Below, one piece after another: positions 1-64,000 of a DNA stretch of 64,000 nucleotides; position 1 is the stretch's first letter, and every line of letters starts with the position of its first letter. The position numbers were made by a program, and so were the translations under genes. A model generated the notes under the pieces. That model did not search any database. It saw only the letters and a program-made list of their open reading frames with translations, and was not told the DNA's origin. The DNA comes from Physcomitrium patens (lineage: Eukaryota > Streptophyta > Bryopsida > Funariales > Funariaceae), in NCBI RefSeq assembly GCF_000002425.4, contig NC_037262.1, forward strand, positions 10,825,243 to 10,889,242, given 5' to 3'.

Positions 1-531
1 TTCATTGCAGCTTTAATGGTTAAGGTACATTTGAGATTCACGCCTGTTTTGTGCACGTACATAACTATAACCAAAATCAGTTATTGTTCAGTTCAGAGTA
101 TGCTATATTGAAATCTACAAACTCAAAACTCTTTTGAAGTCTACATAAGTGCAAATATTTAAAACAAACTAGTATTGAAAAAAATTCATTTGAAGAATAT
201 TTTTGTGATATTGATACGAATACTTCTCGTCAATAATACTATCTTTCAAGTATTAAAAATAAAAATTGAACTTGTGATAAATATTCAAATGTGAGTCTTT
301 AACAAAATTAAGATTTTTTTTTTTTTGATAAAATAAACTTAAATTTAAAACTAGATGTCGTTAATATGCACATGTATATAAGAAGATTCATATCACAGCG
401 CATTTAAGATTTTCCTAGGATTAGGACACCTCGACCGTTAATGGGTTAAGTAAGCAATTTAGAAACCAAAATTCTGCAGTTGTTAGTACTAACTGCTGCT
501 CACGTTTAAGGAAAACAAGTGGCGAACTTAC

Positions 532-2900
532 CACTGTCTCTGGTACACCTGGAGGAGGCAGCGTCAGGTTCTTAGGTGGAGCTCCTGTAGTGAAAGAACG
601 TTTGTCAAATCGCCATTCTCCAATTTTGCCGTACGTCAACTTCCCCTGAGAAATAAAACATGGCGATGAGCATGTGTTAACGCCAGTCGCCACTTGATAA
701 AGAGCAGTAAAGAGAACACAATCTCTGGTATCAGAAGACTAAGATACTTAAATGTCAAGGTGACAGTAATTCAAACCTGCATGTTGTAATCACATCCATA
801 TGTGTAATGAATAATGTATTTGTTTCCAAGGTCGGTATCCCAAGGTGGCTGCAAGAAAAAAAACGATGGTAAGTGCTGGCCGGCGTCATTAACAGACGCG
901 AGAGTCAAACTTGTCCTATTTTTCAGGAACAAAGAGATATTGACACAACCAGCTAAATGATATCTTGCAAATCCAGCTCACAAAGTAGAAAGAGAGGACA
1001 TCATATGAAAACCAATGCACCTGTAGCATGAAATCTTTCACCAACATATGTCTAATCCCGTGTAAAGCTGAAGCCGTTGCGTATCCGTACCTGCTCATAC
1101 AATGCACATCCTCCAAATTAGCCAAAGCACAGCAAAGAGGCGACAAACAATGTACTAGGCTAACTACCAGACAGAAACTTGCGCAGACTACCAAGGTTGA
1201 AATTTCACGCACATTTCCAGAACCCAACCAAATGCTTTGTCAGTTTCTGGGTCATCTTTCATCTTGATGGACACGTCAGACCATGTTGGAGCTATCTTCT
1301 CTAGTTGACTCTGCATTTATCAACAACACACTTAGAGTTCACATAATATGGAAATACAGTTCCTAAGTATTCAAAAGAAGCAAGTTCAGTAATCCACATC
1401 GCTTAACGGTTTAGACAGTGGGTCTTTGATAAAAACGTCGTACCTTCTTAATAATGACTGGAGAATTGCCTATGGGATCGATGTTGGCAATCGGTCCCTT
1501 CTCATTCGGAAAGAATTTCCTTAAAACTTTTTCATTTTCCGTAGGAACAATGTAAAAGAACTTGAAGGCAGCCGGCATTTCTTCCGTAGCTAAGTTTGGA
1601 AGCGGCCGTATGAATATATGATCTGGTTCTGCCATCAGGATATAACTGACCCCCGACCGTGTCCCCATGAGTGATGAGATTAAAAACGTAATTTTTTACT
1701 TTCGATCCCCGCAAAGAAACCAAGACTAATATCAAAATGTATTAGATCCATAAGCAAGCAGCTATATTCGCAACAGTACACTACACTGTAAAGGATACTC
1801 ACAGCGATCTAAAACCTAAGCTAAAGTAACACAAGCAGGTGATAAAGTCAATGATTGTTCCGTTCAACTGCAACTCAAAATGGCTCCCTAAAGAATAGCC
1901 AATGCACATGCACACGCGCACACACCCACCGACACACTAATCACATGCACACCAACATAATTTGGAATAAGATTCATACTCCTCAGGTATGTCTGCCTTT
2001 CGCAACCACTGCACGAAAGCCCATGGTCGATTCAAAACAATGTATCCCTGGACACTCAACCAACACATAAGTTAAGACTCTTCAGGACCCCACCGAGTCT
2101 ACAAACTTATATAAAAACTTTTGATATCCAGAGGAAAAATGATGTCCCTGTCAATAACACTCGCGTTGCTTTGGTGATTGCATTGGCGGAGGCTACCATA
2201 CTTGGGCAGATTACACTTCGTGAAGCGGTCCAGCAAGTTGCTTTCATGAAATCTCACCGACTAGAACATCCTGAACTCAATTTTTATAAATTTATACAAA
2301 AAAATCCCTGCAATCAGCGTAGAGGTTGCTTCGGAATTTGAAGATTACGCCAGTAAATTCTTTTTGAGATGATGTCATTCGTTTTGTAACCTACGGAAAA
2401 AGAAAAAAAAAAAAAACAAAAAAAAAAAAAAAACACAAAAACACAAAAACAAAAAACAAACAAAGTACCATGAGAGAGAATTATACCCGATCCTCGCCAT
2501 CCGGCAAAGGGTCCACGACAACGGTTGGAATTTCGTCCATGAAATTGTCAGCCTTCCCTGAATGCAAGATGCGAGTGAAGCCGCCCATCTCCGACCCAGG
2601 TGCGTCCTTGAACTTCTTGTACCAATAGTACATGATCCGGCACTGCCAACGGTTGTAGGGGGAATCATTAGCTGTCACAGCAACGTGAAACAACCGCTTA
2701 GGACCGTTCCGTTTCATGTCCTTCGGCATTCTGATTAGCGGATCGAACGCAAACTGGTTGTCGTCGTCCTCCTCCCCAGCCCTAGAGTCTATAAGGTCAC
2801 TCCGGTTGTGGTAGCTGTTGATCATAGTGATCGTATTGTACGTAACCACCATTGCCGCCAGAGCCAGAAACACCAACACTGGAAACGTAATCCGCGCCAT
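532..2900 (-). CDS. HPAT: Hydroxyproline O-arabinosyltransferase (HPAT-like), 3' end missing
   Basis: Golgi type II glycosyltransferase of the plant HPAT family, which adds the first arabinose to hydroxyproline in extensins and small secreted peptides. I see seven exons joined in frame across GT-AG introns: 2900-2487, 2047-1980, 1645-1444, 1310-1213, 1090-1021, 848-777 and 645-532, giving 346 residues. The N terminus has a short hydrophobic signal anchor (about residues 5-22). Family blocks follow: LFHVAVTANDSPYNRWQCR, GGFTRILHSG, VVDPLPDGEDR, LNRPWAFVQWL, YILMAEPDHIF, IDPIGNSPVIIKK, FGWVLEM, YIIHYTYGCDYNMQ and GKIGEWRFDKRSF. Family members have about 360 residues, so only the last 15-20 are missing. 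After the strong donor at 531 I found no in-phase terminal exon down to base 1; it probably lies beyond the left edge. Identification of the family is firm. The family label is used because I cannot tell which HPAT paralogue this is. Confidence 0.9.
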
Positions 2901-3960
2901 CTCACCAATTTCACCTTACAGCAGACCCCTTCTCCCCGATCACCACTTTCTTGGCAGCGCCACAAACCCTATTCTCTCTCCAAAATCTTCACCACCACCA
3001 CTACCACCCATCACCACCCCCGGTCCTTCATGTCCCCCACGAGTCTACATACAAGATCTACGCAGACCCCTCCCACCATTCCAAACCCACCCCAACCCCA
3101 ACCTCCCAATCTCACCTCAAAACCCTGGCCCATCCAAAACTCTCCATCCCGCGACTCTCGATTCCACCTTCTAGACCCTAACGCCTGCAGTCAAGCAAGC
3201 AACCTACCCCACTATCGTCAGCCTAGCACCTGACATCCAACTTACACCACATTCACTCCCCAGCACGCATTCCTACCGACACTCTGGCAACTTCCCGTGC
3301 CCTTAGCTTGCCAGTGACTAGGGCCACGACACTGCTTCCCTCCAGTCCCACTAACGCAAGCGTGGCAGTGAGTCCAATGCCACCTCCAACGCACTGCACG
3401 CAACAGACAATCGAGCTCGATAGATCTCTTCGCGCTCTAGGCACAAGCATAGAAGCGGGCCTCGACTTGCACCTGGGGGAGAGGGAGGGGGGGTCTCCTC
3501 GGGACTCACCCTGGCTGCCAAGCCAAATCGAGCCAAGCCGCAGAAAACGAAGGAGGTGGAGGAGGAGGACTGTAGTAGAGCTAGACGCTCTGCTCTTGCC
3601 GCTACCGCCGCTTCTGCAACTCCTGAAAACGGTTTGACTGGCGAGACAGAGAGTGATTCCGTCGGACCCCAAATCTCAATTCTCTCTCTCCGTGAAATGA
3701 TGTTAGTGTGAAGATCAACACGTCACTGTTGAAGTAGTTGCGGGGACCTCCAGGCGCGTTTCACGCGCACTTGTGTAGGCGACATCGGGGTGAGGAGGAC
3801 GAGGAAGAAGAGAAAGAAGAGAAGGAGCAACAGCAGCAGCACGAAGGGGGAGAAACGAAAAGAAAAAGAAATAAAGCGAAAAGTAAATCCACGCCTATGC
3901 AAAAGAAATTGCAGCAGCAAAAGAAGAAGGCCACCGGAAAGATGGTGATGATGAGATGAT
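2901..3960 (-). promoter_or_regulatory. HPAT leader and promoter region
   Basis: The stretch upstream of the HPAT start is C/T-rich on the plus strand and more GC-rich than its surroundings, as expected of a 5' leader. A strong donor-like site (GG then GTGAGT, minus strand, at about 3509) suggests an intron in the 5' leader. Several overlapping frames are open here on both strands, but they reflect base composition and show no protein family. No TATA box can be assigned with confidence. Confidence 0.35.
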
Positions 3961-6900
3961 TAGTAAAAAGTAAAAGTTAAAGAGAGCGCGAGTAAAGGCC
4001 TTGCCTCACGCAGGGTATGGAAGCCGTTCACCGTGTTTGCCACCGCATGCTTCATTCGAACGAATGATTGAGTGACGAACCATAATTCATTCATCCGTGT
4101 GCCGATTGTTCTAAAGGAGGTTTGGTAATATTTACTTTTTTGGTGTATTTTTCCTTTTAGACTGTTTCTTTCCTCTTTCCTCTTTTCCCTAGTTGGTTGG
4201 TTTTGGTGAATATGTTGTATTTGATTTCTCAGAAACCTCACTTCTATATTTTATAAAGTCGAAACTTTATTTTTCATGTTTTTTTTTGCATTGGTTTGTG
4301 ATTAACATGTTTAATTATCATTTAAATGTTTTAAAGGCTTTTAGCTGGTCTTTGTTCTCATCCTATGATTACCCAATAAGTTTCTTTATCTTGAAAATGA
4401 AATACATCCTCCGATTTTTTTGGAATCATGTTGTAGAGTTTAACTTTGCTAGTTGCCATAAAATAATTGATTTGTTAAATTTAGAGGTATTGAAATATAT
4501 CTATGCTCTTATAGAAAGATCCCTCATATATGTTACATGATATGAGTTTATTTGAAGCTACGTACTAATATTTAGTATGTGCCATATACTATACTATATT
4601 TGTTAACTGACGAAACGTAACTATTTAACAATTTAACGTTGTGTTGACAACAGTGACAATACTATTGTAAGAATTCAACGCTTAGATAATATTAGTGTTA
4701 ACGAGTTTCCTGATTTATCATAACAATTAAAAATAAAAAGCGAATATCCCTCTTCATTCTTATTTTATTGTGTACAAATATCTGTTTGGGATCACACATT
4801 CTCATTACCATGTACCAAAATAGAAAATAGCGACCAAGGTTGAAAACAATCCCCTGTGAACGTTCACGATGCTCTGCATATTACCATGTACCAAAAAAGA
4901 AACCAAGATTCATAACTACACACCTTCAATTACTGTTGCCATGACTTTTAGTACAATTATTTAGTGTAATTGGCATAACTTGAAGACTTTGTTTCATTGG
5001 GGATTCGCCCTTTTGAAAAAAAAAAAGTAGGGTATTTTTGTTTATTCCACTACTTAAACAGTTAAGTAGAAATAAATCGGTTTCCTGATCTATACTCATT
5101 ACTAGTCATGCTCCAAAAGCTTATTTTTGTGGTAGTTTTAAGGTGATGCTTAGCACACTGGAGAGGCCGTGAAAACCATTCTAGTGCCCCCAGATCAGGC
5201 AGGCACAGTAAAAGGGAACCCATGATATGGACATGCAAGGTTTGAAGGAAGCTCAACTACCAACTCACAACTCACCACCTCCACTCAAAGCAGCAACATG
5301 TGTGTGATCCCATACCCTAAACACTATTTGCCACCACACACAATTAGCCTGTATTGGAAGTTGGAAAGTTTGTGCTCAGCAACAGCATGTCGAAACCCCT
5401 AAGAGGTGAGGAATTGTGCCGACTGTTCCATCGTAGTCGAGCACTTTCATTGGGAAAAAGGAAAAAGGAAAAAGGAAAAAAAATAAAAAATAAAAAATGA
5501 AGCAGGTTGATTGCAACCAAGCAAGCAATCATCGTAATTGAATTCAGTTGATTGCTTTTCAGTTGATGTTGAGTACGCAGAAAGGTGTCACATTCATTAT
5601 TGGGAGAGGATCTAACGTAAGGAAGTGTATTTAATGAACACTGCGTGCATTAAATCCAGTTCTCACATTTGACCCCGTCTGTGGCAAATTGAATACATCT
5701 GGAACATAGATACCACATCCAGCATTGAAAGTTGTATCCAAGTTTTGTCATGGAGGGCGGAATTGGAGTGATCTCTACGGAGCTATGCTTAGCAATGCTG
5801 TGACACATGGTGGGTAGGTCCAGAATTCCATACCGTATAACCTACTACAGCTGTGTTTCACCCGCATCTGAACTACCCACCAATTGGAGCAGCGCTTATC
5901 ATTGAAAGTTCGTGAAGTCCCTGATTAACTATCACCTTCGAAAGCGGATTTCTGCAGGTTATAATATATCATCTTTCTTAGTGGATGGTTTCTACGGGTT
6001 TAAAGCGTAGGAATGATAAGAGAAGCTCAAAGAATTGCAGAGCCTAACCTGAGAGATAGCTTTGGAGACGATCTTCAAATTCGTTTCTTCCTCAATATCA
6101 GTCGAAGTGGAGAAAGAACTGTTCTTTTGCACTCACAGTCAATATAAATGAAAATCGAACATTGTTTTTACGGAGCGCCAGGATGTTCACAAATTGACCA
6201 TTGGAATAAAGACACAGTTGGCATAGAAGTCTTCAATTGGTTGGAAAAAACAAAAAGAAGTACATAGCAAAACAAAATAAAAGCCGAAGGTTCAGATGCT
6301 TCTGATGAGAAGTCCATCAGCTTTCAACGAAACATTCATCCCTGCATTATACTGGAGCTACCCCTAATATTGCTTGTGATTAAGAAAAGTGGTAGATACA
6401 ACAACACTACAAGGCCGCTTTTGGAAACATCTCTAATTTGCGACATAATCACAATCTTCAAACCCTCTCCTGTTCTCCATTACATTAAAGGGGTTATCAA
6501 GAGACGGCACTTCACTAGATGAAGTTCCTTCCTTCACATCCACTCTTACAGCATTTAACACTGAAACTCCATGCAGCATGTACTCTACAATCACGATTCA
6601 CACGACACTGAGGCACCAGGACACTTCCACGTGAACAGCTATCAGAGTACCTTGACCTGCAAGGAATATCATGTACAGAATAACATTTCCGTAGCTGTAA
6701 CAATCCACATAGAGCTTACCTAGTGGAGAAGGAACCCCCTACCACTGATATTATATGACATGTTGCACCCACCTTCCTTTAGTCATAGGAACTGTCGGCA
6801 AGGATAATTTCTGAGAAGAAAAAGTTGTTCAGAGTTTGCAAGCTACACTACCTCGTAAAATTTGGTCAAAGAGAAGAATGCGTGAACACCATATCCAGAA

Positions 6901-7494
6901 CCCTCATCTAAGAACACTAAAGCTGTTTCGAAATATAAAGCTATTATTGATTTAAAACAATTCGACCACAAGATTACATTTGCTAGTTACAATCTCTATT
7001 GTTATACATTCTAAGCATCGAAGAACGACGCTTGTGTTAAGAGCAGCTCAACTCGGATCGTACGGAGAACATTAAGTAATTCCTCACTGCAGAAATAAAA
7101 TTAGATAAATCAAATTGCGACATCGATCCAACAGAAATGGATCCAAAAGAGATGAAGGTGCAATATCATACAGTAAATCATCACACCCAATGTTACAGAG
7201 ATGCTGCTTTAAGTGCATGGTTGGTATATTCTGATTAAACAAGAGTCAAATTGTGCGCAAAGAGGACGTCGTAAGGGTCTTTAACGGGCTCTGCGAACAG
7301 GAGCACAGTACTTAAGCTGCCTTGCAATCCCCCAGTATTATCATTTGCCATCAGAAATGTACTAAAGACTATTTTTAAATTGTTGGGACAAAAATCGTGA
7401 TGTACTGATGTCCGGCCACAGAAGGGTCCATCTCTTCAATGCCCTTCCGTTGCTTCCTGAGAAGCTCATCTTACAGCAGCATGGAACACTGCAA
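3961..7494. other. Intergenic, no gene recognised
   Basis: AT-rich from about 4,100 to 5,600, then moderately AT-rich. I find no reading frame with family similarity, no tRNA-like cloverleaf and no terminal repeats. The part from about 6,500 to 7,494 probably includes the 3' untranslated region of the LDL1-like gene, which ends at 7495 on the minus strand. Confidence 0.4.
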
Positions 7495-10400
7495 CTAATT
7501 AGGAGAAGCCTTCTTTGCAGCACGACCTGACTTAATCGTGGAAACCAACAAATCCCCTGCCGGACCAAGACCTTTTCGACCCACTAACTTCACCCCAAAA
7601 TTAAGACAAAGGTGCTGTAGCCTTTCATTATCATTATCCAATCTACTCAAATCCAAAGCCTGTTGACGAGTAATGGTAGTATACAAGAACAATTGCTCTG
7701 GAACAAAGATTTCAGTTGTCCCCTCTACAGATACATTGGTACTCTTCCCAGGAGAAATCATATGCACTCGCAAAATCGCCAGCGAAGAGGGGTCCAACAC
7801 CTGCTGGTTAAAAATGACAGAAAAATTACCAAACACGAGATCGGGTTCTTTGAAAAGGTCTACCAGAATTGTTGAGTATGAATGTAAATCTCTGGATTGA
7901 GTTCTTTCCAGTTTAGGTGGATCCAATCTGGCTAATGTAGCTCTTGCCATATTAGCTGCTTCGCGAAAGCCGCTTAAAAGTGCACCGTGCATAGTTGCAG
8001 GATATTTGCGAATGGTTGCCTCGCCTGCGAAGAAGAGCCTATCGTTCACGGACTCTGCCATTGTATCGTAGTCTTGGCCAGATGCTCCTACTGCCACGTT
8101 TGAGTAAGAGCCAAAACACAGACTATCACTCCCCCACCGTGTGCAAACAGTCTGCACGGGATTTGGCACTTTTATTCCCTTCGGTTCAAAAATACCTGCA
8201 CCAAATACTTCAAGCCTTATTATTATGATAAATATGAACTGCAGAGCATGCTAAAACCAAAACTTAGAAGAGCCTTCGTGGATAGAAGAAAGCCACTCCC
8301 TAGAAAATGGTAACAATGTAGTAATGAACAGTATCCCATGCGTTATAATATCGCTGGTTCTGCAATCTCGACATTTAGAGCACACTGAGTTAAAAATATT
8401 GAAGTACCTCTGAGAATGGTCATAACACGAGTTACAGCTTCGATTGGGGGAGTGGCCTCGAAAGCAATGGCGGCCTCTCCAGCCACTAAAGCCACCAACA
8501 GTGGCCCCCCAGCCACTGCTGCATAGCTGTAAAACATGAAGTACTCACCACGCTTACGTGGATCTTCCTCTAAGTGCCCAAATGTGTCTAGGTGGCCATC
8601 CCAAAACACTTTTGGGAAAAGCATCACCACCTTGTTTAGAAGACCAAAGCCTAACCTTTGAATGGCATCTACCTTGTATGGAGGAAGTGGTGGATCAAAA
8701 TTGATCATACCCTTTTTCAAAACACCCAATGGCACAGTACACAGCACCATTTCACCCTCAAAAGTCTCATCTGCAGTTTCAACTTTCACCCCACTATCTC
8801 CATAACGTATTCTTTTCACAGTTTTACCGTAGAGGATAGGCACATGCTCACAGAGGACCTCTATAAACTGCACATTGCCCCCAGGTAGAAAGCAGTGATC
8901 CCCTCCCATTTCATAGGGATCATCCTGATCCCAATCAGAAAGCGAGAGATTAGTGAGTAATTGTGCATTGGCATACTCAAGATTTGCAAAGTGCCAATCA
9001 AAAAGCTGCCTCTCAGCAGGAATAGTACCCATTCCGCAGTTATGACGTAAAAACTCCATGATATTTCCTAACGAAATCTCTGCAGACTTCGAATGATTTT
9101 CCTCTCGCCATTTGCTGCATGTGTCCAACAACTGATTGAACTGTGCTTCCACCTTCTTATCAATCTCATCAACAGCAGGCTGACCGTTGGGTTGGTAAAT
9201 TGGACACAAGTCTTTGATTTTATGCATTGACCAGTTCATTTGACGAGCCAAAACACCTAAGGGGTTCCCGTGCATCCCTGTAACAACACTACCCCCTAAA
9301 TCAGCTGCAGCATGTACGCTATCCACTTCCATCCTCTTAGTATATACTCTACCTCCAGGCCGCTGCCTACCTTCCAATACAATCACCTGGTGTCCTAAAG
9401 CCATCAAATGTCTGGCGGCACCAAGGCCTGCAAGTCCAGCTCCAACGATGACCACCTTGGCTTTGTTCCGTTCTGCCGGTAACCTAGCTTTAATAGCCGG
9501 AGCAACTCCAAAATTTATGTAACCATGGAATAAGAGAAATTTATAAGCCGAAGCAACGAGTTTACTGTGGGCACTTCGTATGTTTTCCATCACAGTCTCC
9601 TGCTCCAGCCACACGTTTGTATTCTCCCTCCAAGCAGCCAAAATGTGATTGCGTACAACAATGTAGTTTTCCTGCTCTTTCCCACCCACTACGTTCACTA
9701 CATTTGCTGCAATTTCCTCTTCCGTAAGTGAGTCCCGAGGGAAACCAAGAGCAGCAGCAACCATGGCTTCTGTTTCAATTCCTCGAACCACACTGTCATA
9801 TTTTCTTTTAGCCCCTTTTCTTGAAGAAGACCCCTCGATTTGTTCCTCCATTACTTTGTCCATGGCAGACTCATCGTACGTCGACACTTTAGAGTGCTGC
9901 CTAGAAGGCCTCTTGTTCCTCCTCCCTGCCTCTTGCTCTTCCACCTCGAAGTTCGTGGACGACTTCTGTCGCCGCTTCCGTTTTTGCTTTTCTGAAATCT
10001 CAACATTGATTGTCTTTGTTTCACGCACGCTGGAAATAACAGATTCTTGCACAGCATCATGTGTAAGAGCTGGTTCAGGCAACCTAACCCCTCCTGGGAT
10101 TTCACTTACAGTTTCACTAGCTGTAACTAGACCAACATCACGTGCCTCATCTACGTCCACCACTTCAGGCTCTTGTGCGGCTATTACGATCTCTTTCGTA
10201 TTTACACTGACAGCAAGTGTTGCTAACCCGATGTCAGTTCTTTCAAACGCTACCATCAACTTCGGCTCCTGTGGGGCTGAATTCTCCACTTCTTTATCAA
10301 TGATCTCGGGTTTAAGGTCTCCTTCTCCATTCGTTTCATAAGTGGAATCTGTACCATTCTGACCACAAAAATTTGGTCCCCCATCCTTGCAAATCTGAGA

Positions 10401-10547
10401 CAACGCATCGAGTTCACCATGATGATGCTTATTCATAAGCCCTAATTGTGGGAGGGGTGCAACGTTGGTGAGCAAAGCGTCAGGCTTTAGGATTAAATTT
10501 CCAGCTGCACTTTTCTCAGATTCAGGACCCAAATATTCAGATGCCAT
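7495..10547 (-). CDS. LDL1: LSD1-like histone demethylase (SWIRM + amine oxidase), LDL1/FLD type
   Basis: FAD-dependent lysine-specific histone demethylase, expected to remove H3K4 mono/dimethyl marks in the nucleus. There are two exons: 10547-8408 and 8195-7495, with the codon AGA-G|GT joined across a 212-base intron, giving 946 residues. Residues 1-250 form a long acidic and basic low-complexity region with a KQKRKRR nuclear-localisation-like stretch near 187. SWIRM spans about 255-350. The FAD dinucleotide fold GAGLAG is at 369-374, followed by [12 protein letters not shown]. The lysine that corresponds to LSD1 Lys661 sits in GFGLLNK (residue 639). The second exon carries the C-terminal FAD motif [18 protein letters not shown]. 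The tail ends in [13 protein letters not shown], a signature of the LDL1 branch. The N-terminal region makes it about 100 residues longer than Arabidopsis LDL1. FLD is the alternative label; the C-terminal tail favours LDL1. Confidence 0.93.
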
Positions 10548-12420
10548 TGCTGATATTTACTAGTCTTCTGACAACCATGGATGTTTCATCATTCTTCAAA
10601 ATAAAGTTAAACAGCGAAGCACCACCTCACGTAGATCAGACTGCTGCAACCCATTCGAATTTATCAAGCATGGAATTTACTCCCCAACTGCCACACTATC
10701 TAGACATTCCGAAGAGCCATTCATAACTTAGCCACGACCAATCCGCAACATCACGGACTCAATCTCACGTGCTTTTGATGTCCGTTGACTTCTCACATGT
10801 CTCGTTGGCTCAAGAACAGTTGCTACGGCATAGCCTGCTAACATACCACCACCATGGGTTGCTTTATATAGCAATCACTTTATCATGAAATGAGAGACAG
10901 ACTACTAATACACGAGAAAAGAACTAAAAGCTACTTAAGCAGGACAAATTGAAATCAAATCTACAAAGGTCAAAAACCAGTGCGAAATACGAACATTTCA
11001 TGTCAGGCAAGTTCCTGCAGATATTCCGAATACGGTATGCTACGTCCCTCATCAGCAGCAACTTCAAAAAAAGAAAAGATAAAAAGGAATAGAGACAAAG
11101 GTAGGGTTGCGCAAATAGCATAAGACTCTTCTGCTTACTACAGATCGACAAGGCCTACACAATAGTTCCAAGGCAACACATGTCTCATCAGGCAGCTTGA
11201 ATACTCTCCTCAGCCACTTAGCCAACACCAAGAACGTTAAGACATTCTTCTGACTCCATGTATATACTATGGTCAAATCCCAAGCTGAAGCTAGAAACAC
11301 AATTCGTAAGGCAAGGAGGACATAAACCAGCACACCACGTTCGTTTATGTCCCAAGTTGAAGGACTATAAAAAGAAGAATACAATGATATTGCAAACCAG
11401 AAGACAGTAAACGATGTCAACTTGACAAGAAATTTCAATGCTCTGGGTTATGACCAAGACCTCTTCGCTCAAAAAGGTTTATAATCAGGGCTAGTGGAAG
11501 ATCAATAAACAATTTCCGTGTTCAAGTGTTCTTCGAGGATGATATTCAAGGCGCTGCGGACATTACCATGCAGCATTCAAAGTTCAGGAGGATAATCCGT
11601 TGCCTCGAAAGCAAGATGACAAAGCTCTCAAAAAATCCCTCACGAAACTCACCAGTCCCATTCAACCGAGGGCATTACCATTACTATTAATCCTAAACAA
11701 TCCGACATATACACGCCAAACCACGGGAAATGTTTTTTTTAAAAAAGAAGGAAAAAAACGAAAAAAAGAAAAAAGAAAAAGTATAGCAACAATTTATTTG
11801 CATATTCGTATCCATATCAACACATTTCCAGAATGAGCCATTCCCTTAACCCTAAAAATATCGCAAAAAAAAGAATGACTCAGTACAAGAAAAGTCTCCT
11901 CCTATGTTCAAAGATACAAATTCAGAATAGAGAGGAAAAAAATATAAAATAAAATAAAATAAAATAAACGCACAGCACCTGCCACAGAGTGCTTCAAAGC
12001 AAGCGATACAAACACCGCAGAATCCTGGTCTTCAGCAAATCGAGAGAGCTCCCATCGCAAGCAGACCCTGACCTCACTAAATTACTACACCAAGGGGCTC
12101 TATCCGTGTGAGGCGTTGCAAATAAAGGGAATTGGAACAAGAAACTGTGGGAAGCTTGAGGAATCGCAGAACGGAGAATGGCTCATTGGATTCTCCTGGT
12201 TGGTTGCACGCGAAACGAAGGACAAGGCAAGGCAAGGGCACGGGAGCCGGGGGAGGGGAGGACAGTGGGAGGGGGAGGGGGGAGCTCTAGCTGCGGCAAG
12301 TGCGAGGGGCACCGAGAAACGCCCGCAGAGAGGACGACAGTTTTCGTCCGGAATCCGTCGTCGCCAGTTCCCTCACAAAACCCTCACACCAATTGCAGCA
12401 GCATTCTTAGTTTCATTATA
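10548..12420 (-). promoter_or_regulatory. LDL1 leader and promoter region
   Basis: No coding exon is recognised upstream of the LDL1-like start. Bases 12,200-12,330 form a purine-rich, GC-rich block (plus strand) like the one upstream of HPAT, so transcription may begin here with an intron in the 5' leader. Short homopolymer and AAAAT runs lie at about 11,730-11,790 and 11,940-11,970. Confidence 0.3.
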
Positions 12421-15400
12421 ATTATTTTTATTATTATTTCCTCTCTCCAGGCACACATATGGGGAAGCTTTCATTATTGCTGCCCCCTCTGCCCGCTGCC
12501 CGCCCCACATTATTGACTGTCTTTCGTTGTGGGAAAACTCTCGGTGCTTAGGAGTCCACATAGCGCCTCTTGCTTGTGAATGAAGGGCTTACTAAATTTG
12601 ATATAAAAACTATAATATTAAATCTCTGTGTGAAAACCTAAACACCCTTTTTTCCATTCAAAAGGGAGTTAATTTCAGCCTTGTGGAGAAAAAGAAAGTA
12701 CACACAAAGTATTAAAATACAAAATTTTATCGAGTTTTTAATAAGCCTTTAAGTGTGTTTTTTTTCCACATTCAATCACAGAAAATTGGAGACCCAGTTT
12801 GGGGTTTCGGGTTTTCTGTCTCTTGTCCTCTTCGCAAGCATTGGGTCCATGTGTTTCTAATCTGTTGTCTGTGATTTCAACCCGTCTGGTATCAGAATCC
12901 GCATCGTTGCAAACTGCTTCTCAGCATGTACCGAAGAAGAAACAAACAAGTAAGCTGTGACGTGTATGTGAAGAGGTTTGTAGTATTCCTTGTGAAAGTT
13001 GTTTGGTAGAAAACACGATCTCTGAACATGCTTTCTACTCATGTTCGCAGGGCTAAAGAGATTGTAGTGTTGCCACTTGTGGTCAGTGTTTTACGTTGCT
13101 AGCATCCTCATCTGCAAAGAACGATGTGCACTAATTAAGACCATCGCAACGTCCCTAGAACCAGAGCAATATCCTTCTCCCACGTCATTTGTCTTTGATT
13201 TTGTTTTAGTTAGTTTTTTTTTTTTTTGGTTTTTTGGTTTTTTATTGTTGTTGTTGCTAAATTCCGCTATTATCTGCTCTTTCTGCAAGAATCTAACTGA
13301 CGCTTTACCATTTTCCATCTACAAGGGAGTAGAAACGGGTGGAGCTGAGTTGCTCCAGGAGAGAAACGAATCCTTATCTATTTTTTACACATCCCTAGGT
13401 CTAAGAAACCACACTCTCACAATTTCATCCCTTCTCGCCATATTCGCCTTTTCAAGTTTCTTTACGTTCGCTCATTCAACGAGGGACTTTGCTTTGGGTG
13501 TGGTGCGGTAGCTATTTCGTATATCAACTTGGTTAGTTTTTTCAGATTTGGATTCGAGGGCATTGGAACATCCGTCAAAAAGGTCTGAAGTGGAGAAGTT
13601 AAAGTTTTCAAGATGAACCACTTTAGGTTCGTTAAATTTTGCTCAAGACAGCATGGATGCTGATCAGTTCATTCACGATGGCGGCGGTGATGGAGGGATA
13701 CTATTTAGATGAAATGAGGAAAGCCCAACACTAAAGCACTTCACATAACTATCATACATTACTATCAAACTCCAATGTTTCATCATGGCATGCTGTGGAG
13801 AAGGCATACTCTGGTGGACAAGTATGGCCCACCAAAATCCTGGATGTCTGCCCAAACTGAACAGCCCTGGCTGCTGACTTGCTCATGCCTAATATAGCTG
13901 ATCAATAATCAGCTTACACGGTATTTCGTGTAAGTAACTGGACAACGGCAGACCTCGTATTTGTTATTTTCTTTGCTTCGATGCCTTACAAGAAGAGCAC
14001 TGAGACTGAACACCACGGGGGTGGAGAGCTTGAATGAGTCGGTTATTAGAACCAGGAGTTGCCAGGGAAGAGATATGAATATCTGAAACGGTAACCAGCG
14101 TGGGAAGCCTCTTCGGGTCTAACCACATGCTTGCCATTCATCATGGGAACAGTGCACGCGCAACGAAAGGTTTTTCCATCAATGTTATGCTTCGATTAGC
14201 AGATTTCTGTCACTATTTCGAGGTAGCATTTGTGGAGAAGGACATTGTGGCTCTCTGCAAGCACAGAATCCCTTGTTTGACAATGATTCGACCTCTTTTG
14301 AAGACTGCCAAATGCATCTGTGTTTCTCCCTAGGAACAGTCGTCAGTGAATGGGTTGGCCGCTCTATTTTCATTGAATGAATTCTTCTTGGCATCTTTCT
14401 AGGGGTTCCAAGTTCTGTCGCAAGCGGTACCTCTTCATCCAACTGTTCACTTCATTCAATTGCAAGCCATTGTATATCTGTCATCGTCAGCAATGACATT
14501 GAGTCACTGTTTGAAAACGAGTCGAATTATTCTGGATTTTGTGTTTTCATTAAGTCGGATGCTTTTCTCCTAAATAAAAAATTATGATATCATTTCTACA
14601 GAAACATCAGTAAGGATCAATGAACTGAACTGTAGAAGAGGCTAAAAGCTGTGGTTTGCAACTTTGTGAACCACCATCCCACTAAGTCTTGAGACACTGT
14701 CAGGATGGTAAGGAGACTTGTTGCTCATAAAATGTCCTTAGAGTAGTTACTGACCAATGAGAAACCATTTCTCTACGCCTCTCCGAAATGGAAGGAAGGA
14801 GAAAAAGGATTTGGATACCTGAGAAACTTTATGGACTTGAGAGATCGACGTCTTTCAGCATTCGAGTTCAGCATTGCAATCGGTTCTTCAAGGGACCTTA
14901 TCCCAATCTGTTCCTTTGATGTGGTTGTTTGAGGGCGAGGAACACAACATGATAATTGTATTTTAAATTATAACCTGAAAATCATCTGACTATCAAGTTT
15001 CAAGAGTAAAGATCTTGATTAATAGCTGTTTGGTTTAGACTTGTCACAGCGTCTTGCAAAATCGATTTCTTAATCTACAGGTTGAATGTGCAGCTTAACA
15101 TACTTAGTCAAACTTAGGAGTCGTATGATATGAGTAACTTATTCTATATTTCGAGAGATATCAGTAGGTGGCATGATTGATGTAAGTAGAAAGCAAGCAA
15201 TTAGCGTTTTCACTTCAACCCCGAATACATAGAACAAGTGTATACAACCTCAATAAAAGAACAAGTCTGCGGACTTTATGCGAGGCAGAGGTGAACACAT
15301 TAGAGAATTGACACTTTGCTAATCAAAGCGTACATTGCGTACAGGAAGCATTCCTGAAGCGAATTTAATTCTACAAGAGTTTCCATCCGCCTGTAGCACC

Positions 15401-15514
15401 CCTTCAAACGGACGATGGAAGGGGTTAATAATAATAACATCGGCCTCACAAAGTACAATGTGATGAATGAACTGTTGATATGTTTATTCAACTTGTCTCT
15501 CCCTTGCTCATTCT
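12421..15514. other. Intergenic, no gene recognised
   Basis: Mixed-composition sequence with a T-rich tract near 13,205-13,245. Short open frames exist (for example plus 13077-13511) but show neither family motifs nor convincing splice partners. The last few hundred bases probably include the 3' untranslated region of the DUF3067 gene. Confidence 0.35.
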
Positions 15515-17209
15515 TCACCTGTTTATCCACTCTCGCGACCTTCCTCCAAATTCGTCAAGATCAATGAAAATGCTCACAGCCTGTGAAAAATGAAAGTTTA
15601 GTCTCTCATTGCAACTTAACAAAGCCATGATGGCTTCTGCGACATTGCTGACCAATAGCTACATGGACTTTCTTGGAGTATTTCATTAGCACCAAAAAAT
15701 AATGCCTCGAGTATTTTTGATAACTAGGGCACATGAACTAAGTTTTTATATCTGATCTCATGAAAGGCCATAAAAAAACTTCGGTCAAGTCTTTGTCGTG
15801 TCGAACAAGATCAACTGCCTAGCATGCATAAAGAAATGATCTAAAGTGAAAATGGAGGCGACTCAATACCTTGCCAATACGTGGTCGTTCTTTGGTCTTC
15901 TCAAGGCCGTTGCGCACAAGACCAACAGCACCCCAGCATCTCAGATTGTTGGCAATATCATCTAGGTGTAGTAGGTATTCCTCCTCTGTTAAAGGAAAGG
16001 AACGCTGATGCCAAAAAAGACAAGTGAATATTTTTCCGAAAGTTTTAATGCTGATTTAACACCACAGCTCTACTACCCGTGCACATATCACGAGTCCTAT
16101 AATCTAGAAACAGCTAACGGCTGTCTGGGGGCATATTTATCAAATATTGCTACTAGATTGAAATGATCTGAAATGCATAATCGTATTTCCACTCACAGTA
16201 AAACCTACGCTGAGCAGGCATTAAGCACAGATGCCACAATACTACGACTCAAGGAGAGTTAAATTGATACAGAACGCACTACAAATGGATGTTCATTACC
16301 TGCTCACGATACTTCCACATCACATTCATAGCTAAGAGCTGGCGTCCCATAAATTCCTGCATAGTAATCAGTAACTGAGTATCAGGTCTTTAGGTAGAAC
16401 AGTTTTGAGAGTGATCAAACTTTACATTGAAGCATTTCACAACTACGTAACAACGGGTAAGGGATGTACTCACTTTCTTAATAAATTGCACGTCATAAGA
16501 TCTCCCGTATTTCTTCCTTATAAGTGTAGCCAAATCTATTCCTCGAAAAGAAACATCGGCATTATCTCTGTTTACCATTCGTTCCATTTGCTGCCGGAAA
16601 GCGTCTGAGCTTATCTGAAAACATTAACATCACGAGTGAAAGCTAGCTGAGTGTAAACAGCTGATACAGCCCTGTGCAGGAAATAAAGCTGTGGGAAACT
16701 ACAGAGGTCACGTTTAAACGAGAGCAGATCACGATTCTAATATATTAACAAGGAGATTTGTATGATTGATTTAACTGAGCATCATTGTAACCAGCCATCA
16801 AATAAGAGCAAGCATATATGGTGAGTTAATCTTAAGAATAAAGTGTGGAAATTACGCTATTTGAGTCATTGATTGAGCTTCTGGGTTCGTCCTCCGAGTC
16901 GTTCTCATCCTTAGGAGCTTTACTTCCAAAAAGTGCCTGGCAAGAAAGAGGACCTTTCTTTCCTTCCTGACTCTGCCAACCCCGAACATGACTGTGTCGT
17001 GACAATTTCCCTGATCCTAACCAGGCATTCAATAATACATTCTTTTTAGCAGATCTCTTTTGATGTTCATTGTTGCAATGTCCGAACACTTCAGACCTGT
17101 AGGAAGTAATCGAGAGTTTCGAAGGCACAGACAAGGAAGATGCCATGTGTTTTAACGCCCCGTCAACAGACGGACCACCTGCCATACACGCGAAGGCCAT
17201 GAGTTTCAT
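15515..17209 (-). CDS. DUF3067-family protein, predicted plastid-targeted
   Basis: Conserved protein of cyanobacteria and plastids whose function I do not know. Five exons join in phase 0: 17209-16856, 16614-16474, 16356-16300, 16004-15870 and 15580-15515, about 250 residues. The DUF3067 core is clear: LIRKKYGRSYDVQFIKK, then LLAMNVMWKYREQ, RSFPLTEEEYLLHLDDIANN, LRCWGAVGLVRNGLEKTKER, PRIGKAVSIFIDL and the C-terminal REWINR. The first exon encodes a Ser/Lys-rich, acidic-poor leader typical of a chloroplast transit peptide. Two starts are possible: 17209 (MKLMAFAC...) and 17146 (MASSLSVPSK...). The second looks more like a plastid transit peptide and would give 229 residues. Introns are 241, 117, 295 and 289 bases. 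Family assignment is firm and targeting is inferred. Confidence 0.87.
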
Positions 17210-18295
17210 CCCCAGATGGAACTCTCACTTGCGCGACAATACCAAAACACTGTTGAGACTTATCCCAAAATTGAACAACAACCTGCAACTGCCTACATCA
17301 GATCTAGCAGTAATTACAATCTTCGCCATTCCTAATTGAATTGCCACCAACCAATAGAGCTAACCATCCGAGAAACAATGTGCTAAATATAATGACAATA
17401 AATAAAAGAAAGGAATACAACACGAGAAGTCTGAATTCGCTGTGAATTCCATCTCGACCATGAAATACAGACAAGATCAAAATCTCGTTCCCCTATTGAC
17501 ACTACGCTTTGATTTGAATATTAAGTTCGCGCACCGAAGTGATCATCAGAATCTACAGTGCAGTGCAAAACCGTTGCGCCACCCAACTTCGAGACTAACA
17601 AAAAAAAACAAAAACAAAAAAACTACAGAAGCTCAAAGCACTGGTTCTCAACGTTCTTGCACTCTATTAACAGCAGATCAACTTAATAAAAGTATAGTAA
17701 TCTACATGAGCCATCACGAATTTGGCTACACTCGTAGACTCCACTCTAATATTCCTACAAAATATTGATGCTCATCGTCCTTCCTCCTCACTGTACCTCT
17801 TCAATGGCTATCACTTCTTAAACAGGAAGAATTTAAACCAGAACTCTAGCGGACAAAAATATGTCAAAATTAGGATATAAGGCAACAATCTGCAAGTCTA
17901 AATCCCGCAATTGTTCAAGTTGAGATTCACACGCCATACGAGCTACTCATTCCCAATTACGCAATCAGAATTGATATTGACCATCACTTTTCATATCAAG
18001 TACTACACATATTTGTAAACACGCTCGACATAATTCTCCAGTTCCCAGAGCTACGACTCACATCAAAATCATGCGGAATCCTACGATAGAATCGCAAATC
18101 AAATCGCCACGTCAATTCGCCCAAAAAAAAAGAGTCCTACACTTCCAAATTCTCACAATCAAGTCCCAAACACAGGTGTGTTCACAAACCAAAGTCACGT
18201 GAGCCTCACCTTGAGACTTAGCAAAGAATTCCAAGGGGCAATGTCACCGCGCTACTACTCCAAGAGAAGTATTTCCTCAGAGTGAAGCAGCGACG
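17210..18295. promoter_or_regulatory. Intergenic between divergent DUF3067 gene and small ORF
   Basis: About 1.1 kb separates the minus-strand DUF3067 start from the plus-strand ORF at 18296, so promoters in both directions would fit here. It holds A-rich tracts near 17,598-17,622 and 18,120 but no motif I can assign. Confidence 0.25.
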
Positions 18296-18685
18296 ATGAC
18301 GGAGCAGAAGAAGATGGACTTATCGCTTAGGGTTGGGATAAATGAGCAAGCCCAGCGACGCTGGGAGGCGTGGGCAGTCTGCTTCCTCAGAGCGGCAGAG
18401 GCTAGAGGCCAGGGTTCGTTTGCAAAAGCATGCCCTTCGATTGGGCTGGCTCAGGAAATCCTGTGTGAGATCGATCCGTCGGTGTTCCAGCCTCAACCTG
18501 ATGACGGCATCGCGTGGGATTTGGGCTCATTGCAGCCGCGAGACGAGATTGGCGCGTCCCAGTCTCTCGTTGACGCAACCATGAAATCAATCCTACACTC
18601 GGCGTGGAGCCTGCATCGTGGTTGGGATTCGCAAATATCACATTCGCTTTTGCGAGGAAGGATTCTTCGTTGCGAGCGTGGTTGA
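18296..18685 (+). CDS. Hypothetical protein, 129 residues
   Basis: I do not recognise this frame. It opens with MTEQKKMDLSLRVGINEQ, is GC-richer than its flanks, and reads as a soluble, Trp-containing alpha-helical protein (QRRWEAWAVCFLRAAEARG). No membrane segment, signal peptide or known domain is visible. It is followed at once by AT-rich sequence like a 3' untranslated region. It could instead be the first exon of a longer gene, or a chance frame in GC-rich leader sequence: two other frames are also open over part of it. It stands alone, divergent from the DUF3067 gene. Confidence 0.4.
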   Translation: MTEQKKMDLSLRVGINEQAQRRWEAWAVCFLRAAEARGQGSFAKACPSIGLAQEILCEIDPSVFQPQPDDGIAWDLGSLQPRDEIGASQSLVDATMKSILHSAWSLHRGWDSQISHSLLRGRILRCERG

Positions 18686-20434
18686 GGATTTATTAAGTCC
18701 ATCCTTCCCACCCGTCAAATTTTCCTTTTCAGGTCCAGATCCTCGTGACAATTGTTTTGTCATCGTCGCTCAGGCCCCTCAAAAACTAGGTTGGTGAGAA
18801 TGACATGGTCGAATGTACGTTCCTTGTACTCGATGAATGAATGATATGAATGGATGATATATACGGATGAAGCCAGATTTCATTCTTTATCCCACGCTTG
18901 TCGATCGCAGTATTTTAACACGTCATGTAGTTATAATTAGGAAGTTGTTATCTATATTGGACTAAGAGATAAAAAATATATTAACAGCTTCTTTCTTTGT
19001 GTCACACAAGACGTAAATGGTTGTTTTATTTACTTATTTTGATGAAGTTTAAGAAAATTAACATGGAAGTAAATAAATAAAAACTTGTGTTTCAAAATAT
19101 GCTTCAAAATTTTGAGAATGTAAACGGATTGCAAAAGATATAGTTTTGAATTTGTTTGTGAATGTTTAAGCAATGCCATAAAATCTATGTATTTTTTTTA
19201 ATAATAAAATGTTGTGATGATAATAATGAAAACTTCAGCCATATTTCTATGTATGTTACATGCAAGTTCATCTGTTATGAGTACTTTTTTCCCTGAAAAG
19301 CCAGAACATAAAAACACGAAACAAGAGCGAAAATTAATTGTGTAAATATAAAATTTAAAGGCTTAAGTTAACTCTCGTTGTTTCATACTTATTAGCGTGA
19401 TAATATCACCAATGGTCAGTGCATTATTTGGATGGATTTTTATGATGATTTTATTTTTATCTCTTCTAAAATATTGGCCAAATTTCTTTCCACATGCCCA
19501 TTATTAATATTATAACCTTGTCAATATTGAAAATATTTTAACTTTCTCTAAATTAAGTATTTTATTGTAAAGTCAAATACCTTAACATCAATTTTCAAGG
19601 AAGAGAACAATATTTATCTTCTTTTGCAATTATTTTCTGTGTGTTTTTTTCGACAAAGTTAAAATTCAACCATAGAAAACCGACTTAGTATCATAAATGT
19701 TGGTGAATTTATGTATCAGGTCATGTGTTTTACTTGTTTTACAATAGTATGTAGATCCAACTTTGGATAGTTTAACTAATTGTAACACAGAAAAAGAGAT
19801 GAAATCAGTAGATAATATCTTTACGTTGTTTTTTGAACTTCTTTTATATGTTTTTGTATAAATTTTTGTCACTAAAATAATTCGTTTATATATATCTTTG
19901 GTTAATTTAGTGACTTTTGTGTTCTATTGGGTATCTAGTTTAAATCAATGATTGCGACAAGAATAAAGAAAGGTGTACTTCGGCTAAAACGTTGGTGATT
20001 TTTACTTATTTAAAAATAATGATTAATATATTAGTGAATATATATATATATATATATATATATTTCTTTGTGTGTTTCATGCTATATACCATAATCACTA
20101 AAGATCTAGTTATTATCCAAAATAAAATTAATTAAAAAAAAATCAATAGTTTATTTTTGCAGATGTTTGGATTTGTGTGAACTTTCACATCGGAGCCTTT
20201 GCTGAAATCGACCCGGGCCTTTCCACGTCGACAAATGCCGTCCACTCGGACGAAGTCGTCGTTTCAGCCGTCAAGAGCACGACGAAGGGACGAAACCCGG
20301 ACGAGATACGGACGAGAGGCGGACGAAGTTTTCGGCGATTGGATTTCGTCGCGCAAGTGTTTCTTAGACCCTTTGTCAAATTCAGTCGCGGTTGTTTGGC
20401 GGAGTCCCATTCTGAGAGCACCGAACTCGACGCG
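18686..20434. other. AT-rich spacer, (TA)n tract and SEC11 leader
   Basis: Bases 18,900-20,170 are very AT-rich without a recognisable gene. A (TA)n microsatellite of about 12 units lies at about 20,039-20,062. From about 20,180 the composition switches to GC-rich with many CGGACGA-type repeats (20,240-20,330), probably the 5' untranslated leader and core promoter of SEC11. An open frame passes through it (plus 20177 onward), but the family's start is the later ATG at 20435. Confidence 0.4.
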
Positions 20435-22883
20435 ATGGGTGCCTTCGGGGACGCAATAGCTTCGATCAAGGCAACGAACTTCAGACACATCGCATTGCAG
20501 GCAATCAGCCTAGGTAAGACTCGAAGCTCAGTGTCTGTGGCGGGGAGATTTTGCTGCTCTACGACATTTGATATTATAGACCTAGGTGTGGGCAGCTGTT
20601 AGTGTGTAACGATCGGTAGCGCAGGACGTGAATTTGTTTCCATGATTTTTGGGTTGCGCATGTTGGATTTCTGCTGCATGTTCTGGGATGACGCGCAATT
20701 TGAAGTCAGAAGTGTATTTTAGGGGGGTTCAAATTTGGTTTATCATGTTTTGCTTTTTGCTTACTGTCTGGTTTCAGAGTAACGCTATCGTATTGCTATT
20801 TGAATCTAGTTATTGCTGAATCCGTTCTGCTCGATACTTTATTTGATGGTCTGAGAGATCGGGAAACGGACTTGGTAGTATGTCGGTATTAATGAGCTTG
20901 CAACGTGGTTTCGACTTTCAGGAATGATTGTGACGTCAGCTTTGATCATATGGAAAGGGTTGATGTGCCTCACGGGGAGTGAATCTCCTGTCGTCGTTGT
21001 GCTCTCAGGCAGCATGGAGCCTGGTTTTAGAAGGGTATGCTCTAAGTCTCTTCTTTGTTTGCTGGATTGAAACTCTTACTCAATCAGCCGCCTTTTGCCA
21101 TCAGTGAGTAATCGTATTGGACAACGCATACCTTAGGTTAACGACAAGTGATTTTTCGGGCGGTTCGTCGAACATCGTTTTTATTTTGGACATCGAACAG
21201 ATCAGATAGGTTGTAGATGGTAGAACTTACGAATTTTCGATAATTCTTTTGAACTCTAGCCATGTAGGAATGTTGAGAAATGGTCTCAAAATCCTAGTGC
21301 TGCAATCGTCTTCCGCAAGTCTCTCTATTTATGATGGTCAGAAGTATTACACGTATTGTTCTCTGCTATGTTCCTTCTTAGAAATGTCTCCAGATATTGA
21401 ACTTACAGCTTGATGTTTGGGGTGATAGGGGGATATACTCTTCCTTCACATGGGTAAAGCTCCAATCCGAGCTGGAGAAATTGTTGTCTTCCACGTCGAA
21501 GTAAGTTTACAACCGATAGTCTTTGTGGCACGATGAAACGCGTAGCACGGTTTTGCTTAGGGATCGTGATAGCTCATGAGTTCCACTGTTTTTCTCGTGT
21601 AACTGAATTTTACTCCTTATTGAATTGCTTTTAGGGTGTGAGCTGCTTGGAGAAGCTGGATATAGGATATTTGTTTCAATCGTCTTATTGCCGTTGTAGC
21701 GTTGTTTTTATCAGATGTAGTATGTACAAAGTTAGACAGTCATCAACCCAGAAATATTTTTTAACGTCTGTTGTGTACATTTTTGCAGGGGCGGAATATA
21801 CCTATTGTACATAGAGTTATTAAGGTGGGTGTGTTTTGGTTCTTTGGTTAATTTGCGTAAGTTTACACAAATGTGTTCTGATGTGAAAAGAGCTGGCGGA
21901 GGAGGCATGCTTTGCACAAATTGACGTCATGCTTGTTTGGTTGTTATTTGTAAATGCTATCACTTTCTTTTGGTTGCACCAAATAATCAACGCTTCGTGT
22001 TTGCATTCTGGTTCAATCATATCGATGAATGTAGAGAACGTACTTCGCCTGGATTCAACCGGTAATACATTCAAGTATGAGTATGTGCTGAAACTTTATT
22101 GAGGTCAGCACTTTATTTGAATCGTGTTTAACTGAGTCTGCTACGTTGTGGCAGGTTCATGAGAACGTTGAAAAGGGAGATTATGAGGTTCTTACGAAAG
22201 GTACGATTCACAACCTGGTCGAGGACTACCTTTTATTGTTGCAGGTTCGAATGAGATGCATTTAGGTTTATTTGGTAACCAAAGTGATATGATGTCCTTA
22301 ATCCACATTCAATTTGTGTGAATTCTTCAGGGGACAACAATACTGGTGATGATCGTCTTCTTTATGCGGAAAACCAGATGTGGCTACAACGACAGCATAT
22401 TATGGGACGAGCAGTTGGGTGAGTGATCGAGCTATGCATTGCATCATTGGGATACATTGTGACTGGCAAAGTTTTATACTATTATTTATTTGTCTATTTC
22501 AATGTTTATTCAAAAACTAGAGTTGGGAACCTTTTTTCCTGCAGATTTTTACCGTATATTGGGTGGGTTACCATCATTATGACAGAGAAGCCCTACATCA
22601 AGGTTAGTTTGTGTGTTTTTTTTCCTGCTCGTGGCATTTTCGGTTGAGAACAACGTGCTGTCCTTCATTAGGCTTGTATGTCTAGAAGTCACCAAGAGAA
22701 ATGAGTTCATGTGGTGGAGCTGAACCCTTGGTGGGTATGTTCCGAAGTAGCAGACAAGTTAGTTGATTCATTGGAACTGAGGCTTGGTTTTTCAATGAAC
22801 TAATGGTGCTGGCTTTGTTTCTTTGTGTGCAGTACCTTTTGATTGGAGTTCTTGGCTTGTTAGTAATAACTTCAAAAGATTAG
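20435..22883 (+). CDS. SEC11: Signal peptidase complex catalytic subunit SEC11
   Basis: ER membrane serine protease that removes signal peptides during protein translocation. Eight exons join in frame: 20435-20513, 20922-21034, 21429-21500, 21789-21824, 22155-22200, 22331-22418, 22545-22602 and 22833-22883, giving 180 residues, the normal SEC11 length. The order is a short cytosolic N terminus; one transmembrane segment (about 27-44, with [14 protein letters not shown]); the catalytic serine in [12 protein letters not shown] (Ser57); the catalytic histidine in [11 protein letters not shown] (His96); a GDNN box; [14 protein letters not shown]; and a hydrophobic C-terminal tail ([16 protein letters not shown]). 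Eukaryotic SEC11 uses a Ser-His pair in place of the bacterial Ser-Lys dyad, as seen here. All introns are GT-AG. The start at 20435 matches the family; in-frame sequence further upstream would add an Arg-rich extension not seen in the family. Confidence 0.95.
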
Positions 22884-24529
22884 TGTTTCTGTCTTCAGAT
22901 ACATATATATATTTTTTTAGAGATACGAGAGCTCCACATTCTTTGATGTGGTTGTTTCCATCTTAGTCCTTCTCAATCTCTGAGGTGACTCTTGTAAACT
23001 GCTACCTTAGAAGTAAACAAACTCATCAACTCATTGCTCTCTAAAAATATGGTGGAGAGCTTTGTTGTAGTATGTATGACTTGTTCTCTAAAGCCGATAG
23101 CCTGAAATCGCTGCAACTGTGGATCCTAATAGTTGAAGTTAGATATTGCAGTACTACTCCCGTGCCGTGGTAGTTGAGCATTGTATCTAAATTCAGATTG
23201 GTGTTCCCTGTTTACACTGGTGTTTATTGTCCGACCCTCTTTGGATTATTGGCCATGGTCTTTCAGATAATTGAAATTGTTACGCTTGTGGACTGCCTAA
23301 AAGAGGTGGGAGCTTGAAACTTAGGGGAATGGAAGGTCGCTAGCTGTTTGCTGAAATGGGATGAAATCAGAAGCAGAGGGCATTCATGTAGACTTATTAC
23401 CCTGCAAAAATTTCCTATTGTTGAATTGTTGTCTGTGCATCAAAGTGGTGCGCTAAATGATTGACTTTCTGCATGTTGTAACTACATATCTCAAATTTGA
23501 AGCTCCATACATCAGCGTAGATGCCATTGAGGTAATGAGTAGATAGCAAATATTGCAGAACATATTAGTAATTCTCACACCCTTACAATTTCAGTATCCC
23601 CTTACAATACTACGAGACCCCACCACCATTGACATGACATCTAATTCTAGCAGTGCTTGCATTTGTTTAGCAACCGAAGAAACGAGTTTAAGATTCAGGG
23701 TTTAGGGTTTTAGACCTTGTCGCCATTGCATTAGGGAGTGACACCCTGAGTGTGCCTCAGGACAGGCCATCTGCGAAGCATGGCGCCTGCCCAGTGTAAG
23801 ATTGCAGCATCATCTGCGTTGGAGATTGTAAGAAAAGCGTGCTTAGGTAAACATTCAACACATTCAAACGGCTATGGTGCAGTTCTGTGATTTGGGGGAA
23901 TTCGAGGATTGAGCGCAGGCGAAGCTGTTTCGTACATATTCTGTGCTCATTATCTACGCCCTCAAACCGACCTCCGAACAAGCACCCCACACATCTGACA
24001 CGCGAATCAAGCATACATTGCCTCGGACTGTTGAAGCAAACGAGACCACTCTGCGACAAGGGTAGCGCTTTTTGCATAAGCTACGAAATATGGAAATGAA
24101 GATGGTGAAGTTCGAAGATGATTCGTTAGAATTTTGCAATGTTCCTGTCGCGGCGTGGCTGAAGGGAAATTCACTAGCAGATCCAATAATTTTGAGTTCC
24201 AAAATGCGCAGAAGTAGAGCATGATAACGTCTAGAATCCCTCAAACCCTAAATGAGAACATCTTAAACGCAAGATTCGTACGCAGCTAAATGAAAAGCAT
24301 ACAGGGAGTATCCATTTCAGAAGCAATCTCGAACACCGGAACATTGACTCAAGGGTTCAATTGCGTGCGATACCAGCTATTTTCTAGTATTTGATTCATT
24401 ACATTCCATATTTACAAGTGATTGTCGTGGAAAGTCACAAACCCACAACCTTCAAGACAAGATTCTCCGTCATACTCCCAACCTTCCTCTCAGAGCATAA
24501 GGAAAATGTGCAACCCACCAATGTCATAC
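22884..24529. other. Intergenic; possible unassigned short exon
   Basis: This holds the 3' region of SEC11 and the 3' region of the convergent ferredoxin gene. A short plus-strand frame starting ATGGCGCCTGCC at about 23,780 is followed by a GTAAAC donor-like site after 23 codons and could be a first exon, but I found no partner exon. Several other open frames lie at 23,757-24,244 and look like chance. Confidence 0.3.
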
Positions 24530-25099
24530 TCAGAAGAACAGAGTATCAATCTTGCTGTCCGCGACTATACTCCGAATCAAAAGGTCCTCTTGATGGGTGG
24601 TGATGGTACAGTCGCTTCTGGGGTACGCCACGCACGTCAAGCAAAACCCCTTTCCGAGCTGTTGCTTGTCTAAAAAATTGCCGGCGGATTGGTCGACCTG
24701 CCCCAACTCCAGCACACCAGCGCATTCAGGGCAGCCACCGTTGCGGCACATGGAGGAGTAAGGCATGTCAATGGCTGCCTCTTCGGCGGCGTCCAAGATG
24801 GTAACACCGTCGTCGACTTCCAATGTGTGTATCACCGTAGGAGTCCTAAGCGTGACTTTGTAGGAAGCCATGCAAGTGACACGGCCCAGGCCCCATCTGC
24901 TCGACTTAGAGGCGTGTACGATGAACACGGACGAGAGGCGCGCACGGAAACCTACAGCGGTAGTTGCCAGAGGCACAAGAGCGGTACTCAAAGCTGCCCC
25001 AACGGTGGCCATTACTGGAATCTGGGTGGGTGAGAACAGGAAAGAGCTTCCGAGACGGAGACACAGCGAAGCGGGCCTGGCAGCGGTGCGGGTGCTCAA
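24530..25099 (-). CDS. Plastid-type [2Fe-2S] ferredoxin, divergent
   Basis: Single-exon gene for a 189-residue precursor. Residues 1 to about 76 form a Ser/Ala/Arg-rich chloroplast transit peptide; the ferredoxin domain starts at [11 protein letters not shown]. The four cluster ligands are Cys118, Cys123, Cys126 (spacing C-x4-C-x2-C in [12 protein letters not shown]) and Cys156 in [10 protein letters not shown]. It would carry electrons in the plastid stroma. Compared with ordinary plant-type ferredoxins it has two extra residues before the first ligand (PYSSMC rather than PYSC), Asn-Gly-Gly and Pro-Glu in the cluster loop, and an extra Cys153 next to the last ligand. The C terminus runs on as [14 protein letters not shown]. 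This fits a minor ferredoxin paralogue rather than the main photosynthetic one. A second start at Met30 (25012) is equally plausible. It faces SEC11 tail to tail. Confidence 0.9.
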
Positions 25100-25618
25100 G
25101 GATTTGATACTCTAATCCTTGCGCAAACACGACACCTTCCCTGCCACCTTGCGACAACAACTCTTTCGTTTGCTGTGTACTATTTCAGATTTCTGTTGTG
25201 TACAGCGCGTGACGGTCGTGGATTTCACACCTTACAAGCCGGAATACACGACACAAAACCTGTTGTGCATATTAAAATATTAACATACCCTCGGCAAACC
25301 TGTTGATCATTGAAGCGTAGAGTACAGAAGTGGATTTTGAAGCATCAGTAAGCGTCAGGCAAGTAGAAAAAGTGAGCGCCAAAAGGTTGGAAAACCAATT
25401 AGGGGTTTAGGGCGAAACTTGACATACTCGTGTGGATGTTTGGAGTTGGGTAGGAGAATGTGACTAAGCAGCAAAGGATATGGTTGGATAGGGGTATCAC
25501 AACAGGAGTCTTGGTGACCTAGTTGGAGAGCAAATTGTCACCATCTGCTACATGAATTGAGCATGGTGTGTTTTTGGCACTACAATTAAGTATAGTCGTG
25601 AGTGTTGATTGGGTAAAG

Positions 25619-25655
<37 letters not shown>

Positions 25656-26299
25656 TAGTTTGGTACATTTCTTTGCAAAGAATTTGTTGGTAAATAATAT
25701 TTTATTTGAGTTTAATTTTGGTTTTTTTGGTTTTTTTGTTATATACAGGTATATATAAATATTTAATTTTTAAAATCATGTTTGCATATAATTTCTAACT
25801 ATTGTATGCAAACATGATTAAAAATACCAAAAAATTCTATGTTCATAGTAAGAAGTAAGTCTATATATGTTTAGAGAGAAGAATATTAAATATTACTGGT
25901 TTTATTGGTTTTATTAACTCTTATGTATTGGAAGCAATACATAATGCAACAAAGTGGAATATTTGTAACAAATCAAAGAAGCTTGATCACCTTACTATTC
26001 CACATACAAAAATTGTAAAACTTTCTTCTCTTTTCTTTTTGATTGTTGAATTCAACTATATACCTAATACCACATTTTGAAATTGGATGCAATAAGTTTA
26101 ATATGGATAATTATATGACAAATGCATGTATATGTACATGTAAGAATATATCATGGTAGAATACAACATAAAACAATTTTAGTTTGTGAGAAGACATCTA
26201 AGAAGATGTGATTTCTAACTATTTGTAGTTCATCACAATCAACACATTTGTTTTATTACCACTTTATCCACAACTATGTCAAGTTTGATTATTCTAATA
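25100..26299. other. Boundary between gene island and repeat block
   Basis: The ferredoxin upstream region (25,100 to about 25,500) has ordinary composition; from about 25,600 the sequence becomes extremely AT-rich and stays so to the end of the window. A (TA)n tract lies at about 25,621-25,653. No gene is recognised between them. Confidence 0.5.
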
Positions 26300-26609
26300 T
26301 ATATAAAATAGTCAAAGATGTAAGAGTGCCAAATTTATTTGGCAATGATTTAAAGTTTTAACAATTTCATATATTTAAAGCAATCAAAGATGAAAGATTG
26401 TTGAATTTATTTGGCAAACATGTCAAATAAAAAGAATACTTTTTATTTAGATTTGTCAAGAATGCAAGGCTATTAGGTTCATTCGTCAATGATGTCAAGT
26501 TTGAGGTTGCTAAATTTATTTTGCAATGATGTCAAGCTTGTGCATCCATCTGTATTTTAGGTAGTCAAAGATATCAAATTATTCAAATCATTTGGTAATA
26601 AATTCAAGC

Positions 26610-26662
<53 letters not shown>

Positions 26663-28060
26663 GAGTAATAAAATATTTAAAGTTATCAAATTTTTTTGGC
26701 AATGATATTAAGCTTAAGTATCCTAACATATTTGAAGTAGTCTAAGTTATGAGATTATTCAATTTTATTTAGAAATAATGTCAAACTCGAATACCTTGAT
26801 GTATTTGAAGTAATAAATATGTGAGGTTGCATATTTTTATTTGGCATTGATGTCAAGCTTGAACAACTATACAAATAAAAAATAATCAAAGATAAAAGAT
26901 TATCCAATTCATTTCGTAATAATATCAAACTTGAGAAAAATGAGTTGTATAAGATAGTCAAAGATGACAAGTTGCTATATTTCTTTAGCAATAATATCAA
27001 GCTTGAGCACTTATACTTATTTGATATAGACAAAGAAATATGATGATCTAATTCATTTGACAATAATATCATATTTAAGCATTCTATTAAATTTAAAGTA
27101 ATCAAAGATAAGAGTTTATTCAATTCAATTTGTGATGTTGTCAATTTTGAATATCCTTATATATTTAAGATAAACAAAGGTATGAGGTTTTAAAATTTAT
27201 TTGGCAATAATATCGAGCTATTGTAAAATATCATATCTTATGTAATTAAAGATGTGAAGTTGTTTAATGTTTTAGTAATAATCTCAAGTTAAAGCTCCTC
27301 TCATGCCTAGAATAATAAAAAGTATAAAATCTTCTAATAGAATTGGTAACAATGTGAAGTTAAAGCCCCTATCATATCTAAAGTAGTAAAAGATTTAAGG
27401 TCTTTCAATGCATTTGGCAATAAAATCAAATTTAAACAACTTTCTACTTCTAAAGTAAAAAAGTTGTCAAATTCATTTAAGAACAATATCAAGCTTCAAC
27501 ACCATTGTAATTTTGAAGTAGTTAAAGATGTAAGATTGTCAAATTTATTTGATATAGATGTCAAGTTTTAATTATCTTTTAAATCTAAAGTAATCAAAGA
27601 TAGAAGGTTGTCTAATTCATTTGGCAATGATATCAATTTTAACAACCATTCTATTTTTAAAGTAGTCAAAGACCAAAGTTACATAATTCTTTTTATAATA
27701 ATGTCCAATTTAGAGTACCTTGACATATTTGAAGTAATCAAAGATGTGAGGTTGTCCAATTTATTTGATAATGATGTTAAGCTTGAATACCTCCATATAC
27801 TTAAATTAGTTAAAAATTTAAAATTGGTCATTTCATTTGACAATGATTTAAAGCTTGATCATCTTATTATATCTAAAGTAGTGAAAGACAAAAAGTTACT
27901 TAATTCTATTAGTAATAATGTCAAATTTGAGAATCTTACTAAAAATAAAACAGTCAAGATGTGAGATTATTCAATCCATTTAACAATATTTTTAAGCTTA
28001 AATACCTTAACATATCTAAAGTAATCATGAATATGAGGTTTTTAAATTCATTTGATATTG
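26300..28060 (+). pseudogene. Relic leucine-rich repeat array, 24-residue period
   Basis: The plus strand shows a diverged tandem repeat of about 72 bases, with recurring TTTGGCAATGATGTCAAGCT, then a Leu/His codon block, then GTAGTCAAAGATGTGAGG. The best preserved run, 27,608-27,960, translates as consecutive 24-residue units such as LEYLDIFEVIKDVR / LSNLFDNDVK and LDHLIISKVVKDKK / LLNSISNNVK. This is the pattern of plant NLR-type leucine-rich repeats (Leu-x-x-Leu-x-x-Leu-x-x-Ser ... Leu-Pro-x-Ser-Phe-Gly-Asn). About 24 units fit in the stretch. Frameshifts and stops break it throughout, and a (TA)n tract interrupts it at about 26,615-26,658. I see no NB-ARC or kinase domain beside it. The tandem structure is seen directly; the leucine-rich repeat origin is inferred from period and residue pattern. 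Confidence 0.6.
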
Positions 28061-29277
28061 ATTTTAAACAATATCTATAAGAAATATAAATCTTTAAAGA
28101 AATAAGTCCACTTATTAATTTTAGTAATATTCTTAAATTATAAAAATTTTCTAAATTAAATAATTTTAATAAAGCCAAATATTCTATTTTTTTTAGTTGT
28201 ATGAAATTTAAACATCTTTTTAAATTGAATTAATATAGTGTATTCATTTCAAACACTGATATTAGTAATTTTTTTTATAAAATTACAAGTTCTCAATTGC
28301 AAGATATCTTATATAAAATCTCAATATTTCAAAATTTTCAACTTTTTTTATACATGCTTATCAATTACCTTATCTAATACTTTGTTTTATTTTTTATTGA
28401 AATTTTTGTATAGAAATATAAATAAAAAAAATTTCAATTCAAATAAAAATCTTATAAATATAATAAATGTGCACAATCTTTTCTATAATCTTTTGAATAA
28501 AAACCAACAATATTATAGCTAAAAAAAAGTATTGAAAATGAAGTAATACATTCTTTTTGTAATTTAGTACATCATATCAATAAGAAAAATGTAAGATAAT
28601 TATCTATTTTCTTCCAATATCTTGTTTAAACTAATTTTTACCAATTCCATATTACAATAAAAATATTTTCTTTTCTTCTTAACTACATAACATTCAACAA
28701 TTTGAATTAATTTTTATTGAAAAATAATATGTTATTAAATTATGATAGTTTAGATGTACTAGAATGCTTATTTTTTTGATAAATGATATATCAAGTTTCA
28801 CATCCATCTTTATTATTGTAAATAGAAGTTTCAATTACTTGGATTTATAGATTTTCTATTATATATTTTATTTAAAAATAACATAATTATTAGATATTTT
28901 ATGTTTAATAATATTTTTAAATCATCTAATTTTCTACTTTTTATAAGATATAAGTCTTTTAATATTTGTAATAGATGGTTTGTTAATTTAAAATTTTGAG
29001 AATACTCTCATTCTTTTGCAAGGTTTAATTTTTCAAGAAGATATCTATCATCACCTTTTACTTGATTGTTGGTTGCAATAACAAAACTAAAAATCATGTT
29101 GACTTTGTTGAAAATGTTTTAAAGAGATATAAGAGTAGCTAGAAGTAATGCGCACATACACTCACAAGACAATATATAGAAGGAGAAAGAGATTCTAAAC
29201 AAAACTATGTATTAATGTGGTTGTTTTACTTGTATACAAAGAAAAAGAGAGAAAATAATTAGTTTCTTTTTACTACT
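28061..29277. other. Very AT-rich sequence, nothing recognised
   Basis: Possibly the decayed continuation of the leucine-rich repeat array or of a transposon. The open frame at 28,238-28,522 is Phe/Ile/Asn-rich, as expected of pure AT-rich sequence. Confidence 0.4.
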
Positions 29278-29872
29278 GAAACATGACCAATCTATCTCAA
29301 GAGTCTAATATCCTTTTAATCCACAGCAATATAAATCTCATCACAAAATAGGACAAAATGGACTAGAATAAAACTGAATAGAATTAAATAGAATAGGACA
29401 AAAAAGACAAAATTGAGCAAATGAAAATAAAATAGAATAGAAATGAATAAAAAGATACTGAATATGAAGATGCAAATCCAAAATTTATTAAGAGAAAATA
29501 TCCAAAGCTATACTTGACTAGATGTCCAAAAGGCCTTAGCCATTCCTATTTATACTTTGTCCAACCATCTTGGAACTTTCTAGAATGTTTCTATTGATGG
29601 ATTCTACTTAGATAACCACCCTAAACTCTTTTTAGAAGGTTCCATGGTAGATTTTATATAGATAACTACCTTAAGCTATTTTTAGAATATTTTATGCTGA
29701 GTTCTATTTACATAACTACTCTAAATTCTTTTTAGAATGTTTTATGGTGGATCTTATATAATCCAATAATTTAGTCCCAATTTTAAAAACTTCTATAAAC
29801 TTCTCAAATATGGTTCCAATTATCTATTTCTATGTATCAATAATATAAATATCTTATTTATACCTTGTTACA
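29278..29872 (-). repeat. LTR-like repeat, truncated copy of the solo LTR at 38268-39001
   Basis: About 600 bases align by eye, in the same orientation, with about 38,400-39,001: both run from TGAAACAT through TCCAACCAT, CTTTTTAGAA blocks and TATCTTATTTATACC to a TTACA end. The other end of this copy is not preserved, so it is probably a truncated solo LTR. Confidence 0.6.
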
Positions 29873-30239
29873 CTTAATCCACTTCTATTAATGTAAAACG
29901 TTGTTATGTAGTAACATGACTACATGGAGAAAAATAAAAAAATGGATGTTATAAAAGAGCCTAGTAAAAAGATGTGATAGAAAGACAAGGATAAATGATA
30001 GGAAGGTAATAAAAAGTTTAATTTTAATGCTATTTTTTAGAGAAAGGGCTTCTATTTGCTTTGTAGGGGCATAAATACCTCAAATAAAAATAAATGACAC
30101 AAGTAATTGATATAAATATGTTTAGAAAGAAGTTACTAATAGGTTCAAGAAAAAATTACATCAAATTACTAAATATTGATATCCAGAGAGAATTGGTTGT
30201 CAACTTGGGCCAAAATCAGACCCCAAGGCACAAATCCAT

Positions 30240-32356
30240 TGTTGTGATATAATACAATTAATAGGTGAAAAGGATAAAGAAATTATTATATTATAGAAGA
30301 TCTTAATTCAAGTATTATAGCAAATTATCTTAGAAAATAGATAATATTCCAAAAAAAAGTAAAATTAAAGATGTAAATGCTACCTTTTTACATAGTAGGC
30401 TTCTACTTATTTTGTAAGGCCATAAATAAGACAAAACAAGGTAGATCAGAAAAATAACAAATATAAGCATATGTAGGAAGAAGTTAAAATTTTATTTTAG
30501 TAAAAATTAACTCAAAAAGGCAAAATTTTATACCCGGAGAGGATTGGTTATCAACCTAGGTCGAAATCAGACCTTGAGGCACAAAACTAGACACTTAAGG
30601 CAATTCAAGAGTTTGTTTGTAGATTAAAGAGTAGAATTTGAGAGAAAACTTAAAAAAGTTTCTTTAAACGTTGATTTTATGTGATTTAAGTATATGATGA
30701 CTTTGCAAGAGCTTTGCAAAGTCATAGTTATTTTGGATGACTCTAGAATTTGTAAAATAAAAAAAATATTATATTTTGGTAAATTTTGTGAGTTTGGTAG
30801 TAGATCTATGGTTCAAATTTTGAAGACTTATGAAGATAGTTGTTTAAAGTGTATGTTGTAAGTTTGAGTTTGATCAAATAAATGAATGGAAGGTTATTGA
30901 GTTTCAAGTAGGTTGAGGTCTCGGAAATTAGACTTTGAAAGATAATTAGGATTTCTAAGATCTTCTGCAATCTAATTCTTGGATTGAGATAAAATTTATA
31001 TATAAGAATAATAGACTTGATTTTCTATACATATGTGAAATTTGAGAATAATTGAATAGATCAAGAAGGAAATATTGGCATCGGAAGTTCAATATTTACA
31101 TTGGAATAAGAGGCTGGCCAATAATTGAGCGGATTTTAGGATTTTTCTTCCATTTGATAAGTACGATTATCTTCAAATTTTGTATGCTTATTTTTAACTT
31201 AATTTTTGAAAAGTTAATAAAATTTTAAGTAAAATTAATAGTTTGATTGATAGATATTGAGGTTCTAAACAATACTAGAGATAGATTGAGTTGCTTAGGA
31301 TTTGGTTAGGATTTGATTTAGAATTTGATTTAGGATTTATGATCTATTTAGGATTTGATTTAGGATTTGGTTTAGAATTTGATTTAGGATTTAGGATCTA
31401 TTTAGGATTTGATTTAGGATTTAAATTTTTTTTAGGATTTGGTCTAAGGTTTAATATTTTTTTAAGATTTAATTTAGGATTTAAATTTTTTTTAGGATTT
31501 GATTTAGGATTTAGGATTTTTTTAAGATTTGGTTTAGGATTTAAGGTTTTTTTAGGATTTGATTTAGGATTTAGAGTTTGTTTAAGGTTTGATTTAAGAT
31601 ATAGGATTTATCTAAGGTTTGATTTAGGATTTAAGATTTATGTAGGGTTTGGTTTAGGATTTAGAATTTATCTTAGATTTGATTTAGGATTTAGGATTTG
31701 TCTAGGATTTGATTTAGGATTAAGGTTTCGTTTAGGTTTTAATTTAGGATTTAAGATTTGTCTAGGATTTGGTTTAAAATATAAGATTTGTTTAGGATTT
31801 GATTTAGGATTTAGGATTTTTTTAGGATTTGATTTAGGATTTAGGATTTGTCTAGGATTTGATTTAAGATTTAAGGTTTTTCTAGGGTTTGATTTAGGAT
31901 TTAGAATTTATCTAGGATTTGAACTAGAATTTAGAATTTTTCTAGGATTTGATCTAGGATTTAGGTTTTGTGTAGAGTTTAATTTAGAGTTTAGGATTTG
32001 TCTAGAGTTTGATTGAAGTTCAAAAGGATTTCAACTAGGCTTAAATTAGAACTTTATTAAGATTTATTTGAGATATATTTGTCATTATTTTAATATTTTT
32101 TTAAGATTTCTTAAAGATTCTTTTAAGATTTATTGTAGATTTTCTTTTAACTTCTTTAAGATTACTTATTGTTTCTTTTGTAATTTCTTCAAGGTTTCTT
32201 TTGAATTTGATTAAAGCTTATTTAACATTATTAAGTTTTAATTAGAGTTTATTTAGTATTCTATTAGAATTAGGATTTTTTTGTAGCAATTTCAATTCTA
32301 CCTACTACAACCATGTCTTTGGTGTATTCTTGAGCAAGACTTTGTGCAATATCACA
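30240..32356 (+). mobile_element. Nested LTR carrying a long 30-base minisatellite
   Basis: It starts TGTTGTGATATAATACAATT at 30240, has the conserved block (TACCCGGAGAGGATTGG ... GGTCGAAATCAGACC) at about 30,530-30,580, and ends with the family's 3' block (CTACCTACTACAACCATG ... CAAGACTTTG ... ATCACA) at 32356. At about 2.1 kb it is longer than its relatives because of the expanded array at 31,290-32,010. Target duplication is not clear (left CCAT, right TGCG). Confidence 0.6.
31290..32016 (+). repeat. 30-base minisatellite of TTTAGGATT type
   Basis: About 24 units of a 30-base repeat, organised as 60-base pairs, built from GATTTAGGATTTAGGATTTG with small variations. Because the unit is a multiple of three and avoids stops in one frame, it stays open for 241 codons (LGFDLGFRI repeats). 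I regard this as a by-product of the repeat, not a gene. It resembles degenerate plant telomere sequence (TTTAGGG). Confidence 0.85.
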
Positions 32357-33104
32357 TGCGTATCTATAATGACTCCAAGATTCTTTGGTAGATCGGAGAA
32401 TGAGATTTGAGAGTTGATTGAAGAAAAGATTTTTGAACATTGGTTTTATTTCAATCAAGTTAATATTCTTTAGGAAGATTTTTAAAATTAATGATATTTT
32501 TAGTTAGAATAGATTTTTAAAAATAAAATTATATTTATAAATTTGAGGATTTTTTGAGTTTTGTAGTATATATACAAGTGAATTTACATAATATATTGGT
32601 TTTCTAGCTGTTAGTATGTGTGAAGATTTTGAGATCAATCAAATGATTAAATCAAAGTATGTGAAGGTTTTTATAAGTTGAAATCTCAAAAATTGGAATT
32701 TGAGGGTTAGTGAGTATTTTTAAGATTTTTAGCAATTTGTTGATTGGATTGAAGTAATTTTTTTTATAGAGACTAAACTTAATTTTCTATAGTTTAAGAA
32801 TATTTTGGAGGTAATTCAATAATTCAAAAAAAAGATATTGGTACTAAAAGTTCAACATTTAGATTAGAGTAAGAAGCCGACCAATACTAGAGCGGAATTT
32901 AGGATTGATCTTCTATTTGATAAGTTCAATCTTCTTCAAACTTTGTTTGCTTGTTGCCAACTTAATTGTTGAAAGGTGTGTAAAATATTAAGTAAGATCA
33001 ATGGTATAATTGATAGATATTAAAGTTCTAAATTGCCTCAAGGTTAGGTTAATTTGAATAGAATTTGGTTTAGGATTTGGAAATTGATTAGGATTTAGGA
33101 TTTA

Positions 33105-33160
33105 GGATTCGAGAGCTAACTTAGAGCTAACTTAGAAGCTCTAAGTTAGCTCTCGAATCC
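33105..33160. repeat. Perfect 22-base inverted repeat at a head-to-head LTR junction
   Basis: The arms are 33105-33126 (GGATTCGAGAGCTAACTTAG plus AG) and 33139-33160, exact reverse complements, separated by 12 bases. To the left is a plus-oriented LTR, to the right a minus-oriented LTR fragment, so this is a fold-back junction. Confidence 0.9.
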
Positions 33161-33333
33161 CAATCTTTGATCATCAAATAAAATCTTATTTTGTCCTAAG
33201 TCATTATTTTAATGGCTAGAGATCTGATTTCAATCCTATTTCATAAATGCTCAATCCTTGGATATCAATCTAACCTATCTTAAGGATTTTTTTAGTCCAA
33301 TCCTATCCTTAATTTAATCTTAGTATCAAGCGT
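33139..33333 (-). mobile_element. LTR fragment, minus orientation
   Basis: Aligns by eye to the reverse complement of the 5' LTR of the element at 41816-50576 over its GTCCTAAG ... AATGGCTAGAGAT ... GGATATCAAT segment (about 42,125-42,265). It is cut at both ends, on the left by the fold-back junction and on the right by the next element's LTR. Confidence 0.55.
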
Positions 33334-35066
33334 TGTTGTAATACCTGAAGTCTTGCTTAAAAATGCTCCAAGCACCTGGCTGTGGAAGGTGAAATGGAAA
33401 TTACAACAAAAAAATGCTAACTAAAATAGAATACTAAATAAACTCTAATTAGACCATAATAATGCCAAGTAAGCTTTAATCAAATTCAAAGAAACCTCAA
33501 AGAAATTTCAAAGAAATAATAAGAAATCTTAAAAAAATATTAGAATGATCACAAATATATCTCAAATATATCTCAATTCAATCTTAATTTAATCCTAGTT
33601 AAAATCCTATTAGACTTCATTCAAACTTTAGGCCAAAAATAATTAAATCTTAAATCCTAAACAAATCCTAAACCCTAAATAAAATCCCAACTAAATCCTA
33701 AACCAAACTCTAAATAAATCCTAAATCAAATCCTAACTAAAATTTAAATCCTAAAGAAAATCCTAAATCCTAAATCAAATCCTAAATCTTAAATCAAATT
33801 CTAAACCCTAAACCAAATCCTAACCAAATCCTAAACCAAATCCTAAATCCTAAATCAAATCCTAATCAAATCCTAAACCAAACCTTAAACCTTAAATAAA
33901 ATCCTAACCAATCTCTAAATCCTAAACCAAATCCTAACCAAACTCTAAACCAAATCCCAACCAAACCCTAATCCTAAATCAAATCCTAACCAGACTCTAA
34001 ATCCTAAATCAAATCCTAACCAAATCCTAGTAATTTCTACAACAGTTTTAAACTCCAATAACTAATAAATGAAGCATTGATCTTAACTCAAATTTTTCAC
34101 ACTTCTTAAAAATAAAATTGAAAACAAGCACAATTTTTTTTTAAAAGGATCGGAATTACCAAATAGACAATAACATCAAAAACGTGCTCGGATATTGGTT
34201 GGCCTCCTTCTCCAACCTTGATGCCAATCTCTCAGAGCCAATATCTCTTCTTTTCACAGTTTGATTGATCTCAAAATTTTCATACATATAGAAAAACAAG
34301 TCTTATATCCTTTTACATAAATTTCACTCCAATGCAACTAGTAGATTGCAAGAAAACTTAAAAACCCTCACTAGACCTAAAATTCTACTTTCTAAGACCT
34401 TGACCCACTTAAACATCAATAATCCTCAATTCAACCATTAGATGGAGCTAAGATTTGTAATACATATTAGGCACAACTATGACCATTAATCCACAAAATT
34501 TCACTTGTAGATTTGTTACAAAACTCTTGAAATCACTAGAAACATCAACCCTATTATATTTCACAAACCCTAAGTCATCTGAAACAACTTTGACTTTATA
34601 AAGCTCTTACAAAGTCATAACAACTCCAAATTGTCTAAAACCAATGCTCATAGAAACCCTATCTAGTCTGCTATCAAATCCCATTCTTTGATTTGCAAAA
34701 GAATCCCAGAGTCGTCATCAAGACTTGGTTTTGTGCCTCAGGGTTTGATTTCGACCCTGGTTCATAACCAGTCCTCTTCGGGTATCAATATCTAGTTTTT
34801 CTAAGTAAATTTTACTAGAATTTACTCTTAACTTCCTTTTAAAGATGCTTATATCATTTATTTTTCCAATCTACTTTTATTTGCCTTGTTTATGGCCCTA
34901 CAAAGTAAGTAGAAGTTGCTTTTCTAAAAAAGCAGTATTACTTCTAAAAGTTTTATTACCTCCCTATCTTTTATCTATATTTTTCTACTTTAACTTTTAA
35001 CTTGGCTCTTCTATAATAAGATCCATATTATCATCTTTCAACATATAGTCGTGTTACAACACGACA
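33334..35066 (-). repeat. 3' LTR of the pol-less element
   Basis: Reads TGTCGTGTTGTAACACGACT on the minus strand at 35066 and ends near 33334 as TTACAACA. It includes a TTTAGGATT-type array (seen as CCTAAA repeats at about 33,650-34,030) and the conserved block with CTGGTT-ATG-AACCAG palindrome at about 34,760. About 700 bases match the right LTR closely. Confidence 0.8.
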
Positions 35067-35650
35067 TCCACCTCCTCTGAACTTGTGTATCCTCCGGTAT
35101 GCGCCAAATAATCCAACTTTGTTTGATTCATACTATATTCTCAATGTCTTCATCCAATTCTTCTTCTTCATTTTCGCTATTCAAATCAAAATCATCTTGT
35201 TGTCTTAAAAGATTTATGTCTTCAATAAAGTCTTCTATATTTATTTTTCTCTGTCTTTGTTTGAATATCTTCAGTCGTTTTTCTTATCATCATTCTTTAA
35301 TCCAATAGATGCAATTTTTTCTTCAAGAATCTTTCAATCCATTTCCTTGATAAATACCAAAAATATTTCATCATCTTCTAATATTCCTAACTCACATAAT
35401 TCTTTCTCAATCATTTTTTTTTTTTTGATTTTTTTTTTTTGCCAATAAAACTTAAATCAAAAGCATCTATATCTTGTAAGAGTACGTCCTTTTTTATACC
35501 TCCATAGTCTTGCTTTACAATGATACTTCTCTATTTTTTTTTATTATTTTTTTTAAAATCCAATAAAGCTTAAATCAAAAGCACATATATCTTATAAGAT
35601 TACCACCATTTTTATACCTCTACAGTCTAGCTTTACAATAATACTTCTCT

Positions 35651-35683
<33 letters not shown>

Positions 35684-35688
35684 CAATG

Positions 35689-36261
35689 CTAATGTTTCTC
35701 TCTACTCCCCATGTACAAGTAGTTTGGAAATATCCTCCTTTGCACATGACCAAACCATTGGCGAGGTAAAAAATTTGAAATGAAAAGATTGAATTGAAAT
35801 CTCTTCCATATAGCCACATACATCTTCCTTGTATCTTTTTTCTTATTTTTTTGATTCAAAGTCCCATTTAAGATATCCATGTAATCTTTAAATCCATTTT
35901 CCATGTCTTTTGTGGTTTCACAACCACATTTAGTACTACAACCTTGTACAATTTCATAACCCTCTTTATAATAATCATGTGAAAACTCATAACTTCTTTC
36001 ATCCAACTCATATGTGGTCTCATAATCATATGCAATTTGACTTTCAACATCATATCCATACATAATCCCACCACTTCTCACATCATAATGTTGTAAATTT
36101 ATACAATCTTCATGATTATAATCTTCAATAGATCCATAATCCATTTCTTGTAAAGGTTCAACCTTAAATTCTTCAACATAATCCAAAGTATTAGATAAAA
36201 CATCCTCACCTCCTTCAAATGTAGAAAATGTCTTTTTATCACCAAAAAATATTCCATTCAA
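35689..36261 (-). CDS. Tyr/Asp/Glu-rich ORF inside the pol-less element
   Basis: A 190-residue frame with no family I can name, intact in sequence where the neighbouring gag is broken. The middle is strikingly rich in Tyr, Asp and Glu (GYDVESQIAYDYETTYELDE, DYYKEGYEIVQGC); the C terminus is basic and aromatic (RQWFGHVQRRIFPNYLYMG). It lies between gag and the 3' LTR, the place where some plant LTR elements carry an extra ORF. It has no counterpart in the related complete element in this window. It may be a captured host fragment or an element-specific protein. It could also be open by chance, but 190 codons in AT-rich DNA makes that less likely. Confidence 0.45.
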   Translation of the reverse strand: MNGIFFGDKKTFSTFEGGEDVLSNTLDYVEEFKVEPLQEMDYGSIEDYNHEDCINLQHYDVRSGGIMYGYDVESQIAYDYETTYELDERSYEFSHDYYKEGYEIVQGCSTKCGCETTKDMENGFKDYMDILNGTLNQKNKKKDTRKMYVAIWKRFQFNLFISNFLPRQWFGHVQRRIFPNYLYMGSREKH

Positions 36262-36361
36262 ATTACCATCACTAACTTATACAAACTTATTCAATGTAAA
36301 ATAGCCATAACTTTCAACCTTATTTTCATTAATTTCCAAATCCTTGAACTCCATATTGTCT

Positions 36362-37289
36362 TCAAAATTTTAGATACTTTGACCTTCTATAGTAATAGTT
36401 TGAAAAAAGTATTTTTTTCTCTCCTTCACCATCCTTAGTATAAGATCTAATTTCTTTCATGTGCAAAGAATTGGCTTCTCCATTAAAATCCCTCACTTGC
36501 TCTTCCATTTCTCTTCTTTTAAGATTAGCCCCTTGCATTGATAAAGATGACATAGAAGTCAAAGTAGAAGATTTCTTAAACCATATTGCAACTCCTTTAG
36601 CTTGTGCTTCTTGTTGTCTTCCTAAAATAACCACTACTTCCTTCAACTTCTCCCAATTATTGGTACAACCACTCTCGATAGACTCATCTACAAGAAGCAT
36701 GAAAATCTTGTCTCTCAAAGCATCATCAACACCATTTAAAAACAACTCTACCTTTAATACACTCAATGACTGTCTCTTTGAGGATGAGAGTTGATAAAAT
36801 TTCTTGTCAAATTTTTCTAAGAATTCATAAAGATCCTTATGCTTGCTTAGTTGCAACTCTATCTAATTCAAAAACTTTTGCTTGATAATCCTATCCTCAT
36901 CTCCAACAATAAATTCTTCCTTCAAAAGTTCTTGAAATTTTGACCATATTTCTATACCCTCTCCAAGCAATCTCTTCATTTTTTTATGAAATCTAGGTTC
37001 AATAGCCAAATAGAAGCTTGACTTCATCTTTGCCTCAGGGATTTGGCATGTCTCCATCTTACATATATAAACTTGTAAAAACTTAGTGATATTGCATCCT
37101 TCAAATCTCCAAAATTTGTTGATTATTCCTTGCAATGTCCTTATGATATCTTTTTTTCTTTACTTGCATTCTTTGTTGTTCCTCTATGAATATACAAAAA
37201 GCCTTAAAAATTTTACTAATATTTGACCCATCTAAAATATTTGACCTATTCAAAGACCTTAATGATACATCTTCGATTTTGTTCCACAA
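36362..37289 (-). pseudogene. Gag of the pol-less LTR element, broken
   Basis: Three minus-strand frames (37289-37101, 37135-36863, 36856-36362) read like the gag of the element at 43,262-44,507. Shared features are IEEQQRMQ/QQQQ at the start, the cluster VNKIDQFDG/INKFWRFEG, KDKYF/KEEFI, and KVELFLNGVDDALRDK against KVELFLQAVDRELQGK. Frameshifts separate the pieces. The zinc knuckle found in the complete element is not seen here. Gag would form the particle shell. Confidence 0.7.
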
Positions 37290-37568
37290 TGATCAAAAAT
37301 ATTCCTTGAAATGCTCCAATAAATACCTTATGATACTTCAAAATACTCCAATATATCTATAAAGTCTTATAGTACTCCATGATAATCTAAATATTACCAT
37401 TGTATTTTAAGATAGTCTCCAAAGCTCGAAGAATTCAAAAGCTCGAATTCACGCACTATCCAAAGCTCTTCTTTCAATTCACTTGTCTTTTTTCTTTCCA
37501 TAGTTCAAATAATCCAAGATAATCAAATACCTTCCACCTCAAGCTTCTTACATCAAGTTTACCAAATA

Positions 37569-38267
37569 TGTCGTAATATATGAAGTCTTATTTGAGAATG
37601 CTCCGGATACTTGGTTGTAGAAGGTAGAATGGAAATTGCAACAAAAAATCTTAATCATAATAGAATACTAATAAAATCTAATTAGACCATAATAATGTCA
37701 AGCAAGCTTTAATCAAATTCAAAGAAACCTCAAAGAAATTTCAAAGAAATAATAAGAAATCTTAAAAAAATATTAGAATAATCACAAATATATCTCAAAT
37801 ACATGTCAATTCAATCTTAATTTAACCCTAGTTAAAATCCTATTGAACTTCATTTAAACTTTAGGCCAAAACTAATTAAATTTTAAACCCTAAATAAATC
37901 CTAATAAAATCCTAAACTCTAAATCAAATCCTAAATCCCAAACCAAATCCTAACCAAATTCTAAATCAAACTCTAAATAAATCCTAAATCAAATCCTAAC
38001 TAAATCTTAAACCCTAAACCAAATCCTAAATCCTAAACCAAATCCTAAACCTTAAACCAAATCCCAAACTCTAAACCAAATCCAAACCGAATTCTAAATC
38101 CTAAATCAAATCTTAACCAAATCCTAAACCAAACCTTAAATCCTAAATGAAATCCTAACCAAATTCTAAACCCTAAACTAAATCCTAACCAAACTCTAAA
38201 CCAAACTCCAACCAAATTCTAATCCTAAATCAAATCCTAATCCTAAATCAAATCCTAACCAAACTAT
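37569..38267 (-). repeat. 5' LTR of the pol-less element, truncated
   Basis: Runs from TGTCGTAATA at 37569 and matches 33334 to about 34,025 over about 700 bases, including TTAGACCATAATAATG and the CCTAAA-type array. The outer half is missing; a solo LTR of another family starts at 38268. Confidence 0.8.
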
Positions 38268-39001
38268 TGTAATACCTTTTTACTTTTTGGTTAATTTTTT
38301 AAAAATAGCTCATAATAGCTTCAATATAGTATCTAGTATAACCTCAACAATTGACCTCGAACTAAATGATGGCTATTGATATACTACCAAAGAACAGTCT
38401 AATATTTACTCTAATATCAATGAAACATAATCAGTCTATTTTGAGAATCTAAGACATTTTTAATCTACAGTAATATAAATTTCATGTCAAAATAGGACAA
38501 AATAGAGTAGAATAAAATTGAATAGAACTAAGTAGAATAGAACATGAAAGACAAAACTGAACAAACAAATATAGAATAGAACAGAATTAAACATGAAGAA
38601 ACAAAACCAAAATTTAGTAAGAAAAAAGGTCCAAAGCCATACCTAACAAAATACCCAAAAGGCCCTCGCTAGTCTTATTTATACTTTGTCCAACCATATT
38701 GGAACTTTTTAGAATGTTTTGAATAGTAGATCTCACTTAGAGAACTGCCCTAAATTCTTTTTAAAAGGTTCTATGATAGATCCTATCTAGATAACTGTTC
38801 TAAATCCTTTTTAGAATGTTTTATGGTGGACTCCATCTAAATAACCGCCCTAAGTTCTTTCTAGAATGTTCAATGGTGGATCCTATATATTCTACTAACC
38901 TAGTTCCAATTCTAAAAACTTTTATAAACTTTTCAAATATGATTCTCACTATCTATCTTTATGTGTCAATAATACAAATATCTTATTTATACCATATTAC
39001 A
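38268..39001. mobile_element. Solo LTR with TGTAATA/TATTACA ends
   Basis: 734 bases starting TGTAATACC and ending ATATTACA, a 7-base terminal inverted repeat with TG...CA ends. Flanks are ACTAT (38263-38267) and ACTAC (39002-39006), a 5-base target duplication with one C-to-T difference. A truncated copy is at 29278-29872. Confidence 0.7.
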
Positions 39002-39262
39002 ACTACATTCTAAATACTATAGCTATAATATTTATTATAACTACAATGAATGTTATGGAAAGTAATGGTTTCAACATTCTTCTTTACTTTTCATAATATT
39101 TATATAACATAAAATTTGCATAGTATTATGATTAATACTTTTCTATAATCTTGCATAATCAACAGTTGCTGACTTTTTAAAACCTTATCTAAAAAAAATC
39201 GTATTGAATTCAAGAGAAAAAATCATAAATAAAAGAAAAAAATACAATATTATTTTTTTTAA

Positions 39263-41584
39263 TTATTTAAAAAATTCCTGAACTTTCTTATTCAAAAAAA
39301 TTAAGTTACCACATGCTAATATCATAAGTAAGTCAATGAGGGTTGTACAAAAGAAGAACTTTGGTAAAGAAATCAACAAGGTTATATGTAGATTCAATTT
39401 TCTTGATCTTAAGTGTTTAATCAATAACCAAGTCATAGATATAACTAAAATATTTTGGATCAATATGCTTTTTCTTGTTACCTTTAATGAAACCAACTTA
39501 TATTTATGTAACACAAGTACTATTGTTTTTATGCAAAACAATTGGAGAATCATCATATAAAAGTCCATAGGTTATTTGAATGAATTTATCAATTGATTGC
39601 AATCAAATTCATTCTTGAGATACTTCATGTAAGATAATAATTTTAGCATGGTTGAATGAAATCCCAATTATTATTTATTTCACTAATTTCTATGATATTG
39701 TAGCTCAATGTCTTAAAAATACATAGCTTTTTTGAGATTTAGCTATTATAATATCAAATTTATATCTTACATTACAATATTTAACTAATTTTAGATTTAT
39801 AAATCATGTGTAATATATTTCCAAGTCTTTAGTACCTTTTCAATAATATAATAAGTATTTGATACCATTTAAATATCATAGTATTAGACGAACATTATCT
39901 TTTGCAAGAATATTAATTGTAAATGCAATATTTGATCTTATAGATGTGGCTAAATATAAAAGTGCTCCAACTGTCGTGAGGTATAGATACTGATCTTGCA
40001 ATATTTTCATCTCTTCCTTGTAGAGATGGTATAGATCATCATCATTACAACCACGTTTAAGCATTAGTATTAACAATCGATAAGTATCAATTATATTGAA
40101 TCTCTACAAGATTCATCTAATACACATTAATTGGTAGAAAAAAATGCTACCATCTCTGAGATGCTTAAGTTAAAGGCTATTACAGAAAGTTATTTTTTTT
40201 AGCATTTTCATCTCAAATTCATTGATAAGTAGGTTAGTAGCTGCAATATATGCAGATCTAGTATCTTCTAGATTAAAATCATTAACATATACAATGATGA
40301 TTAAAAAACTAATTTTATCATATTTAATAAATAAACAAGGCATTGGTGGATCACTTATAAACTTATTTATAATTAAATAATCTTAAAAATATTGATACTA
40401 CATGCATCTAGATTATTTTAGATCATAGAAGGCCTCGTGTAATTTAATACCATGATATCATCTTGGAATAGGTATATTTAGAGTTTTTATTTTTAAACAA
40501 AGTGGTTTTTTATATAAATATTTGCATTAAGAAAACTATATAGATATGCAGTTATCACATCCATGAGACACATCTCAAGAGGCATGGATTGTCATTCCAA
40601 TAATATATCAAAATGTAATTGAATCTATGACTAGAGAATATGAAGATTCATAATCAATGTCAAATCATTAGATAAATCTTTAGGCAACACAACGAGCTTT
40701 ATAGTAGATTATTTGATCTTTAGCATGTCACTTGAGTACTAATACCATCTTATATTCCATAAAGTGATATATAAGAGTGTCCACAATTGGATCAAAGACT
40801 TTCTTCTTATGCAACAAGGTATATTCTTTTTTAATGGTATTTTTCCATTTTATAGAGTCACTATGATGCATCGCTTCTTTGATGGTTTAAGGTTCAAGAT
40901 CCTCTTCCTTATAAAAAAGAGCTTTAGTAATCGTGCATGCAAATGATTCATCTATTATAATATATGGTCTATATCAAATAACATTTTTAGTACAATATAG
41001 AATAGATATTTTTTTTATTTAACTTGGTTTTATTCTTTATAATATTAAGATTTTCTATTACATGACGTAAAGATATAATTTACATCAACATATCATCATT
41101 ATTTGATGGTCTCGTAGATTTAGTAGGAATTTTTACAAAAAAATTATCAAAATTGGCACATATTATAATTTTTAATTTTTTTTTTATATGGTTGCTTATT
41201 TGGTCCACGAATCTTTTTAGTTTTTGATGTTATAACTTAAGATATATTAGTTAATAATATTGAAATCTGAATTGGTGCATTCTAAGCTTCATTAATCAAA
41301 ATTCTTGTAATCTAAGATGCATCATTGAAGCCATCAGGTATTTCATCCACAATCTATTTTAGATACAAAATCTTAGTAACTTTTATTTTAATCAAAGATT
41401 TTTTAGAATCAAGATTTATTATAAATATTTTTAGTATTCTAAATATAAGTATTGTATTTCTTTATTGATTAGATATCCATTCTCAAAGAGATGGAAACAC
41501 ATTTTCTTTAAATGATAATTTTAAAAAAGTACACACAATAATGTACCAACTAATGGATCAATAATACAAATAATGCTTGGTGAT
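39263..41584 (-). pseudogene. Ty1/Copia element, reverse transcriptase and RNase H half
   Basis: On the minus strand the order is the end of integrase with SPSII (41,584 downward), reverse transcriptase with PCLFIK and the catalytic box as IVYVND near 40,280 (family YVDD, second-last residue changed), the TVGALLYLATSIRSNIAF block (about 40,000-39,900), then RNase H with SPKFFF-like LPKFFF (about 39,350). Many stops and frameshifts. Its upstream half is at 63,175-64,000; the chromovirus at 41,585-63,170 lies between them. Between about 39,010 and 39,262 I see only decayed sequence that may be its 3' end. Confidence 0.85.
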
Positions 41585-41815
41585 TGTCATAGACATACAT
41601 AAGTATTTTAATAAATACCTATATAATTAGGTAGAAGTAGATAAAAGTAGATAAAAGTAGATTAATTTCATAAGACCTTCTAGAAAAGCTTCTTAGAAGC
41701 TTCATAGATATTACTTTGTCTTTATATATATTTGTGGTTAATTGATAGGTCAGAAACTAAGTCAACAAGTTAACCACGTATTGATAGCTTACAAAACAAA
41801 TTAACTATGTGACGC

Positions 41816-43192
41816 TATCATGTTGTAACACGACTATATGGTGAAAATATAAATAAAAAAGATTTTATTAATATTTAGCCATCTTGATTGATAAGAGCTC
41901 AAGATAATTTAAGAAAGCTTTATAAAAGCTTTTAGAGTATTTTCTTGTCTTAATAGCTAATAGATAAAAGCTTGTCATTAAATTTTCTTTCTAGATTGTA
42001 GAAACTATTTTATCACTTTAGAAAGGCCATAAATTAGTAAAAATAAGGTAGATGAAGTAAAAAAATGATTTGGTAGATAATAAGGTGAAATTGAGGATAG
42101 GAAAGTACTGAAAAACCTCTAGGATAAGTAGGATTGATATCCGGGAGACGACCATTTGTGGATTAGGATCGAAATCCAATCTCTAGCCATTAAAATGGCT
42201 GCTTAGGACAAAATAGGGAGGCATTTGGAGATCAGGATTTGGAATTGGAGAGCTAGCTTCAAGATCCTTCGAAAGATGTAAGACTTAGTTTCAAAGGGTT
42301 TGGAAGGACTTTGCAATCGTTGTTCAAAGTCAATGTTTGTATTGGTGATTTGAATTTTTTACAATAAAGTTAAGATAGTACTCTTGACTGTTTTGTAAAA
42401 TTAGAAAAACATCTGCAGTTGAAATTTTAGAAGTGTATAGATGGTTGAGTATGCCAAGTGCATGCAAAAATTTGTGTTAATCTAACGGTATAAATAGAGG
42501 ATATTTGATCATTAGTATAAAGAGGTATCAAAAGTTGGCAGATTGGAGTTGTTTAGGGTTTTTACAATATTTGGAGATCTACCTTCTGAAATAAAGTGAA
42601 TTTTAGCGTAGTAAGTCAAAAACTTAAAGGCGGAGCTGCACACAAAGTTTGAATGAGAATTAATGATTGGAGAAGAAGAAATTGCAATTCAAAGTTTGTC
42701 ATCAACTTTCTAGGCAGTGGTCAAGGAACATCAGTGTGTATTTATGGCATTTTCTTGCAATCTATAAGTTGGATTGGATTGAAACTTCTTGAGCATTTAG
42801 AAGACTTACAAAGAAACTAGTGGTAGAAGTTTTAGAACAATCGGACGGTCAGATTGAGAATTATAGCTTACCAAAGCTCATTGTTTAGGGTTAGGATTTA
42901 AAAATTTTAAAATTTAAAATTTAAAAAAAAAAGAAAAAGAAAAAGAAATAATAATAATAAAAATAAAACTAAAAAATAATAAAAGAATTTGTGCTTATAA
43001 TATCTTGAAGTTACTAAAATTAGTATTTCTAAGTACTTTGTATTGGAATTAAGCTTTTATATTGAAATCCAAAATAATTTATATATAGATGGTTGAAACC
43101 ACTAGACTACTTGGATACTTGCAAGACATTGTTTTATCTTCTACAATCAGATGCCCAGTGCATTCTCAAGCAAGATAGCATATAATATGATA
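41816..43192 (+). repeat. 5' LTR of the Ty3 element
   Basis: Begins TATCATGTTGTAACACGACT (TG of the expected TGTCG start changed to TA) and ends ATATGATA. It contains the conserved block with GATCGAAATCC at about 42,167. An A-rich tract with AATAATAATAA lies at about 42,920-42,965. Confidence 0.85.
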
Positions 43193-43261
43193 TAAGTGGT
43201 GAATCCGATGTGAAGGCTTCAGGTGGGAGGTATTGAAATTTGTTTATTTTTATTTTTATTT

Positions 43262-44507
43262 TATGGAGAATGAGAATAGGAAATTTGAAGGAGCTTTGGG
43301 AGGAGCTTCAAGTGGAGCTTTTTGTGGAGTTTCTTCTAAAAGACAAGGTATGTACATGGATCCATCCATTGCTAGTATGTTTCAAGCCTTAACATTATCT
43401 ATGCAGCAACAACAAAGCAATGATTACAAAGAAGCTTTAGGAACCAAAGCATTGCAAGCAGTGGTCAATAAAATTGATCAATTTGATGGAAAGGATATTT
43501 CAAAGTATTTAAGATGTTATGTTTGAAAAATGGAATTAAATTGGATTTTTGAGAAGAAGATGGTTGAATTATTTAGACTTGCCATGATACCGGAGATAAG
43601 AGAGCATATTACATCAATTATAGAACATTATAGAAATTCATGGGAGATTTTTTCACATACATTAAAAGACAAATATTTCTTAGATGACACTAATCATGTT
43701 ACTAAGAAATTATTTCTAGAATGAATTGAGCGGCCTAATAAGAATTTGCAAGCAACAGAGCTACTAAGGAAATTTGAGAGGCAGTATTCTCAATTATCGA
43801 AGGTAGAAAAATTGACATTAGAGCCGAATAAGGTTGAATTATTTCTTCAAGCTGTTGATAGAGAATTACAAGGGAAATTGGAGTTGCTTCTTGAAGTCAA
43901 AGAAGAAGATGAAAGATTGACAACAAAGTGAAAAAATGTTGAAAATGTGGTGGATTTGCTTGCAAAAAGAGAAAGGAGGAAGGATAGGAGTAATATTCCA
44001 AAAGCAGTACAAGCACCTAAAAATCCAGTACATACAACACGATCGACAATGCATATTATTCAACCTTCAACATCTTTTTCGAAGAAAGGAGAGATGGGGA
44101 TTGAAGAAATTATACGTGGAATGCCAGATCTTCAAATCAAATTGGTAAGATTTGAAGAAAATACTTCTACAAACAATTTGAAGAATGTTTCAAAACAAGG
44201 GTATGTACAAAGATGTATTTGGTGTGATGATGCTTCACATACTAGGAAGGATTGCAATGAATTTAATAATATTGTACAGCAAGGAGTTATTTATTGGAAA
44301 GATGGAAAGATTGCATTAAATAATATAGAGGATCTCCTTCAAATCAATTTTGGCAAAGGACGTATGAGAGCATTGATTCAAGATTATTTAATAGAACATG
44401 GAATAGCTACACGAGAGAGTGCAAGTTATGGTGCTAGAGTAGATGATGACTTTGGTGGAAGTATAGAAACTAGTGAATTTTGGGCTTCTGCCATTTCTAC
44501 AATGTAA
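43262..44507 (+). pseudogene. Gag of the Ty3 element, with stops
   Basis: Four consecutive plus-strand frames form one gag. The N terminus is Gly/Ser-rich (KFEGALGGASSGAFCG), followed by the capsid-like part with QQAT...RKFERQYSQLSKVEK and KVELFLQAVDRELQGKLE. A zinc knuckle of the C-x2-C-x4-H-x4-C type (CIWCDDASHTRKDC) lies at about 44,217-44,258. In-frame stops at about 43,524, 43,722 and 43,929 are TGA. A frame open to 44,507 continues past the knuckle. Confidence 0.8.
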
Positions 44508-44516
44508 AAAGGAAAA

Positions 44517-47500
44517 ATGCCTCAGGAAGCATTATTGAAGACTACAGCTACAATACGAGGAGCAACAGGTTGGAAAGATCCTGCTGAGTCTCTTTCAGTT
44601 CATGCATATATTGCTAAGAGCCAACATGAAGCTTTGATGGAAGAAAAGAGAGGAAGAAATTTTGATAATATAAGAGAAAGAAATTCTTCTAAGAGGCAAA
44701 CTCGAAGAGACAAGGCTCGTGAGGCAGCTTCACAAGAATTGCCTATAAAGGATACTTCACCAGCATTGGAAGAAAAAACAAAGGAAACAAAAGATAAGGA
44801 TAAATCAATTGCTTATAAGCTACTTTCTGATATTAAAGCGGCAACAAATTGAAAAGGGGTGTTGGAAGAACGTATATTAAATACTAAGGTGGAATTCACA
44901 TTGAAAGAAATTTTAAGAATTGCAAAGAAGGAGTTTCATGATATTATCATTGACAACATTAAGCGAAAGAGATAATTAATGGGCGAAGCTGGAATGAATC
45001 ATGCTATTGATGCAAGATTATATAAAGATGAAGAAAAGGTTGATAATGGTTACAAGCAATCAACAAATGAAAAGAATGGGTATAATCAACGAGTATGTTT
45101 CAAAGATTATAGTAATAAGGAAATGGAAGCTTCAAGCCATTATACTTGAAAGTATTGGGCAAGGGCAACTACTGAAGTATTGGTGAAAGTAGAAGATATA
45201 AAAAAACCAATTGTTGCTTTAGTTGACCATGGTTCTGAAATAAATCTTATGTCTAAAGATCTTCATAAGAAGCAGAAATGGCCAATTGATATGGAACATG
45301 GATGGGTAATATGAGCAACTAATAAGACACAAGGCAAACTATATGGAGGTTGCCCAGATGTCAATATTCGGATTGGAGATGTTGTGACAAAACAACATTT
45401 CTTTGTTCAAGATACAACGTCTTATCCATTGATTTTAGGACAACCTTATATTATGACAACACGGATGGAAACAAAAGTACTTGACAATGGTTCTGCTTAT
45501 GCAAGGGTACGTAGTAAAGATGGAAGGAAAGTTGTATAATTTCTAACAGTACCTCCTAATCATCAATGAAATCGAGATAGGTTGAGGGAGAAACCATTGC
45601 CAAGGGTTGTTGAAGAATTTAAGGATTTTGGAGAAGTACCACTATAAAGCAGGATTATGAAGGTATAAAAGAAGTGATACTCTCACGAGATATAGCTGCC
45701 TTTGATGCGAATTTGTTTGATATTTTTGAGAATGGAAATATTATGTATAAGAAAGTTGATGATTTTAAAAGAAAAGAAAGAAAAAGATTATATAGTATTG
45801 AAAGGGAATTACGCAAGTTAGGGACATTAGAAGATGATGAGAGGATTTTAGGTGTTCATGAAGAAAATGGATTGGAGGATTCTTTGGAATTAATTGTATC
45901 TATTGGATTAAGAGATAATGATAAGATTGTGGAAATTCATTCGAGGGAGGTTTATACTATACTTGAGTCTTTTCAAGCATTAGAATTTATTGTAGAGACA
46001 AAATATAAAACAGTAGATAAAAAGGTAAAATGTGTTGCCGGTCCTTTACCAGAAGATTTTAAGGAACAAATAGAAGAAGCATCAAAAGAAGAGAGTTTAA
46101 AAGATCCAAAGAAGATTGGACATCAGTTTACAAAGGAGACTTTTGAAGAATTGAAGATTGGATGTGATGGTTCTTTATTTCCAACAAAAATTGAATATTT
46201 AAAAAAAATGCTTACAAAACGAGATAAATCATTTGCCTTTGGATCTGGTGAAATAGGATGTGTAGATCCTAATGTTATTGCTCCCATGGTTATCTTTACA
46301 ATACCTCATGTGCCTTGAAACTTAAGGCCAATTTCCGTGCCGAGGGCACATTTATCTAAATTGGTGGAATTATTGAAAGAAAAGATGCAAATGAAAATTT
46401 TGGAGCCTTCTTTTGCTCCATATTCTAGTCATTGGTTTACGATACCTAAAAAAAATGGATTTTTACGTTTTATTCAAGGTATGAAGCTAATGAATGTAGT
46501 AAATATAAGAAATGCATGTATAAGACCTTTAGTAGATGAATTTGTAGAAGCATTTGCGGGAAGGGTAATTTATTCAATGTGTGATTTATATTCAGGTTAT
46601 GATCAATTTCAACTTGTACATGGGAGTAGAGATCTAACAACAATGAAAACGCCACTTGGATTACTTAAAATGTGTACTCTCCCTAAAGGTGCTACTAACT
46701 CAGTTGCACATATGATGAATGGGATGAACAAGGTATTAAGAGACTTCATTCTTGAAAAAACTATGCCATTTTTTAGATGATGTTCCAATCAAAGGATGTA
46801 AAGAAGGAGAAAAAGATGAAACTTTAGATGAGAGAGGGTGTCGCAAATGTGTTGTTGATCATATATAAGATTGTGAAAAAATTTTAACTCGACTTGAAGA
46901 GGATCATCTTATACTTTCAGGAGGAAAATCTATATTTGGAATACAAGAAGTTCTTATTGTTGGATATTTGTATGGATTTTATGGGAGAAAGCCAGATCCA
47001 AGCAAAGTTGATGCAATTGGAAGGATGAAAGATTCATGTGACTTTTTAACAAAAATACGCAAGTTTTTAGGGGCTTGTATATTTTATCATATATGGATTC
47101 CTCATTATGCTCATGTAGCGGATCCATTGTATGAATTATTACATAAGGATTATGAATTTAAATGAAAAAAAAAGCATACTGAAGCAATGCAGAAGCCAAA
47201 GGTGTTATTGATGATATCTCCAATTTTAAGAAGAATTGATTAGGACTGTAATAGAAAAGTAATTCTTACTGTGGATACTAGTCCTATTGCTATTGGATGG
47301 ACTGTGGGTCAAGATGATTCAAGTGGAAATAGATTTGCAGTTCGATTTGGAGCTAAAGTTTTAAGTACTCATCAACGTGCATATTCGAAAGTCAAAAGAA
47401 AACTTTGGGGAGTTATTTCGGCTATGAAAGCTGAAAGAGATTATTTGATTGGTGCAGTAGTAGTATTTGAAACAGATTGCTTGCCATTGCTTGGAATGAT

Positions 47501-47816
47501 TACTAATTGTTCAATGCCAGATATTGCAATGTTAAAATAGATTGTTTATATTAAGTCATTAAATCCAAAATTTAAGCATGTTACAGGAAAAGATAATTTA
47601 GTAGCAGACATGCTATCTCGAGCAAGATATGAAAGAGAAGATGAAATGGTTGAAAACATTGATGATGTTGGATCAAAACTCTATTCAATATCAAATCTTA
47701 ACAAAGAAGACAAGCTATTTTTTAAAGAATTTTATGAAGGAAAATTATTGGATATTGATCACTACTTGAATACCTTCATTAAACAAAAAAATTGGTTTAC
47801 AAAAAAATTTAAATAA
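44517..47816 (+). pseudogene. Protease, reverse transcriptase and RNase H of the Ty3 element, broken
   Basis: A Lys/Glu-rich linker (44,517-44,852) leads to a retroviral-type protease with LVDHGSEINLM at about 45,219, where the usual Asp-Ser/Thr-Gly is Asp-His-Gly, and YPLILGQPYI near 45,424. Reverse transcriptase runs from about 46,180: the HWFTIPKKNG box, CDLYSGYDQFQ, KTPLGLLKM and the catalytic FLDD at about 46,770. A run of six T just before FLDD puts it out of frame with the upstream part. RNase H starts LTVDTSPIAIGWTVGQDD (47,268) and ends with HVTGKDNLVADMLSRA. No full-length frame remains. Confidence 0.85.
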
Positions 47817-49127
47817 ATAAGAAAAAAGACATATGGATTTTTGCTTCAAGAAGGATTCTTATAGAAGAGACCAAAGAAAGGAATTGGAATGCAACAAAGA
47901 GTGATAGGCAATAAGGAAGAGAAACAAAAATTATTAAAGGGGTTTCATGATAGTTTATAGACAGGACATAGAGGAATTTGGGCTATTTTTGCTAAACTTA
48001 AGGAACAATATTGGTGGAGAAATATGTATTGAGATGTCCTCTTATTTGTAGAGTCATGTGAAATTTGTCAAGCGTATTCTAATATACGACATCAAGATGA
48101 TCTTCATCTTACATATCCTCTAGCTATTCATTTTAAATGGATTGTTGATTTGGTTATTATGCCAGTCGGGATATGGCAAATGAGATATTTGGTCTTAGCT
48201 CATGAAGATTTATTAAATCAAGTAGAAAGAAGAGCATTGAGAACAAAATCTATTGAATGAATTTGTAGATTTTTTCTTGAAGATGTTATTTGCCACTACG
48301 GATGTATAAGAAAAATCACTGCAGATCGTGGAGAATTAAATGCACAAGAAGCTCATGAATTCTTTGAAAGATGTGAAGTTAAACTATCACTAACTACTAC
48401 TTATAATCCTGAAGGAAATGCAAAAAGTGAACGTAGACACCCATCGATTGTGAAAGCATTAGTTAAAGCTTGTAATGGGAAGGTTAGAGAATGGCCATGA
48501 CTTTTGTCATTTACATTATGGGCTGATCGAATAACTCATAGCTCAGTAATGAGATATATGCCTATTGAGCTTATGATAGGTCAAAAACCTATTATGCTAA
48601 TTGAAGAAAAAGTACCTACTTAGAGTGTGCTACCATAGGAAGATGGATTGACAAGAGAAGAACTTTTAATAGCTATTAAAATTCAATAATTAGAGCAAAG
48701 ATTGAAAGATGTACAAATAACATTAGAAAGGTTAAAAAGAGCGAGGTTACAAAACAAGGCACGATTTGACAAGCAACATTGATTGAGGCCTAAAGCAATT
48801 GAAGAAGGTAATTGGGTCCTGGTCTATGATAGTAGCTTGGACAATCAACATAATACTTTAAAGAAGTTTTCTAAATGATGGTTTGGACTGTATGTGATAA
48901 CAACTATTCATGATAATGCAACTTACTTATTGCGAGAGTTAGATGGAACAAGGTTAAAAATACCAATTGTAGGGAAGCAAGTAAAAATATTTAAACAAAG
49001 ATACATAAAAATAAATATAAAAGACCTTGGTGAAGACATAGATATTCTTCAACAAGAAGATGAATTTGACTTGGATAGCAAAAATGATGAAGAAGATTTG
49101 GACGAAGACTTGGAGAACATATTATGA
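47817..49127 (+). pseudogene. Integrase of the Ty3 element, broken
   Basis: The zinc-binding part shows H-x3-H and C-x2-C (GFHDSL ... TGHRGIW, CEICQ) at about 47,940-48,070. The catalytic core has KWIVDLV (48,137), DRGELNAQEAHEFFE (48,327-48,371, where the family has the second Asp) and NPEGNAKSERRH with the Glu at about 48,430. Stops occur at many sites. The C-terminal part (48,894-49,127) is open and ends in an acidic Asp/Glu-rich tail. Confidence 0.8.
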
Positions 49128-49150
49128 ATTAAACAACAACTAGGTTATTT

Positions 49151-49189
49151 GGTGCATACCAGAGGATGCACCGGTTTAGAGGGGGTAGA
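49151..49189 (+). promoter_or_regulatory. Polypurine tract with small inverted repeat
   Basis: AGAGGGGGTAGA directly precedes the 3' LTR and would prime plus-strand synthesis. GGTGCAT / ATGCACC (49151-49157, 49166-49172) form an inverted repeat just upstream. A related GCGCATACC...GGAGGATAC block sits at the same place in the pol-less element. Confidence 0.7.
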
Positions 49190-50576
49190 TGTCATGTTGT
49201 AACATGACTATATGGTGAAAATATAAATGAAGAAGATTTTATTAATATTTAGCTATCTTAGTTGATAAGACCTCAAGATAATTTAAGAAGGCTTTATAAA
49301 AGCTTTTAGAGTATTTTCATGTCTTAATAGCTAATAAATAAAAGCTTGTCATTAAATTTTCTTTCTAGATTGTAGAAACTATTTTATCACTTTAAAAAGG
49401 CCACAAATTAGTAAAAATAAGGTAGATGAAGTAAAAAAATGATTTGGTAGATAATAAGGTGAAATTGAGGATAGGAAAGTGTTGAAAAACCTCTAGGATA
49501 AGTAGGATTGATATCCGGGAGATGACCGTTTGTGAGTCAGGGTCGAAATCCAACCTCTAGCTACTAAAATGACTGCTTAGGATAAAATAAGGAGGCATTT
49601 GGAGATCGGGATTTGGAATCGGAGAGCTAGCTTCAAGATCCTTCAAAAGATGTAAGACTTAGTTTCAAAGGGTTCAGAAGGACTTTGCAATCGTTGTTCA
49701 AAGTCAGTGTTTGTATTGGTGATTTGAATTTTTTGCAATAAAGTTATAGCTAGTACTCTTAACTGTTTTGTAAAATTAGAAAAACATCTGCAGTTGAAAT
49801 TTTAGAAGTGTATAGATGGTTGAGTATGCCAAGTGCATGCAAAAATTTGTGTTAATCTAACGGTACTAATAGAGGATATTTGATCATTAGTATAAAGAGG
49901 TATCAAAAGTTGGCAGATTAGGGTTGTTTAGGGTTTTTGTAATATTTGGAGATCTACCATCTAAAATAAGATGAATTTTAGCGTAGTAAGTCAAAAATTT
50001 AAAGGCAGAGCTGCACACAAAGTTTGAATGAGAATTAACGATTGAAGAAGGAGAAATTACAATTCAAAGTTTGTCATCAACTTTCTAGGCGGTTGTCAAG
50101 GGACATCAGTGTGCATTTACGGCGTTTTCTTACAATCTGTAAGTTAGATTGGATTGAAACTTCTTGAGCATTTAGAAGACTTGCAAAGAAACTAGTGGTA
50201 GAAGTTTTAGAACAATCGGATAGTTAAATTGAGAATTACAACTTGCTGAAGCTCATTGTCTAGGATTAGGGTTTAAAAATTAAAAAATTAAAAAATAAAA
50301 AAAAAAGAAAAAGAAAAAAAAGAATAATAATAATAATAAAATAAAATAAAATTAAAAAATAATAAAAGAATTTGTACTTATAATATCTTGAAGTTACTAA
50401 AAATAGTATTTCTAAGTACTTTATATTAAGATTAAGCTTTTATATTGAAATCCAAAATAGTTTGTATTTAGATGGTTGAAACCCACTAAATTACTTGAAT
50501 ACTTGCAAGATATTGTTTTATCTTCTACAGCTAGATGCCCGGTGCATTCTCAAGCAAGATAGTACATAATATGGCA
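49190..50576 (+). repeat. 3' LTR of the Ty3 element
   Basis: Begins TGTCATGTTGTAACATGACT and ends ATATGGCA. It aligns with the 5' LTR along its whole length; differences are scattered and mostly transitions. Confidence 0.85.
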
Positions 50577-51317
50577 ATGTATATAGAAAACTTGCATTGC
50601 AAAATAAGATATGTATCTTGCAAAGTCAATAAGTTTTGAAGGTCCTATAGGACATTGTTACATAATTCCTAATTAAGAGTATATATGAAGGCAAGAATGA
50701 AAGTCTTTTTTACCTTTCTAGTCGTTAGTCTTATTCTAAGACTTTTTAGTCTTCTTATTTTTGACAATAGCCATTCTAATTCAATATTATATCATCTTTG
50801 AGTGACTTTCTAGTTTTTTTTTAGTGATATATGAGTTTATTAAGGATTTTTCTTTCCTTGAGATTATGTCCTTGATAGTTTGACAAGAGTGCTAATCTAT
50901 TGTTACTGTCATTTTTTAAAAGTCAATGCATCATCCTACTTCTATTACTATGTTTTGAAGGTTGTCGACTATCCACCTTTAAATAATTTTTTTTTGATTT
51001 TTAACACTAATATTTTTCTTTAAAAAGAATAGATTATCCTTCTTTGTGGAAATTTTTATTAAATGTTGCAGATTAACCTCCTCTAATTTTACTTATTAAA
51101 TTTTTTTGAATTATCTATAGAAAGAAAGATTATAGATGCTACTCTTAGTAGAAGTGACAATAGATTTCTAACTATTACAAATCTTTATGAGCTTGTCAAT
51201 ACTCTTAGAGTGAAAATCTTATATTTTTCTAATGTGAATCGTGGAGGTAATATACCTACACCTATGGATGAAGTTCACAATTTACAACAAGAAGTTGTGT
51301 TATTGAAGGAAGCACGT

Positions 51318-52898
51318 TGTCGTATTACGTGTTGTCTTGTTCGGGAATACACTGGGTATCTGGCTGTGGAAGGTATAGTTGTTTTCGCAAATAACAAAGA
51401 AACCCTAATAGATTTTATCCATGTATGAAGAATATAATTGAAATATCAATTTCCAAGTATTTAAAAACACTCCTCATAGTCATTTTAACCATACAATATT
51501 CCAATTGCTTCATTTCTTTTATAATTAAGTTGTTTTTGTTTTTCTTAACAAGCCCTGATCCTAGCCAATGAGCTTTGACAAGCTATAACTTTTGATCCAA
51601 CCGTCCACTTAGTGTGTAATTTTGCACCCAAATACCAGTATAAGCCTTCTATATGCTCACAAAATTTCAGTGCAACACAACTTACAGATTGCAAGAAAAC
51701 GCCCAAAAACCGCATTGATGACACTCGGCCGCAACCTTGAAATTTGATGTAGAAACTCCAGAAGTGATTTCTCCTTTGTCAACCGTTAACTCCAGCTCAA
51801 AATTGAATAGCCGCTTGATCTCCAAATCTTCTATTACCAAGCCAAAAATTACATCGATCCAACTAGTAGATCTTCAGATATCACAGAAATCCTATCCAAC
51901 CCTAGACTGCCAACTTCCGACAACCCTTTGTATTAAAATCCAGATATCTCTTGATTGCATCGTTAGATTAACACAAATTTTTGTATACACTTTGCACACC
52001 CAACTATCCACACAATACCAAATTTTGATCCATAGATGCTACACGACTTGCACAAACTGATTGAGAATGCAAACCATCAATGTTTTATATAAAATCTGAA
52101 ACACCAAAATAAACACTGACTTTGAGCAGCGATTGCTCTCCCCTCACAAACCCTAATGAAACCAAACTAGTGACCTTGAAAAGAGCTTGAAGCTAGCTCT
52201 TCGACCCAAAAAACCCGATCTGAAAAAAAACCCCCCATTTCTTAACCTTCCTCCCCTTTAACCCTAATTCTCTCCTCTTTCAAACCCTAGCCTCTGAATT
52301 TCTTCAATCTTCCGTTTTGGATCCGGAATTGGCTCCTTCTGTCTTGGATCCGGAATTGGCTCCGTTGTCAGAGCTTTCTCCTTTGTTTTTACCTTTAAGA
52401 GATCCTTTTACCGAAAGGACGTCCCTGGAACAGCATAAAGGACGGAACAGCCTGAAACGGAATCGGAGCCCTATAATTGGGACATCATTGAGTCGCCCGA
52501 CCAATTCAGGTCTCATATTGGATAAGAGGCCCATAGTAGGACCTCGTAGTAAGACCTAGATGTTCCCACAATTGGACCGCATTGGGCTGCTCGACCAATT
52601 TAGGTCTCATATTGGGTAAGAGGACCTGGATTGAATGTCTTGAAATTGGATCCAATTGGCTCTTTGAACTAGGCTCACCCGTCATTGAATTGGTCCTTTC
52701 CCATCCTGTTGACTCCCGTTATTGGAATCAAACAGAGCATTTCAGTAAGCTCCGGCTGACTGTAACGGGATGACTAAACCTAGCCTCTCAGTATTTGCAC
52801 TGGAATTGGTCGTTGCTCCCAATATTCGAGGTAACTGAACATTAATAAAAGTCCTCTTTCTTTATATTTTCACAGTATACTCGTGTTACAACACGACA
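51318..52898 (-). mobile_element. Solo LTR, youngest-looking copy
   Basis: 1,581 bases with ends TGTCGT...ACGACA, a perfect 6-base terminal inverted repeat. Both flanks are ACGT (51314-51317, 52899-52902), an exact 4-base target duplication. It is GC-richer than its neighbours and still contains CG dinucleotides, and it lacks the long TTTAGGATT array. A 20-base direct duplication (TTGGATCCGGAATTGGCTCC) occurs at 52317-52336 and 52344-52363. Internal open frames here are artefacts of this less decayed sequence. Confidence 0.87.
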
Positions 52899-53249
52899 AC
52901 GTATATTGACCTCACAACCAAATCTAAGGAGTTTTGCTTCTACAAGTATGATGGAGACAAAGATTAGTATGTCTGAGAAGTTTGATGGAACAAGAACAAA
53001 ATTTTGAGGATTTTTACAACAAATCAAGCTTTATCTAAGGTTTCATCCTTTCCAATACCTCGATGGATTTACTCAAGTTGGATTCATATGCATACTTCTA
53101 TAAAAAAAATGCTCTTTTGATTTGTACCTTCAATGGAAAAAGATTCGTAACTCTTTTATGATTTGAATTCATTCTTAGAAGTATTTATGGACACATTCAG
53201 AGAAAGTAATTGAGAAAGAGCAGCAAAGACCAAGCTCTTATCTTTGCGG

Positions 53250-54954
53250 TGTCGTATTACATGGCAATTGGCTTGAAAATGCATGAAGCACTTAACTGTG
53301 GAAGATAAAAAGAAAATTGCAACAACAAGTCTAAATAATTTTAATATATTTTAAAAAAAATTACAATTAAAAATTAATAAATACAATCAAACATTGATCT
53401 AATTCAATTAAAATTTCAAAAGAATTATACAAGAAACACAAAAAATTCCTAGAGATGCTTTAAAGAATTCATAAAAAAATAATATAGAAATTCAAAAATA
53501 TACTAAAATAGAAATTTTAATAAAATATTAAAATATAAATCTTAATTAAATTCTAATCAAATTCTAATCAAATCATAATCAAATCCTAATCAAATCCTAA
53601 TCGAATCTTAAATAAATCTTAAATAAATCCTAATCAAAGCTTATATAAATTCTAATCAAATCCTAAATAAATCCTAGTCAAATCCTAAACAAAATCTAAT
53701 CAAATTATAGTCAAATCCTAACCAAATCTTAATCAAATCCTAAATAAATCTTAACCAAATTCTAATCAAATTCTAAATAAATCCTAGTTAAATCATAATA
53801 AATCCTAGTCAAATCCTAAATAAATCTTAAATAAGTCCTAATTAAATCCTATTCATATCTTAATCAAACCTTAATAAAATCCTAGTCAAATCCTAAACAA
53901 ATCCTAATCAATCCCAAGTAATTTCTATAGCAGATTTAAACCTCAACAACTAATGAATGAACTGTTGATTTAAACTCAAATTTTGCAAATTTCTTAAAAA
54001 TTAAGTTGAAAAAAAGCACAAAAAAAATTAAAAATGATCAAAATTACCAAATAGACGATAACCTCAAAAATATGCTCAAGTGTCGGCTGGCCTCCTGCTT
54101 TGACCTTGATGCTAATCTCCCAAAGAAAATTTCTTCTGATTGAACCATTACTTTGCTTCCAAATTTTATATACTTATTAGAAATCAAGCTGACTACCTTT
54201 ATAAAAAAGAATGCTTAAATTTAACCAATGGTTTTATAGATATTTGAGAAAACCTCACTAGTCTTCAAAACCCAAAATTCTAAGACCATAACTCACAAAA
54301 ATCTTCATGTCTTTTATTCTAACTATTCAATCAAATCTAAATTTATAGCACATATGAAGCACAACTACCCCTACAAACCTAGAAATTTTCATCTAAAGAT
54401 TTATTGCCAAAATTATAAAATTCTCCAAAAAGTATCTTCTATTTCATTTCACAAATCTAGAATTACCTAAAACAAACCTTGATTTTGCAAAGCTCTTTCA
54501 AAGTCAATACAAATCCAAAGAACTCCAAATTAATGCCTATTGACACTTTATTAAGTCTTCTCTCTAATCCTATTCTCCAATCTACCAAAAAATCCTAGAA
54601 TCATTGTCAAGGCTTGGTTTTGTGCCTCAAGGTCTGATTTCGACCTTGGTTCATAATTACCCATCTTTGGGTATTAATATCTAGGTTTTTTAGGTAGTTT
54701 TTATTAAAATTTATTCTTTACTTTCTTCTAAAGATGCTAATATCATTCATTTTTCTAATCTACTTTGTTTTTCCTTATTTATGGCCCTACAAAGTAAGTA
54801 GAAGTTACTTTTTAAAAAAAGAAATATTACTACTATAAATTTTACTACCTTCCTATCTTTTATCCATATTTTTTATTTTATCTTTTATTTTGGCTTTTCT
54901 ATAATAAGATTTATATTATCATCTTTTATCATATAGTCATTTTATAACATGACA
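53250..54954 (-). mobile_element. Solo LTR in chromovirus gag
   Basis: 1,705 bases starting TGTCGTATTAC and ending ATAACATGACA. Flanks are GCGG (53246-53249) and ACAG (54955-54958), which differ only by two G-to-A changes. It carries a CCTAAA-type array at about 53,540-53,910 and the conserved GATTTCGACC block at about 54,637. Confidence 0.8.
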
Positions 54955-54958
54955 ACAG

Positions 54959-55127
54959 TGTGGAATTGTGGTTCAGCTACTATGTAAAAATAATATATTT
55001 ATATATTTAATATACAATTTAGTTAGCAAGATCATGAGAGCCTTATTACTGGATTTTAATTGATTGTAGAATTTAGTTAAATTATTATTTTAAAAGAAAA
55101 TTATTTAAAAGGATTACTATTAGAATT

Positions 55128-55158
<31 letters not shown>

Positions 55159-56598
55159 TTTTTGATAGTGACTTTTGAAATTAGTTTTATTGGTAGTAAT
55201 TTTTGTATATTTAGAGTCATCTTTGTTAGACATTGGTTAGCCTTAAAGTTTTATTTTGGTTCTTTAATTTGGTATTTAAGGCAAATGATATGTAAATCTT
55301 TTATAAAAAAGGATTGAAGAGGGATTTTGGTAGAAAAAAAGGTAATTTGGATACCCATTTGAATGAATGGAGATGGATGATATAAATCTCCATTCCTATT
55401 GGTCAAAAATCATAACCAATGGGATTCAAGGAGGTTGCACGAGGCCTTATTAGGAAATAGGGTTAGTCTTTCAGAAATATTCGAACATTGGAGGCTAGGG
55501 TCAGCAAGTTCAGGTTTTTGGCTATATTTTGGGTACAATTTTTGAGTCCTTTGGAGTTTTTATGAAGGAGATATAGGCGCTCAAAGTTAAGGAATCAGTT
55601 TTCTATCTAGTGTCACTCTTTTGGGTATAACGCACATGTATAGAAAGCCACAAAGAATCAACAAATAGAGTTGGAGAGAAAATTTTTTTGGCTACATTTT
55701 ATATATATTTTTTGATGAATTCTAAGTTGGAATAAAGGAGATATTGGAAGTTGAAGTCAGTGCTTGGAATCTAACGAGTAGTAAGTAACCCGAATTCCTA
55801 GTGGTTGTGTTTTGAGCTATATCTTATGCAATTTGACAAGATTTTTACTAAAATATTTCTAAAAATGTATATGTTTATGTAAAAAAACTTTATACCTAAG
55901 TTTTGTGGCATTTGGATTTTGGATTTGTGAGATATAAAGAAAATAATACTTAGATGCTTGTGAATTAGGGTTTTAGAGTACCTACTAAGATTTTTGAATT
56001 TCCAGACGATTGGTAGCAAATTTACAATTGAATTTTTTTGTGGTAATATTTAAGGATAAACAATATATTATTTGTAAATTTGAAAAAAATTGAATAGTTG
56101 AATTAAGAGATATAAATTTCTAAAATTTAAAAAGAAAAAATCTTTTGTAGGAAAAATATGTTTTGAAAGGATCTTATTATAATTTGAGCATTTTATACAA
56201 ATTAAAGAGGTTTTTTGGAAGTCAAGACTTTATGTATATGTTGAAGATGGATAGATAGAGCTTTGATTAAAGTTTGATATAAAGACGAGCTTTTGAGAAG
56301 AGATTATAGATTTTCTTTGAAATTATTAAAAATCTAACTTGATAGCAAATAGCTAGTTATGATTTGCTATAGCCAAGAATGTTAGGAAATTTCTAGATAT
56401 TTTAGAAAGCCTTATATATAAACCTTCTTAAATATAAAAGATTTTACTAGTACAATATCTTTTTGATATTTTTGTATTTTTTTGTCTTTTATTTTAAAGA
56501 TTAAATTACTTATTGGAGCTTTGCCAATAAGTTAAATTTAAACTTTCTATAGCTAGGTATCTAGTGTATTTTCAGATAAAAAACCATGCAATACAATA
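54959..56598 (+). mobile_element. Second solo LTR at the same target, different family
   Basis: 1,640 bases from TGTGGAATTG to about ACAATA, flanked by ACAG (54955-54958) and ATGG (56599-56602), both one or two transitions from GCGG. It contains a (TA)n tract (about 55,129-55,152) and an LTR-end-like block CTATAGCTAGGTATCTAGTG near 56,550. Gag reading resumes at 56,603. Exact ends are less sure than for its neighbour. Confidence 0.6.
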
Positions 56599-57225
56599 AT
56601 GGCAAGGATCATAGTCAGTTACTATATATGCTACTAAATTCCAAAACCTCATTTATGAGGTAGACTAGAATGACAAAACCTTTATCAATCAATTTCGATA
56701 AGAGTTGAAGGATAGTATCAAAGACTTATTATAGACAATGCAAAAGGCATAATCTTCTAAATAATTTATTGCTTAAGCAATTGCATGTGACAATCAATTA
56801 TCTAAAAAATGTCAAGAATAAAGATTTGGCTAGAGAAGAATAAATCAAATAATGACAACAACTCCTAAATTTTTAAAAACTTATTCATTAAGGCCAGAAC
56901 CAATACAAATTGATATGGTATGTTTTAAATCCTTCATAGAGTAAGAAAAGAGTGAACAAAATCAAGAGGGCTTATGCTTATTTTATGAAAAAACTAAACA
57001 TACTACTCAATATTATCCAAAAAAACAATGCAATTACAAAATAAGAAGCACAATTGCCAAAGAAGATAATGTCTCAAAAAATAAGTTGCTCCAACTACAA
57101 TAGGAACCATGCGGCTAAAATCATCTACAATACCTAGTAAAGGTCCTATTCTCTTCTTAGATTCTTCATCTTGTTTCACAATAGAAGTCTGTTTAGGATA
57201 AAAAAATCACAAAGTCTTAGCCTTT

Positions 57226-57465
57226 TTGGATTCAAGAGCTTCAACATGTTTTATAGATGAAGACTTTGTCAAAAAACAAGATATATCCTTAGTTAAGAAA
57301 ATCAAACCTATGCATGTAGAAGTAATAGATGGACGTTCATTATCTTCAAAAGATATTACATATAAAACTATTTTTATAGAAGTAGCAACTAGTGGTTACA
57401 ATAGTTTAGTAATATTTAATGTAATTAAATTTCTTTCCAATTCAATTATTTTAGGATTATTGTAG
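57226..57465 (+). pseudogene. Protease of the chromovirus
   Basis: Retropepsin domain: SRASTCFIDEDFVKK, VEVIDGRSLSS, SLVIFNVIKF, ILGL. The catalytic motif, normally Asp-Ser-Gly, reads Asp-Ser-Arg, a single G-to-A change, so the copy is inactive. It would process Gag-Pol in the particle. Confidence 0.82.
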
Positions 57466-57699
57466 CTAGAAAGATATAATCCTGAGATAGATTGGATTTC
57501 TTATAATCTTGATTTTTCCATAGTTTAGTCCAAGATCTTACTAGGTAAGTAAAAATCCATAAGTTTAGTATATCCAAACTTTTATTTATAGGTGCAAAAG
57601 CTTTCATACATGCTACAAATGAAGGACCATCTTTTGCTATATATGCCATATCTATTATTAATAGTAAGAAGATATGAAGTGGTATTTGTAGCCAATATC

Positions 57700-58960
57700 A
57701 AGACTTCTTAGATATTTTTTAAAAGAAGAATGTAGATATTCTTCCAAAGCATCGTCCTTATGATTGTTGTATCAATCTTCGAGACAAAACTCAACAATTT
57801 TGGACCAATCTATAGCCTATCACAAAATGAATTAGCTGCACTTAAAGAATATATTGATGAGAACTTAGCTAAGAACTTTATACGCCATTCTAAATTTCCA
57901 GGCAAAGCTCTAATCTTATTTTTGAAGAAAAAAGACGAATCTCTATTGATGTCTATGGACTATTGAGGACTTAAAAAAATCACCATCAAGAATAGATATT
58001 ATCTACCTTTGATTTTAGGACTTTTTGATTAACTAAATAAAGCAAAGATCTATACAAAAATAGATCTAGAAGAAGTATATAACTTAGTCTGCATCTAAAA
58101 AAGAGATGAATAGAAGACTACTTTTCAAATTAGGTATAGACATTTCAAATATAATGTCATGCCTTTTGGACTCACAAATATACCACCTACTTTTTAATAT
58201 CTAATGAATGATGTCTTTTGTGAATTTCTTCATAATTTTGTCATTTGTTATTTGGACGACATTTTAATCTATTCTAAGAAGTTAAAAGAACATGAAGTTC
58301 ATATTTTTTGTATATTATAAAAACTAAGAGATACAAAATTATATGCAAAGATGGAAAAGTTTGTATTCCATACTACTCAAATTGGCTTTTTGGGATACAT
58401 CATTTCTAATGAAGGCCTTATAATGGATCCAAAGAAAGTCCAAACTATCATAGATTAGAAGATTCTAATAACAGTAAGAGATGTGCAATGATTTTTGAGT
58501 TTTGCCAATTATTACCAAATCTTTATGAAGAACTTTTTTCAAGTTGCAGCTCTACTTATATGTTTGACTTGAACTGAATCAAAAAGCTGAAGTATCATTT
58601 CTTACTTTAAAAAAAGAATTTAGTTTTGTACCAATTTTATACTATATTAATTTTTTTAAAGCATTCTTTATAGAAACAAATGCATCAAACTTTGCCTAGG
58701 GTGTAGTATTGTCACAAATAGCAATAGATGATAAATTTCATTTAGTAGCTTTTTATTCCAAAAATGTTTTTAAGAAGAAAGATTAACTATAAGATCCACA
58801 ATAAAGAACTTTTTTCAATTATAGATTCAATTTAACAATAGCATCATTATCTAAAAGGTGCTTCAAGTCGAGTCACAATATATTAAAATCACAAGAACCT
58901 CGACTATTTCATGTCAGCTTATATTTTGAATTGTCACTAAGCTTGTTGGAGCATGTCATT
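57700..58960 (+). pseudogene. Reverse transcriptase and RNase H of the chromovirus
   Basis: In order: LPKHRPYDC, KTIKNRYYLPL-like ITIKNRYYLPL, AKIYTKIDLEE, the VMPFGLTN box, the catalytic YLDDILIYSK (YLDD at 58,249-58,260), then the connection and a RNase H part with FIETNASNFA (about 58,673) and LVAFYSKNV. At least five stops lie in the reverse transcriptase alone, at codons that are Arg, Gln or Trp in the family, each one or two transitions away. RNase H is the least well preserved part. Confidence 0.82.
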
Positions 58961-60957
58961 ATGAAGATTTAATTTTAAAATCACATATTGACCTCAAAAA
59001 CAACAAGGTTTATTTGTTGCTCTTTCTAGATGCTCTTATTTGGTATCAAAAGAAAGACACGTATCTTTTGATCAACAAAAAACAATCCTCTTAAAGCTAG
59101 AGTATTTTCATCTTCAAGCAATGAAATCAACACTGACTTTTAATTCGACCTTTGTCAAATAAATTCAATCAAGTATGTCCTTTGATCTTCTTACTCATGA
59201 TATCAAGAATCTTTCTTCTAAGTCTTATGATGTTTTCAAGTTTGAATTTAAAAATAACCTACTCTATTTTAAAAGATGCTCATATATTCCAAAAAGAAAA
59301 GTATGTTTACGTATTTTTCAAGCATGTCACAACTTTCTAGCAGTAGGATATTTTGGATATAATAAGACTTTAGAGCTTATATTCAAAGCTTTTGGTGGCC
59401 GAAAATATAAAAGGAGGTAAAAGACTTTGTCTAGTCATATGATATTTGTTCAAGATGAAAAATTCCTTGTCATCAATCTTATGGACTACTTCAAGTATTG
59501 CCTATACTTAAACAATCATGGTCTTTCATTTCTTTGGATTTTATTACGTATTTTTTAGGTTCAAGTTTATATGACTTTATATTTGTAATTGTAGATCGTT
59601 TCACCAAAATGGCACATTTTGTACTATGTATAAAATCTATTTTAGATAAAAAAAAATAACTAAATTTTTCATTGATAATATCTATCACTGTCGTGTTGTA
59701 AGATTACTATATGGTAAAAAATAATAATATGGATCTTATTATAGAAGAGCCAAGTTAAAAAAGATAAATTAAAAAAATATGAATAAAAGATAGGTAGATA
59801 GTAAAACTTTTAATAGTAATATTATTTTTTTAAAAAAGTGACTTCTATTTATTTTGTAGGACCATAAAAAAGGCAAAATAAGATAGATTAGAAAAATAAA
59901 AGATATAAGCATATGTAAGAGAGAATGAAGAATTGGTTTTAGTAAAATTTACTTCAAAAGGGACAAAAATGGATACCCAAAGATGACTGGTCATCAACTA
60001 AGGTCGAAATGAGACCCTGAGGTACAAAACTAAGCCTTAATGATGATTTTGGGGTTCTTTGGTTGATTAAAGAATGGGATTGGAGAGCAAACTTGATAGG
60101 ATTTCTATAAGCATTGAATTTGGAGGCTTTAGGTAGATGATGACTTTCTAAGAGCTTTGTGAAATTGAGGTTGTTTTTGGTGACTCTTGATTTTTAGAAA
60201 ATAAAATAGAGTTAGCATTTTGGACAACTTCAGAAGTTTGGTAATAGATTTACATGAGAAATTTTTTGGATTTGTGGATGTAGTTGTGTTAAATTTGTGC
60301 TATAGATTTGGATTTGATCGAATAGTTAGATTAAAAAGCATAAAGGTTTTTGTGGGTTATGGTCTCAGAATTCTAGGTTATAAAGATCAATGAGGTTTTC
60401 TTACATATTTGTCAATCTGCCAATTAGATTGAAGTAAAAAATTTCACAAAGGTAGTTAGCTTGATTTCTAATAAGTATATAAATTTTGGAAGCAATTTAA
60501 TAGTTCAATCAGGAGTAATTGGCTCTAGGAGATTGGCATCAAGGTCAGAGAAGGAGGTCGGCGAACACCTAAGCACATTTTTGAGATTATCCTCTATTTG
60601 GTAATTCCGATCTTTTTCAATTTTTTTATGCTTATTTTTAATCTCAATAATAAAGAATGTATAAAATTTAAATTAAAATCAATGATTCAAACATTAGTTA
60701 TTAAATTTTAAAAACTGTTATAAGGTTGTTAGAAATTTTTTTGAGATTTAAAAAATTGATCAGGATTTGATTAGGATTAGGATTTGGTTAGGATTAGGAT
60801 TTGATTTGGATTTCTTTAGGATTTCTTTAGGAATTTTTTAAGATTCTTTGAGGATTCTTTTGAATTTCTTTAAGATCTCTTTAGAATTCTTTAAGCTTCT
60901 TTAGGATTTTTTTTTTTTTATATTTTTTTTATAATTTATCTCAAAAATAAAATAAAA

Positions 60958-61000
<43 letters not shown>

Positions 61001-61560
61001 TGGACTTAATTGATACTTGATTATATTTATTAAGCTTTTATAGTAATTTATATATAATTTTATTAGAGTGGTTAGGACTTATTGTTACAAATTCATTTTA
61101 TCTTCCACAGTCAAGTTTATTGGGCATTCTTAAGTAATATGTCATCATTCTCATAGATTGCCAAAAGATATTATATTGGATAGGAGGATTCAATTTGTAT
61201 TAAGCTTTTAGAAAATCTTATTCAAGATTCTGAAGATGGATATGAAATTTTCTTTAGCTTTTCATCCTCAAACTACTAAGCAAATAGAATGGATAAATCA
61301 AGTTTTGGAGTAGTATTTGAGATGTACCATCAACTATCATCAAGATGATTGGATAATTCTTTGTCATTGGCAGAGTTTGTATACAATAATTTAGTACATT
61401 CTTCTACTTAATAAACACCTTTTTTTGCTAATTATGGTTATCAACTATAACTTGATATTTTTGATTTTTTAAAAATTAATAATCTTGTGGCAAAACAAGA
61501 TTAGCAAATCATTTATCAGAGCTATATATAATAATAAAGATACAATTAAAAGAAGCTGAA
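58961..61560 (+). pseudogene. Integrase of the chromovirus, split by a solo LTR
   Basis: Before the insert: CSYIPKRKVCLRIFQACHNF with GYFGYNKTLELI (59,270-59,390), then SLDFIT-like SFISLDFIT, FIVIVDRFTKMAHFV (catalytic Asp, about 59,580-59,620) and FIDNIY. After the insert at 61,149: HRLPKDIILDRR (second Asp), AFHPQTTKQIEWINQ (Glu, about 61,260-61,300) and YLRC. The frame continues exactly when the insert and one duplication are left out. Confidence 0.82.
59689..61144 (+). mobile_element. Solo LTR in chromovirus integrase
   Basis: 1,456 bases from TGTCGTGTTGTAAGATTACT to TAATATGTCA. Flanks TCAC (59685-59688) and TCAT (61145-61148) are a 4-base duplication with one C-to-T change. It contains the conserved block AGGTCGAAATGAGACC at about 60,001, a short TTAGGATT array (60,750-60,850) and (AAT)n at about 60,960-61,000. 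Confidence 0.85.
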
Positions 61561-61739
61561 AAATAAAAAAAAGACCAACGTAGATGCCTATTACAAAAAA
61601 CAATAATAATTCAATGTGGATGACAAGGTATTATTACTTTGTCGCAATATCAAGACTACTCGTCTTTGTAATAAGTTGGACTATTGTAAGCTGTGACCTT
61701 TTCCTAATTGTAAATAATTCACTCTTATTGCTTATCAAT

Positions 61740-62045
61740 TACATATACTAGAGTTTATGAAGATCCACTTTGTATTTCATGTATCTCTTCTTAAGCCATA
61801 TAAGATAGTGAATACCTCAGAAAGAAGACAAATGCCACTTCTTCTTATAGAAGTAGATAATAATCAAGAGTTCAAGGTAGAAGAAGTCTTAGATTCAAGA
61901 CAACACCAAAAGAGATTAGAATATCTTGTTCATTGGCGTAGATATGATATTAATGAACGCTTATAGGAGCCAACAAAAAATCTTATAAATACAACAAAGA
62001 ATCTTGTAAATACAACAAAGAGAGTTGAAGCTTTTCATTCATGAC
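61740..62045 (+). pseudogene. Integrase C terminus with chromodomain
   Basis: KIHFVFHVSLLKPY marks the end of the integrase, then EFKVEEVLDSRQHQKRLEYL and VHWRRYDINERL form the chromodomain, ending with RVEAFHS. The aromatic/Trp core is visible. A TAG at 61,964 replaces the codon before EPTKNL. Chromodomains direct integration to marked chromatin. Confidence 0.85.
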
Positions 62046-62631
62046 ATCCATCAAATTCAAGATGAAGAATAGTAAATCTTTGCTATGAAAGAAACAAGAT
62101 CAAAGAAAGATAACATTCTACCTTCTATCTTTCTTTGTAGTTTTTATATATTTATGATGCTAAGGAGATGGAGAATCAACAACCAGTAGATTTAATTCAA
62201 GAGCATTCAATTGTGGACTTACTTGATGACACATTGTGATTGTTACAAACTTGAAGATGATAAAATTGAAATGAAGAACTTCAAAAATGACATGTCCTTC
62301 CTCAAATAGATGGTAAGATATAACAGGTTTGGTATCACAACCTTAGAAGAGAGTTCCAATGTTTGGTGATTTCATTAGAGGTAGAAACAACTTTTGACAT
62401 TGTTTCAAATATTTTCTTTGAAAGAAGTTATGAAGGCCTTAACAACAATCAAATAATAAGGTAGTCTTCTTGCCTTGGTATGAGATACTATTGATGGTTG
62501 AGAGGACGTATCAATTATCTTCAAAGACAACAAAGATCAAAGTATGTGGCAAATACAATTTATAGCATCTTAGATTTTTTAAACATATGAAGACCGCCTT
62601 TTGTAGAACTTGTCCCTAGAAAGGAGTATAA
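62046..62631 (+). other. Chromovirus 3' segment up to the polypurine tract
   Basis: About 590 bases between the chromodomain and the 3' LTR, longer than usual. No conserved frame is recognised. It ends in the purine tract AGAAAGGAGTATAA. Confidence 0.5.
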
Positions 62632-63170
62632 TATCACAAACATACATAGATATTCTAGTAAATATCTATATGGTCAAGTAGGAATAGATAAAAGTAAATA
62701 AAAATAGATAAAAGTAGATTAATTTCATAAGATCTTCTAGAAAAGCTGTAATGACACTTTTTTGACTTTATATATATTTGTAGTTGATTAATAAGTTAGA
62801 AACTTGGTCAACAAGTTGACCACATATTGATAGCTTGTAGAATAAGCTAACTATGTGGTACACATATAGAAAACTTACCTTGTAAATTAAGATATGTGTC
62901 TTGCAAAGTCAACATGTTTTGGAGGTCTTATAAGATAATGTCATATAGTTTTTAGTTAAGAATATATATAGAAGCAAGAGTGAAGCCTTCTTCAATCTTA
63001 TCAATGCCTTTCTACTCTTTAGTCTTGTTCTAAGATTTTCTAATCTTCTTATTTTTGGCAATAACCATTCTAGTTTAATATTATATCATCTTTAAGTGAC
63101 TTTCTAGTTCATTTTAGTGATACATGAGTATATTAAGGATTTTTTTTCCTTAAGATTCATATCCTTGATA
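62632..63170 (+). repeat. 3' LTR of the chromovirus
   Basis: 539 bases from TATCACAAACATACATAG (TG changed to TA) to CCTTGATA. It is the uninterrupted reference for the split 5' LTR. A TATATATAG box followed by AAGCAAGAGTGAAG at about 62,960 looks like the transcription start region. Confidence 0.85.
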
Positions 63171-63175
63171 GTGAT

Positions 63176-64000
63176 TTAAAACCAACATATATGGCTTCTT
63201 ATCAATAAATTTCAATCATGCAGTCTTGAGGTTTTGCTTGAAGAAGTAGTGGTTAAATAATGAGTTGTATATATCTTTTAAATGACTCTTCAAGTCCATT
63301 TTGAGCATGTTCATATAGAATACAATATATCAATTCAATCCCTATTATAATATAATAATCTTCAAAAGACTTTGTTACAAATTCTTTTGCATTCTTTATA
63401 TGCAATGTTTTGATAGGATAATCAAGAAAATGAGCTTGAAAATGAATAAGCATAGATATTAGATTGGAAAACACCTTATTTTGAATTGATAATAATGAAA
63501 CATGTGATTATTTACTTGATGCATCAATAAAGTCCAAAAAATAATAAAATGGTCCAAATATTAAATTAATAGGACCACAAATACTAATATGCAACCTTTT
63601 AAGCATTTGTGATAATTCTTGTGGGGGTTTCCAAATCAAAAGTAGAGCAATCATCTTGCCTTGTACACATATATGATATAGTTCTATAGAATCTATATTT
63701 GCAGATTTTAAATTATATCCAATTATACATTGAATTATCTTCCAAAATAATGTGAATCTTGGATATCTCAAATATCTATATTAGAAATAAATACAATTCT
63801 TTGTAATAGATGATGTAAAATTAAATATAATTGCCTTCATGCTTATGAGCACTTGTCCATGTTTATATAATTTTTTTTTAGACTTTGAAATATTAAATAC
63901 ATGACATTTTAGAACTATGATTCCTATAGGATAATCTTTTGCATTATGCAAAAGTAGCTCATTTTGTTTCTTTGCAAGAAGTAGATAGGATACAAGATCA
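63176..64000 (-). pseudogene. Ty1/Copia element, integrase half
   Basis: Minus-strand integrase: SICGPINLIFGPFYYFLDFIDASSK (first catalytic Asp region, 63,600-63,508), then SHVSLLSIQN, DYPIKTLHIKNAKEF (second catalytic block, about 63,420-63,380), EHAQNGLEESF (Glu block, about 63,300) and, after a deletion, YVGFK ending at the insertion point. The part to the right of 63,771 is too decayed to assign. The element continues beyond the window. Confidence 0.83.

Follow-up and report, generated by a model that had tools for sequence, protein, structure and literature searches.

Nested Copia, chromovirus and Phygy-like retrotransposons in Physcomitrium patens, with two solo LTRs stacked on one target

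Results

The window analyzed here, a stretch of 64,000 nucleotides of Physcomitrium patens, contains a real nest of retrotransposons. Target duplications, reading frames that pick up again, and unbroken copies of the host elements support its formation by successive insertion. As a whole, the nest is almost certainly best explained by successive insertions of a Copia element, a chromovirus, and CpG-targeting Ty3 elements, together with stacking, solo long terminal repeat (LTR) formation, and CpG decay (Table 1). Nesting of this kind is ordinary, textbook material, yet the nest was here compared base by base with unbroken copies within the same genome, and the stacking on a shared target is modestly new.

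Table 1. Retrotransposon features in the window, with target site duplications (TSD) where recognized
Feature	Position	Strand	Remark
Copia (outermost element)	~29106 to ~65250	-	5' end ~1.25 kb past window
Copia 3' LTR, left part	29106..29276	-	aligns with Copia 5' LTR in L015
Second element, inside Copia 3' LTR	29277..39001	-	TSD ACTAC at 29272-29276 and 39002-39006
Copia: remaining 3' LTR (to ~39079), RNase H and RT remnants, integrase end	39002..41584	-	
Chromovirus left target copy GTGAT	41580..41584		
Chromovirus (chromodomain Ty3)	41585..63170	+	inside Copia integrase gene
Chromovirus LTR1	41585-41815 plus 50577-50877	+	aligns with LTR2
Complete Phygy-like Ty3 element, inside chromovirus LTR1	41816..50576	+	LTRs 41816-43192, 49190-50576
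Primer site TGGTGAATCCGATGTGAA	43197..43214	+	fits tRNA-Trp after C-to-T decay
Solo LTR	51318..52898	-	TSD ACGT/ACGT
Solo LTR	53250..54954	-	TSD GCGG (53246-53249) / ACAG (54955-54958)
Solo LTR, related family, same target	54959..56598	+	TSD ACAG / ATGG (56599-56602)
Chromovirus protease-like piece	57202-57465	+	weak, E = 0.0088
Chromovirus integrase pieces	~59163-59688 and 61149 on	+	zinc-binding match weak, E = 0.0046
Solo LTR	59689..61144	+	TSD TCAC (59685-59688) / TCAT (61145-61148)
Chromovirus chromodomain	61718-61966	+	Chromo PF00385, 26.4 bits vs cut-off 25.1
Chromovirus LTR2	62632-63170	+	aligns with LTR1
Chromovirus right target copy GTGAT	63171..63175		
Copia integrase side of break	63171..64000	-	runs on past window

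Outer layers of the nest

Removal of 41585-63170 together with one GTGAT joined 45-bp Copia flanks reading ...YVGFKSPSII... in a single frame, as had been predicted from the sequence, with two stops slightly upstream. The integrase break was as claimed. The Copia host is more than a fragment, extending over both sides of the nest, its 5' LTR lying near L015:1134-1393 in sequence beyond the window. The Copia copy just outside the window (L015) is unbroken at the chromovirus insertion site, although only ~23 bases aligned to the right of the site before a length difference of ~170 bases. The Copia domain order fits integrase before reverse transcriptase (RT), the RVT_2-type match being weak (E = 0.0066, below the cut-off) and two integrase-side pieces (63253-63507 and 63508-63780) having no Pfam family. 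No target duplication of the Copia element itself was recognized at its ends (GACTT left, TTCTT right).

The excised piece is a chromovirus, as predicted: its two LTRs align, the first being divided at 41815/50577, and a chromodomain follows the integrase. Its RT piece at 57736-57966 matched no Pfam family. At least 39 further scored candidates occur in the same genome, with best segments of 77-82%. In these respects it resembles the Tcn1 clade and RLG1 of P. patens, which likewise carry a chromodomain at the integrase end and have many genome copies; excerpts of PMC6317226, PMC3350952, and PMC7466625 describe RLG1 as the main chromodomain Ty3 element of the TE-rich regions. The likeness is one of descriptions, and the self-primer match of our chromovirus was not significant, its best LTR complement being no better than that of shuffles (15-77% reach it at lengths 9-13).

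A second branch lies to the left, where the element at 29277-39001 interrupts the Copia 3' LTR; its target duplication, like that of the chromovirus, is 5 bp. Its own LTRs (29277-29872 and 38421-39001) differ by a K2P of 0.236 over 581 sites, and an iMet-like primer site, recognized by eye, adjoins 38421. Further inner-type LTRs are contained in it. In this branch, an LTR starting at 29902 is interrupted by another LTR (30240 to ~32356). This left branch appears to reach four levels, though the target copies of the LTR at 30240 do not match (CCAT left, TGCG right). Within 39263-64000, for which a four-layer nest had been claimed, the depth is three elements. A first reading from a 7-bp inverted end, with 38268-39001 as a Copia LTR and a Phygy-like element at 33334-38267 as the Copia host, was rejected because the LTR clock disagreed and sequence past the window revealed both the true Copia LTR (~277 bp in the neighboring copy) and the element at 29277-39001.

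Insertions within the chromovirus

The one full Ty3 element and four solo LTRs expected inside the chromovirus were all present; for three of the four solos, alignable LTRs occur elsewhere in the window. Duplications of this inner family are 4 bp long, some paired copies differing by transitions. At the full element, ACGC (41812-41815) and ATGT (50577-50580) are two transitions apart, and the empty site was seen only in LTR2 of that chromovirus, used as the reference. Host elements were continuous at the insertion sites in related copies of the same genome; for the solos, this was judged from 11 chromovirus copies returned as loci from the at least 39 other scored candidates. At the solo 51318-52898, the flanks adjoin in 9 of the 11 (two lack flanks), with AAGT as the target in eight of these, AATT in the ninth, and ACGT only in the window copy. 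The empty site of 59689-61144 was found in all 11. When the insertions were removed (the middle pair of solos as one piece), the gag or integrase frame picked up again across three joins, as had been anticipated, with in-frame stops in two of them.

A separate target duplication had been assigned to every inner insertion. This holds for the others, but the solos 53250-54954 and 54959-56598 have one common target, now present as GCGG, ACAG, and ATGG. Their joint empty site was seen in 8 of 11 chromovirus copies, one further copy (L030) being rearranged at the GCGG site and two lacking a flank. That 53250-56598 entered as a single composite insertion, rather than as two stacked ones, would accord with both solos touching the same 4-bp target and with the restoration of the gag frame by joint removal only. 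We consider this very improbable, since a third target copy stands between the solos, the LTR of 54959-56598 is found on its own elsewhere in the genome (31 relatives of nearly full length at 79-84%, although only 16 of them have their own matching 4-bp duplications, transitions allowed), and exact 4-bp gaps between facing LTR ends recur in all three orientations.

Across the genome, facing inner-type LTR ends with spacers of 0-12 bp were parted by exactly 4 bp at 28 of 37 sites (5/6, 13/15, and 10/16 in three sets). Some of these 4-bp sites have the same string and may go back to a single event that was copied. The other nine had spacers of 1 bp (eight sites) or 8 bp (one site), and reversed control patterns gave 2+2, 2+3, and 1+1 matches. 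CG, CA, or TG stood in the middle of 26 of the 28 four-mers. A neighboring family LTR end (at most one mismatch) lay beside 3 of 69 copies, two of which (L055 and L087) fit a 4-bp spacer by eye. In the stack C26, the outer target reads CCAT at the right end versus CCGT in the middle (by eye); the sequence piece examined did not show its left end.

Same-family LTRs likewise lie side by side in tandem LTR-retrotransposon structures, whose adjoining units share LTRs after one insertion according to an excerpt of PMC11899658, whereas here a 4-bp target copy separates complete LTRs, as expected from two insertions. In the nested plant LTR retrotransposons covered by excerpts of PMC6911290 and PMC7251063 (1491 and 4126 nested pairs analyzed, P. 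patens being named in both), younger elements lie inside older ones, as here; there is no difference in principle, and what the present nest adds is the stack on a shared target.

CpG-centered duplications and the Phygy-like assignment

Flanks were surveyed at 38 other genome places of the inner family and 31 near-full-length places of the 54959-56598 family, whose shorter matches were omitted; the genome search scores only the best candidates, so the true numbers of copies are at least these. Of the 25 copies taken as solo, 21 matched over 4 bp allowing transitions (four exactly) and none over 5 bp, versus 22% for 4-bp flanks taken from different copies. Eight 5' and five 3' LTRs stood outside the duplication count, with one flank of each used. 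Flanks of L044 and L045 are identical, so that one locus was probably counted twice. L047, classed as solo, resembles a 3' LTR.

In inner-family copies, CG, CA, or TG was central in 32 of the 33 left flanks and in 26 of the 30 right flanks, and in only 3-8 (left) or 1-9 (right) at neighboring offsets. CG itself lay in the duplication of 17/33 left and 9/30 right flanks. The inner family thus shows a 4-bp duplication with NCGN. CpG-rich or methylated host DNA, with no target choice by the element, could be invoked here, as old host elements were probably richer in CpG before decay. This is a little less credible still than a composite insertion, given that offsets of 4, 8, 12, and 20 bp carried CG in none of the 33 left or 30 right flanks of the same copies, and that the 5-bp elements of the same window landed at GTGAT and ACTAC. 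Both the flank survey and the empty sites seen in further copies rule out chance.

The full inner element has RT (RVT_1, E = 2.5e-5 at 46.3 kb; 24.5 bits, below the cut-off of 29.6) followed by RNase H (RT_RNaseH, E = 3.2e-13 at 47.2 kb, above the cut-off), the order of the Ty3 superfamily; an integrase match (rve, E = 0.048 at 48.3 kb) is below the cut-off, its position after RNase H being fitting. The C-terminal piece 48879-49127 gave no Chromo match, although pieces were scanned apart and a broken chromodomain could escape. The primer site was compared with the tRNA-Trp pattern: the exact pattern occurs in L004 and L005, L001 has one G-to-A change, and 8 of 38 genome copies show at most two mismatches beyond decay. 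The CpG-centered 4-bp duplications, the tRNA-Trp-type primer site, and the lack of a detected chromodomain fit a Phygy-like element.

According to excerpts of PMC6317226, Phygy is a Ty3 clade (REXdb) defined from Physcomitrella patens, its NCGN insertion preference is already published, and the primers of non-chromoviruses include tRNA-Trp; 4 bp is the commonest Phygy duplication length according to PMC6911290. Our inner element shares with Phygy a non-chromovirus nature, a coding region filling nearly the whole internal part, and the NCGN preference, a likeness set by published descriptions and not by a tree. Its relatives also occur in cyanobacterial bins, a wider range than the one-species Phygy survey excerpted from PMC6317226, though these are probably in part Azolla host DNA. 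In viral contigs, none of six stretches was confirmed as a relative of the inner RT.

Ages from LTR divergence

The nesting itself gives the predicted age order, with Copia oldest, the chromovirus younger, and the 1.4-1.7 kb LTR family youngest. The two LTRs of 41816-50576 are 92.3% alike, with ~7 transitions to 1 transversion, and are less diverged than the chromovirus pair (106/1377 versus 94/511 sites; Fisher p = 2e-10), in line with the age order proposed. The Copia pair, the alignment of which is doubtful in part, could not be placed relative to the chromovirus pair (32/222 versus 94/511 differing sites, p = 0.20): K2P values (0.16 versus 0.22) run nominally against the nesting order without significance, and transversions (0.059 versus 0.033) agree with it at p = 0.15. 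The LTR clock agrees with nesting where its power suffices, and cannot order Copia and chromovirus.

Discussion

The junctions, empty sites, 4-bp CpG-centered duplications, and genome-wide 4-bp spacing were observed directly. A chimeric assembly or segmental rearrangement that joined unrelated elements, with duplications by chance, is scarcely believable even for AT-rich repeat DNA (GC 0.22-0.34), where misassembly is common, because the Copia and intra-chromovirus junctions fall at LTR ends with equal or transition-differing target copies, frames pick up again across the joins, and other copies of the hosts are unbroken at the corresponding places.

Under successive insertion, a Copia element would have inserted first, a chromodomain Ty3 element would then have entered its integrase gene, and Phygy-like members would have entered the chromovirus, one in an LTR and the rest in gag or integrase sequence. 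LTR-LTR recombination may then have reduced four of them to solo LTRs. The Phygy-like integrase, as the putative chooser of CpG, would make a 4-bp staggered cut centered on it. The duplicated NCGN is a target anew, which would let a second element insert where a first had, as at the GCGG now also present as ACAG and ATGG. Many CpGs would presumably have become TpG or CpA as methylated cytosines were later lost. A CpG-targeting retrotransposon that duplicates its own target predicts stacks parted by exactly four bases, a spacing which the genome shows.

It is conceivable, though we regard it as rather unlikely, that Phygy-like elements enter heterochromatin without a chromodomain, their integrase reading CpG (perhaps methyl-CpG), and that target renewal lets elements stack up in islands until deamination removes the CpG. 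If true, target copies would date when each island was still under invasion; an integrase sensing CpG itself would offer a chromodomain-free way into methylated chromatin.

Rfam and tRNA scans of the window returned no matches and no genes, respectively, and most of the short window pieces scanned against Pfam had no family. DNA folding of nine LTR starts gave a hairpin that was absent in some copies and strong in others.

Target choice and stacking of insertions

The nest is most useful as an illustration, at base level, of insertions that are targeted to CpG and recreate their own target; the original prediction was right in substance, and the nest it described is ordinary in kind. In the genome (470,438,890 bases, 101 contigs), 38 further copies of the Phygy-like Ty3 family found inside the chromovirus were classed as 25 solo LTRs, eight 5′ LTRs and five 3′ LTRs. 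The solo class includes two loci with identical flanks (L044 and L045), probably one locus copied, and one that resembles a 3′ LTR (L047). Four-base duplications were equal up to transitions in 21 of these 25 copies, including four that were exact, with no matches over 5 bp and two over 6 bp. The middle dinucleotide of the left flanks was CG in 17/33 and CA or TG in 15/33, and no CG was found at offsets of 4-20 bp from the duplication. All inner-type targets in the window are compatible with NCGN, a rule already known, since excerpts of the survey PMC6317226 report this preference for Phygy, a Ty3 clade recorded there from P. patens only. The fourth solo LTR (54959-56598) belongs to a separate family, for which a first look at the genome gave 6,562 candidates and of which no full element was recognised within the window. 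This family shows the same CpG-centred trend, with CG, CA or TG in 25/31 left and 20/31 right flanks and duplications in 16/31 copies, against 20% between different copies.

The middle two solo LTRs have one target in common. If NCGN is renewed by insertion, the expected distance between facing LTR ends is exactly 4 bp. A genome-wide pattern search in three orientations, allowing 0-12 free bases, gave 6, 15 and 16 sites, and the spacer was 4 bp at 5, 13 and 10 of them (28/37, a few sites having identical strings that may be copies of one event); the reversed-pattern control gave 2+2, 2+3 and 1+1 matches. The spacer four-mers carried a central CG, CA or TG in 26 of 28 cases, the others being one TA and one CT. 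Of the remaining sites, one had a spacer of 8 and eight a spacer of 1. Six single-base spacers lie between strings resembling LTR 3′ ends (C3:25389494, C8:3139915, C8:3239512, C15:15889373, C16:9602882 and C24:11088304 in the searched genome); these and the two others are not accounted for by 4-bp target renewal. Narrow literature searches found no published account of the stacking or of shared-target tandem insertions; among 5 papers listed out of 1,058 on NCGN and retrotransposons, only PMC6317226 contains the term NCGN.

Structure of the nest

Features of the nest and its surroundings (window positions; L015, sequence beyond the right end)
Feature	Position	Remarks
LSD1-like histone demethylase gene	7495-10556	SWIRM and amine oxidase domains
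Copia 3′ LTR	starts near 29106, resumes 39002	interrupted by 29277-39001
Element cutting Copia LTR	29277-39001	target copies ACTAC/ACTAC
Chromovirus	41585-63170	GTGAT on either flank
Full Ty3 element	41816-50576	in chromovirus LTR1
Solo LTRs	51318-52898, 53250-54954, 54959-56598, 59689-61144	in chromovirus
Targets in window		ACGC/ATGT, ACGT/ACGT, GCGG/ACAG/ATGG, TCAC/TCAT
Copia 5′ LTR	near L015:1134-1393	

As predicted, the Copia element is joined across the chromovirus in one frame (YVGFKSPSII), from flanks bearing GTGAT on both sides. A second copy of the same family, about 5.7-9.4 kb into L015, is unbroken near L015:7716, where the window Copia is interrupted; right of the site the copies align for about 23 bases, beyond which one of them is longer by some 170 bases before the alignment resumes. 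The Copia LTR was located via this copy, where it is about 277 bp long. Given the position of its 5′ LTR, Copia with its inserts extends from about 29106 to 65250; no target copies of the element itself were recognised.

Within the chromovirus, joining the solo flanks restored the gag or integrase frame, the middle two solos being removed together, with decay stops in two of three joins. In 11 other chromovirus copies fetched, local alignments extended to the end of 200-base flanks showed adjoining flanks for the first solo in nine (two lacked the flanks), for the site common to the middle two in eight (one was rearranged, two lacked one flank) and for the last in all 11. The empty site for the full element was seen only in LTR2 of the same chromovirus.

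The insertions are nested as predicted; their depth, over the extent predicted to hold four layers, is three elements. The left branch (29277-39001 and its contents) appears four levels deep: Copia, the 29277-39001 element, an LTR and a further LTR. The LTR from 29902 is interrupted by another, from 30240 to about 32356; its alignment ends at position 341 of the reference LTR and stands at 670 after 327 further bases, which do not align to the reference in that register. Matching target copies were looked for around the innermost LTR and none was found.

Relative ages

The inner element is significantly less diverged than the chromovirus: its LTRs differ at 106/1377 sites (K2P 0.083), against 94/511 (417 identical, about 82% alike; K2P 0.22) for the chromovirus pair (p = 2e-10). 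The left branch likewise gave a significant difference (p = 1.5e-5) between the Phygy-like element inside 29277-39001 (72/669, K2P 0.119) and its host (114/581, K2P 0.236). The predicted order of Copia (32/222, K2P 0.16) before chromovirus did not emerge significantly from divergence (p = 0.20), K2P pointing in the wrong direction and transversions in the right one. Nesting is the better evidence of order, because about a quarter of nested elements exceed their hosts in LTR divergence, according to excerpts of PMC7251063. In the inner pair transitions outnumber transversions 7 to 1, a bias that methylated DNA would be expected to show, and no dates are therefore given.

Relatives, LTR sequence and surroundings

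The inner-family primer site matches tRNA-Trp, allowing C-to-T decay. Relatives of the family in cyanobacterial bins have 68-71% of reverse transcriptase (RT) residues in common with it, and a Trp-type primer site was present in three of six loci (L001-L006). Five of the six, on contigs from one Trichormus bin, have a plant-type Ty3 RT, in three cases together with the Trp-type site, and are probably host DNA of Azolla in a cyanobacterial bin. The sixth, L006, is from an uncultured Synechococcales bin and has a similar RT.

Several inner-family LTRs start with a short inverted repeat of the TGTCGTGTTGTAACACGAC type (49190-49208, 35066-35048, 52898-52880). The relatives L003 and L004, in another bin, have a different LTR-start sequence that is likewise hairpin-forming; three of nine folded starts had no hairpin. 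A degenerate AAATCCTAA-like unit forms long arrays within family LTRs (31285-32016, 33640-34030, 37870-38265, 53500-53920), whose length, by eye, varies between copies.

Left of 26 kb lie plant genes (LSD1-like, ferredoxin and HPAT; GC about 0.41), and right of it an AT-rich retrotransposon block, about 16 kb away from the LSD1-like gene.
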